Shown here: positions 1 to 64,000 of the stretch, one piece after another
How the letters are laid out: each line of letters begins with the position of its first letter
Numbering within the stretch: the stretch's first letter is position 1
Source of the DNA: Diadema setosum
Taxonomy: Eukaryota; Echinodermata; Echinoidea; Diadematoida; Diadematidae
Direction: 5' to 3'
NCBI RefSeq assembly: GCF_964275005.1
Contig: NC_092692.1
Location: forward strand, 11,141,643-11,205,642
DNA length: 64,000 nt
Made by a program: the position numbers and the translations under genes
Notes under the pieces: model-generated
Databases searched by the model: none
What the model was told of the DNA's origin: nothing
What the model saw: the letters and a program-made list of their open reading frames with translations, nothing else

Positions 1-11
1 CACTAACTTAC

Positions 12-296
12 TTGAGTAGTGTTTTTGTTCAAGCAGGTCGGCGAGAAGATTGAAGTCCTGTTTGCGCAGCCCTTCCACGTACACCTCGAACTCGCGCACG
101 CCGCGGGTCCCGAGCTCGGTGAGGATCTGGCGATTCGTCTCACCGTTCTGCCCCTTCCCCATCCGCCTCATTAGTCGGGCCTTCTCGTTGTCGATGACCA
201 CCTTTTCCTGTAGGTGCTGCAGCATGTCATAGGCCATCACGTTGTTGGTCAGCGGCTGGCCGTAGAGCACGAGAATTTGCCGGCATTCCTGTACGG
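12..296 (-). CDS. CARD-domain protein, internal exon 2 (partial gene)
   Basis: This minus-strand exon of 285 nt (95 codons' worth) runs from an acceptor after a pyrimidine-rich tract (AG at 297-298) to a consensus GTAAGT donor at 6-11. Both borders are phase 1, so the exon is a symmetric module, as is common for death-fold domains. The translation begins VQECRQILVLYGQPL and ends LADLLEQKHY. It carries the CARD hallmark block LTELGTRGVREFEVYVEGL at about residues 60-78, followed by an LADLL helix; the length (about 85-90 residues) fits one CARD. CARDs are homotypic adaptor domains in caspase activation and innate immune signalling. What the rest of the protein is (caspase, NLR, adaptor) lies outside the window. 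The family call is mine from pattern and residue spacing; a death or DED fold is the alternative. Confidence 0.72.
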
Positions 297-2254
297 CTAC
301 GAAACAAAAGAGTAGTAGACAAAATTACTAATAAGCCTGGCCCCTGTCTTATGAAACTTGTGATAGAAATCAATCAATCACAAATCTCTTGAAAGCTGCA
401 ATCAATCGCAACCTGTGATTGATTGATTGCAGTTCTCCGTCTTAATTTTAATCATAACTTTTTTATAAGATGGATTTGCATTCAATCGTAAAGTTGTGAT
501 TGATTTTAATCAATCACAAGTCTTTATAAGACATGTTGTTAAACGGGGCTCTGTCTTTCAACCACCAAGAACTTCGCTTACTTCGACGTCTGTTCTTTAA
601 TGCTATTATAGTGAATATGGGACCATTAATCAACAACAACAACCGACATTATGACTACTAAGTAACTATCGCTGAATAATGTCTTTCATATACAGTACTG
701 TTTTCATATTGTTGATGATAAATCATTCTCCATCGCTAAAATGCATTGGCTGGTAATGTATTCACTTTAACCTGCACGGTCTTAAATGCTAGCTGTATAG
801 ATACTAATATTTCAAACATTGTGTGCAAAAGAAGGCACAAAACAACAACATCTTAAGACATATTATTACAGTGTAAGAATGAAACATTTGACACAGCGGT
901 TTACTACCAGCGAGAGAATAATTATTTTGTGCATAGACTTTTGAAAGTGAGAGCATAAACATAAACAGCCATATTTGCATATACATATCATGTATATATA
1001 CGAAGTTTGTTGTGTGTTATGTTTGAATCTTTCTTCATCCACTCTGTTATGAAGATTTCCCCATCCCCTCATATTACATCTCTTTGTCAGGGCATCACTC
1101 ATTTTTTTTTTTCTAGTTCCTTGATGAGCTCAATAAATTGACTGAAACAGTTCATGCGTAAATTGTACATTGTATCTCATTCGGTACAGGTCTCAGCAAT
1201 CTTTAAACGACCTTTATAGATTTTTGTGAATGTAGATTACGTACAACAAACTCAAATCGGCGATACTCAAAAGCCCCAAATAAATACCACAACACAATAA
1301 AACGATCGATAATATCCATTGTGCAGATGGATCGACCGATCCATAGGCACCTACATGTAAGACAATACACAGAAATTGACATGAAGAACAAAGTCATTCT
1401 TTTATTATAGACAGTGTTATGGTACATGTAGTTTGGTGAAATATCACTCGTGACTACTGTACAGCAGCGAAAGAATTCCTCATCGATTTAAAGCCTCAAA
1501 TGGCAGAATTTTCGTTATTCCTTTCGCGTGACGACAAGGCGCACTTATGAAATGAAATGAAATTCATTTACCAAACAAACATCGTCAACATACTGTAGTC
1601 AAAACAGTCAGTAGTTAAAAAAAAAAAAGAACCAGCAACAGCGTGCAGGCTAGTCGAGGCCAGTCCTTTCAGTGATATACAATGTAGATTACATTGTATA
1701 TAACGTACAATAGCGTTGTACATTATTCACAGAAGCAATGTTATACGTACATATTTACAGGTGCTCTCGTTTCTTTTCAAGTCTAAAACCGCGCAAATCA
1801 AATTGTAGACAACTAAACTGGCGTGACGTACCATTCTTTGTTTGATGCTTGGCGGCACCCAACTATCATACAGACAGAGGGATGAAGTGAAGAGAAGAAA
1901 ACTGAAAGAGAGGAAGAGTCAGTAGAGGAAGAAGGAAGGAATAATGATGACGAAGGAACAAAAAATAGCTGAGGATGAGGAAAAATGGATGAACAAAAGC
2001 CTCCAATTTATTGAAGAAGAATTATTTATAAGAAGAAAACGAAGACGAAAGTGACGAGAAAAAATATGAAAGAATCCCAACTAGGCGTTGTCGATTGCCT
2101 ATTCTGTGTACGTACACTGTACATGAATGCCTCAAGATATTAAACAACATAGAAACTGGACCAGAAAAAATCGCAATACTCTTCCAACGCTAACAGCAAC
2201 AACAATGTTAACTCTCCAAGCTCTCATGTTTCTCTGGATTCAGTAAAAATTCAC
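297..2254 (-). other. intron between the two CARD-gene exons
   Basis: This is the inferred intron of the CARD gene. It contains a palindromic MITE (340-550), A/T-rich unique sequence and several TACATTGTA-type palindromic words near 1680-1745. I see no further exon with good splice borders in it. Confidence 0.5.
340..550. mobile_element. palindromic MITE, CWG-flanked family, copy 1
   Basis: This 211-bp element is flanked by CTG at 337-339 and 551-553. The ends GCCCCTGTCTTAT and the reverse complement of the right end share the GCCCC..TCTTAT frame. The arms are built from its own stem word TTGTGATTGATT, present in both orientations. Compare the copies at 3817, 12054 and 56531. Confidence 0.7.
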
Positions 2255-2417
2255 CTTCATCTTCAACCCCGTCGTCCCGGTGTTTTTGCTTCTCCTTGTT
2301 GCAAATTCGCTCGACAGTGGCAAGCAGCTCGCTGCGCATATTATAGACGTCGCCATCGACGGTCTTTCTCTGTTTCCGCGGGTTACTCGTGGTCCTTCTC
2401 TTCCTCTTCCTCCCCAT
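2255..2417 (-). CDS. putative first coding exon of the CARD gene, basic N-terminus
   Basis: The ATG lies at 2415-2417, and the frame begins MGRKRKRRTTSNPRKQRK, a strongly basic stretch resembling a bipartite nuclear localisation signal. It continues into a charged helix (about residues 26-54). A donor (AAG then GTGAAT) at 2253-2254 gives 163 nt, 54 codons plus one base, i.e. phase 1. That is exactly the phase needed by the CARD exon at 296, where the split codon becomes GCC (Ala). Without splicing the frame would stop 14 codons later. The pairing of the two exons is inferred from strand, order and phase only. A stand-alone 69-residue ORF is the alternative. Confidence 0.5.
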
Positions 2418-3816
2418 CTCCGCTTCATCATCTCAAATGAACAGCTCTAGCTCTCTGTAGAGCGCTGCACGTTGCCGGGTTTTATCTTTCATGCTACGCG
2501 TCATTTACGCGGACCGAGCGTGTGAAAGAGATATGCGCGTTTTTATCAAGTAAGGGCCATAAAATACATAAATACGCGCTTACATATTTCATTTTGGCAC
2601 GCCCAGTTTTGTAGTTCTCATGTCTGTAGAACTGTCGATTTTTGTTCTAAAATGTACACATATGCATAAGAAATGCGTGAAATAACGCTGTAATATAAGT
2701 ACTAACACGATTTCACTTGGATGACGACCTACAGTAAATGCGAAATATCAGCCAAGAAGTACGGCAGTCTAAGAGCATCCCCTTCTGGGATAAAAGTCGG
2801 TATACCGACTTTTACTTTTGATCTCAAAATACTCTGAAACAACTCATCATCCAGGCAAATCGCGTCAGCCAGGTAAGTTTCTTGGTAGCCTCCTTCGATA
2901 TATTGCAAGCAAATATGTGATATTGTGCAAGACGGGTTCTCATGGCCTTACCAGAACTACATTGTATGTTTTCACTTTAACATGACATCGATAAAACACC
3001 TTGTCTTTGGTAGAAACGACACAGCGGCTCTGACTAGCATGGACGCGAAATGACAGAATGAATAGCAATCTTATTTGCAGACATTTTTATACATTATAAG
3101 TCAGGTCAGGTGCACTATATCAAAAAGGAAGAACAAAAAAAAAAAACAAACTTGTAGGACCAGGTGGAGAAAAAAAGTAACTGTCATTATTATCTTATCG
3201 ATCAATAGTGACATTCTCACATGCACTACATGTTTCTTTTTCTTTTTCTTATTTAAATCATCACACAAAATATCGCGTTTTATCTGAAGTACCGAATCGT
3301 GCAAGGTTCAAAGTTCGTGGTGTTTATTACAGTTTTTTTTTTCTCTTTTAATTGGCAGCATCCTCATAATTTGAGCATTGTCTAAAGTAAAATGATCCCA
3401 ATCAGAAGTCATCATCTCAACTTATCACTTTTAAATTTTTTCTTTTCTTTTCTTTTCTTTTCAGAACACAATACAAATGCCCGTCTGACAAGATCGGGGT
3501 TTGTAATGATCACTCACGCACAAATACGTAACTATACAATCACGTTAAGTACGCTATATATATAAAACACTTGCATAATAATTGAATGCTTTCGTAGAAA
3601 TTAGTAGTTTGTTTCCACTAGAAACAAACGGCAAACTACATGTATAGCAAAGAAAGTGTATATACTATAATGTATACTTGTACAAAGTTGACGCTACCTT
3701 TTTCATGTTTTTGTTTGTTTGTTTTTTCTTCCCTGTGTCCATGTTGCTAAATCATGAATACTCCAGCTCATGATGCACAGTGTAGAGACACTATACGCGT
3801 ATCTTAGTAGGATCTG
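2418..3816. other. upstream region of the CARD gene, no gene seen
   Basis: This is AT-rich sequence 5' of the putative CARD-gene start. It includes a short pyrimidine repeat (TTTTC)n near 3443-3463 and several A or T runs. The small frames overlapping on both strands near 3075-3304 come from A/T tracts. No convincing promoter motif was recognised. Confidence 0.5.
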
Positions 3817-3982
3817 GGCCCTGTTGCATAAAACCCTTACCGCTGGACTTACCGCTCCTTTCTAGCGGTAAGTCTTGAAATCAGCGGTAAATTTTATAAT
3901 CCTTGATGCTGATTGGCTGTGATGCCTAATTTTGACGGTAGTTACCATTGAAATTCAATGGTAAGTTTTATGCAACGGGCCC
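3817..3982. mobile_element. palindromic MITE, CWG-flanked family, copy 2
   Basis: This 166-bp element is flanked by CTG at 3814-3816 and 3983-3985. The termini GGCCCTGTTGCATAAAAC and GTTTTATGCAACGGGCCC are inverted. The internal stem words are TTACCGCT/AGCGGTAA and TTACCATTGAA with its inverse. The centre contains GATTGGCTG (3911-3919), shared with copy 4 and in inverted, one-mismatch form with copy 3. Confidence 0.78.
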
Positions 3983-4768
3983 CTGTATTCATGCTCAAAA
4001 CTGGGCGTAAGTAGAACACGCTACATCTACAATGTATCTCTTTACTGTTACGACTGAAACAACTGTAGCTTGGCTAGAACACCTGAGAGATTGTATTTAG
4101 CTGCCGCTGCCTCATTATGGCCCACGCAAGAAGAAGCAAAATAGGCATTTCACCTTGGTTGCGTTTGATCAAACGCCCCTTCGTAACGATAAATTCTAAT
4201 GACGGCAGATTATTTGCGTGGAGTAAATATTGTCGGAATTAAAACTCTAGTACTCAGATAGAGTGATGTCTGCTCTTCAACAGTGCAGCTGCTCCGCGAT
4301 GGGTAATCTCCGTGTACATCAAGGCACGCTTAGCAGTTGTCGAGTCTTGCAATAGATTTAAGTGATGGCTAATGAAATATGAAGTAGCTTTCTGGTTACC
4401 ATGGAGACAAACTGCGTTTTTTTCTCATTGATTCATCACTATCCGCGCCACTGTATATACCGTGCCGATTCAAGATGTTTGCGCCCGAACCCAAAGTGGA
4501 TCAAGTCATAGCTTCATTGTAGGCCATTACAATACGCTTTTGATGTAGAAAGAAAAACAAACAAGCTTGTCAGACAGACTGAAAAACTGACACACATGAC
4601 ACAGGAACAACGAGAGAAGGAGGGGGGTGGGGGAGAGAAAAAAAAAAACACCCAACAATATACAGAGAGAGCCAAGTGGTAATAAAATATGAGCCAACCC
4701 ATGACACAGTGAGTTTAAAAGATGAGCACCCTGTGGTGGTACAGGTAGGTATCATCTTCCGACAGTCT

Positions 4769-5083
4769 TTAAAGGGATGGTATCGTTTCTGTTGAGATTG
4801 GGATTTAGGTTTTCAATTGTTTGTGAGATAATGAGAAACCTCTTATGAAATATGAAAGAGTATATACATTGTAATTCTAAGATGAATTCAAACTTATTTG
4901 GTGAAAATTGGTTTTGAAATGGCTGAGATATCCAAACCAAAGTGCTCCAATAGATAATAAAAGATAGGACCCACTTGTTTTATTTGGATTGCTTTGTTTT
5001 ACTTTGTTTTTCTGGATATATCAGCGATATCAAAACCGATTTCCATCGAATAAACTTTGAATTCCTCTTAGAATTATATGTTC
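4769..5083. mobile_element. TTAA-flanked foldback, AGGGAT family, right-truncated copy
   Basis: It begins TTAAAGGGATGG and follows the layout of the fuller copy at 15545-15974: an arm ending with GGTTTTGAAATGGCTGAGAT, a spacer with TTTGTTTTACTTTGTTTT, then the inverse arm. The right end is lost near 5083. Non-autonomous; no coding capacity. Confidence 0.6.
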
Positions 5084-5088
5084 TTTAA

Positions 5089-8000
5089 CATTTGTTGAAC
5101 AACAAACAAAAGTTGAAAGCAGAAGCCTCATTTCAACCAATACTACTTGTATGCAATCCCTTTTATGTGATTTCTTGGCTATGGGTAAGATCAGGGAGGT
5201 GGCTCACCTCCCTGGTGAGATCTTGCTGGCCCTTTCTCCGAATACCTGCAACTGCATGCATTTTTGTGTTTCATAGTTTTGTCATTATCTACATAATCTT
5301 ATTAGTAGGCCTACATGACATATCATGTTTACGTTTCACGTTGTCATTGATTAATACTTGATTGACGGTACAACAGATCTGTAAATTGACTTTCATCCTC
5401 ATAATAATCATGTTGCTTTGGATGAAAGAGATAGATCAGAGTTGCAGATTGGTAAACACTTGGAGAAACATTGGACACACGTGTCTTGAACTGTAAACGT
5501 TAATAGAGCATGATAAAAATTATTGTCAACTCTGTGTGATATTGTACATGTACATGTACAATGTAGGCCCTACATTGTACATATTATGTACATACGTGTG
5601 AGCATCTTTCCACGTGGTTTAATTGAACACAAACCTTTACCAATTTTTCATTTATCTACTCAGAACACATTTCTCTTGATATACTTAATAAATATGTTGT
5701 ACATCACATTGTAGATATTGTCAGTACTGATGATGGAAAGCACACATGCAAAAGATCTGATTTGGTGCATTGATTTGTGTGATGTAGACATGAATCAAGA
5801 AACAATTTTTCCTGTCTGACATGTCTGAATTGACACAAAAAGGAGAAGGGTTTCTTTTATTTTTAAACATCATTTGAAAATTATTACTGATAGAAATATA
5901 ATAGTTGATGTACAAATGTATAGAGAAATGTTCACATTGGGATACTGGGTATATTTTCAAATTAATGTGGAGGAATAGTGAATGCTTGGTATAGATTTGA
6001 TACTTTAGGCAGGTTTTCTTAACAGGCACAATAAAGTAAAGGACTTATTACGCTTATACTCAAAAGGCTATACATTGTATGTTGTTAATGAATGATACAT
6101 TTAGCGTTGTCTTCGGCAGATATACTGGACTATCGCCCCATTACATTGTACAAAGCAAAATACGGCTCACCTACAGAACTGTACACTATATGACCAAATA
6201 CATGCACACTGTATGTCTTGTACTATTACTGTATGGGCAGTGTCGATGTTGATTCTCAGCCTATTCTATATTTAAATGATCTATGATTTAAAGCTTACTT
6301 TCAAAGCATAACCCTCTTCCTGCGATGCCTTCAAAATACATGTAATACAGCTTGATCATTGCGATTTTCAATAGGTTTGTTCGGCAGTTGGAGTTGTCAC
6401 CAAGAAATTTTCTGAGTACAATAAAATAATGATAAACACCGCAGTATCATGTGATTGATCGAGATCTGCTCCTCGTTTTGTTTCGTTTCATCCTATTACT
6501 GTATATACACCTCTTGTGCTTTGTACACCGTGTATGTTTTGTTTTTCTCTCGCTGAGGAAGTTATACCTTTGCCACTTGCTTTTTGAATAATTATGTCAA
6601 TTCAATGCTTACTGTATGTCTGTTTGTTTATACGACTCAGTATTAGTAAGGAACATTCTAAATACAGCTGTAAACAAAGTTTGATGACATTCTTATGATT
6701 AGGTCCCATTTGGTTCACAGAGATTTTTTATGTAATGGTGAGGATATCTTGGATTTTTCGATCCAGGACAGCCTTTATAGTGTTTGCACTGGTCGTATAC
6801 ATAATGTACCTTATACAGTGTAAATATGAGGTTTGTGTACATGTGTGTAAGTGTAACTCTACCCAACTCGTTGCCATCATCATTATTATCGTTATTTCTT
6901 TTCTAGCAGTTTGTTATAATGGAAAATTTAGAGCTTTGCCACGGCATCATACGCTATGGCGCACAATGTTTCCACCATACACTGTCTTGTACGATATTCC
7001 ATGAAGACTTTCAAAATAAGTTGTCAGAAAAGCCATGACCACATGCCATGAATTGAATGTAACCAATACATCAACTGACAACGGCGTTTATAGAACTGCA
7101 TCATTAGAATGTATTAGAATAGGCCTACCATGGATGCTGGTGTGTTTCATTTTCATACGTCAATTTCGCCGCGATGGTCTTTTGGATTATTTTCCATTGA
7201 GAAAAACATCGTGCTCAGTAAATCATGACGGAATCCTGTCTTTAGTACAGTATGCACACGTACAGCTGTAACTGTCTCGCTGTTTGATTGCAAGATTTAC
7301 TGATTGTTTCTGTCTGTTTCCATTAAAGTTATTCAAAAGACATACAATGTATCTGTATACTTTTTGTGGAATGGAGAAGAATGTAAATCGGTGATAAAAT
7401 CTTTGTATGTACAAAAATTGTAGGGCCTACATGCACCAGCTATATGTACAGTATACATTGTATGTACTGTATACAATGAGCGCGGGGGGGGGGGGCGGGA
7501 ATCCTTGTCAACATTTAAGATTAAAAAAAAAGACTATCAAATAAAGGAAACATCGTGGGTGATCTGTATGTACTACATTATTATTTTTTTTTTTTTTTTT
7601 TGTACTCAGTTGCCGAAGGTAATGACATCGCCTTGAAAAGGCATCGCGGTGGTCTCGATACGAAGAAATCACCCGACGGGAACACGGCGATGAAAACGCA
7701 ACAAGTACAATGTTGTACATGTATAAAGCATGACCCAGGTTCCAGTCAAGCATTATTTTCCTCCTCAAATGCGCTCGATTATGTTCGTAATATAATGACT
7801 AATGAATGATTATGGAGGCTTAATCCACTCAACTTTACAGCGGGTGTCATCATTCCCTTTGCAATCCATTAACTTTGACTCCGAATTCATTGAAAAGTGG
7901 ATTTATGGTTTGCCGATGTAGGACCTACATTGTATATCAAGATCACCTTGAAAAGGTGAACGCTGAATATAAAAGGCTGTTCTTCTCCCCTAATGAGGTA

Positions 8001-8825
8001 ACATCGCTGATTATAGTCGGGACTATAAGCTGCAGTATACAGTACAGTAATGATATCAAAATGTGGGCGAAGGGTCGATGGTACGTAGTTTATCAGTTAT
8101 GGTATGAGAATGAGCCAATTCGAAGTTTTAATTAGTTTGCACAATAATTCATCCACAACATAACAATCATGTTATCAAAATAAGGCCGGGATGAACTTTG
8201 TTCATCATACAAGTGTATATTGTGATAGACAGATCAGAGGTACAGTACAGTGTACAAACATATGTATATAGACAGACAGAAAGGTATTAAGTACAGTTGT
8301 ATGGTGATGCAAAAGCTAGAGGTACAAAGTGTAGATGATCCCGTCACGGAGTGATATGCAGTAATTAGAACCGACTGATAAAGTTACAACGTTTTTGTTG
8401 TGTTTTGTTTTGTTTTTGTTCACGTTTTGTTTGTTTGTCTTTTTTTTTTTTTTGCTCAGGAATTCAAAAAGTAATCGCGGTGACTGCTACGTGTACTGTA
8501 GCTGTACATGTCTCTGTAACATGAAGAATAGAAGGGATACAGTACATGTATGTACAATTTGTATGTACCAGCCACTGTGCTTCGAAAGGGAAAAAAAAAA
8601 CCCACAGAAAAAGAACATTCTGTATCAGCTGTATCAGCCATTTTCACAGTCAACCCACACGTACACTGTAAGCAGAAAACTCGTATACTCATACTCGACT
8701 TCATGACTAGAAATTTGCAGTGTTTTACTGGCATGTTTATGATAGGTACAGTTGTATTTGCTCTTATCTGGTCGAGTATGTAATAGGTGATGCACGGTAT
8801 ACAGTGTATGTAAGTAATAAGAAAC
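5089..8825. repeat. gene-less AT-rich stretch dense in TACATGTA/TACATTGTA palindromic words
   Basis: No ORF here shows recognisable protein features. The notable content is a high density of 8-9 bp palindromic words (TACATGTA, TACATTGTA, TACAGTGTA). Examples are the compound palindrome around 5543-5583, 6070-6080, 6142-6150, and 7446-7482, and a 10-base G run at 7485-7494. Small hairpin at 5193-5213. Confidence 0.45.
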
Positions 8826-8896
8826 AAATGATGATAATGATGATGATGATGATGATGAAAATAATCATGATAATGATGATGATGATGATGATGATA

Positions 8897-8927
<31 letters not shown>

Positions 8928-8944
8928 TGATAATAATAATAATG

Positions 8945-8975
<31 letters not shown>

Positions 8976-8997
8976 GAAGAAGAAGAAGAAGAAGAAT
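8826..8997. repeat. trinucleotide microsatellite (GAT)n(AAT)n(GAA)n
   Basis: This is about 170 bp of imperfect GAT, then AAT, then GAA triplets. It creates long Ile, Met, Leu or Ser runs in several frames that are not genes. Confidence 0.95.
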
Positions 8998-10270
8998 AAC
9001 ATACACCTGTAACATGACGAACTCCTTAGTGTCAACTGTTTGTTTCTTTGTTGTTGTTGTTTTCCCTGTGCGGTTAAAGTTTGTTCGTGCTGATTGTTTT
9101 GATCAACTACCGTGCAAAAACAGATCCGCATCATCGAGAACATCGACTCGCTCTGAGCATGCTGAGGTTTGGATGTACATTGTACATCCTCTGTATTCAC
9201 GGTTTGCAGTGCTGTAGATATCAAACGAATCGATCACTGTGCCGAGTGGCTCTCATGATGCGTGGGAACAAACGCAAATTTCGTGTATAATACATGAAGA
9301 TACTGCTTTTAATGCTCCTAGCTGTTTCTTCTATACAAAATAGACTGACATTTTGTCTGCTTATAAGTACAAGTGTGTGTACTGTACATACAAGCTCTTC
9401 TCTCCTTTGGGTCATGCGGTGCAATGATTACATGTATATCACTTTTTTTTTTACGTATAACATTGAGCACACTTGCGCTTATCTCTTTCTTAAATCTATC
9501 AAAAACTTTGAAAATACTTCTACATGTAGACCAACATACATGTACACTGTACATGCTCATGTACAATATACGTACAGGTCAAGTTACTTTATGTTTTATC
9601 TTTATCTAATATTTTTTGTCAGTTTGTTGGTTTACATAAAATACTGTACATCATTGAGACATGCACGGAGAAAGATTACAATGTACATGTAACTTGAGGA
9701 TTTCTCTTGTCTCTTGCGTGGCATTTACATTCCTACGTATATTACAGATTTTCATAGTAGCTGTGATAATGATATTACCATAATATTATTAGGATTTCAG
9801 TCATGCTGCTTTCAGGAGCGATTCCTTTTCACACCCTCCTTAAATGCTATGACAACTACTGTGATTATTCTTATCCTTTGTAAACCCACCGGTGTACAAG
9901 TTGCTTACCGCCTTTTCCACGTTCAAAAGTGTAACTGATCAGTGGGAATCAGTGCTTCTGCGGTAAAATTAATATATTCATACGTAACTGTGATATCACT
10001 GTGCAGTGACATACATGTACAAGTGTATTCTAATAGTGTGGATGCTATCAAAGGTCTTGTCGAGATTTGAGAATTACGATGTGTGCCATGGATGTAACAA
10101 TATCGCGCCACATGTACAATGTATGACAGGGTTTTATTTTCTTTTGTTTGTACAATGTATACCAACAAAGTGAAATATATTTTATACCTGTAGTTGAAAA
10201 TGAACAAAAATGAAACCTAAGAGTCCAGTAAATGTACGTTTGATGAGCTCAATGTCTACGAGATACATAC
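8998..10270. other. no gene seen; palindromic-word-rich DNA
   Basis: Frames here are short and low in complexity. TACATGTAC and TACATTGTAC words recur (9175-9190, 9538-9566, 9679-9692, 10110-10122, 10151-10159). No splice-bounded coding signal apart from the exon ending at 10271. Confidence 0.45.
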
Positions 10271-10373
10271 CCGGACTCAAGTTCTCGTCTGTAGGCGTTG
10301 GGGGAGGTTCTTCCTTCTTGGCCTTGGCACTGTCATCTTTCTTCGCTTTTCCCTTCGGTTTTGCTACTGGCAT
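10271..10373 (-). CDS. putative first coding exon, Lys/Pro-rich N-terminus, unknown protein
   Basis: A minus-strand ATG lies at 10371-10373. The frame begins MPVAKPKGKAKKDDSAKAKK, then a proline-rich run EEPPPTPTDENLSP. The frame reaches a strong GTATGT donor (10265-10270) after 34 codons plus one base (phase 1). It stays open beyond that, and a second plausible donor (CAG then GTATAA) lies near 10188, so the exon could be longer. The lysine-rich, disordered composition and skewed codon use differ from the surrounding AT-rich DNA. I do not recognise the protein; such N-termini occur in many ciliary and cytoskeletal proteins, which is only a hint. Downstream exons were not identified. Confidence 0.42.
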
Positions 10374-11912
10374 TATGTCTCGAGACACGTAGTTGATCGC
10401 TCACAATTATGGTCTCAAAGATAGGCGAAGAAGGTGGATCTCATCTTTAGGAAGCTCGCGGCAGAAAAAAAAATTCCCCTAATTCTTGACCAACGTTTTA
10501 TGGATGTGGGGCTTTCTATCTGATAACAAAGTGAATATGTGTTATCCGAGTGCACAGTAATAAAGATCCTTAGCTTCCTTGTACGTCCGTATCCAAGTAG
10601 ACTTTGTGAACTACTACGGGCTCTGTTGACGACTTAATCGCACCTACATGTACCCCAAAAAGGTTTTACATTGTGCCGGCGCTGCAGCCCACTTTGAAGC
10701 AGATAGTGTCACAACAACGGTGTCAAGGAAATAAGTACCAGTCCGGAAAAAAAAAAAAAAAAAAATCGACAGAGATTCACCAAGCAAACAGGGGCGTCTT
10801 TCCCAGACTTACAATATTCCAAATCCCAATGGATAACGTCAATATTGTTGCCAAAATCCCAAACTTTTCGAGAGCCAGGTGCAGTGGCAAACCCTTTTCG
10901 CCAGGGTTTTGCTTACGGCTGTGAGTCGATAAAGATAGTGGGTCTACCGTACACAATGCAACGTCTTCGTGCATGTGCGGAAGTTTGTGTACCCTGTCAT
11001 AAGCTCAAACTCCTTCACGCTGTTCCACCGCTGTGTACTAATCCCCCGTCCCCTAGAAACGAGACGCTTTGTGAATCTTTATTTGCATGATCGATACAAA
11101 GGCGGGTTCACCGGCAGACTGACCTCTGCGGTTGCACGCGATACAGTGTACCTGTCAATGGATACGCACAGGGGGTGGTGTGTTTACACGGGGAGAAAAC
11201 TATACGAGATCGTGGTATCGCTATTACCAATCAGCGTTTAGTAACGCTGGCAGACGATGTCATTTCGTCTCACGTATAAACGCAACTACGAGCGGGGTGG
11301 GTTGCACTAGAAAACCGTAGTCTTTCGTTTGTTCTATCCTTCTTCACATTACTCTCTTGGTATCTCTTTTGTTCTTATTTTGTTTTCAGATTTACACAAG
11401 TTTTGAAAAGCACCTATTTGACAAAGAAAAATCATGTACTCATTAAACGGTGAGGGGTGAATAGAGAAAAACACATTATCATCAGAACTTTTGACGTGAC
11501 TAAAAGTAGAGACTAACTTACAACTTCCAAGGTCGATCTTTATCTCAGGAAACCTATAACTGCATGCGGTCAGTATTGATTGTGGTGTAAATGTGCACGT
11601 AATGACCAATACTTGTGGTTCTTGGTCATTTAGACAATCAACATTCGATTAGATTTTCTTATCAGTCTGAGAGATACATAAGATTTCTGTGCTGGACGCG
11701 CTACATTATCATTGCGAGTTTCGGCTTCCAATAAACGGGCTAGAAAAACAAAAAAGAAAAAAAAAGTTATATGACGCACCATCCAAACGAAACAATGATC
11801 GTTGGTACTTCTTACAAGTTTTTAGCAAATAATTATGTGATAATGATTATTATCTTATGATTATGACAAAGTTCAAAATGTAAGTCCTTTACCTTTGATT
11901 CTGGTTAAGTGT
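10374..11912. other. no gene seen
   Basis: This is upstream DNA of the exon above and unique sequence. A G/C-richer patch at 10850-11320 has several overlapping small frames on the plus strand, none with recognisable features. A short minus-strand piece near 11529-11566 (frame YRFPEIKIDLGS) ends at a GTAAGT but has no good acceptor, so it is not called. Confidence 0.4.
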
Positions 11913-12053
11913 AAAGGGACGGTACAGTTGTGGTTGAGGTGATGATTAAAGGGATCGTACAGTTTTGGTTGAGACCTAATTTTAGGTTTCTAACATATTT
12001 GGCGATATAATGAGAAACCTCTTTATATATGAAACATGAAAGAGCATGTCCAG
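11913..12053. mobile_element. truncated TTAA-foldback ends, AGGGAT family, partly duplicated
   Basis: Two successive left ends of the AGGGAT foldback occur (AAAGGGACGGTACAG near 11914 and AAAGGGATCGTACAG near 11949). The arm motif AATGAGAAACCTCTTTAT follows. The element is interrupted by the MITE at 12054 and its right half is not found beyond it. Confidence 0.55.
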
Positions 12054-12194
12054 GGGCCCGTTTCATAAAACTTGTCATCAGTGACAACTGCCACATTTCT
12101 ATGACAAATTTGCTCTCAGTCAATCAGACGCAAGGATTTCAGTAGCTTGTCACCTCTATATGACAACTTGTCACTGATAAGACAAAAAGGGGTC
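12054..12194. mobile_element. palindromic MITE, CWG-flanked family, copy 3
   Basis: This 141-bp element is flanked by CAG (12051-12053) and CGG (12195-12197, one mismatch). The left end is GGGCCCGTTTCATAAAAC; the right end is eroded (AAAAAGGGGTC). The stem word is TTGTCA with inverse TGACAA, repeated in both arms. The inverse of the core motif occurs as CAGTCAATC at 12117-12125. Confidence 0.65.
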
Positions 12195-12197
12195 CGG

Positions 12198-13279
12198 AAC
12201 TCAAAATTTTCTATGATGGCATTTCAGAATTAATTCGTAACTTCTCAGACTCAGAGCGCAAATTACGATCAAATAATTACTATGAATGATGGACACAATG
12301 TCCTCTTTATGATAAAAATAGTAGCAAAAAGCTGAACCAGGTTATATTCTTCGAATGATTTCCCTAAAGTAGACAGTAATGAATAGACAAGAAGAAATCT
12401 GTATGAATGTATCGGCCGTACTGGTCGTTTCAAACAGTCGCTGCCAGTGCGTTAAACCAAGAAAAGAATATTGATCAATGCAGAATTTCACGTTCACAGA
12501 ACCTTTGCAAAAGTAAGTTATCAACACACAATCAACCGTTGACAACGAGGAATCAATGAATGGAAGAGAAAAGGAAAAGAAAAGTAAGATCTTGACTAAT
12601 CATTATGCTCGACGTATTTACAGGGTATGCAAGGGCGCCCCCTTCAGGCAGTACCTTAATTATTGATTTTCATGATGACCTTCCCAAGTTGATTGTTGTT
12701 TACGAGCAAGGCATTGTGCCTATGAACAACAATTGGGTAGTGCTACTATTTCGGGATCTTTGACTGTATTGAATTCAAAGGGTATCGAAAACATGGCTTC
12801 TTATTTCATAGGATCTATTGCTAACTCACGATGTTCCAGAGACGATTCATGTTTTTTATTCAAGCGTTGGTGGCGCTGAACCGGCAGTAAACTTATCATT
12901 ACTTTAACACCGAATATTCAGTAATACTAATGAAAAGACAATAAGGACTGATTTATGTCAGGACTTATTGCTTTCAGGGCTACCGCGAGTACTTACAAGA
13001 CACGCTCAAAGAGTGCAAAATCTCCTCCAAGTTGACTTACACGCATCTTTGAAAAAAAAAAAAAAAACCAGAAAAGAAAGAAAGGGAGAGAGAGAAAAAA
13101 AAGCTCGAAACCATGTTCGGCATCAGTACCAAAAACAGATTATGGGTCAAATTTGAAAATTTTATCCATATCCTTTCATTTTTTATTTCTCAGAAACACT
13201 CAAATAAGCAAAGGATCAAAGAAAAGACCAAGGTTAGGAAGATTGTATGAAGTTTGCTTCTTTTGGTGGTGATAATTAC
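12198..13279. other. no gene seen
   Basis: Unique AT-rich sequence with an A-rich tract at 13051-13100. No coding frame with recognisable content. Confidence 0.45.
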
Positions 13280-13333
13280 TGTGTATTTTCCTCCACTGAC
13301 GTGATATTCAATGTTTCCATTATACCCGATGGC
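13280..13333 (-). CDS. possible short exon with a cadherin-like motif
   Basis: On the minus strand an AG acceptor (13334-13335) and a GTAATT donor (13274-13279) enclose 54 nt encoding AIGYNGNIEYHVSGGKYT. The GxNGxIxYxxxGG spacing resembles the middle of a cadherin repeat, but the usual aspartates are absent. The exon is very short, and no flanking repeat exons were found. It could be a chance open frame. Confidence 0.22.
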
Positions 13334-13807
13334 CTCGATCGGTGCAATATAAGCAGTGGAAATAAAAAGATTTTGCCACGTTACCGCCTTCTTTGTGTTC
13401 TCCAAAGATGACACATTTCCCCCTTTTCAACGTATCTCATTTCATCCTGGTCTTAAATTTACGGCTAATGTTGCACTTTTTGACCTCATCATTTCCAAGA
13501 GATTTAATGACAATCATGATAAAATGGAAACGTATTATGACTATGATTATGTAGTATGATTATTATCATAAGGCATGTAGTTATATTGTTTTGTATTTTT
13601 ATTGTGTTAGATATTGTACCTTGTATTTAGATATGTTTACATTTTTATTACTTGTTATTTCAGTGTCATGTTACATAAGATTTTGTTTGTGTTTGAAAAT
13701 GCAGAAATAAGGCAATAATATTCAAGCCAAAGCCAAACCAAGCATTATCATCCTACTATAATAAATGAGCGAAAAACTCAATATCTAACACATATCATGA
13801 AAAACTA

Positions 13808-15120
13808 GAAATGTCGCTATGGCGACTGATGCCTCCGCCGTAATGCATGATTCTCCCAATAGGCGTATAGTACAATGTCTTCACAATGTGTGATCCATGA
13901 CAGTTTCACATAACTGGCAAATTATTGAAATGACAGGTTTGTCAGAAATGTCTTGAACTGGGTTTGCTATAATTTTCTAAGAGTGCAGGTACACATATTT
14001 GGGGAATTTTGGGGAAGTTTATGCATTGAGTAATTTCCAAGGTATGAAGAAAGAGTGTGATGACGGTATGAAATAGATTTTTTCTTGGGGGGGGGGGGAG
14101 GGGGAGCATTGAAACCTGGCCTTTGACACTTAACCTTTGACCTTTGACCTTCTGGCTGGAAATTTCCCGGAGAATCTCCATTAGGTAACGCATAGATGTA
14201 TTGAGTTTTGAAACTAATAATGCAAGCATTGCATATACTTGTATATGAGGGAAATAGTAAAATTTTGAGGAGTTGACGTTGACCTTTGACCCCTGACTAT
14301 TGACCCATGACCCCTAAATTCCTGCCAGACAGTACATGGATATGTACCAAGTTCCACGAAGATACATTGAACCATTTGCGAGAAAAGTGATATTGCAACA
14401 TTTTCACCTAACCTTTGACCTTTTGACCTTTGACCTTATGACATGAATTCATGACATGATTCTCTCTGGAGAATCTTTACGCAGTAGTACATGTCCACAC
14501 CAAGTTTCAAGAAAATACCTTCGGGCATTGCATAGATATGGGGGAAATTGCAACATTAATTGTAGCATTTGACCTTGACCTTTTGACCTTTGACCTCTTG
14601 CCAATGTCACTAAAATCTACTCAACTAATTGTCCCATCAAACATCATCCTTGGACCAAGTTTGGTGAAAGCTGCTTCATCCAGTTTTGAGTTATCACGTA
14701 AACAGACAAATTGTAGGATTTGACCTTGATCTTTGACCTTTGACCTCTGTCCAATTTCACTAAAAAACTTATCAAGTAATTGTCCTATCATACATCATCC
14801 TCCAAGAAAGTTTGGTGAAATTTGCTCCATCCAGTCTTGAGTTATCGCGTAAACGGATACAATTTCATGATTTGACCTTGACCTTTGACCTTTGACCTTT
14901 AGCCGATTTCACCCAAAATCTAATCAAATAATTGCCCCATCATACTTCATACTTGGACCAAGTTTGGTAAAATTCCAGTCAATATTACTCAAGTTATCGC
15001 GTAAACGAAAGCGGACGGACGTACGTACGGACGTACGGACGTACAGACGTACGGACGTACGCACGGACGGACAACCCGAAAACATAATGCCTCCGGCACC
15101 ACTTCGTGGCGGAGGCATAA
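13808..15120 (+). mobile_element. pearl-like/HINE-type non-autonomous Helentron derivative, GCCTCCGCC family
   Basis: The 5' end reads AGAAAT, then hairpin GTCGC/GCGAC (13814-13827), then word ATGCCTCCGCC. Next come about six diverged units of about 150 bp, each opening with TGACCTTTGACC-type runs (near 14116, 14275, 14408, 14567, 14717, 14871). A GGAC/GTAC microsatellite (15011-15072) follows, and last a hairpin ATGCCTCCG..CGGAGGCAT (15087-15118). Core repeats, then an ACGG-type microsatellite and a terminal hairpin, are the plan described for pearl/CvA elements of bivalves and Helentron-derived HINEs. The small frames here are not genes. Confidence 0.72.
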
Positions 15121-15458
15121 AAAAATACATAGATTTGATATCTGAGAAATATCCCCCCCAAAAAAAAAAAAATAAATAAATAAAAACTAAACTAAACTAA
15201 ACAAACAACGTTTTATCTTGGATATTTCACCAAATGAAAATGAACAAGAAGGAAAGAAAAAAAGAATACAGATTCATTGAAACAAAGATAACCAATAAGT
15301 CGTGGATCGGTTAAACTTTTGCTCTGGAAGACAATTGCAAAAATACAATACATGACTGTGATGGACATATGAAAATATTTTATTGACGGTGTCACATGAA
15401 CTAAAGAATAAAGCACCAGGAGAAGGTAATTATTACTTATCGATAACATACTGTTGTT

Positions 15459-15460
15459 AT

Positions 15461-15498
<38 letters not shown>

Positions 15499-15530
15499 GA
15501 CTTATGTGTGTGTGTGTGTGTGTGTGTGTC
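15459..15530. repeat. (GT)n microsatellite
   Basis: Two GT runs separated by a GCGCGCGC patch and the word GACTTAT. Confidence 0.95.
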
Positions 15531-15544
15531 TTATATGTATTTAA

Positions 15545-15974
15545 AGGGATGATAGTATTGGTTGAGGTGAGGATTCAGCTTTTAACTTTTGGCAAGATAT
15601 TTAGAAACCACTTTATGAAGTGCAAAAGAGCACTATTCTGAGAGGAATTGGAAGTTTACTTGATGAAGATCGGTTTTGAAATGGCTGAGATATCCAAAAA
15701 AAAACAACATAAAAACAAAACAAAGTAAAACAAAGCAATCCTAATAAAAGGGGGGGGGTCCCATCTTTATATTAGAATCGCTTTGTTTTGGCTAATATAT
15801 CTCAGCCATTTCATAACCAAATTTCATCGAATAAACTTTGAATTCCTCTAAGATTTATATGATTTTTCATATTTCATTATACTAAAGATGTTTCTCATCT
15901 CAAAAAAAAAAAAAAAATTATCATAAAACAGTTGGAAACCTGAAACCCCATCTCACCCGCAATTGTACTATCCC
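15545..15974. mobile_element. TTAA-flanked foldback MITE, AGGGAT family, fullest copy
   Basis: TTAA occurs at 15541-15544 and 15975-15978. Inverted ends AGGGATGATAGTA and TACTATCCC continue as a foldback over most of the 430 bp (GGTTTTGAAATGGCTGAGAT against the inverse near 15800). The spacer is A-rich with a G run. Related copies lie at 4769, 11913 and 50887. The TTAA target fits piggyBac- or Kolobok-type mobilisation; no transposase is present. Confidence 0.72.
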
Positions 15975-15978
15975 TTAA

Positions 15979-17015
15979 ACCATACTACAACAGAAAGTTT
16001 AGAAAGATCTATGACCCTGATGACTTGCGAAAAGTGACGGAATTAATTTGGTGCCTACACGGATACCTGTCTACGGAAGGACGATATCACCAATATCGCT
16101 CGATAAGTGTAATTCCCGCGATTTTTTTTTTTTTTTTCTCATTAGAAGCGATGAAGGCCAACATTAAGCCGCAGATAACAACTGCCTATGGTAATGGTGT
16201 TTCAGTTGCGTGGTTTCCATGGGAACGAGCCAGAGTTTTGTTATTGATGTAACCATGGTAACAACGTCGAATGTTTCACATGAAGGGAATGTGACAAAAA
16301 GAACACAGAAACACAACAAATTGTGCTTAGGGTACGTCAGTGTAACATCGATGAAAATATGGAGATTGAATAGTCATTACGTCGACATCTATGCAATTTG
16401 CATTCGTTATTGAATAAAGTACACATAAAGATGTTCAAAAACCACGCAGAATAAGTTGACTTCCTAAGTGAAAACCCAATGGTTGACAAACAACTATTAG
16501 TACTGTTTGATTCTTGAAGGATTCTCTTGAAAATTTGTTTTGTTTTTGATACTGGCGGCTTGCAGGACCTTGGTGCTCATAATTATTCATTCATGTTCAT
16601 TTTTATTGGAATATTGTCTTTATAGATATCTACCCCAGCCACCCGTTACGACAATCAAACCTACACACCCGGGTTTGGTTTATTCCGATTATAGACATGC
16701 GGCAATTTATGATGTTGTTTTTCGCACTGGCGGCTGGCAAGACATTGCTGCTAAGAAATATGAATTCAATTTCTTTTTGACTGCTATGGGCAAGTGACTT
16801 TATGAATATTCTTCCTGGTCACCTTTTACTGCATACACACCAACACACTAGGGCTAGTAATATTCTGGCGAGACATGTAGACAATTTGATAGTTGTAAAA
16901 TAGCAATCTTCAAAATAAAAGTGTTGTTTAAAGAGAAAAACAAACACAGAATGCATTGAAGAGGAAGAAAAAGAAACAATAGGGGGAGAGGGGAGAGTGG
17001 ATGGTGGCAACTTAC
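15979..17015. other. no gene seen
   Basis: AT-rich unique DNA with a poly-T run at 16122-16138. No supported coding frame. Confidence 0.45.
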
Positions 17016-17141
17016 TGCCCCAATCGTCAACAGGACACGGTTTCTTCGGCGAGATGACGGGAACATCATCCTTGGGCCTCGGGACCGGTGGGTCATCCAG
17101 GGTGTCCAGCAGGGACCCTCCCATCTGGGAGACGAACATAG
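17016..17141 (-). CDS. putative internal exon, proline/aspartate-rich linker, unknown gene
   Basis: This minus-strand stretch has an acceptor (pyrimidine-rich tract ending CTCCAG, AG at 17142-17143) and a consensus GTAAGT donor at 17010-17015. It is 126 nt, phase 1 at both ends, with no stops. The frame reads MFVSQMGGSLLDTLDD then PPVPRPKDDVPVISPKKP then CPVDDWG. G/C content and codon use are clearly higher than in the flanks, as in real exons elsewhere in the window. The composition looks like an extended linker rather than a folded domain. It could belong to the same minus-strand locus as the CARD exons, since phase 1-1 matches, but nothing links them directly. Confidence 0.48.
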
Positions 17142-17598
17142 CTGGAGTCCGATCAGAGACGATGAAGAATGGGCAGGTGATGATGATTATTATCAAGTGG
17201 AGAGGGAAAATGGTTTCTACGTGTCACCGATGTATGTACCTTTATGTAGATGCAATCCGCCATGCAGTTGTGCAACAGATTTGCAGGAAGCGTGATGGCT
17301 CCGTGGCTTCGGTATTGTGGCCAACGTTGAATCAAAACTGATAAAGCCCATAGACGTGTTGTCATCGAGCCAGTATGAACGCAAATAATTAATAGCTATA
17401 TAACGTAGAGCACTCGATGGTATGAGGCCCATGCAATTCAAATCAATCATCCAATGATAGGTCGTGCAGAGATGAGGTGAATTAATTGAATTTCTCTTCC
17501 ATCCGTGACATGTGGTCCTTTCCCATGATCAATTCCATGGACAGGAGGGGGATACCGGCATAATGCTCCTCACGCTGAAAAAAAAAAATAAATAAAAT

Positions 17599-17637
<39 letters not shown>

Positions 17638-18131
17638 ATATTCAGTATATATGATAACATTATTATACTGAATTGATAAAAATATACTGATATTCAGTTA
17701 TAACAATTTTTGTTTTGTTTCTTCTTTCTTTTCTTCCCTTTGTATCTTGCTATTTTAGCTTTCATAATAGTTTGGTCATTAGTACTTTGTGTCCTATCTC
17801 CAGTAGAAAACAAATTTACATTGATATTTTTTCCTGGAACCCGCGTTTACAAGATTTGCTATTATATTTCACATGTTATGAAAAAATTGTCTTTTATGTA
17901 CATAATTATAATTATGTACATGTATGTATGCTGACACACTTTCCAGTCATGACCCGCTTTATATCATATTTTGTATTTTGCTTGTTTGTTTTTTGTTTTG
18001 TTTTTGTTTGTTTGTTTGTTTGCTTTTTTGTTTAGTATATGTATAGATGTCAAGTGAAATATGAAAATAAACGGGCTGGAACTGTTCACTGTGTCTCGAG
18101 TGTAAGACCAGTGCAGTTTCAGTAATTTAAA

Positions 18132-18162
<31 letters not shown>

Positions 18163-18925
18163 TAATAATAAACAAAAAATTAAAACCTATTTTGTGACAA
18201 GGTATCATGGTGAAGGGAAAGATGGAAGAAATCGAAGTGTTTATGTCAGGAGACAAGGGCGTTTACGATCAATGCACGATGCCTGACATTATGCCCACAG
18301 ACGGAAGAGCATTTTTATATCATTACATAATTATGTTTGATAGCGGTAGTTGCCACGTAACCAGGAGCCTTTTGCAAAGGCGGCTCGCAATGAACTCGCA
18401 TACGGCAGGCGATGGACTACGATAAACAGACTAGCCACTACTGTGATCGACCGTTAGTCGGTTACGGTATGCTCGCAGATGGCGCTGCAACAATTTCCGA
18501 GGACACGGAGTTCCAGCTCCTTACTGTTCTCGGATAGAACGAATGGCGATGCGATTTAGTTCTCGAGTATGGTATCTGATTGGAATGTGGTTAGGTGGCT
18601 CTCGTCAACTGAGGAACCTGTTTGATATTATTTTATGCAATTTGTATAACGTAGTTACATGTACTAGAATTATTTGAAATAATTTGGCTTCCACAGCATA
18701 CCTTGAGTATGCTCAAAACTTGTTCCGAGTGAGTCGTGGGGATTCGCGTGAAGAGGTACACGTAGAACACCGGCAGCACCTCGCAGGCAACTCCAGCGCA
18801 GGTACTTCTCAGTACCGTCAGTCGCTCGTAACAAAAAACGGATCGGCTTCAAAGCTCTCACGCAGGTCACACGGAATACACGCAAGTAGAAGGTAAGTAG
18901 CACGTGTCTAACAGGTAAGAAACAA
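17142..18925. other. no gene seen; microsatellites
   Basis: It contains an (AT)n run at 17603-17635, TTTG-type repeats at 17980-18030 and an AAAT run at 18140-18175. A G/C-richer stretch at 18680-18925 precedes the Helentron Rep frame and may be its non-coding or degraded 5' part. Confidence 0.45.
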
Positions 18926-19303
18926 GTGCGAAACTCGCAAACATTCTTGTCCGCCCGCGAAAAATTCTCCTGCGTGCTGGAAAATCCCTCCTCGCAACAA
19001 GCCCGCTTAGCTTGCTCGGAAAGGTGTGACACGGCCTTTAAGGTGGGAAGACTCCTTAATAAGTTATCGAACTACAGCAAGGCAAAAAAAAAAAAGACTA
19101 AAGAACAAATACTAGGGATGACATGGAATGAAAAGTGCACCCTCCTGGCATCAAATCCAGTGACTGCTGCTCGACACTTTGATCATAGATTGCAATGCCC
19201 GTTCAAAGATGTGATCTTATCTGAAGCTCAGCCTCTGGGAAAAGTGTCAAACGACATGTGGCGGATTGAATTCGAACAACGTGGCAGTCCACACGCCCAC
19301 TGT
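18926..19303 (+). CDS. Helentron/Helitron Rep (HUH) domain, N-terminal part, interrupted
   Basis: The open frame reads TWNEKCTLLASNPVTAARHF and then WRIEFEQRGSPHAHC. NPVTAARHF is the conserved block upstream of the HUH nuclease motif, and RGSPHAHC contains the histidine-hydrophobic-histidine core. Rep nucleases nick single-stranded DNA to start rolling-circle transposition. The recognisable domain starts near 19105; the first 50 or so residues are not recognisable, and the ATG is uncertain. The frame ends where a 3 kb element is inserted after the codons for HC. Sequence beyond that element continues the domain. This is a dead copy. Confidence 0.82.
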
Positions 19304-22300
19304 TAGGGACAGTGATTTTCCGCGATCGCGGAAAACGGACGGAAAACGCGGAAACGGCCATTTGAAACGGAAAAAGTAATCCACACGGAAAATCACGGAA
19401 AATCACTTTTCAACAAAATAAAACACATAAAAGTAAAAATAAATCCAACAGAAGCTGCAAATTAATCATTATTACATGTCCACGATATTCACAGACTGCG
19501 GAGACTTGAATAACTGTCGAACACTTACTCAATCCAACACCAACTGAAAGTCCATTTATATTCCAAAACACAATGTGTGTCTCGCCGAATAATGTGTGAT
19601 GATAAAGCCAGTATTTTGGCAGTCAAAGTAGCGGCAACAGAAGAAACTGCTGTTTTCTGCTCGCGGTAAGCTGCCAGCAGGTGAGTCGAGTGGTGACTTG
19701 CTATGCCTGCCTGCTCCACATGTCGTGTGTATAGAGCACAATGCATGATGTGAACACCAACTTCACGCAGAAAAATAGAAAAATCCCACGATGCCAAGGT
19801 GCCAGACTGGGGAATGGGGAGGGGTGGAGAGAGAGAGACCATTCAACAGAAGAAACCGCGCGTATTGGCGCATTCTTGGAGGTCATGAACTGTCTGGGGT
19901 GTTGGAGATGAACAGGGAAAGAATGTTTACCGGTAATTAAAGATAGCTCAAGTCGAAGCCCCAGGGCGAAGACCCAGGATTACAAATGTAATGATTTTAT
20001 ATTTCTTTATTCACTCACCTGCGATATTTGATGAGCTTAATTTAGGTGTTTGAATGTCACATTTTTTATGAGATTGTAACTATGTGTAATACAATACTAT
20101 AATACCTATTGATTTATCAATCTGTTAAACACAAGTGTGACTACCAGTGACAATAAAAAAAGACTTGTATTTGTTTTCTGCCGAAATTTTTTTTTTTGTC
20201 TTCATCCTAACACTTTCAAGTTCATATGAAATTTCTGATGTTTTTACTGCAGCATCAACAGTCTAAAATAAATTACTGAAATATTGTCTAATTGCATTTG
20301 AAATATGAGATGTGGATGATCGTCCACATTGATTTGTACCCTCTAAATTTGACATTTCATATGAATATAGTAGGCAATGTTTCAGTAAATTCTGAAGCTT
20401 TGTGAATCATGAAATTTTTGGCAACCATCCATTTGAACTTCAGGCATGAAAAGTTCCTAAGAATCAGCAAAAACAACTCAACAGATCAGAGATAAAGTTC
20501 CTTCGAATTTAGAAGTAGCACGCAGATTTGCTGGGCGTGAGACCACAAGGATCAGCTTTGTTTTGAGATTGTCACAATCGTGTTGTCACTGAGTATCGGG
20601 AAGTTCTCACAAACTCAAGGATCACCTCTCCCTGCCAACTCCAACATGTTGCTCCCCAACAACGTGCATGGTTGAATGCATGGCGTCTCGATGTCACCGT
20701 CTATAGGTACCCGAGGCTGCTTTGTATTTGTCTTGGAATATTGATTCATTTTTTGCCATGACATGAGTGTAGTAATCTTTTTGCATGGCTATGTAAAAAT
20801 TTGTGACACTCAACTCGTCTTTTTGATGTTTTTCTTTCAGTCCAAAAGGAAGACAAAATAGTATCATGACGTTTGCAATTGTTCAAAAGGTCTGCTATTG
20901 ATAACTCACAGACTAATCACCAAGGGGCTGTTCCCAGGCCCTCCCTCCTCCAGTCGAGCAATCTACACGCGCGCGCAAATTCCTCTGCCATGTGGTTTGC
21001 CAGCCAGCTGTCGGAATGTGCTTTGAAGTTACATGGCAGCCTGGCCTGGCTGGCATGAATGGGTGTCGAATTTCAATCAATATCTACTGTTGTTTTATTC
21101 TTGTATTTGAACATATCGTTTCACCTGACAGAAACACGGAAATCGGGAAGGTGTAGGGGAGAGGTTTTTGTTGTGTTGCAATGTGTGTGTGTGTGTGTGT
21201 TTCCTCGGGTTTTTTTCTTTGTTTTTTTGTTTTTGTTTTGTTTGTTTGTTTGTTTGTTTGTTTGTTTGTTCTTTTTTTTTTTTGGGGGGGGGGGGGGGAC
21301 CCGAGGCCAGAGTGAGGAAAGATCAGAGTGAAATGAGTGCTAGTTTCTTGTCTGGATTATTGACTGAAGAAAGATAAATTGATTGTTCCTTTAGTGCTGA
21401 AATTTTTTATCTGTTTAGACCTTCTGAAGGAATAAAAAGACTTGACTAGACAGTAATAAGTCACTTGACTAGCAAGTCAAGAAAGAGGACATAATGATAG
21501 TTGTTGATACTGCAGGCCAGGCTTTGATAGTGATACACAAATATGTAATGTCCCACTGCATGATTAACTGGATTACAATGTATTGACTGAAGAAAGATTT
21601 AGATAGATTGATTGTTCTTTTAGTGCTGAAGTTTTGATCAACACTGCTTATTAAACTGATTATCATGTATTCTGTTTGCAGCTTCTAAAGGAATGAAAAC
21701 ACTTGACTAGTAAGTCACTAGTTGAGACTCAGAGACTTATTTCACTTTGTATATATTTTTTTTTTAATTTGTAGACAGCAGTGTAAACAGTCGTGTAAAC
21801 AGCAGTGTAAACAGCCCTCTTTATCATCGCCATAATTAACCTCGTGGATTTACACATTACGCAATACTCTTCGAACATTATCACTGTGGCAGCCTAAACC
21901 GCCATTTGGCAACCTAAACCACCCTTTGGCAACCTAAAAAACTCTATAGGTTGCCCGGCTGGCAACCAAGGAAAAAAGTTCAGTGAGATCCCTGTGCATG
22001 TTTTGACAGTCGAAATAAATCAATTGTAATCCTGATGTTTCATTTCATTTGTCTTCATGGGTGTGTGGTACAGAGGTTGGAAATCATCAGGTATACACTA
22101 TGCATAACATGTATGAATGTATACGCGATTACACAGGTACACAAACTTCAAATAGCAATCATTTAATTTTTGTTCATTTTTGCATGCAAATACATGTAAA
22201 CGGAATTTGCATTTTTTGTGTGTACAATTCATATGGGAAAACGGAATTTCCGTTTTTTCACCATGTTGAAACGGAATTCATGATTTTCTGAAACGGAAAA

Positions 22301-22334
22301 GGCAATTTTTTGAAACGGAAAATCACTGCCCCTA
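19304..22334. mobile_element. hAT-like non-autonomous element with 6-bp target duplication
   Basis: The inverted ends TAGGGACAGTGATTTTCCG and TAGGGGCAGTGATTTTCCG (inverse of 22316-22334) differ at one base. CACTGT is duplicated at 19298-19303 and 22335-22340. Subterminal regions are packed with ACGGAAAA words (left 19340-19395; right 22198-22320), typical transposase-binding arrays. A perfect 20-bp palindrome centred on CGCGATCGCG sits at the left end. The 3 kb body has no transposase frame. It holds GT/TTTG microsatellites near 21182-21270, a diverged direct repeat (21358 and 21582), and three TTTGGCAACC-type repeats near 21890-21945. TAGGG ends plus 6 bp fit the hAT superfamily variant with shorter duplications. 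Confidence 0.72.
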
Positions 22335-22760
22335 CACTGTGTTCTCTGGGTTGATAATGTTCCAAGTCACAATGATTCAGAGGAAGTGTTACGTGTATGT
22401 GCATTTATTGATGAGCATGTCACATGTTCACTTCCAGATGAGGATGATGATGAACAAAATTAATGCACAGCCTGGTTTCCACTCTGCAGAGACACACACA
22501 TTCAGCTTCATGTAGAAAGGCAGGACAGGCTTGTAGGTTTCACTACCCACGGCCAATTGCCCCAATACTGTTGTGGCTGACACACCCTCTACAGATGATG
22601 CACAGAAGAAAAAACATACACTGTATATAGAATCAGCAAAACAAATCATGCAAAAGGTGAAAGACGCTCTTGATCAGTGTGAGTATGAAAACACAATAGA
22701 CAGTGTACTACATAAAGATGGCATAACTCATGCTGACTACAGTGAGGCTCAGTCTGACAA
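22335..22760 (+). pseudogene. Helentron Rep domain, C-terminal part (broken)
   Basis: Directly after the inserted element the frame resumes as CVLWVDNVPSHNDSEEVLRV, the conserved block that follows the HUH motif. It runs to DEDDDEQN, then shifts by one base. The next frame carries HSLVSTLQRHTHSASCRKAG and CRFHYPRP, the zinc-finger-like end of Rep. A further frame reads KKKHTLYIESAKQIMQKVKD, fitting the Rep-helicase linker. At least two frameshifts separate these pieces. Non-functional. Confidence 0.75.
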
Positions 22761-22888
22761 TGCATCAGTTGCTGAACAGACGCAAGACCAAAGTACGCAT
22801 TCGAGTGCAGTTCCAATCACAGCTTTTGAGCCAAAGTTTTCTGTTTCGGAGCGTGGAACAGGAAATGGAGATACTGCGGTAGCAGCTC

Positions 22889-23125
22889 CCCCTTACACTA
22901 TGCTGGGCAACCACAATTCATAAAGTACAAGGACTTACAGTGAATGATATTGTGGTGTCACTGGAAAGAAGATTTGGAGATGGCCAATGCTATGTTACAC
23001 TAAGTTGTGTGCCAAGCATAAATGGATTGCACTTGTTGAACATGAATGCAGGCAAGATAAACGCAAGTGCCAGAGTGAAATCAGAGATGTCACGAATGAA
23101 AAAAGACATGCTCTTGGAGATACAA
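22889..23125 (+). pseudogene. Helentron PIF1-type helicase, C-terminal end only
   Basis: The frame PLTLCWATTIHKVQGLTVND matches the last helicase motifs of the PIF1-like superfamily 1B helicases of Helitrons. It continues ERRFGDGQCYVTLSCVPSIN and ends in a lysine-rich tail. Only about 75 residues of the several-hundred-residue helicase remain. The Rep linker lies about 130 bp upstream, so nearly the whole helicase has been deleted internally. Confidence 0.72.
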
Positions 23126-23149
23126 TATGATGCCATTCTGCTTCATATG

Positions 23150-23515
23150 AGCAACGCTCAACTCATCTCTGTGCAGTTCACAACATTCGCTCACTCACAG
23201 CACACCAGAGAGACTTGCTTGCTCTTCCACTTGTACAAGAGATGCAATGCAATATGTTAGACAGAAACATGGCTTTCTTCTAGACACAAGTCAAGCAGAG
23301 CCATATCCCAGAGTTTCATCTAGAAAGAGTTGACAGACTTGGAGGCAATGCTAAGAGGGGCACAGGGGGAGGATTATGTATGTACGTCAGAGCTTCACTC
23401 CCTTTCAAATGTGCCAATCTTTGCTTGGAACCTGCGAAGTTCAGAGCATTATCCTTCAAATCTCAGGAAATCAGCATCTCTGCTTGTGTACAGAAATCCA
23501 CGCTGTCACAAGAGT
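23150..23515 (+). pseudogene. APE-like endonuclease domain of a Helentron (broken)
   Basis: The frame AVHNIRSLTAHQRDLLALPL matches the start of the APE-like endonuclease domain found downstream of the helicase in Helentrons (Helitron2). After a stop at 23279-23281 the same domain continues as EFHLERVDRL and GTGGGLCMYVRASLPF. Rep, helicase, endonuclease in that order is the Helentron arrangement. A LINE endonuclease is the alternative, but position and order favour the Helentron. Confidence 0.6.
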
Positions 23516-23539
23516 GACTTCATCAACAAGGACCATGCT

Positions 23540-23872
23540 TCGGGCATCATTAGTCCTCCACCTGCTGGGCAGGAAACATTATGTTGTACCTACTTGTGAG
23601 TTGCCACAAAATACACAGACACTAATTCATCAGTATTTTCTTGATGGTAGAATTACTGAACTGGATGTTGTGAAGAGACTTTGGGAGAATCTGTATACAA
23701 TGTATAATATTTTGCGGTTAGAACCTGACCCAGTGCTTTCAACTGGCAGACAAGAGGGTTCCCTGAAGTCAGAGGATTACAAATGGGAATACAGTGATGC
23801 AACCAAGCAAACCTATAAGGAACATGCTGAGTGCTTCTATAAACTGTTTTGCAGTCGCTACACTAAAATTTG
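23540..23872 (+). CDS. unrecognised open frame, transposon-associated
   Basis: The open frame ending at the stop 23871-23873 reads LVLHLLGRKHYVVPTCELPQ, then TLIHQYFLDGRITELDVVKR, then a charged C-terminus with EHAECFYKLFCSRY. I do not recognise it. TLIHQYFLDGRIT is reminiscent of the helix-turn-helix leader found in some integrase-core transposon proteins, a weak resemblance. It has no clear start codon tied to it, and its neighbours are all transposon pieces. Confidence 0.35.
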
Positions 23873-24066
23873 ATACTATACATGATGACGTTTTTAGATT
23901 ATGCACGATACTTATTTCTTTTGAGAAGAATTCAGTGTGAAGCTGGTGAGCATTTGAATAATTGTCATTCATTATATTTCTATCAGCACACTACACGCCA
24001 TGGTGGCAGGCTGCGAACTGATCCACAGCATTCCTTCTTGGCCTCCATGTTTAGAAGACTTTCTTA

Positions 24067-24330
24067 CAGTTAAACTTCGATTATCCGGCCTCCTTTTATC
24101 CGGAAATCTCTATTATCCGGACACGTTCGCGTTCACGTGTACAATTTTGCACAGGCTAGCATAGATTACACCACCGTTGCAGGGTACGCTACCTGCCTAG
24201 CTGCCAGTGCACTGGGACGGCAGCTTGGACGGCAGCTACATACACTAACATTGTGTATCCCATATCCGGCCAATTCGCTTATCCAAATGAGCGCCGGTCC
24301 CGACATGGCCAGATAATCGAGGTCGAACTG
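24067..24330. mobile_element. pogo/Tigger-type MITE
   Basis: Ends CAGTTAAACTTCGATTATCC and the inverse of GATAATCGAGGTCGAACTG match the pogo/Tigger terminal inverted repeat. TA dinucleotides flank it (24065-24066, 24331-24332). It is 264 bp and non-coding. Confidence 0.82.
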
Positions 24331-24629
24331 TATTTGATATAAAGTGTGACAGAATCAAGCGCCGAGTTTAAACATACATTAAAGCAGTGCAATGCAGCTT
24401 GTAAAATTCAGTCATACTGTCCTGGTTGTTGTCGTGGTTGTTGAATCCTGTCTCTGAGCAAGAGCACAGAAGTAATGATGATATAATCAGACATCTTCAT
24501 GCAGCATATCATGCATGCAGAGACTGCAGAACACAATGTTTTTAGGGGGGCATTGTTTGTTTTGGTGGGTACTGTGCCTGCAAAGAAAGGGCAAAAAAGG
24601 ATACAGCATTCTTTGCAAGACAAAATTAA

Positions 24630-25227
24630 AGGGGCCCTGAAATCCAAATGTATGTTGATTTGGGTTGATTTATGATACCCTCAACATCACTTTTGCATTG
24701 AAACAAATATCTAGAAACATTCCATATATTTTTAATGATTTTTTTTCTTCAGATTACTTGGGAATGCCCACAAAAAATCCCTCCAAACCAATATTCTTGA
24801 GATGACCTCTTCTGTCAATCATTGCTAAGGTACTGAAATGTTTAATAAAAGACATTGGAATGCACCTTGCCCTCGACTCAGCATAACTTGCATGTTCCCT
24901 AGCCATGTCTTTTGTTAGTCACATTAATATCACAGAAACATGCAAGTTATGCTGAGTCGAGAGGAAGGTGCATCCCAAGGTCTTTTGTTAAACATTTCAG
25001 TACTTTAGCAATGATTGACAGATGAGGTCATCTCAAGAATATTGGTTTGGAAGGATTTTTTGTGGGCGTTCCCAGGTAATCTGAAGAAAAAGAGAAGAAA
25101 AAATTGTTAAGAATATATGGATTGTTTCTAGATATTCATTTCACCGCAAAAGTGATGCTGAGGGTATCATAAATCAACACAAATCAACATGCCACAAATC
25201 AACATGCATTTGGATTTCAGGGCCCCT
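24630..25227. mobile_element. TTAA-flanked foldback MITE, AGGGGCCC family
   Basis: TTAA lies at 24626-24629 and 25228-25231. Ends AGGGGCCCTGAAATCC and the inverse continue as a foldback for nearly the full 598 bp. The arms pair at 24790-24900 and 24930-25050 (word GACTCAGCATAACTTGCATG and its inverse). The only spacer is about 50 bp. It is inserted within the transposon nest. Confidence 0.85.
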
Positions 25228-25350
25228 TTAAAAGTCTTGAGGGAAGTGTTCGAAAGGATTTGCCAGGCAGAACAAAAGGACATTCTACGAAAGTGTACAC
25301 TGTTCTTGTTAATGCTGCATCTACAATGAAGACGAAAAAACTACCTGAAG

Positions 25351-26169
25351 TTGTACAAGAAGGACACAGATGGAGACATCCCCTTCCTTGATTATTCCTT
25401 TGTGTTTAAATGTATTCCTGATAGTAAGTTACACAGCTGTGTAGAATTTGCAGTTGACATGAGTACCCTTCTTGGCAAGGTAACCAGAGACTCCAACTCT
25501 CCCGTTTTCGACGGGAGATCTCCCGCCGAAAACCCATTTTTGCAAAATCTCCCGTTCTCCCGTTTGAGATCTAATTTCTCCCGCCCTGGCTCTTTGTCTC
25601 CCGTTGGAAGGGATTTCTTACTTATTTCTATCGTATGTTGAAAAAATAAGCCTTAGATAGCACAAGAGAGCATCTAGAACCCTAGGAACTTTGCGCTTCG
25701 CACACATCAAGTTGGAGTCTCACGTTTGCTAGGGGTTTCAGGCGGGAGAATCTCCAGATCAGAAGGTGCTTTGGGTTGGAGTCTCTGTGTAACACAAGAG
25801 CAAACTCGGAATGTGCAATATTTCAGGAAAGTACCAAGAATGATCAGCTTACTTAAAGTGAGAAAAGGAAAATCCAACCCTGCCTTTGCAGCAGTTAAAG
25901 TAGAGCGTAATGCTGCCTTATTTTATGCAAACTGTAAACGAAAGGAGCTTGAGAAACATGAAAAGATGTCTTTTCGTGAACATGGCAAGCATGTTGGAAA
26001 GTGTGCCAAAGAATTCAAAACTCTTTCACAAAGTGTAAAGAAGAAGTACACTGATCTGTGGAGGCGAAAAAGGGTCAAAAGTATAGCACTTGTTGAAGGG
26101 AAGAAATTCTTGAAAGAATATCATGCTACCAAGGCACCACTGTATAAAAAGTACATCATACAGGTATGA
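25351..26169 (+). pseudogene. transposon-associated ORF with HMG-box-like domain, interrupted
   Basis: An open frame from 25351 to the MITE at 25485 encodes a short acidic and hydrophobic piece (DIPFLDYSFVFKCIPD). After the MITE an open frame (from 25726) runs to a stop at 26167-26169. Within it NAALFYANCKRKELEKHEKM, then HGKHVGKCAKEFKTLSQSVK, then KKYTDLWRRK show HMG-box spacing: aromatic-rich helix 1, the G-K-x-x-x-x-F/W-x-x-L-S helix 2, and K-x-x-Y helix 3. The first basic HMG residues are weak. HMG boxes bind and bend DNA. The neighbours suggest an element gene rather than a host gene. Confidence 0.45.
25485..25788. mobile_element. small hAT-like MITE, 5-bp duplication
   Basis: Ends CAGAGACTCCAAC and the inverse of GTTGGAGTCTCTG are present. 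GTAAC is duplicated at 25480-25484 and 25789-25793. The interior is dense in CTCCCG and CGGGAG words. It interrupts an open frame. Confidence 0.7.
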
Positions 26170-26835
26170 TTCAGCTTGTATGTGTACAAAGTACGCTGAG
26201 GAATTAATGTAGTGTCAGTTCTATGGAGACGCTGTATCTATTTGAATGAAAAGCTGATGTACAATCTAGTAGCAAATCAAAGTAGAAGAACATGATTATA
26301 ACATTGTTCTTGTCTTTTACATGGTGTGCCAGCAAGGAAATTAGTGCAAAGAATGGATTGTAAAACATGACAGAATTATGCAACAAGCTGTTGACCCATA
26401 AGTTGATGTATAATTTCATTGTGCTATGAAGCTTATGGAAATATATGTAGTATGAAGCTGTCACCACTGGCATGATTCAGAGTGTGTGTATGAAGTGTAC
26501 GCTTATGCTGCACATGTCCTTTCTCAAGCGGACATGACTTTACAGCATATCAAATTACATTTGAGGCAACAATGAAACTACACATGTAAATTATCAAAGA
26601 TACATGTAGCAGCGTGCTGATCTTACACACTTGTCCCAACAGTTGTTTTTATTAAGAATCTCGATGTGAATGTGTCTACAATAATATTATGCTGGCTCAT
26701 TTTATAATACAATTACTATCTGCTTGACCAAAGAGACCCCTAGAAAAAGTGGAAAGTCTGTAACCAGAAGTTCCTATCAACCTCAGGGATAAGTGATAGG
26801 CAAGTGAGAACTGTGTTTTTGAAGAAGATGCCCTG

Positions 26836-27404
26836 TTGAGTCACTGGAGGCGAGGAATGAGGAAGGAGAAAAATGGAAGCTTGAGTCGCTCAGCTCTAAG
26901 CAATCATTACAAGACACATAAATTCTTCCCTTGGACTGAAAGTCACTACCGCAGAGCAAAGAACCATTGTCGGTATCTATCATCAGAACTGAACATTCCA
27001 ACAATGTACAGGATGTATCTTGAAGAACATGCTGGAGAAGACACAGCTTCTGAATCTTTGTAGCGGAATGTTTTTTTGGTGAAATGAATTTGAAATTTCA
27101 CTTTCCCAAGAGGGATTGCTGCAGTCTCTGCAAAACCTATAATCATGGAACACAAGAAGAAACACAAGTCATACAACAGCACTTCACAAAGCATGTTGCA
27201 CAGAAAGAAAAGGTAAGAAAACTCAAGGAAGCAGTACAGCAGAGAGTTTTGACTGATCCTACTTTGGTCTCTGTAGTCTTTGACTTACAAGTGATCTACC
27301 TGCCTAAGAGCAACCGTTCAGAAATCTTCTACAAGCGCCGTTTCAGCAATTACAACTTCACCGTCTATGAACTAGCGAGCAAGGATGTGTGGTGTTTCCT
27401 TTAA
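26836..27404 (+). pseudogene. transposase-type gene fragment (RNase H-like family widespread in invertebrates)
   Basis: Frame 1 (to 27063) reads FPWTESHYRRAKNHCRYLSS and LNIPTMYRMYLEE. Frame 2 (from 27084) reads MNLKFHFPKRDCCSLCKTYN, a lysine-rich helix, then VVFDLQVIYLPKSNRSEIFY and YNFTVYELAS. The order ESHY, YLS, MY.LY, FH.PK.D.C..C, FDLQ, YNFT is one I associate with repeated transposon-type proteins of cnidarians, arthropods and echinoderms. The cysteine pair suggests a zinc site and FDLQ the first acidic residue of an RNase H-like fold. The two frames differ by a frameshift and stop near 27061, so the copy is dead. The C-terminal catalytic half is missing. Confidence 0.5.
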
Positions 27405-27417
27405 AACAAGGAAAAGT

Positions 27418-28503
27418 AGAAATTACGCGGTGCGTAATATATGTCCCCGCCGGAAATAGCATTTTGTAGCAAAATGTGCAATATAAGTCAACAATCAAGG
27501 TCAAAGGTCAAAGAAGTCAAAGGTCAAAATTCTGTGTAGAAGTTTTGAAGCCCTCACCTAGTGCCATCACATAAAGCAAACGGAATCAAAATCGGGTTAG
27601 AAATGGCGAAGGAGTAGCATTTTGTAGCAAAATGTACAATATAGGTCAAAAATCAAGGTCAAAGGTCAAAGAAGTCAAAGGTCAAAATTCTGTGTAGATG
27701 TTTTGAAGCCCTCACCTAGTGCCATCACATAAAGCAAACGGAATCGAAATCGGGTTAGAAATGGCGAAGGAGTAGCATTTTGTAGCAAAATGTACAATAT
27801 AGGTCAAAGGTCAAGGTCAAAGGTCACGACTGAAATTCTGTGTAGAAGTTTCAAAGCTCCCATGTAGTGCTATCATATAAAGCAAACAGAATCAAAATTG
27901 GCTCATAAATGACAGAGAAGTAGCAAATTGAACATTTTGATCACACACGGACGCACACACGGACGCACGGACGGACGGACGCACGGACACACACACGTAG
28001 GGAGCCCGTTTCATAGTCCCCTGCTCGAACTCGTTCGGCGGGGACAATGAAGGAATGTCAGGAAGGGGAGCTAATGAAGTGGCGTGGTGTACAAGTATCT
28101 GCAGCTGCTTGATTAACCTAGTGCCATCACATAAAGCAGACGGAATCGAAATCGGGTTAGAAATGGCGAAGGAGTAGCATTTTGTAGCAAAATGTACAAT
28201 ATAGGTCAAAGGTCAAGGTCAAAGGTCACGACTGAAATTCTGTGTAGAAGTTTCAAAGCTCCCATGTAGTGCTATCATATAAAGCAAACAGAATCAAAAT
28301 TGGCTCATAAATGACAGAGAAGTAGCAAATTGAACATTTTGATCACACACGGACGCACACACGGACGCACGGACACACACACGTAGGGAGCCCGTTTCAT
28401 AGTCCCCTGCTCGAACTCGTTCGGCGGGGACAATGAAGGAATGTCAGGAAGGGGAGCTAATGAAGTGGCGTGGTGTACAAGTATCTGCAGCTGCTTGATT
28501 AAC
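27418..28503 (+). mobile_element. pearl-like/HINE-type element, GTCCCCGCC family, 3' half tandemly duplicated
   Basis: The 5' end has AGAA, hairpin ATTACGC/GCGTAAT (27422-27438), then ATGTCCCCGCCGG. Core units of exactly 158 bp (starting 27466, 27624 and 27782) contain AGGTCAAAGGTCA runs. A GGAC/GCAC microsatellite and a hairpin GTCCCC..GGGGAC (28016-28045) follow. A block of about 400 bp (27716-28117) including that end and 72 bp of flank is repeated at 28118-28503, with a second hairpin at 28402-28431. Same plan as 13808-15120. Confidence 0.72.
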
Positions 28504-29065
28504 AAGTACAAGAACTTGAGCTCTTTTCAGATGGTTATATAGCACAGTGAGGAAATGTGCTTTGAGCTGAAGGGTATTTATCTTTAAAATAGATCTTTGA
28601 CTAAAGAGATAGTGAATACTGATGTGAGCACCTAAATACTGGGAGAGAAAAAGCAAGCCCCCCTCCCCCATCTTATTGGTAATTTCCCCCTTGAGTTGTC
28701 CAACGGCCACTTGGTAACCCCTCCTAGAAGTAGACTGACCCCAAGACAGCTGCCACCTACTTTGTACTAAAGTGACTGCCACATAACTTTGCCCCAGCTA
28801 TTGAATCTAGCCACAGCAACTTTTTTTCACTCCACTTTGTCAGGCTGTCAATGATTTGCATACCCTTATATTTGGCAGTATCAATGGGGTACAGCTTTTC
28901 AATCGCAAATGAAAATTCTGTTGGCTTGGCTCAGGAATGTATTCTTGTTGAATAAGACACACAAGAGGGTAGGAAGATGGCAACCTTGGAGAATTTGCAG
29001 GAGAGACTGGAGAGACTAACAGCAGAGCTGTGAAGCAGGAAAGTGTGCTTTCAACCCAAGGAGTA

Positions 29066-29096
<31 letters not shown>

Positions 29097-30151
29097 AAAA
29101 AAAAAGAATCAGGCCACTTGACGACTCGGGACAGGACATCAGTGATGGATTTTGATGAAGGCATACGTGCTGGTATAAAGCTGGGGAGACTTCAGAAGGA
29201 GGGCGCCCTTCACTACGTCAACGCCCATCTAGAAAGGGTATAGCAGGGCAGGAGGTGGGACTTCAACTGACCAAGGATCAGAAAGATGCAGAGGCGAATC
29301 TTGATGTCCCAGAGGATGCATTTGGGAATCTGCTTTCAAGCAGCCAACTGCTTCAAGAAATTCATGCCAGGACCCAGAGGAGTGAAGAATCTGTCACATA
29401 ATATGCCTATACCTTCCTTCCCCTTAGTGCCCATGTGGAAGAGAAAGAGGGTGCTCCTAATGTACAAGGAGCAATTTTAGGAAAGCCTGCGTGACCATGT
29501 CTTGAGGAGGGAGGTCAAGCATCTACTGAAGGAGAAACCAAGCGTGACATTCCATCAAGTCAGGGACTGGACGGTGGAAAGTGGATGGAGACGAGGTTAG
29601 CCGAATGGAAAACCCAGATATCCATATTGATATTCATTGCTTTCACTGGCTGTTCAGACATCTCCTGTTTTATTTGGAAGTTTGTTCCACAATAGTAAGA
29701 AAGAGACACAAAGAACTTTTTTTTCAAAGAATGACTGATGGATATACGGTTAACAAAGATAACCATACAGATATTTTCTGTGTTCACTTGGTATTCAAAC
29801 ATCCCCTACAAAGACATTTGTCAGATTTTGCATCAGCATGAAAATTTCAATAATAGCTGGTCACTGTGCCATGATTGTGGGAATTTGATTCTCAGAGCAG
29901 CTAGTTACCAAGATCATTTTGCAATAATGTTGAGTTAGGTCGGCTTGAAGCAAAATTAATATAACTTCAAGAATCTAGAAATAGCTCCAATTTATGCAAA
30001 TTGGATGGACTGTGTGGAAAGAAAAATGCATCACATAAATAATTACGCAAACCAGGGAGAAAGACTTTGAATAAAATAAAAATCAGTCAGGCAATCTGGT
30101 ACCATGTGACAAACTGTAAATGCTTTCCTCCCTGCACAAATGACTTCTACT
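28504..30151 (+). pseudogene. non-coding region with a weak LTR-retroelement gag-like fossil (about 28960-29600)
   Basis: Scattered short reading-frame pieces between about 28960 and 29600 resemble a capsid-type gag region of an LTR retroelement. It is broken in many places, has no recognisable terminal repeats, and is old. The identification is weak. The remainder (28504-28960, 29600-30151) shows no gene. Confidence 0.22.
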
Positions 30152-30155
30152 TTAA

Positions 30156-30721
30156 AGGTAGGGGATACCTTTTACAGAACTCCCAAAATGCAGCAAAACA
30201 TTAAATATGAACCTCAGGGGACTTGTTTAGGCCACTGCTTAGAAATTTGGAAGTCAACAGTTATCTACAATTTGAATAATGCACAAAACTCAACTACTCA
30301 GTAGTTCTGTGTGTCAGCCACACTTAAGCCTTTTTGTTGCAGTCTTCTGTATTTTTCATCTATAAACACAAATCTAAAAGTATAAGAGCTGACGTAATAA
30401 CATATCAGTGTGTGGCAAGAATGTATATAGAAACGTTTGTAAGTTTTGATGAACTTTATTCACAAAATATACATGATGGACACACATGCAGTGCATGGGT
30501 CTGCAAAGGTAGCCTAGTAATGTACTGGAATTTACGGTGAGCCCCGAAAAAAAATTCAATTCAAAATCTAACGGTCAATAAAAATGTACTAAATGTTAAC
30601 TTCCACTTTCAATACTTTATGGGAGTTTCTAAAATGATACTCTCTTCAACATACCACAGTAACTGTGTATTCAATTTTATACAACTCTTCATTTAAGGCA
30701 TGCAAATGGGATTCCCTACCT
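30156..30721. mobile_element. TTAA-flanked MITE, AGGTAGGG family
   Basis: TTAA occurs at 30152-30155 and 30722-30725. Ends AGGTAGGGGAT and the inverse of ATTCCCTACCT are inverted. It is 566 bp with little further arm symmetry and no coding capacity. Confidence 0.7.
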
Positions 30722-30745
30722 TTAATATACCTGTACAGTCCCTTA

Positions 30746-31872
30746 AGCCCCCGTCACACTACAGCGTATAAATCAGCGAATGCCTAGCGGATGGGCAAAA
30801 TTTGGCAAAGTCCAGATACGCTCGAATCCGCTCGAATCCGCAAGCAAAACGTCGTTTTCGAACGTTCGCCTAACGAATGATGAGCATATGCTAGCCGAGC
30901 GGATTAAGTAGCGAATGAAAGCGAATGCGTACAGTCCGTCCAGCGGATGCTGAGCGGACAAAGCGAATGAGGAGCGAATGCCCAACATATGCAGAGCGAT
31001 ACTGCGGCAGTCACGTGAGGGATCTCGACTGACGCACATTTTCCCAAATCATTTTGAGTAGTGACAGTGTCGAGTAACGTTGTGATTGTGAGAATGGCCC
31101 CCAAAAGAAGGAAGGAGAAGTCACCACCAAGTGCTGCTGATGTCATTACCCTCGACAGTCCTCAAGATTCCTGTGTTCCTTCTGATGATCACGTTGACGA
31201 TGATGTGGGGAGTCCAACATCCTCCATTACGTCTGGTGCCTCCAACTGTTCCTAGCCTGGACCTTCAGCGAAAAAAAAAAAGCCAGAGGCAAACGCCTGG
31301 ACTTTAATATCCCGGAAGTTCGATGAGAAGCTAATTATACAACCCGAACTGCCCTCGTCGTCGGATCCAGGCCCTGGTCCACATCGTTCTTCGATGTTTT
31401 CCTCTCCTCCGTTTTCTCTTGTCTTGGATGTATTTGGCGATTTGCCAGCTGGTTTAGGTCATACTCATGTTGATGAACAGCTAGAAGATATTGCATCTGA
31501 AATCTCTGAGCGTCCTCCATTTCTGATGACCAACTGATAAATGCTACCTGTGCTGTCCAGATTTGCTGTGCGAATTTGGACGAACGGCGAACGAATGAGA
31601 AGCGAACGCAGAGCGACCACAACTTTCAATCAGCGGGCGCTAAGCGACCACAAAGCGTATTGTCATTCCGTTCGTCATCCGCTCAAGATTTTGGACATGT
31701 CCAAAATCAAAATTTGTCTCCGGCGGATCTCTGCGAATCTCTGCGAACAGCTAGCGGATACAGCGAACGCCAAGCGGGTCACGAACGATGAGCAGCGGAT
31801 GTGAGCGTATCTCCAAATTTTCGGATCCGCTGGGCATTCGTTGGCTAGATACGCTCTAGTGTGACGGGGGCT
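30746..31872 (+). mobile_element. Harbinger-type element with TTA target duplication and an internal ORF
   Basis: Perfect 16-bp inverted ends AGCCCCCGTCACACTA are flanked by TTA on both sides (30743-30745, 31873-31875). That matches the TWA target rule of PIF/Harbinger. Both subterminal regions (30770-31010 and 31560-31860) are crowded with GCGAATG, AGCGGAT and GCGAACG words in both orientations. The DDE transposase is absent; the 1,127-bp element is non-autonomous and carries the ORF described at 31094. Confidence 0.82.
31094..31536 (+). pseudogene. ORF inside the Harbinger-type element, one in-frame stop
   Basis: A single plus-strand frame runs 31094-31536 with one in-frame TAG at 31253-31255. 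It begins MAPKRRKEKSPPSAADV, continues acidic and serine-rich, then LPSSSDPGPGPHRSSMFSSP, and ends VDEQLEDIASEISERPPFLM and a TGA. The basic start and low-complexity acidic middle resemble the C-terminal part of the second (Myb/SANT- or MADF-type) protein of Harbinger elements, but the DNA-binding domain itself is not visible. Conservation of one frame suggests it was recently coding. Readthrough is not implied. Confidence 0.5.
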
Positions 31873-31875
31873 TTA

Positions 31876-33025
31876 TGCATAACTTGCTCATTGTGGGAAC
31901 TCATGGATATCTGAATGGAAACAGTTGTATAGTGCAAAGAATACACATAACAAAACAAAACAAAAAAAAACATATTTCTAGATGACAACAGAAGGCAAGC
32001 AGCCTTGTGTATTGCAACAGGCAACAATCAGATGTATGCCACAACCGAAACATGCGACAGAATAGCAAAAGACGGCAGTAACAATACAAAAATTACCAGC
32101 TGTTTTCAGGTCTCTGACACACTGTATGACTGGACCTAAAGAAATCATTGTTTTTCGATGTTCTCTACTACCTGCTTCTCTGAAATTATGTAGAAATAAA
32201 GCTTGATGTAACTTTCTTTAACTGTTATTTGGATATCAAGTTAACTCATTATAAATCTCCAGGTGCCCACTGGGGCTGCCACAGCCATTGAAAAGAACAC
32301 CCTGCATTTATATGATTGCTCTTATTCTGGATCCAGAGGAGATTTCTGAAAATTTGCGAATGATGTACAGCAGATTTACGGCACATGAAAAAAGCAATGG
32401 CCAACAGCTCACTCTAGCCTCGAGCCCTTGGCTCGAATGAGCCTTAGAACAGTGTGCAGCTTTAGTAAACGTGTGCATCTACTGGAGAAAATCCACTCTC
32501 TTTAGAATTCTGCTTTTTATAGGACTATGCCTGTTTCATCTGTGTACATCGTACTCCTCGATTAACTCCTGTGTTGTCAAGCTTAGGTACACAAACATTT
32601 GCCTACCAGCCAAATTCATATAAACTAACATAAAATCCCCTGCAGAGTTCATGCATGCTACCATACACTGACTGTTGTTCATGTATTCACAATGCCATTT
32701 ACTCCGGATTGTTGCATCAGCACATGTGAACTAGGAGTCGTCAAAAGCTGTTATCCATGCCAGCACCTCTGCAGATATTATCCGTCATGATTAGAAAGTT
32801 CAGAGCGTGCTAAATTGTGGAAATTTGATACTTTCATGAAGAGCACACTGCAACTACATCTTCTGCAAAATACTCAAATTTGAGGTTTAAGTATACTCTA
32901 GTGGTAGAAGGTGTTGTCTATCTTGTGACAAAATTTTAGACTGAAATTTGATACGATTTCAGAGAAAAAATAGCTTCACGGGTTTGAAATTGGCGATTAA
33001 TCCCACATAATGTGAAACATCTAAT
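31876..33025. other. no gene seen
   Basis: Unique AT-rich sequence with short frames only. No repeats with clear ends were recognised. Confidence 0.45.
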
Positions 33026-33800
33026 GGGCAATTCCGCAGTTAGGTGGACATGACATGGATAAAAGAAATGTGCCTCTTTATCTTACCCTTTGATCTAGGT
33101 ATCAACTAATGCCATGGATGTTCACCAATCATTAGGGTCTTTCAAATTCAGTAGATTTTATTTTTCGTATTTATTGATTTTGCGAGATCTAAAACCATCA
33201 TTTAAAATGTACATGTGGGACTGGGGAGGCTGAAATTCACTTAAATGCAAATTACAGTGGGTTCCTTTGAAATTTTTTCCTCAAAGTTTTGCTAAAGGGT
33301 AAAAGATGAATACATCTAAATACTCCAGAAGTCATGTGACATTTTGTCAATTACAAAAGGGTGAAATGACCTGCGGAATTACTCCGGACAAATGTAACGT
33401 TACTAACCGTAACGTTACTAACCATGCTTTTGGGGGTCTAGCTAAAAAATTATTGGTCGAACGGCTAGAAAAATTTGCATGAACATTTGTCATGATGCAA
33501 TAATTGAAATTAATGCAACACTTTGTTTGAAGTAACTTGAATTTTTGCACACTTTTTGTTACAAGACATTGATTTTTTTGTCATGTCCTTTTTTCGTAAC
33601 GTTACTAACCAGCCCTTTAAGTTGCTATAGCAATTCTAATATTTCTTGGATTGTGTTCATTCTTTTCTGTATCATAAACCTGGGAAGGATGAACATGTTT
33701 TTGACATAATTTTGACTTAAAATGAATAAATGGTAATTTAGTGGTAAAAACAAATATCTAAATTTGTTCAAATGTAACGTTACTAACCGCGGAATTGCCC
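33026..33800. mobile_element. TAAT-flanked non-autonomous element with GTAACGTTAC repeats
   Basis: Ends GGGCAATTCCGC and the inverse of GCGGAATTGCCC are flanked by TAAT (33022-33025, 33801-33804). The 775-bp body carries four GTAACGTTACTAACC-type units (two near 33393-33422, one near 33596, one near 33774). Superfamily unknown; a 4-bp duplication occurs in Sola and Chapaev, among others. Confidence 0.6.
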
Positions 33801-34242
33801 TAATGCATTTTTCTTGAAAGTAACCTTTGTAATCTCTATGGAGGACTTGGCTGGTACGATTTACCGCCGACGATTATGATCTCATAATATATCAATGTGG
33901 CACTTTCACATGATAAGGATCCTACATGTACCATCTGCGATCTTACAGTGCATTCATCTCCACTTCAAAATACATCTTGAATGGAATGGAAAGCATATTT
34001 TCTTCACTCAGCTTTTACCAGAGGTCACATCACAGGTGAAAGCTTTGAAGAGCAATCAGTCCTCTGACTACTCCAAAGAGTCATATATCCTCCAATTTTG
34101 TAGTCACGTGGAATGCAAAAGCTCTGGTAACCTGTCAGCCTCTGATTGGAATGTAGAGCTCAAGCCTCATAAGGTCATCTGTGACGAGTATTCTCCTGCC
34201 ACACCCTTGCCCCTGTATGATTCTTTCCACTGCAAGGCACTT

Positions 34243-34296
34243 TCACATGTTGGACCACCATGCAAGCAGGCCCAGCCCAGGTTCACTGATAGATCC
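34243..34296 (-). CDS. POLR3H: RNA polymerase III subunit RPC8, exon 5 (C-terminus)
   Basis: On the minus strand, an acceptor (TTCCTTTGTAG, AG at 34297-34298) opens 17 codons, GSISEPGLGLLAWWSNM, followed by TGA. The vertebrate protein ends GSISEPGLGLLSWW plus a short tail, so this is the conserved C-terminus. It completes the protein: excluding one extra base in exon 1, the five exons total 615 nt, i.e. 204 residues and a stop, the length of human POLR3H. The plus-strand frame overlapping here (33895-34350) is an antisense shadow. Confidence 0.95.
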   Translation of the reverse strand, partial: GSISEPGLGLLAWWSNM

Positions 34297-35583
34297 CTAC
34301 AAAGGAACATAAAGATAATGCATTTCATTACACAATCAGGCCACGTTTAACAACCTTAACCGAATAATAGTATCACAATTGTTTTTGTTTTTCCACAGAG
34401 GTGATTGTGGACAGCTCAATTGATTGATACACTGTGCAATACTGGGTGCCTTCCAGCCATTCCAAACATTAGGAAGATTAGAAAGTGAATCTGATAGGGG
34501 TTTCTTTTTTCTATTATTATTATTTTTTGGGGGGGAGGGGGGTTGTGTGTGGGGGGTTTTCTGTTTGTTTGTTCCCTACTAGGGCTTTATCCTTTTATGA
34601 GATGAATGACATTACAATCTAATTATGGGATTTCTTTTTATGGAAAAAAATAGAGACCCGGATGTCTTATGCTCACCTGAGCACCACTCTTTTGCCTTCA
34701 TGGAACTCCACCTGAGCAAACAATTTCAAAACTCTTGCTGGCCCCTTGGGTATTAAACACCGCCCTAAGTCTACACAAACTATAATTTCCTCCCCATTGA
34801 TGTGTCCTACCATGTGTGGTCAGAGTTAATCCACTTGGTTCAAGAAGAAGACAAATACGCCAAAAAATATGAAAATTTGCTAAATATGGGATGTTTGGGC
34901 CCGTCCCAGGAAACGCATGGGGCACCATCACCATTTGCACAAAAAATGATCCCCTTCCCCCTTCAATGATTCCTTTCAAGTTTGGTCGAAATCCAGCCAA
35001 CAGTGTTCAAGAAGAAATTGAAAATGTGAAAATGTTCATGTACGACATGCAAAATGCACTTGACGGTAAATGATCACAACTTTAGCTCACCTGGGCTGAA
35101 TTGCTCAAAATGTACTGGCCTTTTCCTCCTCATAGTGTCATAAGTGTAGGTATTCCTAACCAGTTTAATAAGATTTGCATGTATCATTATTTGAGGTGAC
35201 AACTTACAGGATGAGCTACACCAACTTTTGAACATGGTCCCACTTCTTGAGCAGATTTGAACTTCTTTCATATTGCCATGACTGCACATACTATGGCAGC
35301 AGGCATCAAATAACCTATCAGCTGTAAACATCTACTCGGTTGCTATGGGAACTGCAAAGCATTCTCAGAGAGGATTCAAGACCACAGAACCTGCTCTTGG
35401 TCACAGGGTTGACTGGTTCCTCATTCAACCTCATTCTCTCATGGACTTCAGACAATAACTTCCAAAAACAACAAATCTTCACCTCAGTCAATCAATTACG
35501 TAACATAGTGGTGACTTTGACAATGACCCTCCCCAAAAGGCAGCAAAGCAACAATAGAGGATCTATTCATATGACATACTAAC
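34297..35583 (-). other. POLR3H intron 4, containing a GCTCACCTGAGC repeat element
   Basis: Most of this 1.3 kb intron is ordinary AT-rich DNA. Between about 34650 and 35110 lies a repeat that starts near TTATGCTCACCTGAGCAC and ends near TTTAGCTCACCTGGGC. It may be a fourth, eroded member of the hairpin-ended families seen at 13.8, 27.4 and 60.8 kb. A G-rich tract (GGGGGGGAGGGGGG) lies near 34529. Confidence 0.5.
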
Positions 35584-35785
35584 CACAAGGCTGTACGGGG
35601 ATTTTTTGGTGTCACTCTCCTCAACAACGCCCCCCTCCAGGCCATCGTCAGGTCCAACGGGCGTGGTGTCGGTGAAGACCTCCTGGACAACACGGAAGCG
35701 AATCTGCTCGTTGACGTCCACGAACATGTCGTGGGTTCCCTCCTCAGACTCGTACTGCCAGACCCACAACTGCTCAGTGTCGTCA
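35584..35785 (-). CDS. POLR3H: RNA polymerase III subunit RPC8, exon 4
   Basis: This exon of 202 nt completes the Phe codon split with exon 3. It reads DDTEQLWVWQYESEEGTHDM, then FVDVNEQIRFRVVQEVFTDT, then an acidic variable loop, and ends KKSPYSLV. It matches the second half of the RPC8 OB-fold domain (human [20 protein letters not shown] and [20 protein letters not shown]). The acceptor is TTTTCAG (AG at 35786-35787) and the donor is GTTAGT (phase 0) at 35578-35583. Codon use is G/C-richer than the introns. The acidic loop differs most from vertebrates, as expected for that surface. Confidence 0.96.
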
Positions 35786-37122
35786 CTGAAAATGATCCTC
35801 GTTAAGGGAAAAAATTAGAGACAAGCACAGCAAGCATTTTGGTGTGCAGCCACTATATATCATTACAATGATAAATGCAGCAACACTTCAGAGAGTCATA
35901 CTTCTAATACTAGTAGCAAGAAAGATACAAAACAATGCATATAATAAATTTATAGCTAATGATTACAAGAACAATTCCCATGATCATGATAAAATTATCA
36001 TTTTCATTATTCTCATCTTATTTGACATTATTGCTCTTCCTACAGTAATAGTCATCATAATGCAGACCTCCCGACCTCTCTGACTAGAAAATAGAAATGA
36101 TTCGGCTCAAAAGTATGAAAGAAAATGCCATTCTCATAGGAGTGTGTAGTAGAATTATCAAGAAAAATAGGAAACTCCTATTGAAACACAAGCTGGAAAT
36201 GGTCGCAATTTAGATTCTTCAGAATGGTTGGGAATTCTGATAATGATAAAATATGCATTATTCATAAAACCCACATCCCACAAGTGAACAAATGTAACCT
36301 TTCAATTTGCACATAATAATGTAGGATGACATAAAGAAAGACAAATATGGCTAATTATGAGATTTAAAGAATACTGATAAGAATGAAAAAAAAAAAAAAA
36401 TCAGTAGTTTTTATCAAATACCAGAAAATGATTAATCTGTCCCCGGCCTCCTTAGACCTTACAAGGTCTGGGCACTTGTTCTAGATGTGGAAAACTTTCA
36501 GGCCCTGCCCCTTGGTCCCAATAAGGCTATCTGTGCTACATCCTGTATTTCATCAATTTTGTACATCGATTCCCCTGATAATGACTTAACGGCATGTTTT
36601 GGTCAAAATCTGACCACAGGCTATACTAATTACAGAAGAAGTTACAAACATGAACAACTCATGGAAAATGTTTGCCACATAAAAAACAACAACAATTGCA
36701 ACTACAGTATGACTCACATGAGGCAATGGCTTAGGAAAGATAAAATATGTTACAAATCATAACTTTTCTGTTCATAACTGTCGGGACTAAGTTCAACGTT
36801 GTTGTTCTTATTGTTATCAGGCTCCTCTTCTCAGTTTTCTCACTGGTGTCTATTCTAATACCATGATTTTTTTTTCTTTTCTACACATGGACAACAAAGA
36901 AAGTACAAAACATCCTTATGGCATACCATGTCATAAGTACAAAAAAAAAGATCAAATTCACACAAACACACAGACATGGATTCACACAATTCTTAACAAA
37001 TAATGAAGGGATTCAAAGATACTAATAAGTATACAAACAAATGACCCAAACTACTGTAATGAAATAAGCAACTAAAAGATTAAAAGTAGAGGTACAAATG
37101 TACTGTACACATATAAGGATAC
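35786..37122 (-). other. POLR3H intron 3
   Basis: AT-rich intron with no recognised nested gene or element. Confidence 0.8.
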
Positions 37123-37186
37123 AACTTGCAAGGTTGCTGCAAGGCTTCTGGTGGAATCACAATATCATCAAAGAAGCCCAAGGACA
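37123..37186 (-). CDS. POLR3H: RNA polymerase III subunit RPC8, exon 3
   Basis: A 64-nt exon encodes (V)[20 protein letters not shown] plus two bases of the next codon. It corresponds to human [21 protein letters not shown] at the start of the OB-fold domain. The acceptor is CATGCAG (AG at 37187-37188). The donor GTATCC at 37117-37122 is weak but gives the correct phase 2 junction, restoring Phe with the first T of exon 4. Confidence 0.93.
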
Positions 37187-37938
37187 CTGCATGGGGGAAA
37201 AAGACGTATAACCATCATATGGCAACCTTTTTAAAAACATTACAGGTATAATGTCATTACTTTCTTTTATTTGGATATGGGTATTTAGATAGCCACTGCA
37301 CAAGTGTTTTTATTGTAACACATTCATATACCATACTTACGTACATGTAATCATGGCCACTTATTGAATATAATTATAGTTTATATTTTTAGAGTACCTT
37401 TTTTATGGGGTACAAATTCAGATTCGAAACTTCACTTCTATCACTTTATCCCTTTCAACATTATAAATAATGACTCACATTAAACAATTTCATGGATGTC
37501 TTACACCAATTATGGACAAATTTTCTGGCTTGACTTTAGTATCTATTGTCACATAATGACACATTAAGCCCCAGTGAGGGTTACATATGATACAAAAGTA
37601 CACAAGCACCGACTATAGGATTCTAGACATGAATGATAAATACAATGCCATTTTTTTCAAGCAGAGCAGCTTGGAGGCATCGCTCTTTACTTGAGACTCT
37701 GAAATCACTCAAATGAAATGAATTTTTGTGATTTAAAGTCCACATCTTTTTTTTTTTTTCCTATTTCAGAGGCTGGATTCTCTACTTGAACCTTATTCCA
37801 ACATCAGAATTCCTTTGTTTGCTGTATATTCAACAACAAAAAAAAAAAATACCATAATGATATTATGGAGTGTCTCCCCTAACTATCTCTTTCTTGTTGA
37901 AGGTATCTATAAGCAAACTTTTTCTTTTTTTCACTTAC
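37187..37938 (-). other. POLR3H intron 2
   Basis: AT-rich intron with no recognised nested feature. Confidence 0.8.
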
Positions 37939-38122
37939 CATGGACTCCATCACGACTGCAGCTCCTGATCCGGCCAACAAGGATCTCATCCATGAATGGG
38001 CGGAAGACAACAAATCTGAAGTGGACCTTGGTGTGTGAGGCCCCATCTCCCGGAAAGATGTGCGAGTCGTCCAGCTTGATGATGTCATGGAGTGCAATAC
38101 ACAAGCCAACATTTGGCACCAC
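37939..38122 (-). CDS. POLR3H: RNA polymerase III subunit RPC8, exon 2
   Basis: A 184-nt exon starts [20 protein letters not shown], then [20 protein letters not shown], then [20 protein letters not shown]. It is nearly colinear with human [20 protein letters not shown] and [20 protein letters not shown]. It covers the end of the RPB7-like N-terminal (SHS2) domain and the start of the OB fold. Acceptor TTGAAG (AG at 38123-38124) and donor ATG then GTAAGT (37933-37938) are consistent with phases 0 and 1. RPC8 pairs with CRCP (RPC9) to form the Pol III stalk, which works in initiation in the nucleus. Confidence 0.97.
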
Positions 38123-38901
38123 CTTCAACGAAAGATGAAACATTTTGTGTCTGGGATAGTGCATGTTGAAGCCAGTGGCAACAGGACATATCAAAACATA
38201 TCAAAATTGTAAAGCAGAGCTGTCTTATTCTGCTGTACTGATAGCACATGTCATACATGCTTCAACATCATATGTCAAGTATGTTTTTGACTCTGATTTA
38301 AAGAGATTTGGATCTGAGCAACACCTTATTTGTACTGGTAATAATATATTCCACAGTTGAGGAGCTGCCAACACTCGGTGCTTGAATGTTGCATTTACTC
38401 TTCTGGTGGGATCTGCCATTGATATCATAACATTTGGGCTTCACTGATTACAAGCAGGTGACTGCAACTTATCAGTATAGCTGGGAAATAAAATCAAAAG
38501 TAGGAAAATGTAGTTTGTAGTATACATTGTATAAGTACCAGTACTCTTGTATTTGCTGCATTTTAATTCTTCAATTCCATTTATCAATTTTTTCCTTGTA
38601 AATCTTATGTCTATATTTTATCTTTCACAGGGAGGGAAATTTTACTTAAACTTAAAGATACTTCTCATGGATGTCAACATCTAGGCAGATACACTTGTAC
38701 GATGAATGGATGAGTGATTTTCAATGCAGGAATTTTGCCGAGACAAAACAGAAAACTCAAGCCCAAGACAGAAAAAAAAAGGGGGGGGGGGGTTAAGAGC
38801 CTTGACTTTTCCAGAAGATTCACAGTTTTGAAAGCAAACAGAAGGGTCACAGATTGCAGCTCTCTGTAATTCAATAACTAAGACATTGAACTTGAAGTAA
38901 C
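38123..38901 (-). other. POLR3H intron 1
   Basis: AT-rich intron. Contains an A/G-run (AAAAAAAAAGGGGGGGGGGGG) near 38772-38793 and no recognised gene. Confidence 0.8.
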
Positions 38902-39013
38902 CTTGTTTGCCAGCTTTTTGTTGAGCTCTTCGGTTATTGCATCCATTGGTTTGACATTAAACAGCCATGGTTCAATGCGAACTGTGTCCACCATTTCTGC
39001 CAGAACAAACATT
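38902..39013 (-). CDS. POLR3H: RNA polymerase III subunit RPC8, exon 1 with the start codon; one extra base
   Basis: The ATG at 39011-39013 starts [18 protein letters not shown], matching human [18 protein letters not shown]. The exon ends in a second frame as [13 protein letters not shown] (human [13 protein letters not shown]) and a GTTACT donor (38896-38901). The two frames are offset by exactly one base: a GG where one G is expected, at about 38940-38942. As written, the exon is 112 nt rather than 111, and the frame would break. All other exons are intact and in phase, so a consensus error or a recent indel is likelier than an old pseudogene. A TTAA foldback begins 133 bp upstream of the start codon. 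Confidence 0.9.
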
Positions 39014-39145
39014 GTTTGTGGTCTTGAGATGTCCTGCTATGTATCACCAATAACACTGCAGCTGGGTCCTCTTCAAGTGACCTGCAGAGGAAGAATATAT
39101 TTATTAAATATATTTTTCCTTAACTGTCTTTCTGACTTAACCTAA

Positions 39146-39693
39146 AGGACAAGTTCACCTTCATAGACATGTGGGTTGAGTGAATGCAGTAATATTAGTA
39201 GAACACATCAGTGAGAGTTTGAAGAAAATCGGACAATCCGTTCAAAAGTTATGAAGTTTTTAAGTTTCTGCTCAGTCACGGCTGGATGAGATATCTTGTG
39301 ATGTCACATGTGTACGACATAAAGAAAGTATGAAGAAAATTCAACATATTTTCATTTTTCTCGCATAACAAAAGCACACTTGAATTCTCTCTTTCAGAAA
39401 GCAAGAGGTATATTACCTTTAACATACGTCAGTAACAAGTCAAAGAAATGTGCACTTTATTCAAAATGTAAAGTTTTGTGAAATTCTCTTTTTAATTTCC
39501 TTATATCATTGTACGCATGTGACATCACACACTGTAGTAGTCTTCTCATCCAGCAGTCATTGCACAGATACTTCAAAAATTCATATCTTTTGAACGGATA
39601 GTCGGGTTTTCCTCAAACTTTCACTGATGTGTTCTACTAAAAAATGTTGTTGCACTCACTCAATCCATGTGTATATAAAGGGGGACTTGTCCT
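39146..39693. mobile_element. TTAA-type foldback MITE upstream of POLR3H
   Basis: Ends AGGACAAGTTCACC and the inverse of GGGGGACTTGTCCT are inverted. The right flank is TTAA (39694-39697) and the left flank CTAA (39142-39145). Arms of over 150 bp pair imperfectly (for example CGGACAATCCGTTCAAAAGT against its inverse near 39590). It lies 133 bp 5' of the POLR3H start codon, in the presumed promoter or 5' UTR. Confidence 0.72.
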
Positions 39694-40580
39694 TTAATTC
39701 AACTTTCTATATAACAACAAAAGGTACAACAAATGCAAAGCATAGGGCCTACAGTTAATAAATCATATTGTTAACAATATTTGTAAGAAAAACAAATCAT
39801 AAAGTTTAATACAAAATGCATGATCTAATGAATAGAAACCATGCATAATTTATAATGGTGACAAAAAGTATATTATGATATACATGTACAAAAAGATCCA
39901 TTTTTAAGTTACGTACTTCACAGCATGAATTTAACACAGTTCTAAGCAATATGTTTTGATATTTGATCTCCTGCAAAATGCCTGCATCTGTTGTAATGGA
40001 TTTTTTCCTCTGTCATTGTGAAGGTCTCAAGACAATATTCTGAAAATGAGGTTTTCTCCTTGTTTTTGTTGAAATTGTGTAGAACCATGAATTTGCACAC
40101 TTGTGAATCCTATCCCAAGGCTATTTGAAAGCACTCATGTTTTTTCTTCTTTGGCAGAATGCTGTCAAGAAAAGCTGAGTTTACGTCACATTCAAGAGAG
40201 GTATGCAAGAAAGAGATTATGCTTAGACGCAAAGTGTCCTTCTATCAACCTGTCGAATATGAGCTGATTTTTCTATAACACGCATTTCCCATTGAAACCT
40301 GCCTGAGTATACTCGGGACAAGTCTTCAACAGGCCAAAGGAAATGGGTCCACGTAGGGGTAGAGGAATTGAATCGTTTGGTTTGTCTCTATTGGCCTGAT
40401 GAGGTGAACAAGTTGTTTGACTGGTTCACCTTCTAATTTGCATGAGGTGGTTGTTAGGCACTGCTATATAGTTCATCAATGACGATTTTAAAAGCTTTAG
40501 GTCTGTCATGTTGATCCAGAATGATGATAACACAGGTTTCTCTGGAGTAGATTTTTTTTTTGTTGTTGTTGTTTTGTTTC

Positions 40581-40613
<33 letters not shown>

Positions 40614-41462
40614 CAAGGGGCAGGTGGCAGAATTGCATTAGAATGATTCAACATCAGATGAGGTCCTCCTTTAGTATGGAGGTACCGTACAAAACACAAC
40701 TGGCATGCTGTAAGATATGACAGACTACATGTAGATTCTAATGGTGCTGAAAGAAGCCATGGGTCTGGACGGAGGCCGGAGGAAAGGATTTATTGTACAT
40801 CTTGCTCCTTCCCAGGAGATATTGTCAATGCACTTGCTCCATGATAGTGGGGTGGCAAACTCAACGGCAAAATCATGAAATCGACCCAACCGCAGTGCTC
40901 GTGCACCCGTGCGTTAGCAAGCAAGTTTAGGTTAGGGTTAGGGTTAGGTTTAGGTTAGGGTTGTATTTATGTTTAAATTGGCCGTAAATTAGTCGAGGGA
41001 CATTAGGAAGTCCTTCCGAGAAAAACATGTTGAAGAAGAACAGAAAAAAATGGGAGAAAGGGAGGAGGAAAGATGCTATGCTGTGGAAATCGGCTCCGCT
41101 GCTGTATCAATCTCGCATGAACGCCGTTTGGTTGGGCCGCATTCACGAGTACTGTGGAAGAAAGCCCCACCGCCGTGCTTATCTACCGATGAATGCCACA
41201 CAGTGGGGCTGAATTCATGAGTATGAACTATAGATCTAAACAGGTGAGCCGCCGTAGTAAAACAGTATTAGCACGGACACGCAGTGGTGGGGCCTATTCA
41301 TATTTCACGAGTATGCTAACTCAACACCAAACAAAATGGTTAACTTGGCTGACTGCACCGATACTACTAACCACAACAGCGACCCCAACCCGACTGGTTA
41401 GACCTAGATTTCTAACAGTACAGCTGCGCCCCGCGCCGTGCAGAGACATGCATGTACCAAGG
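39694..41462. other. no gene seen; GT microsatellite and telomere-like patch
   Basis: Contains a (GT)n run at 40582-40612 and a degenerate TTAGGG patch at 40927-40963. Otherwise AT-rich unique DNA; frames near 41027-41460 are not recognisable. Confidence 0.5.
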
Positions 41463-41478
41463 CAAGGGCATAGGCTAA

Positions 41479-42129
41479 CTACACGCAGCCGCTGTCGCCA
41501 AGCGACAGTGGCTGCACCTCTATCCCTTCGCAGACGTTGTCATTTTTCAGTGTGGTTGTGCGACTCCTTCATGAATATCTTTATTAATCGTGGAAAACTA
41601 AAATACAAGGAATTATCGTAATCTATGATAATCTGTATGCGATTTCTTGTTTAATTACGTCAAAAACTCACCGAAATCTGTGGCTGAAATCAGATCTGTA
41701 AACGTCCTTATTGCTTCACTCCTCATCTGCGTGTTATAATTTGAATGGCATGCATTCACTCTCATGAGTCATATACTACAACGTACAACGTAGGTAGAGG
41801 CGCCCTCTAGCTCTCCGACTACCTACGTTGTACGTTGTAGTATACGAGAGTGAATGCCATTCAAATAAAACGCAGATGAGGAGTGAAGCAATAAGGACGT
41901 TTACAGACCTGATTTCAGCCACAGATTTCGGTGAGTTTTTGACGTAATTAAACAAAAAATCGCATACCGATTATTGAATGATTATCATAGATTACGATAA
42001 TTCCTTGTATTTTAGTTTTCCACGATTAATAAAGATATTCATGAAGGAGTCGCACAACCACACTGAAAAATGACAACGTCTGCGAAGGAATAGAGGTGCA
42101 GGCGCTGTCTCTACAGCGGCTGCGTGTAG
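41479..42129. mobile_element. 651-bp foldback flanked by 16-bp direct repeats
   Basis: The arms 41479-41797 and 41819-42129 are nearly perfect inverses, leaving a 21-bp loop. The ends CTACACGCAGCCGCTGT and inverse are immediately flanked by CAAGGGCATAGGCTAA (41463-41478) and CTAGGGCATAGGCTAA (42130-42145). That is a 16-bp direct repeat with one mismatch. The long duplication is unlike the 2-9 bp of most cut-and-paste DNA transposons. The open frame within the left arm (to 41621) reads no known protein. Confidence 0.75.
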
Positions 42130-42145
42130 CTAGGGCATAGGCTAA

Positions 42146-42922
42146 TGAATGTAAAATGTACAACTGTCGGTGAAACAGATTTTTGCAGTTTGATGAAAGT
42201 AAACAGAGGGTGTCGGATTTTTTCTGTGTGAAAGCTGATACATCATAGGCCTACATAATGTTTTCAGTTTCACTCCTAGCCCGCGCCCCCATGATCTGAT
42301 GATAGCACATATTAACTCGATGACTTACACGAAGATTCACGTATGGGACTACGTTACGAAGCTCCGGTGGTCGGGTCTGATCGATTTTGCCATTGGCATT
42401 GCATGGTTCGAAGCTCCCAACCAGATACGATTCATACTGAATGTCAGACAAATAAAAGAAACAGGGGAACACGGTGGAAAATATGAGCACAGTCGAGTTT
42501 ACACTTACAACTTCACCACGATTTACACATGTTGCGGTTTGTTTCCAGATCTGCTGAGCACTATTCGGAACCACGACCACCTTCACAGGACTGGTCCACA
42601 GGATGTACAGACGAGCAATGATCCAGAACGGTTTAACGCACGTGTGTTTATGGCCGTGGGGATAATAATATGGACGAGGAAGATCCACTGATCGAGATCA
42701 GTGGGAAGATCGCAGGATGCGGGAGGATAATGGCGCGTCAATCTGCTCAATATTCCAATAAACTGATTTCATCGCCGATAAAACGTTGTTCAGGGTCTTA
42801 TCCAAAACTAGTTTTCACTTGGGCTAAATTTTCATATTGACACTTATATGTCATGTTATATTATCTATGAAAGCTGATAATCTGCAGTTTTCAGAAAAGT
42901 ACAGGTCTTACAAGGGCGGATC

Positions 42923-42960
<38 letters not shown>

Positions 42961-43420
42961 GGGGAGGGGGAGTCCAAAGGGTGAGAAATATCATTCTGGC
43001 AAGCACAAGCGCCTGGGTTGGGGGGGGGGGGGGATATGCTAAGCGCCCTATATGGGGCATGCTCCCCCAAGAAAATTTTAAAATTTAGATGCTTTTTGGT
43101 GGCATTTGGTGGTACTTAAAAGTATTTTAAGATCATGAATTTTATACAATTTCTAAAGGAAAAACCAAACATATTTTACAATAGATATAAAGATTAAGAT
43201 GTAAAGAAAAAGAATACTAGTATTTTAAAAATTAGGCTAGTGTGCCATCTAATGTTCCTTTTTTTTTTTTTTTTTGCTATTAGGTAGGGCCGTAGCGGTA
43301 GAGGGTGTAATCAATAAACACAGGGTCTCTAATGAAGTCATGTCTCTAATGATAGATGGAGAGTCCAGGGGCGGATCTAGCTTTTTCCAAAGGGAGGGTT
43401 TCTGGGACTGGGTATTGCGA
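42146..43420. other. unassigned stretch with overlapping open frames and a poly-T element end
   Basis: Between 42251 and 42691 both strands have open frames of 130-145 codons (minus strand includes FWIIARLYILWTSPVKVVVV). Neither is recognised, and both begin without solid context; one may be an exon. From 42912 a repeat end GGGCGGATCCAGG is followed by poly-T and G runs, as at 43369 and 58707. Confidence 0.35.
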
Positions 43421-44400
43421 GGGAGCGTAGCGACCGAGCCCGAGCGAGCGAACGGGGGGGGGGGGGGGGCATGGGAGGCCGGGGTATCCCCCCTCCCGTA
43501 TCCGGGCAATTACCCCCGGAGGGCAATTACCCCCCGGCCAAATACTGGTTAGTGGTAAGGTTAGAGTAAAGATTAGGGTTAGGGATAGGTTTAGGGTTAG
43601 GAGTCTGGAATAGGGTTAGGGTTAGGTTCAGGATTAGGATTAGGATTAGGGCCAGGGAAAGGGTGCGGGGTAATTGCCCAGGGGGTAATTGCCCTACACC
43701 CCCCCCCCCCCCACTGTAAGGAGATTTTTCCTTTTTAGGAGTGACAGCTTGCAATTTTAAGCATACTGCATGCCCTATTTTTTCTTTCTTTTTTTGGCCC
43801 AAATAATGGTGGGGGCTGCAGCTGCAGCCCTCCACCAAATGCATTGGAACACTTCTGTTGTTTTTTGTTTGTTTGTTTTTTGTGTGTGTGGTTTTTTTTT
43901 TTTTTTTTTTTTTTTTTTAGGGGGATCTCGACGGGGGCACATTATTTTTTATGTGATGGTGGGTGTAAGATCCTCGGCGAGGGAGCGAAGCGACCGAGCC
44001 GGGGGGGGGGGGGGGACGTGTGGGACGGGGATACCCCCTCCCACGGTAGGGGCTTTTTGTAAAAACAAAGTACAAAAGTTGCGTCTATAGAGCATTTAAA
44101 AGTAAATTTCTAGTGAATTAAACAGTGGGAAAACCAATGCGAAGGCGAAGGAGTATGATTATAACATACGGGGTACGGTATTGTGATGGTGTGAGAAGAT
44201 CGGCGAGGGAGCAAAGCGACCGAGCGGGGAAGGGTGTCGGATCGGAGGGGGGATACCCCTCCCACTGTATAGGGACTTTTTGTAAAAACAGAGTATAAAA
44301 GTCGCGTTTATAGAGCATTTTAAATCAAATTTCTAGGAAATTAAACATAGTAAAAATCACTGCGAAGGGCTATGATTATAACATATGGGGGTACGGGTCT
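43421..44400. repeat. satellite-like units with the GAGCGAAGCGACCGAGC motif
   Basis: The motif (one variant, GAGCGTAGCGACCGAGC) occurs near 43423, 43983, 44208 and again at 47802. Each is followed by a G run, a GGGGATACCCC-type word, and a TTTTTGTAAAAACA..GAGCATTT block. Spacing near 225 bp between the second and third units suggests a diverged tandem array. Interrupted by a telomere-like MITE and later by LINE sequence. Confidence 0.6.
43498..43696. mobile_element. telomere-like MITE, copy T1 (reverse orientation)
   Basis: About 199 bp, with ends GGGCAATTACCCCC and GGGGTAATTGCCC inverted. The core is degenerate TTAGGG/TTAGGA repeats (43558-43650). Opposite orientation to T2 and T3. Confidence 0.6.
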
Positions 44401-44621
44401 AGGGCAATTAGCCCTGGGCAATTACCCCGGACCCTTCCTCTGGCCCTAATCCTAATCCTGATCCTAAACCTAAACCTAAACCTAACCCTAACCCTAACCC
44501 TAACCCAAACTCCTAACCCAAACTCCTAACCCTAAACCTAACCCTAACCCTAATCTTTACTCTAACCTTATACCACTAACCAGTATTTAGCCCAAGGGCC
44601 TCTGGGGGTTGCCCGGATACG
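44394..44621. mobile_element. telomere-like MITE, copy T2
   Basis: Starts CGGGTCTAGGGCAATTA and ends near TTGCCCGGATACG. The core is CCCTAA/CCTAAT repeats (44450-44575). It lies just upstream of the LINE. Confidence 0.6.
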
Positions 44622-44653
44622 CGGGGGTACATTGACGGTGTGAGATCCTCGGC

Positions 44654-47596
44654 CTCTTTCTTGCCATTAATTTCGAAGCCAACTCGTGTTACAAATCACT
44701 CCGCAACCCTCCTTGATAATATTTTTTCTAATACTGTGCAGATTTTAAATTCTGCTATAATTTTATCTGATATAACTGATCATTTCCCTATTATAACATG
44801 TTTTGATCTTAAACATTTGGTTAATAGGTTTCAGTTTTCTTCATTTAGACGTAGAGCTTCACCGGAAAATTTGGCTAGTCTTGGTGCTTGCGTAGATAGG
44901 GCTGACTGGTCCAGTGTTTATGATAATGATGATGTAAATGCATCATTTGAAAATTTTTCAGGGATTATGAATAAATATTTAGATGAATATATTCCTAAAT
45001 TAAAAGATAAGTCAGTTAATTATAAAACGTCTCCTAAACTTCCATGGATTTCAAAATCTGTTCTTCGTGCAATAAATAGGAAAAATAGGTTATACTATAA
45101 ATTCAAAATGAAAAAAACTGAGAAGTCAAAAAATAAATACACTTCGTATAAAAACATTTTAACGAAGATTATACGGTTGGAAAAGAGGAAATATTATATG
45201 ATTCAGTTAGAAAAATATAAACATGATATAAAGAATACATGGAAGGTATTGAAGCAGGCTATGAATATATCAAAAAAGAAATTAAATATTACAAAGTTAA
45301 AACATGATAATAAAATTGTTGAAGATCCTAATGATATAGTTAATATTTTTAACTCTTATTTTTCAATAATTGTGGAAAATCTGGCAGAAAAAGTACCACA
45401 GTCAAATACGCATTTTTCTACATTCTTAGGTGAACCTAATTCTAGTTCTATTTTTTTTTGTTCCAACAACCAAATATGAAATAATAGATATTGTTACTGC
45501 AATGAATAATAAGCGAAGTGCTAGTTATGATGATATAAGTAATTTTATTTTAAAGGGAATTATATCATCAATTGCTGACCCACTTTCACATATTTTCAAT
45601 AAATCTATACTAAGTGGTGTTTTTCCTGAATTTATGAAAATAGCTAAGGTTTTTCCTTTATTTAAAAAAGGAGATGAATTTGATGTACGTAATTATAGAC
45701 CCATTTCATTGCTTTCATCCTTATCTAAAATTTTGGAAAAATTGGTGTTTGTAAGAACAATTAATTTTCTTAATTTTCATAATGTTTTTACAAATTCTCA
45801 ATTTGGGTTTCGTCAGAAACACAGTACCATTCATGCCCTTTTGAAGTTTATTGACGACGCCGCGCATACTATTGATAATCATTCTCATCTTATTGGTATC
45901 TTCCTGGACTTCTCCAAGGCCTTCGATACGATAAATCATGAAATTTTATTATATAAATTGTCTCATTATGGAATACGGGGGAAGGCCTTGGAGTGGTTCA
46001 GGAGTTACCTACAAAATCGAAAACAATATGTATCTCTGAACGGGAATGACTCAAATCTAGAATTTATTAAATGTGGCGTCCCACAGGGTAGCTTATTAGG
46101 ACCTTTACTTTTTATCATTTATATTAATGACTTTTGTAGATCATCTGATATACTCTCATTTATACTTTTTGCTGATGATTCCAACGTTTTCTTTTCTCAC
46201 CGAAATCCAGATACTCTCGTACGCATTGTTAATTCCGAATTGAAAAAAGTTACTCAGTGGATAAGAGCTAATAAATTATCACTTAATCTCCAGAAAACTA
46301 AGTATATGCTTTTTAGCAATTCCGTATATAGAAGATTTGCGCACAAATATCATTTTTGATGACACTCTGCTAGAACGTGTATCTCATATAAAATTCCTTG
46401 GTATCACAGTGGACGATAAACTTTCATGGAGACCGCACATTATTAACATTAGTACCATAATTTCTCGTAATATTGGTATCATAAATAGACTCAAGTCTCA
46501 TATTCCAATGTCCTCTTTGTTGACCTTGTATTTTTCTCTAATTTTACCGTATCTTAATTACGGACTCCTAGCATGGGGTAGTGCCCATCAAACTTTGCTA
46601 GATAAATTACTGTTACTGTAGAAAAAGGCACTTCGTATTATTTGTGGCGTCCCACCACGTTCCCATTCAGAGCCACTGTTTAATAAATATAAGATTTTGA
46701 AAATTAAAGATTTGTATTTTTTACAGCTTGGTCAGTTTATGTTTAATTACAATGCAAATGCACTTCCCAGTATTTTCAAGTCAATGTTTCCACGGAACCA
46801 GTTTTTTCATAATTATCCCACTAGGCAATCTAATGAGTTTCATTTGCCCCTCCTGAGAACTTTATTAGCCCAGAGTACATTTATATACACCGGTCCTAGA
46901 TTTTGGAATTCATTAAGCTGTGAAATAAAAAATTCCCCTTCTTTGCATTCTTTTAAGCGCAAGTTGAAATCATTTCTCTTAAATCCTCTCTGATATATTC
47001 TTTATTAGTTAGATCTCATCAACCTCAGGGTTCATCATCCATCCACCAATCTTTCGATCACTGGCTTCATTATTGCGTAATAGATTACGTGTTTTATTAT
47101 GTAATAGCCATCAAATCCTTGCACAGCTGCGTCCAGTACCAGCCCTCTGAAGCACATTTTCAATCACCCCCTGTTCCATTTCCCTAGTTCAGCGTGTAGG
47201 CATTCTCTCTTTTTTCTCTTCTTTTCTCTCTCTCCATTCTTTCCGTCTTTTTTGTCAAGTCGTGTCGTGTCTTTTGTATTTCTCCTGTCTTGTTCTGTTC
47301 TGTCGTAGTGTGATAAGTATTTGTAAATAAGTAATTCATAAGTTTGTTCATTTTTTGAGTCGTTCACAACATACAAGCTTGCTTTTTAGTGGACCTCTCA
47401 GTTCTTTCTTTTTTTTCTCAACTGAAGCATAACTTTGTACTTTTTTCCAGTATGTGTTCTTTCGTTTATCTGTATCATTTATCTTTTGCAAAGTCGAATG
47501 TTTATATTTATGATGTAATTCCAAATTTATTATGTGTTATGTTTTGTTGGAAAAAAGAAGAATGAAAAATAAATGAATTGAATTGAATTGAATTGA
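44654..47596 (+). mobile_element. 5'-truncated LINE (CR1/L2-group), APE endonuclease end, RT and 3' tail
   Basis: Reading frames 44640-45479, 45430-46359, 46337-46621 and 46697-46993 form one ORF2 broken by two frameshifts (near 45455 and 46340) and a stop (46619-46621). It begins inside the endonuclease (LLDNIFSNT, then ILSDITDHFPIITC), then a basic linker. The reverse transcriptase reads NYRPISLLSSLSKILEKL, FLDFSKAFDTINH, GVPQGSLLGPLLFIIYINDF and the catalytic FADD box LFADDSNVFF. The C-terminal region ends SFKRKLKSFLLNPL. The 3' UTR ends in (GAATT)n at 47576-47596, the short tandem tail typical of L2-like and related LINEs. It interrupts a satellite unit between GATCCTCGGC and the AGGGAGCG motif. 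Confidence 0.85.
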
Positions 47597-47798
47597 CAAT
47601 TATTTCACTTTCGTTACTTTACCAACCATTGTAATGTATCCTTATGTACTGCATGTAAGTTTTCAACTATTGTTTTCTTTGTATAAATTTGCATGCATCA
47701 TTTTTGTCACAGAAGAAAGTGAGATTTATGTTTATATACTATTTCATAGTGAAAAAAAAAACAACGAAATACATTTGAACTGAAGTGAACTGAACTGA
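47597..47798 (+). mobile_element. 3' tail fragment of a second LINE-like element
   Basis: About 200 bp ending in a poly-A run, ACAACGAAATACATTTG and a (GAACT)n-type tail, distinct from the preceding (GAATT)n tail. It is directly abutted by the resuming satellite motif, so it is either an older LINE end or a composite insertion. Confidence 0.5.
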
Positions 47799-48336
47799 AG
47801 GGAGCGAAGCGACCGAGCGGGGGAGACGGTGTGGGAGGAGATACCCCATCCAATGGTAGGGACTTTTTGTAAAAACAGAGTATCAAAGTTGCGTTTATAG
47901 AGCATTTTAAATCAAATTTCTTGGGAATTAAGCATAGACAAAGAAAAATACTTAGAAAGGACTATGATCATAACTTATGAAAACTATTTATTATACAAGT
48001 ACGGGTAGAGCAAGCCACAGTCTTTCACTTTGCCATTCGTCTGAAATGTCTTCATAAAAAGCTTAGACATGATCACAATGTTCGAGCAATACAAATTATT
48101 CTTATATTACTAAAAAGCATAGAGTAAGGACAAATGTGAGGTTTACTAAAGATATATTTCAAGGGGCACACTCAATGGCGCGAGGCTACCATCTATAATT
48201 TACTCATAAGTTATTATGATTTTCGCCCCGTTAGGGACGAACTAAGATTTACACTTGCTTTCTCCTGCCTATTTGTCCATGATGTGATTTACCAACTTAT
48301 TGTAAGCAAGGCAATTTCTATTCAGACTTTAAAAAA
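47799..48336. repeat. satellite unit resuming after the LINE, then unique DNA
   Basis: The GGAGCGAAGCGACCGAGC motif and the TTTTTGTAAAAACAGAGTAT block continue the array interrupted at 44653. Confidence 0.6.
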
Positions 48337-48544
48337 CGGGTCTAGGGCAATTACCCCCTGGGCAACTACCCCGCACCCTTCCCCTGGCCCTAATCCTAAT
48401 CCTGATCCTGAACCTAACCCTAGCCCTAACCCAAACTCCTAACCCTAAACCTAACCCTAACCCTAATCTTTACTCTAACCTTACCACTAACCAGTATTTG
48501 GCCGGGGGGTAATTGCCCTCTGGGGGTAATTGCCCGGATACGTA
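48337..48544. mobile_element. telomere-like MITE, copy T3
   Basis: The ends ACGGGTCTAGGGCAATTA and the inverse of GGGGTAATTGCCCGGATACG bound CCCTAA-type repeats (48395-48482). Same orientation as T2 and strongly similar to it. Confidence 0.65.
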
Positions 48545-49954
48545 AAAAAAAATGTAATAATATTGTTAATTACAAATACACAGTCTACTCAGGTATACGT
48601 ATACTGCATTAGGGGTCTCTTGATTATGTGTTCTAACTGTGTTCTGTTTTTCTTAATTATTGAGATTGGTATTCATCACAATGCAGATTCTTACAATGTC
48701 TGAGAAATAGGGTAGAAAAGGTACCGCAAAAAAAAAAAAGAGAGAAAAGGGTGCAATATCAAGCATTCTTGGAAAATTGTCTGCATTTCAATATTGAAAC
48801 ATTGATTTGGACTATCCCCATATCGTAATGCACTTGGGAAATTGAAAATTCTAAATTCTTCATCTAAAAATGTGGTATTTCTTTCTTATGCCCTTCTTAC
48901 ATACACATTTAAAAGCACAATTCATCTAAAAAAGAAATATTCATATTACTGCAACCCAATGACGAGGTGAAGTTTTACAGGTGAAAAACTACAACATGGA
49001 TTTCAAAAACTGTGATCTTAATATAATTATGATGCTCAAATTTTGGATGAATATTGACCCAAAAAAATTGTCCACAATTGCCAAGATTATTACAAAAAAA
49101 AAAAAAACTTCCACATAAGCGTTTTGCCACTATACTGTGTGGAGTTGTAGCAGCTGAAAATTTGTATAGACTTTATAGTACCGTTATTCATTCAAATTTT
49201 TTAGGCAGAATTCAAATCTTGGGACAAATGACATGCAATTTATGAGTGAGTCTCATTTTCACTCATAAAAACAATGTTCCTGGACAAAATAATCAAGGAT
49301 TATAAGTGTAAGGATTCTTTTGTGATAATTTTGTTTTAGTATAATAGTGATAATTGTTGGTGAAATGTTTCATCATTGCTCAGTATTTTAAATCTTGATA
49401 TGCTATTAAACTCTACATTAAAACGTTATAAAACTGTGTTTGCCAAAGGTTTGAACACACTTTGATGAAAGTAGGCGATTGTTTAAAAGTTCCCTTTCGT
49501 TTTGTACATCACTGTACATATAGTGCATATCGTTCCGCATTTTTTGATAAAATTGCTTTAAAAAATAGAATCTATCAGATGTATATGTTAGCTCTTTTAT
49601 CAAAGCAATGTAGAGAATAGTAGCAAACAAACATCACATGGCATGGTAAGTCTGCTGTGGCTCATCAACTTTGATAAAATTTTCCTTTGAATCTTCCTGA
49701 CAAAAAAAAACAGTGATTTTTTTCATTCCGTCCCATCCCACCAACAAAATCTTTTGTTGCCATGGAAAAACCCAAATGTCTGCCTTGTTAGTGTACTTTC
49801 ATGCGTTCATACTTCATAAAAAAAAAATGCATAATGTATATAAGGGTATATGGCTGCTTCCATATTAATATTTATTTTGTAGGCGAAAAAAAAAAACTCT
49901 ATCAAATTCCGTCCCGTCGCGGTCCCTTGATTTTTAGATCAGACCCTTTTTCAG
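48545..49954. other. no gene seen
   Basis: AT-rich unique DNA with A runs near 48729 and 49094. No supported frame. Confidence 0.45.
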
Positions 49955-50240
49955 TCGATAAACTCAGTTTTTTTCGGGAGCAACTTTGCAGATCGAATAA
50001 AAAACTAAGTTTGTCACGATAAACTTTTTTTTTCACTCGAAAAACAGAGTTTATCGATAAACTGAGTTTTCGCTCGATAAACAGAATTTCTTGATAAACC
50101 TTATAGTTGGTCGCTTGATAAACAGAATAATGGATTATTCGATAAACTAATTTCGCTCGATGAGCAGAGTTTATTAAAAAACTATGACTTGCGACTATAT
50201 ATGTACTTTGTCAGTTTATCGGCGATAAATTCAGTTTATG
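49955..50240. repeat. degenerate CGATAAAC/GAGTTTAT repeat field
   Basis: Within about 285 bp the word GATAAAC (or its inverse GTTTATC) recurs about nine times. It is often followed by a GAGTTT- or GAATTT-like word (for example CTCGATAAACAGAATTTC near 50080). Spacing is irregular (about 20-40 bp), so this is not a clean tandem array or CRISPR. Confidence 0.55.
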
Positions 50241-50886
50241 GAATTATTGGGCAAATAGCGTGCCATATGGAGAAGGGTTGGGGAAGGGAGATACAGTACA
50301 GCAGGTTGTGTCATTGGAGTGGGAGGGGTATTAAACTAAATTGGTCTCCCTCAGCCTCAATTCTCTCAGATACCTTCGACAACGAAGGTCAATACTTCTG
50401 ATTGAAATATGCGCTTTTTCCTGCTATTCTCAAAGAGTTGTTCACCTCTTGATCCTACTGAATACATGTAATACCCTATTTACTATTTGGAAAAAATGGT
50501 TTACTGTTATGGATACTGTTATAATATCCTATACAGCGGGAATCGATGCATAGGCCTGAAGAGGGGTAAATAGAAATACGTGGCACTGGTTGAGGCCTAC
50601 ATTTTCAGTTTCCTTGTATTTGCGGTTCGCGTCAGGGCCTGGTTACTTTGTTATTGGCGGTGGTGGTGGTGGTGTTGATGGTGATGGTGGGTTCAGGGGA
50701 AATACCGCAACCTAATCAATAACTTGGAACCCTCCTTCTTTTTGTAGAGTCAGATATCAAAGTTTTTATTCATTTTGATGAGAAAATCACCCAAAAAAAA
50801 TCACAAAATTAACTTTTTGTTCTGCTTTGTTTGTTTGGGTTCTTTTTGCAATTCAAAGGAATTAGAATACAGTATTGCTGGAAATG
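50241..50886. other. no gene seen
   Basis: Unique sequence with a short GGTGGT run near 50658-50690. Confidence 0.45.
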
Positions 50887-51190
50887 AGGATTGAGTTCTC
50901 AACTTTTTGCAAGATGCTGAGAAATTGATTGTTACAGAGCATACCAGAAGTGGAATTCAATGTTTATTTGAATAAAATCGGTTTTGAAATGGCTAAGATA
51001 TCCAAAAACAAAGTAAAACAAAGCAATTCTAGGGGGTCTCACCTTTCAGTAGGATCGCTTAATGTCTTTTGGATATCCCAGCCATTTCACAATAAATTTT
51101 CATCAAAATAAACGTTGAATTCCTATTAGAAAAAACGTTTTATTTTGTATTTCATGAGAGGTTTCTCATTATCTCATAGCATAAGATGTT
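50887..51190. mobile_element. degenerate AGGGAT-family foldback
   Basis: Carries the family arms GGTTTTGAAATGGCTAAGAT and the inverse CCAGCCATTTCACAA around a spacer with AAAGTAAAACAAAGC, as in 15545-15974. The outer ends are eroded. Confidence 0.55.
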
Positions 51191-51542
51191 ATAGAAACTG
51201 AAGCCAAGTCTCAACCAATCAAAAATTGTCAATTACATCATCTTTGGCCATTATTTCTACATATCTCACAGTTACATCAATACTTGGTTTCTCATTTTTC
51301 ATTCAGCATTTTTAAAATGTTCGATCAATCCAAAGAGTTCATCATATTAGTCGCTGAATATCAATGAAAAAAAAAATGCAAAAGCTTCTTTGTATGTTTC
51401 CCCAATATTGACTAGGCCTATAATTTTTGCCGTCTCTCCCGCCCCAGCCCCCAGAAAAAAAAAAAAAAGAGAGAAAAAAATGGCCGTATGCATGGACCTG
51501 GTGATATATTAACAAATAAAATATTATACAGAGAACTCCGCA

Positions 51543-51581
<39 letters not shown>

Positions 51582-52439
51582 TGTGAAAAGCGCACATTCC
51601 TTCAACTTAGATAATGTGATTTCTGAAAAAGGCGAGTCATGCGCTCTTTGTAAAACCTAATACAATGAAAAAAGTTGTTGACAAACACATGAACCGGGGA
51701 AATGGAAGAGATCTCTCTTCCACCTCCCTGAGTGAACTACGTGTACACGTACTCAGTATGTAGTCCTACAGCATTGAAAATTCAGACAATCCCGAGAAAA
51801 CCAAATACTTTCCGAGGGAGTAGGAATTGAAATATAGCATTGTCCCTCGATTCAACCTCGAGCATTACCCCCCTAAGCAACCCCATCGACGTTTAGCATA
51901 AAGAAACATATGGGGAGAGGGACGGTATAGATGGAGGAGAGGAAGAGATCGGGGTGGGAGAGAGATAATGAGAGAGGGTATAGAGGAGAGAGATCTAGAG
52001 GGGAGGAGTTGGGGTGAGGATGGGGTGGCCATGGGTGGGAGGTGCAGGGTGGGGATATCACCCCAGCCTTTTTGTATGATTACTTTTTTGCCAAGCAGGC
52101 AATTTATTAGTACACGACCCGTGTATCTAGGCAGACAGGCAGGCAGTCGGTCATATGGCAGTCAGTATATTCATATAATAATTTATGTCTAGCAATCGGC
52201 CATTCATGTAAGTCATCTCATCAATCTGTCAGTCTTACATTCAGGCAGTAATCCAGCCCGTCAGCCCCCCTCCCCCCCCCCCCCCCCCAGCGCCCCAGTC
52301 CATGGTAGTATCATTTTACATGGTCCATGGTACTATAAAGCCATGGTAGTATACAAGTCCATATTCAGCAGGGAGGTGGAAAGTAGGCCTATCCCCCTGA
52401 TTTCAGTCAGTCAATGGGGTATGTTTACTAAGCGGAGGC
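51191..52439. repeat. GT microsatellite, purine-rich block and poly-C tract upstream of CMAS
   Basis: (GT)n at 51547-51580. A strongly purine-rich (G/A) block at 51905-52060. Words CAGGCAG/CAGTC near 52130-52165 and 52230-52262. A 20-base C-rich run at 52266-52288. Three CCATGGTA words occur at 52300-52345. No gene seen. Confidence 0.5.
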
Positions 52440-53183
<744 letters not shown>

Positions 53184-53874
53184 TATGTGACCGTGCACCT
53201 CAAAACAAACAAAGTCGCACAAACTGATTTTGCGTGAGGACTGAAAATAAGTGCAATGGGTCAACCTAGCCGAAGTTGACTTTTTCATATTTTCTGAAAG
53301 AGCGGGTCTTCTTTTACATTATGCTAAAATTTGGTATTATAAAATGGGCAGGAAAGTGTGTTTTTCAGCAGTTTATATCGAACTTTTTTGGTAGAATAGT
53401 GTGATTAGGTGTGTCTTTAGAATCCCTTTTTCATTTCTTAAAAACCTTGTCCACACTCTTCACTTTCAACCCTAATAACTTTTGAAAGGATAGTGCTACT
53501 GCTTTGAAAGTTGGCATTAATTATGGGCAGAATGTGTTAATGAGGCATGCTCAATTTCAGTTTAATCTAATAATCTCTTCATTGTTGTTACTCTGGTGGT
53601 TTACATCCTGTTTTTGTCCCATTCATCGCACAGCCAGCATGGTTTGGTAAAGATTAAGCGCTTGAATAGACACTGTTTTTCAGAGCCTCTTTTCTCAGTT
53701 CACACTTTTCCTGAGTTTGTGCTTTCTTTCCAACATTTAGATAGGTTAGGAGAGGCCATTTGATTGTAGTTATTCATCATTTTAAAGCTGAAAGTCTGCT
53801 CTTTCAGAATATGGTCTTAACTAAAAATTCATATCTGGCGACTTTCTGTTTGTTTTGAGGTGCAGGGTCACATA
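53184..53874. mobile_element. 691-bp MITE with TATGTGACC ends in CMAS intron 1
   Basis: Ends TATGTGACCGTGCACCTC and the inverse of GAGGTGCAGGGTCACATA pair, extending as CAAAACAAACAaAaGTCGC for about 35 bp. The interior is unique AT-rich sequence. A partial relative of the end (TTTGTGACCCTGCATTGCAA) occurs at 59867. Confidence 0.65.
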
Positions 53875-54723
53875 TTTTCATTTGCATCAACTTACAATTT
53901 AGTATCATATTATCTGAAACAGGCTGTATGCCATTATTAAATGTGTAGTAATTAAATTGTTTGTTTTTTCTCTCTTTCTACACATGACTGCAAAGACATT
54001 AGGATAGGAAATAATATAGACAGAGTTTTTCCATCTACTGATAAGATAATAACAAAAACTTGCTAGGCCTTCATGGTTGCTAAAATCAACATTAGATATT
54101 GGAGCATATACTATTGGTCTTGGAGCATATAATATAAATTCAAGAAGATGATGTTTGGGGACAGTGTGCCTGCATGGCTGCGAAAGAAGCAATACATCAT
54201 TATTTGATACAGAACAATTAAGATCTAGCATAGCAGTCAGATGAAATAGGTTTCCTATTAGATTTTTTCTTTTTTTTTCTTTTTTTTTTGATAACTGCAC
54301 ATGATTTATCTCTCAGCAGTTTGAATATCAAGTACCAGTATCAAGTACATTGAATGCTCTTATTACAAAGCAATTGCTTGAGATCAATATTGATGACAAG
54401 ATGTCTGATTTGAGATAAAGTCCTTAAAGCCTTATAATAAATTTTTAAAAACCCTCACATTTCCTTTCTTATGCTAATGAGATTAAACGATAAATACCAA
54501 TTTTCAATCTGACAATTCAGGGTATCAAATCAATGCCTGAGTGCCACCACATACATGTATAATCATATAATTTTATGAAAATTGGCATCTGCTTTAAAAA
54601 AAAAAAAAAAAAAAAAATGGAGTATGAATACTTTCAGATAAAATAGTACGTAAATAGAGTGTGAACTGCAATATTGGTGACAGCGCTCAACTATACAAGA
54701 GCTCATGTAGTACACGGATTATA
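53875..54723. other. no gene seen
   Basis: AT-rich DNA with a T-rich run at 54263-54290 and an A run at 54596-54617. Confidence 0.45.
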
Positions 54724-54872
54724 TAGTAGGATGGAAGGCATTGCTTTATTAGTGACTTTGCTGGACAGTCTGTTTCGGCCAAAGCCTCATCAGCAATGGG
54801 GCTTCGGCAGAAACAGACTGTCTAGCTAATAAAAAGTAAATAAAATAATGCCTTCCATCCTATTATATATTG
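54724..54872. repeat. palindromic repeat carrying a hammerhead-like core (minus strand)
   Basis: Outer arms TAGGATGGAAGGCATT and inverse, inner arms GACAGTCTGTTTC and inverse. On the minus strand CTGATGA (54793-54787), a 3-bp stem with a TTTG loop (54786-54777) and GAAAC (54776-54772) have the order of a hammerhead-ribozyme core, as known from Penelope-like elements. Confidence 0.5.
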
Positions 54873-54898
54873 TGCTATATTTATATATACTAATATAT

Positions 54899-55728
54899 AG
54901 AAGTATTGGAACAAGTTCACTTGGTTGACATCAGGTTCATCCGTATTTTATTGCTACTCGGAGTTTCATGCCACCTTCATTTAGGGGCAATCATCAGGCA
55001 ATGATTAAATACATCCCAGAAATGCATTTGGATTGAATTAACGCATTTTAAGCGCGTGATACCAAAACAAAAACAAAACAAAACAAACTATACGCGCCTG
55101 GGCCATAGTGACCAGTGCGCACTTAATCATATCCATTATTACGTATATCAGGCAATGATTATACCGTTGGACAATGCATCGACACCATAAGCTTGTGCGC
55201 TATGACCGTAGTTACCAGCGCGTACTGGATCACATTCATTATTACGCAATAATAATAATTACAATTGTTCAATGCATCGGATAGACTTGACGCGCTTTAT
55301 AGCGCGTGACACTATAACAAAGTAACAAAGTAACAATAGAAGCCAGTGCGTACTGAATCACATTCATAAATAGCATCTGGAAATTTGCATCTGGAAATTT
55401 GCATTGATGTAAAGAAAGCCCAGGTGTATACATGCATCAAATTAACCAAATATGCGATGAATTATTAAACAAAATTGTTAAGAGTTATTAAACAAATAAA
55501 TTGCAATGAAGATAGTCCACACTTAGATGCAGAATACTGAAGGATGGATTATTGCAGAAATCCTTCAGTAAACAGGAGGACACGACGATTTCAATCTAAG
55601 ACTTGAAATTACAGATGTAGAATTTATTTTCATGGCGGCACTTCGACACAAGTTCTGGTCTCTTGTTTAGTAGCGTTTGCTTACGGATGAACCTGATGTC
55701 AACCGAGTGAACTTGTTCCAATACTTCT
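54899..55728. mobile_element. Penelope-like relic with inverted ends and a second hammerhead-like core
   Basis: Inverted ends AGAAGTATTGGAACAAGTTC and inverse extend for about 45 bp. The minus strand carries CTGATGA (54997-54991), a stem TGCC/GGCA and GAAAC (54967-54963). The interior has diverged repeats with ATACGCGC, GCGCGT and CATTATTACG words. No reverse transcriptase is left. Non-autonomous and eroded. Confidence 0.45.
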
Positions 55729-56527
55729 GTCTAAAGCTCTTCCTTTGAGGATATCGAGCACTCTTCATAGAAGGATAGAACCACCAAGTGTATACTAATA
55801 TATATGTATTTTTACTCAATGTAATAATGAGCACAAAAAAGCAATGTATGCCCTAACTGTGTAAGTTTTCTGATAAAAAAGGTAAAATCGTACGAGTTTA
55901 ACTGTAAAAATTTGACTATAGCTAAATTCGGATGAAAAATAAGAAGTTATGACATTTGAAGTTTTGCTAATTTCTGCAAGCAGGTCTTGTACATTGGATA
56001 TGAATATGCAAATGAGTGGGCTAACCATGTAATCTCACAATTTTCCATTTATCTTACTGTACACACAAAAAAAAGACAAATATTCATTGTTTCTGTCATT
56101 GAAATCTGAACATGATGCTATTCCTGGTTGAATAACTTCTGAATAGTGATCAGATATACCAGTTAAGCCTTAGGCATAATTGCATTTGAATGAAAAACTG
56201 GAAATTTCAAAAGATTTTGTACAAAATATATGGCAAGTTGTGAGGGGATGACATGCTCACTTTGCATTTGCATAAATTCATATTGACTGTTCAAAAACCG
56301 CATGTTTCCTGAAAAATTAGTGAAACTTTTAAATGACATAACTTCCTTATTTTTTTACCTGATTTTGATCGAAATTTTATTGTTGAACTCATGATGATAT
56401 TTTACTTTTTCTTATTAGACTAACTTGTATTTCGACTGGATTTTCCCCTTGAAAACCACAAGAAAAGGTCCATACAGTCACATAGGCTACAGTATGGTAA
56501 TGTGACACATTCTACAGGATACAACTA
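55729..56527. other. no gene seen
   Basis: AT-rich unique DNA. Confidence 0.45.
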
Positions 56528-56530
56528 CAG

Positions 56531-56687
56531 GGCCCCATTTCATAAAAAGTTGATATGATAGCAACTCTTGCTGGAATGGCAATTGTCATGGTAACGACAA
56601 GGATCTAGATTCCTGATTGGCTGTTGCAATGGGAAGTTGACATTCCAGCAAAAGTTGCTATCCTAACATCTTTTATGAAATGGGGCC
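56531..56687. mobile_element. palindromic MITE, CWG-flanked family, copy 4
   Basis: Perfect 17-bp inverted ends GGCCCCATTTCATAAAA are flanked by CAG at 56528-56530 and 56688-56690. Stem words ATAGCAACT and TTGCTGGAATG recur inverted in the other arm. The core is GATTGGCTG (56614-56622). The best preserved of the four copies. Confidence 0.85.
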
Positions 56688-56690
56688 CAG

Positions 56691-58698
56691 ATGTGTGAAA
56701 ATGTATACTTAATAAGATATTTGGGACATAAAGATCAATAAAAGGTCAAGAGTCCAACTCGATATTTGAATTTTTCTGGATTTATCTGTCAAAAAGCACA
56801 AACAAACAAAGAAGACCCTTTTAGCTCCATGAGAATTAGCTAGTTGGTATAATACTGTGCACAGTGGAAAATGCAGTCATCCTCCATCAAAGAATCAGAA
56901 ATATAGTACCCTTGTACATTATGCATGAGGTGATTACAGATCAAACATGTTCAATTGTTATAGGTGCAAGTGGGGAATTTTCACAATATATTCACAGTCC
57001 TTTCTAGAATATTTGCTCGTCAAATATGCAGTTTCATTATTTACCATGGTGTGATTATTTCTGTAATGGAAATCCATTACATATTACCTGCCAAAGGCTC
57101 AAAGAAATTGTACAGTAAGATTGAAAAACTTGTGCATGGATTTTGTGTTTCGGCTTTTGCATTTTTTTTTTTTTTTTTTGGGGGGGGGGTGGTAGGAAAG
57201 AGTATAAACACTCAAATTCCCTGCTTCTTTTTGTATAAGGGCACAATTCAAAGTGGATACTTTCACAGTTTGTTTTTGTCATTTTTTAGGCTGAAAGATG
57301 TAGAATCACTATCAGGCATTTTGAATATGTTGAATATACAATTTATTAAGTTGTTTCCCATATACTTGTAGTATCCAACATTCATGTCATCATTCTTAAA
57401 AAGAACTGTCTGCAATATATTTTTGAAAGGTCTGTTATAAACACATCATAATGACAGTTGCTTTTATTAATCCATGCCATCAAAATTAGTATCATACATT
57501 TATTTTAATCAATTCATATACTGAAACAGTTTTACCCTCATACACCTATCATAACTAGTCTCATGTTGTCATATTGCTATCACACTTTTTTTCTTGGTCA
57601 TTATACTACTTGCACCTCATCTGAAAATGTTTCCAACAGCATGCCATTCTTAGTTCATAAAATTAGTACAAATGTTTATTCCTATTGCTTCATCAGAGAT
57701 GATTTCTTTGCTATTCATGCAGTCGTTGGTGATGCAATTTTGTTATGAAGATTGGGGGAAATAGGAAAGGTATTGTAGGTTACATGTATGTCAATAATCT
57801 GATGCTCAGTTTTAGCATTTATGGGGAGAAGAACAAGGCTAATTGCCAGTCTAGTGAATGAAGTGCATTGCAGATTCACTTAGGGAGATAGAGACCCAAA
57901 ACAGAGACATTCAGAGAGATACATTCTATCTGTTGTCCTATTAGGAGAAAATACCCTCTTTTATATGTTTTTTTTTTAAATAAAAAAGTAACATTTCCCA
58001 TGAGTCATATCAAACACATTATTTTCATTCATAATGGTTCGATTTGAATAACGTACTTGTGAAAGTGCTGAAACCTTCACCCTGGCATTATCTGTAAAAA
58101 AAAAATAATAATAAAAAATAGATAAATAAATAAATAACATTTCCTTTGGTTATGAGTCATATCGAAAGATTTTGCATTCGTAATGGTTAAAATGAATAAC
58201 ATACTGGTGAACGTGCCGAAACCTTCACCCTGGCATTATCTGTTCCATTAACTGCAGATATAATCGAGCTTTGGTATTTAACTTTATTATGAGAACTACC
58301 TTGTAATGATAGTATATGCTCTTATTGCCTTTGTAGCAACATTGATTTAAACTATTTTTCACAAATTAATAGCCTGTAAACACATTAGATATTCTTCTCT
58401 CTATCATTTTTGTTGTGTTCTTTTGGTCGATACTGTTAATTTCCTTAAGTTATTGTCATTATATTTATTATATTGATAAGATTATCATTATTGCAGGTTA
58501 TTGAAGTAGTATCATGATTATCATTATTTTCATTATCAATATTGTAATTGACATCATAATCAAAATTATTATAAAACTACGAACATCTATTCTAAGTAGC
58601 CATTTTTTTGTGACCAAGTAAATGGTTGATCTAACATACTCATTTTGCTGCTGACTACTTAGAACTTTGATACTACTCTATAGTAGATATGCATGTAT
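56691..58698. other. no gene seen
   Basis: AT-rich DNA with a poly-T plus G run at 57163-57189 and A/T-rich simple sequence near 58095-58135. A diverged direct repeat (TGAAACCTTCACCCTGGCAT near 58070 and a close copy near 58219) lies here. No supported frame. Confidence 0.45.
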
Positions 58699-58706
58699 GT
58701 GATATA

Positions 58707-58873
58707 CAGCGGTGGATCCAGAGGGGGGCGCAACCGGCGCATGCCCCCCCCCCTTTATTTTTCGTGAAAAACAAAAGAAATAAAAAGAAAAAAATGAAAT
58801 GAAACCCGGAAGTGGCACCAGAATTATTAGCTGCACCCCCCCCCCCTTTACAGAATTCCTTGATCTGCCCCTG
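58707..58873. mobile_element. hAT-type MITE with 8-bp target duplication
   Basis: Ends CAGCGGTGGATCCAG and the inverse of GATCTGCCCCTG are CAGGGGCGGATC-like. Flanks GTGATATA (58699-58706) and ATGATATA (58874-58881) differ at one base. 167 bp, with C runs inside both arms. Confidence 0.7.
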
Positions 58874-58881
58874 ATGATATA

Positions 58882-60412
58882 TATTGCAAGAGTAGTTGCT
58901 ATTTTTGTTCATTGTACAGGAATGAAAGGTTGTTATTGTTGACTTACATCATTGTCAATAATTAGCATGCATAAGCCCCCACAAGTACCTCACTATGGTT
59001 ATGATAATGCAAAAGTTCCAGCCAAGTTTAAGGGGCTCATGTCTTTAGCTCACAAGGTCTATAGATCTCAGATCTAAGCTTGGCATGATTGATACCAAGC
59101 TAGTGGGAATGGGCAGCTGTTCTGAGAGGGCTCAATATGATGTAATTTGTCCCTGAAATTTAAAGTGAAAGGACAGCAAGTAACACAGGATGTTGATGTT
59201 GAAACTGATCCCCAAAATAGATTAAAAAAAACAACAACAGTGAATTACACTAGAATTGCTATGATATAAAAATAATCCATTTGAATTGACCCAGAAATGA
59301 CAGTGATTGATACTGAATAATGGTAGTGAGATACATGTACTGAAATAACAATGAAATCTACACATGTGCGATAGGCCTATGTAATCAAAATTGACAATGA
59401 ATTTTAATAAAAGCAGACATGCAAAAATTTTAATAGATTCAAACAAAGCTGCCTGCTGTTGTGGTAATATTGCAGAGGAAAATCATACACAGAACACACA
59501 CAGAACTAATTAATGCATGATGCCAGAAATGAGTCTGAAGAATATGAAATTCCACTGCCTATTTTTGTCTGTACATTACCCTCTATATACTGTATAATTA
59601 TTATCTTTATTTATACATATTTTTTTTTAAATTTACCAGAAATACTAATAAGCCGTCTATGCTGTAATCTGAGATGTTACCCTCCGCCCAAGTTTTCCAC
59701 AGTCAAATATAAATGATTTGACAAATATACTGATAAGTAATATATTTTCTAAATTTCCTCACCTCTTGATGTGCCCCTTCGCTTCATAAGATGATTAACT
59801 TTTGCCATCTATCCCACAGTCCTTCATTTTCAGGCTTATATATAACCTTTATATAGTATACTATTTGTGACCCTGCATTGCAAAGTTGTCCAATTCTGAA
59901 GGAAGAGATTCCTAGTTTAAAAATGGAGTATTACTCATCAAACTCACCAATATAGACAATGACCAAGCAAATAGATGCTGGAATGCTTCTTTTGGGGGAA
60001 AAAGAGGCTTTAAAGTTGAGGGTCTATTCAAGTATTCTTAGTCATCCTGTAATGTGTGGGACTTTGGGGACAAAAGTGGGCTTCAAAACTCCATGGCAAC
60101 CACTGTGAAGGATTATCGGATGTTAACATAGTGCTTGTTACCCTCATTTTTTTTCCTCTGGATAATGCCTAAACAAGTATCAAAGCTATTTACTAGTACC
60201 ACTGACTGTAGCGTCTTACATAGGCCCTACATGTAAACACTCCTTGTGTACATTTAAAAAAAAAAAAGAGCAAAAATAAACAAAACAAAAGGAAACTCAT
60301 TTTCAAGACAGAAAATGAAAAAGTTTGTCAAAATCTGATTTTGGAAAGTGCCACTTTTACCTAATGTGCAATGTTCCCAAACTAAATCATTAGTGACCAA
60401 GGTTAATCTTTG
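58882..60412. other. no gene seen
   Basis: AT-rich DNA with A runs near 59224 and 60256. Small frames only. Confidence 0.45.
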
Positions 60413-60810
60413 TCAGAGAGTCTTTGAGGAAACACCCAAGCACAAAATGAGCCACATTGACCCAAAATACAAGTATGCAGACCTGCTTGGGGAAAAAAAA
60501 AAAATAAATTTGTGCTGCTTTTTGGGCATACGGATGCTGTGAAGTGGGGTTTCATTTGATTGCAAGGAAACCAATGTTCTGAGGCCAAAGTGGTCGTGCT
60601 TGGCAATTCCTGGTACCACAAAGTGACAGAGGTTGATGCTGAAATCCTTCCTCCTACTCACTTCCCCAGTCTGATAGTCTATGCACGTGCCAATCCGTCT
60701 CACAACCGGTATTTAAAATAACCTTCTCAATACTCTGTGGGACCAGATGAAGTGGTACAGCATTATCCATGTATCTGCCAACCACGTACCAGTAAATCTG
60801 TTTGAGCATG
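60413..60810 (-). pseudogene. unrecognised coding-like fragments on the minus strand
   Basis: Reading leftward from 60810, one frame gives MLKQIYWYVVGRYMDNAVPL then HLVPQSIEKVILNTG. A second frame, one shift later, gives VVRRIGTCIDYQTGEVSRRK, DFSINLCHFVVPGIAKHDHF, then GLRTLVSLQSNETPLHSIRM. Both look protein-like (balanced composition, amphipathic alternation) and abut without overlap, suggesting a once-continuous gene with a frameshift near 60715. I do not recognise the family; a domesticated or degraded transposon gene or a host pseudogene are both possible. The fragment starts next to the element boundary at 60818. Confidence 0.35.
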
Positions 60811-62126
60811 ATTTTTTTAGGTGATACGCTATCAGCGTATCACCTATTGTGATTGTCAAAATCTCTCTTTATTTTTTTTTATTCTTCTTTCTTTCTGGAC
60901 AATTTTGTGTCGTCAATATCTCAACAATGGCATTACGGAATGACATGAAATTTTCAGTCAACATGTCTCATAACAATATCTAGCCACAATAAGGTTTTCA
61001 TGACAGTAACATATCTATGACGTCATTTAGGCGCCTTTTGTGATTTTCGGACCTTGTCACATGATCGATCATAACTTCATAACTAGATGTAATTTCTGCG
61101 TCATTTTCGGTGGACATAAAGTTCAGGTCACGCTCTATCTTACTTTTTAACGCTAGTTACCCAGGTCTTCATTACGCGCGCGTTCGCGCGCGTCAAAATT
61201 TTAAAAGGCTCAAAACGACTTCCCAATGGGAAATCTCGAAGTTTCAGACAATTTTAAGCGTTTCAAACATTTTCTCGCGTGCGCGTCCGTCCGCGCAATT
61301 TCGCGCGCAGAGGGCATAACCAACATGAAAATGCAATTTTTTTGACTGATTTGGATTCCTGATACTTTGAGTAACAATATCCACTGATTTCCGATCGATG
61401 TTGACCTATAACAAAGGAATGCGCTGGCGTCAAAGTTGAAATTTCGTGTGCGCGTCTATGTGGAAATATAGCGAAAAACATGTCTTTGTTTATTTCGCAA
61501 TATTAGCTCTTTAAAAAGTCCGTTGACCCTATGTTTTTATTGCATATTACAAAAGCATATGAATTGGAAATAACGTTTCAAGTATCAATATTTCCCGAAA
61601 TACATTATGACGTCGTCATATCATCATCTGAAATCAAAAAAGTGGAATTAATTTTTTTGAGGTACTGTTTCTAACATTCATTTGCTCGTATCTCTGTTGT
61701 TTAAGCTCAATATTATCCCAAATTCACATATGTTGTACTTTTAACATTTGCCTTTCAAGTCCATGTCATGGTTTTGAAATTTGATGACGTTATCATACTT
61801 TAAATTGTGATTAAAAGTAAAGATGCAAAATCGGACAAGTTTACGTGTTATGTCTATGGGAAGTGATTTTTTTTAAAACCATCCATTGACTTGACAACGT
61901 TTAAGCACCTTTATCTCAGCTGATTTTGCTTCATTTCCTCTGAAATTTAAGTATGTTGTAGCTGAGACAATAAGCTGCAGTAATCATGCATTTTGTTCTT
62001 TGAAATCTTCTCATGAGGTTGACAATTTTGCAGTTTAAAACTGAAAATGAGAATGGAATGTGGACGAATCGATTCGTGATTCATCTTTCACATACATAAG
62101 TTTACGTTCCTCATATTTTCTCGTCG

Positions 62127-62215
62127 AGACGTATGGCCGAGTGGTTAAAGGCGCCGTCTCAGAGACGTGAGGTTGCACTCGTGCGGATTCGAACCCCACA
62201 AGATCACGAAACAAA
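62127..62215 (+). tRNA. tRNA-Leu(CAG)-like pseudogene or SINE head
   Basis: Box A TGGCCGAGTGGTTAAAGGC (62134-62152) and box B-like GATTCGAACCC (62187-62197) have class II tRNA spacing. The anticodon loop would be CTCAGAG (anticodon CAG). The acceptor ends do not pair and the T stem is irregular, so it is not a functional tRNA. A poly-T run follows at about 62231. Confidence 0.5.
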
Positions 62216-62729
62216 ATACCTAGCTATTTTACTTTTTTTTTCTTCAATGGTGTATTACACATTCGTCCATGTAGAAATTACGTTCGTATATAAACGCACC
62301 TATACACACACACACACACACACACAATATCCCTCTGTTTTGTGTTGGAGACCACATTGCTTCGACTGCTGCAGAATGTTGCATCCTGACTCTGTCAAAT
62401 AGTATGTAATGACGACAACGGAGGTGTTGTACTTTGAGCAATTGTCTTTCAAGTCCATGTCATTGTTTTGTACTTTGATGACGTCATCACACTGAAAATT
62501 GTGATTAAAGGCAAGGTATCAAAATCAGCCGATTATAGGTTTTATGTCTGCGGGACGTATTTTTCCGAAATTGCCAGAAATGGCACAGCGACCTCAGTCG
62601 TTACAAGGCCGCATTTCCTTCTAGCAATGCAATACATGTTCACGCGGCCACAATTGTTGAGTGGGCATTGACTTTTTCCCCCTGTAATATCTATACATTT
62701 TTTTTTTCGGCCTTACCGTTTCCGTGGAT

Positions 62730-62762
62730 GTCCCGTGGCCGAGTGGTTAGAGAAACCGTTTT
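62730..62762 (+). pseudogene. tRNA 5'-half-like sequence
   Basis: TGGCCGAGTGGTTAGAG (62736-62752) repeats the box A of the tRNA-like piece at 62134, with no matching 3' half or box B nearby. Confidence 0.45.
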
Positions 62763-62890
62763 GCATGCACGCTCAATATAACTTCAAGGTGCCTATATCA
62801 CATTCTTTTCTTTGTCGATCACAGATGACCGACATCTGATGACCCCAGGCGTATCACCTAACTCGTCAGTGTGACGAGTTTCATGTCTCG

Positions 62891-64000
62891 TTTTTTTTTA
62901 GTTTTATTTTTGTGTGTAAAAAAATGTTATTTATCTTAGGGTGCTATGTGATACAGTGTAGCCTTGTCAGTAGGCCTACAGCTTTCAGCCAGTTTATATC
63001 ATCAGTGGAAATGGTTGCAGCATGGACCCTGTAGGGTCCATGGTCACAGCAAGCAGGCCACATGATTATATAGCCTATCTCGTATTGCACTCACAGCCAC
63101 CTATCTTGCAGTTGGGCCAATTATGTAACCCGAGCTGGAGTACAAAAGCCATTATTTGTTTTAGTTTCCTGGTGCAGGGAAAATCCTTCCAGTCTTACAT
63201 AACAAAATGCTCACAAGTGGCTGTTGTTTGTAGCCTTTTGATGAGTGTTTCATGGAACAACAATTCAAGGAACATTGCTCTGCATGGACCATTAAAATGA
63301 ATTTTATCCAGTTTGTATATGACGGATCATAATAAAGGCCGCAGAAAGGTCACATAAAACTACAAAAAAAAAAGATATGGTCTTTGGGCACAAGATACAT
63401 GATGCAATGTAATGTTATTTAGTGTGTGTTCTGTGCGTCTGTGTCTGTGTCTGTGTCTGTGTCTGTGTCAGTGTCTGTGTCTGTGTGTGTGTGTGCACAG
63501 GGTGTTGGGATTGGGTTAACCGCATTCAAAAATTGAAAAGTATTGCAAAGTTTGCATATCATTGCTTTATCACTTCTAAAGAGATGTGTACATCATTGAA
63601 GATGAATGCTAGTTAATTGTCATGTAAAATTTTGATTTCTATTTTTCTTTGCTTATAGTAATCATGGGAATGGTTATTTCATCCCCGTGTAAATTATGCA
63701 ATTTGATTGTTAAGTATGACCAGTACATACATGTGTTGAAATTTTATCTATGATACCATTAATTTATGTAATACAATATTTCTGAACATTCATAGGTAGG
63801 CCTACTCATTAATGTTTAAAAAAATTTAAAAAAATGTTTTTTAGCCCACCAATGGCAGAAAATACATGCTTCAATTGATAAACATTTACCATATATCGTG
63901 CAGTATAGCAAAGTCCATAATATGACAAACTCAGAGCATAGAAATTGAATTAAAGGTAATTAGATCCAGTTTGTTTGCTTATTTTTGTTTAGAGATTTAT
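62891..64000. repeat. no gene seen; TGTC/GT microsatellite
   Basis: A (GTGTCT)n then (GT)n microsatellite at 63428-63496. Otherwise AT-rich unique DNA with no supported frame. Confidence 0.55.

Follow-up and report, generated by a model that had tools for sequence, protein, structure and literature searches.

The targets of PIF/Harbinger elements are TWA. A different rule is published for NuwaI, a DDE transposase group of the PHIS superfamily reported from animals: according to the relevant passages of Han et al. 2015 (PMC4482050), its target duplications are CWG, and its terminal inverted repeats measure 12-61 bp and usually start with GGG. The survey in question began from transposases and states, in the same passages, that MITEs might be missed. 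Concerning sequences inside the ends, PMC9921582, which deals with mPing, Ping and Pong, refers to Suppressor-mutator as an element with multiple internal sites for TnpA.

Here we analysed a window of 64,000 nucleotides, the whole stretch of DNA presented, which holds four MITEs, designated E1 to E4. These comprise the following features (window positions; no strand is assigned unless given).

340..550: E1, MITE, target duplication CTG at 337-339 and 551-553, left end GCCCCTGTCTTATGAAAC
356..383: E1, subterminal words ACTTGTGAT...ATCAATCACAA as an inverted pair on the left, pairing with 494-521 at 82%
494..521: E1, subterminal words as an inverted pair on the right, pairing with 356-383
3817..3982: E2, MITE of a young-looking family, target duplication CTG at 3814-3816 and 3983-3985
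3837..3890: E2, word TTACCGCT/AGCGGTAA of the left arm, present four times with both orientations represented (direct reading and 6-mer count)
3910..3919, plus strand: E2, core TGATTGGCTG, exact match
3942..3964: E2, right-arm hairpin TTACCATTGAAATTCAATGGTAA, a word other than that of the left arm
12054..12194: E3, MITE, intact left end with target duplication CAG at 12051-12053, right end degraded
12072..12087: E3, word pair TTGTCA...TGACAA, adjoining the left end
12117..12126, minus strand: E3, core TGATTGACTG with one mismatch (core search)
56531..56687: E4, MITE, a near-continuous hairpin, target duplication CAG at 56528-56530 and 56688-56690
56548..56566: E4, imperfect pair of words AGTTGATATGATAGCAACT in the left arm (direct reading; exact 6-mers not above shuffles)
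56614..56623, plus strand: E4, core TGATTGGCTG, exact match

Positions, inverted ends and flanks agree with the sequence-only reading of this window, with CTG on both sides of E1 and E2, CAG on both sides of E4, and CAG left and CGG right of E3. Elements of 141-211 bp, with direct CWG flanks at E1, E2 and E4 and with 288-2215 first-look candidates per family, qualify as MITEs, and by their CWG target duplications and GGG-type ends the four bear NuwaI-type signatures. Each comes from a high-copy family of its own (first-look candidates: E1 288, E2 407, E3 2025 and E4 2215, with 40 scored per family), the ends being common to all and the short central motif often so. Full-length matches of E1 are 93-100% identical. 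The element starts with GCCCC, a departure from the type. It carries about 11 extra bases just inside the right end, and nearly all of its copies end at 195-197 of 217.

The ends read GGCCC/GGGCCC, and the matching is about 24 bp long in E2 and longer in E4 and in a further element, L004. Allowing up to three mismatches, GGGCCCNNTTTCATAAAA is matched six times in the window against a shuffle mean of 0.74, and none of 100 shuffles reached six; five of the matches lie at ends of E2, E3 and E4, the one at 54571 being unrelated. Neither the end strings nor the core string found a match in the literature text searched, the element end was absent from viral_contigs, and a text search of PMC9179366 returned no mention of CWG, TSD, subterminal or NuwaI.

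The target rule was drawn from copy-alignment extents, for E2 and E4, and from individual elements. Among the 39 other scored copies of E2, nine have alignments that take in all of CTG on either flank, 27 stop symmetrically one base short (left G and right C kept) and three behave otherwise; for E4, 18 of 39 align through CAG on both sides, nine stop symmetrically and 12 are discordant. The 39 other scored copies of E3 stop matching at query positions 128-136 of 147, and its right end and CGG flank are for this reason judged decayed; the flank is therefore uninformative on the rule. Both ends could be read in 12 elements, and seven of these have exact CWG on both flanks (E1, E2, E4, L001, L008, L023 and L004); the exceptions are L013 (CTA/CTG), L006 (AAG/AAG), the degraded E3, and L010 and L026, where CTG faces CAG across the element, which is no direct repeat. 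L025 and L020, whose ends are decayed, fall outside this tally, and a single end is visible in L003, L027 and L040. The flanks of L004 were read directly from sequence; its right end was set three bases too far in the flank, word, pairing, z and arm-change runs. A general scan that covered the window plus 20 fixed-grid 10-kb stretches, and accepted any direct 3-bp flank beside 14-bp inverted ends, showed no enrichment of CWG (169 matches, CTG five, CAG four), a result that says little either way because chance dominates the filter and indels were disallowed. The flanks are CWG, and neither the TWA of PIF/Harbinger (Tourist) nor the TTAA of CMITE/piggyBac. The proposal that the CWG rule stands apart from TWA holds, but the rule is not new, having been described for NuwaI in the passages of PMC4482050.

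Inside the ends, each copy had been thought to carry its own stem word in both orientations. This is borne out for E1, where the best 6-mer occurs six times, and for E3, with six copies of TGACAA (0 of 300 shuffles as high in either case). In E2, CGGTAA is present in four copies (again 0 of 300), but TTACCGCT is confined to the left arm, in both orientations there, the word of the right-arm hairpin being TTACCATTGAA/TTCAATGGTAA; and in E4 exact repetition is not above shuffles (best 6-mer two copies, 288 of 300 as high). Nor is it clearly so in L008 and L001 (40 of 300 and 24 of 300). The arms of E2 pair over the end of about 24 bp and not beyond (22 of 40 positions; arm-to-arm z 1.7). E2 is a mosaic: L004 has a relative in its right arm (z 5.1 and 6.0), and its left arm is not clearly related to its right. 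The right arm also resembles that of L026 (z 5.1), which blurs the family grouping.

A word array is also present at a transposase locus, L040 (DDE_Tnp_4, 5.4e-35), one end of which reads CTG followed by GGCCGGTATTCCATAAA, with GGCC next to the CTG. Its first 300 bp hold 13 copies of TAAGCA, six in one orientation and seven in the other, where the largest count in 300 shuffles was six. Word and end differ from those of E1-E4, and the portion examined shows neither the core, nor a second end, nor the Myb/SANT ORF that accompanies the DDE transposase in an autonomous NuwaI element. Among the 20 DDE_Tnp_4 loci examined, of 153 matches, L040 alone has a strong word array, and no autonomous element with the words of E1-E4 was found. 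Weaker arrays, with best counts of 6-7 copies, were seen at L043, L046, L048, L049 and L050. Most likely, the stem words serve each family as its own subterminal protein-binding sites, and the arms were remade as whole blocks when a family was founded.

One element has the form of such a remaking. L001 belongs to a related double-core family, with the core in both arms. When inverted, it aligns to L010, a relative with a single core, over the part that runs from GATTTACACTGAC up to the end, and the remaining 71 bp are its inverted right arm. The junction AAGGATTTACACTGACAA occurs exactly 209 times, against none for the reversed control, and L001 looks like the product of an event in which one arm, together with its core, was written in inverted form over the other, with a GATTT microhomology at the join. 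One of its cores shares 54 bp with E3 and the other 37 bp, an inequality suggesting that the single-core order is the older. L010 is rare, with eight exact matches against one for the reversed control, and, instead of being the precursor of L001, could have arisen from it by deletion.

How the stems came to differ on both arms, with ends, core and CWG flanks held in common, a pattern that our data support, may be explained in several ways. It is unlikely that the families have nothing to do with one another, each descending from a different, unrelated transposon, with similar ends reached by convergence and a CCAAT-like core, as in an NF-Y-type site, acquired along the way. E1 would suit such an origin: its stems are weakly similar to other families (highest z 2.9), and the core search found none in it, the core having been correctly assigned to three of the four copies. 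The central motif is real, TGATTGGCTG having 10,863 exact occurrences against 250 for its reversal. Against convergence, CTTGNNNNTGATTGGCTG, longer than a factor site requires, has 3858 occurrences and its reversed control none. By itself the shared-8-mer hairpin test of core sites is weak, as 25 of 364 shuffled-core sites passed too; L005, L007 and L009 contain the core but no recognisable element, and L001 and L002 are one and the same. The arms, moreover, link E4, L004 and the right side of E2 (E4-L004 z 3.7-7.1, 100 block shuffles), and they link L023, of the E3 family, with L010, L001 and L026, with several z values of 3.2-6.0 and others near zero. L010 and L026 enter the arm comparisons through this z analysis only, the pairing cuts of both and the word-count cut of L026 being off-register.

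Ongoing arm-to-arm gene conversion, or template switching in hairpins, both put forward in the sequence-only reading, would keep the arms of each copy matched during drift, and the overwritten arm of L001 looks like a single replacement of this kind. Between the sister families, E4/L008 against L004/L013, differences fall mostly on both arms (13-16 both-arm, 11-12 compensated and 7-11 single differences per pair over 54-55 columns, in three of four possible pairs), figures valid only as far as the stems are homologous, because palindromes without any relationship, if forced into alignment, give compensated columns as well. Concerted change, as the sequence-only reading expected, fits this difference between families. 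Within families it fails: five copy pairs, a small sample in which the three E4-family pairs are not independent, gave 46 single-arm, five both-arm and one compensated change. The 40 scored E4 copies are likewise far closer to E4 in the same orientation (92-100%) than reversed (73-79%; E4 against its own reverse 78%). Conversion as a continuing process is accordingly improbable. We give as slim a chance to selection for a long folded stem, in strand transfer, small RNA or replication, with its sequence free. E4, whose arms pair at 33 of 40 positions, L004 and L001 do fold as long hairpins, but L023 pairs over about 34 bp before its arms diverge (26 of the next 40 positions), pairing is lost in the copies through changes in single arms, and the best 40 of the 407 E2 candidates are 98-100% identical despite the unpaired arms. 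Such selection is not needed as an explanation. Instead, matching arms seem to be remade at the start of a new family and then to decay independently; separate families with normal decay of the two arms, which the sequence-only reading had named as a refutation, are largely what was found.

As a whole, the data are probably best explained by separate NuwaI-type MITE families whose word-bearing arms were remade en bloc at founding, followed by arm-by-arm decay. The shared outer 17 bp or so, with the CWG target, would be where DDE transposases of one common type do their cutting and joining, and a NuwaI transposase may move E1-E4. The family words inside the ends, often as inverted pairs in each arm, would be sites for the family's own DNA-binding protein, of the HTH or Myb/SANT type, the same word recurring in both arms because one protein reads both ends. 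At founding, palindromic arms would arise en bloc, one end being copied inverted over the other, or else an arm would be exchanged between elements during repair, perhaps as the general route; from then on copies decay one arm at a time, as in the small sample above. More tentatively, and with the odds rather against it, the palindromes may be self-templated: during repair or copying, one arm with its words and core would be written inverted over the other, so that an asymmetric word change turns symmetric in a single step and founds a family movable by a different cognate protein. Ends and core would persist, lying outside the rewritten segment or being carried along with it.

The question at stake is by what means the two ends of a MITE stay matched when the signal by which it is recognised changes. 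It becomes testable by plain sequence comparison, because several families here share ends and core with different stems, in hundreds to thousands of candidate copies, and one has an apparently overwritten arm. The MITEs of this genome are otherwise an ordinary, rich NuwaI-like set, resembling NuwaI in CWG targets and GGG-type ends; the word arrays, common core and arm replacement are without counterpart in the passages of PMC4482050 concerned. In the sections of PMC9921582 considered, mPing/Ping/Pong (PIF/Harbinger) form a two-protein system with mobility affected by internal sequences, yet no specific promoting internal sequence is common to mPing and mPong. Galileo of Drosophila (P superfamily), as portrayed in part of PMC4168063, similarly recruits internal sequence into both terminal repeats, but with far longer repeats, 7-8 bp targets and an unrelated transposase. 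CMITE of Acropora corals, in the corresponding portion of PMC2872659, also comprises several families with a conserved internal region and other parts differing; it has TTAA targets and a piggyBac link, and each of its families has different ends, whereas the families described here have ends and core in common and differ in their stems.

All four palindromic elements, NuwaI-like MITEs, lie where the sequence-only reading had placed them:
340-550, E1
3817-3982, E2
12054-12194, E3
56531-56687, E4

Their end consensus yields six matches in the window against a shuffle mean of 0.74, with none of 100 shuffles as high. Each element was used as a query against the 912.7-Mb genome, a first look giving 288 (E1), 407 (E2), 2025 (E3) and 2215 (E4) candidates. 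Since the best 40 per search were scored, the identities without self (93-98%, 98-99%, 94-96% and 92-99%, respectively) describe the closest copies. The groups look like ordinary families, possibly of unequal age. Genomic copies of E1 end about 21 bases short of the query end, because roughly 11 extra bases are located inside its right end.

The CWG flanks (CTG or CAG) are direct in three elements, whereas E3 carries CAG and CGG; its right end is decayed, since other scored copies of the family lose the match at query position 128-136 of 147. Among the best 40 local alignments for E2, 9 of 39 other copies extend as far as the outermost CTG base at either end, 27 halt symmetrically while retaining a left-hand G and a right-hand C, and 3 behave differently; the symmetric stops fit a non-T middle base at both flanks. 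For E4, again among the best 40, both flanks align through CAG in 18 of 39 other copies, with 9 symmetric stops and 12 discordant. Of the 12 elements in which both ends can be read, 7 carry exact CWG on both sides, the misses being E3 and the loci L006, L010, L013 and L026 elsewhere in the genome. In L010 and L026 the left flank reads CTG and the right one CAG, giving an inverted instead of a direct pair; these two are possibly recombinants or elements with misread ends. The rule is the known one for NuwaI, as published in the available text of PMC4482050.

The core TGATTGGCTG has 5526+5337 genomic occurrences (reversal control 136+114), and the longer motif CTTGNNNNTGATTGGCTG 1975+1883 (reversal control 0). 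The core resembles a CCAAT-box (NF-Y) site in its sequence. Five spacers account for 53 of the 62 core places with letters inspected:

Spacers, number of 62 core places, and elements in which they are seen
CATC, 24, L006 and L023
CGTC, 12, L001, L010 and E3
ATTT, 8, L004 and L013
GTTT, 5, L026
ATGC, 4, E2

Arm identity across 40 positions inside the ends is 39 in L004, 37 in L001, 35 in L013, 33 in E4, 32 in E1, 29 in L008, 26 in L023 and E3, 25 in L006 and 22 in E2; L025, with decayed ends, scores 26, and L026 and L010 are left out of this count as mis-cut. When an element's own two arms are scored against shuffles, z is 17.2 (L001), 16.4 (L004), 13.8 (E4), 7.3 (L023), 5.3 (E1), 5.1 (L026), 4.4 (L010) and 1.7 (E2). 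Word repetition inside the ends exceeds all 300 shuffles in E1, E2, E3, L004 and L023, and is not clear of them in E4, L008 and L001 (288, 40 and 24 of 300 as high). The transposase locus L040, located via DDE_Tnp_4, has one end reading CTG|GGCCGGTATTCCATAAA and holds TAAGCA 13 times in both orientations within the first 300 bp. L040 shares this layout but uses a word of its own, which fits a reading of the stem words as family-specific subterminal sites; we infer that they bind a protein. Smaller one-7-mer clusters in both orientations, at best 6-7 copies per 350 bp, occur at five DDE_Tnp_4 loci (L043, L046, L048, L049, L050).

Other window repeats were also recorded:
43520-43695 and 48344-48519, one repeat present twice, the copies inverted relative to each other and matching at 95% across 205 bp; its ends are AGGGCAATTACCCCC, and its interior is telomere-like and rich in TTAGGG
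24652-25190, nested inverted repeat of very great length, with 155-bp and 93-bp arms, complementarity 94% and 89%
41501-42112, long nested hairpin, arms of 133, 110 and 29 bp, complementarity 96-97%, bordered by related GCAGCCGCTG / CAGCGGCTGC sequence

The element sequences and the puzzle of their arms are real. Both arms had been claimed to change in concert, which holds between families (three pairs: 7-11 single-arm, 13-16 both-arm and 11-12 compensated changes) but not within them (five copy pairs: 46 single-arm, 5 both-arm, 1 compensated). Single-arm changes dominate within families and both-arm changes between them; concert would therefore be a between-family pattern, provided that the compared stems are homologous. 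Ongoing arm-to-arm conversion and selection for stem pairing are disfavoured. Related arms link certain families: E4 with L004 (z 3.7-7.1), L010 with L001 (z 4.6-19.0), the E2 right arm with L004 (z 5.1 and 6.0) but also with the L026 right arm (z 5.1), and the L023 right arm with that of L001 (z 5.3). Several further arm comparisons inside these groups gave z near zero, and E1 reached at most 2.9 against any other family compared.

L001 has a core in each of two arms, separated by a loop. In reverse it aligns contiguously with its single-core relative L010 from GATTTACACTGACAA up to the end, and its other 71 bp repeat its own right arm plus core in inverted form. One L001 core has 54 bp in common with E3 and the other 37 bp, which suggests that the single-core order is the older. 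The L001 join AAGGATTTACACTGACAA has 209 exact genomic copies and the L010 order 8 (reversed control 1); L010 might alternatively be a deletion product rather than a precursor. A template switch writing one L001 arm inverted over the other would be compatible with this structure, and so would inverted joining of two elements with deletion.

The proposal that arms are remade by transfer keeps one good case, L001, and one mosaic, E2, but not its ongoing form. These two support en bloc remaking at the founding of a family, which for the remaining families is put forward as a hypothesis. A precedent is Galileo, for which the available text of PMC4168063 describes transfer between terminal repeats.
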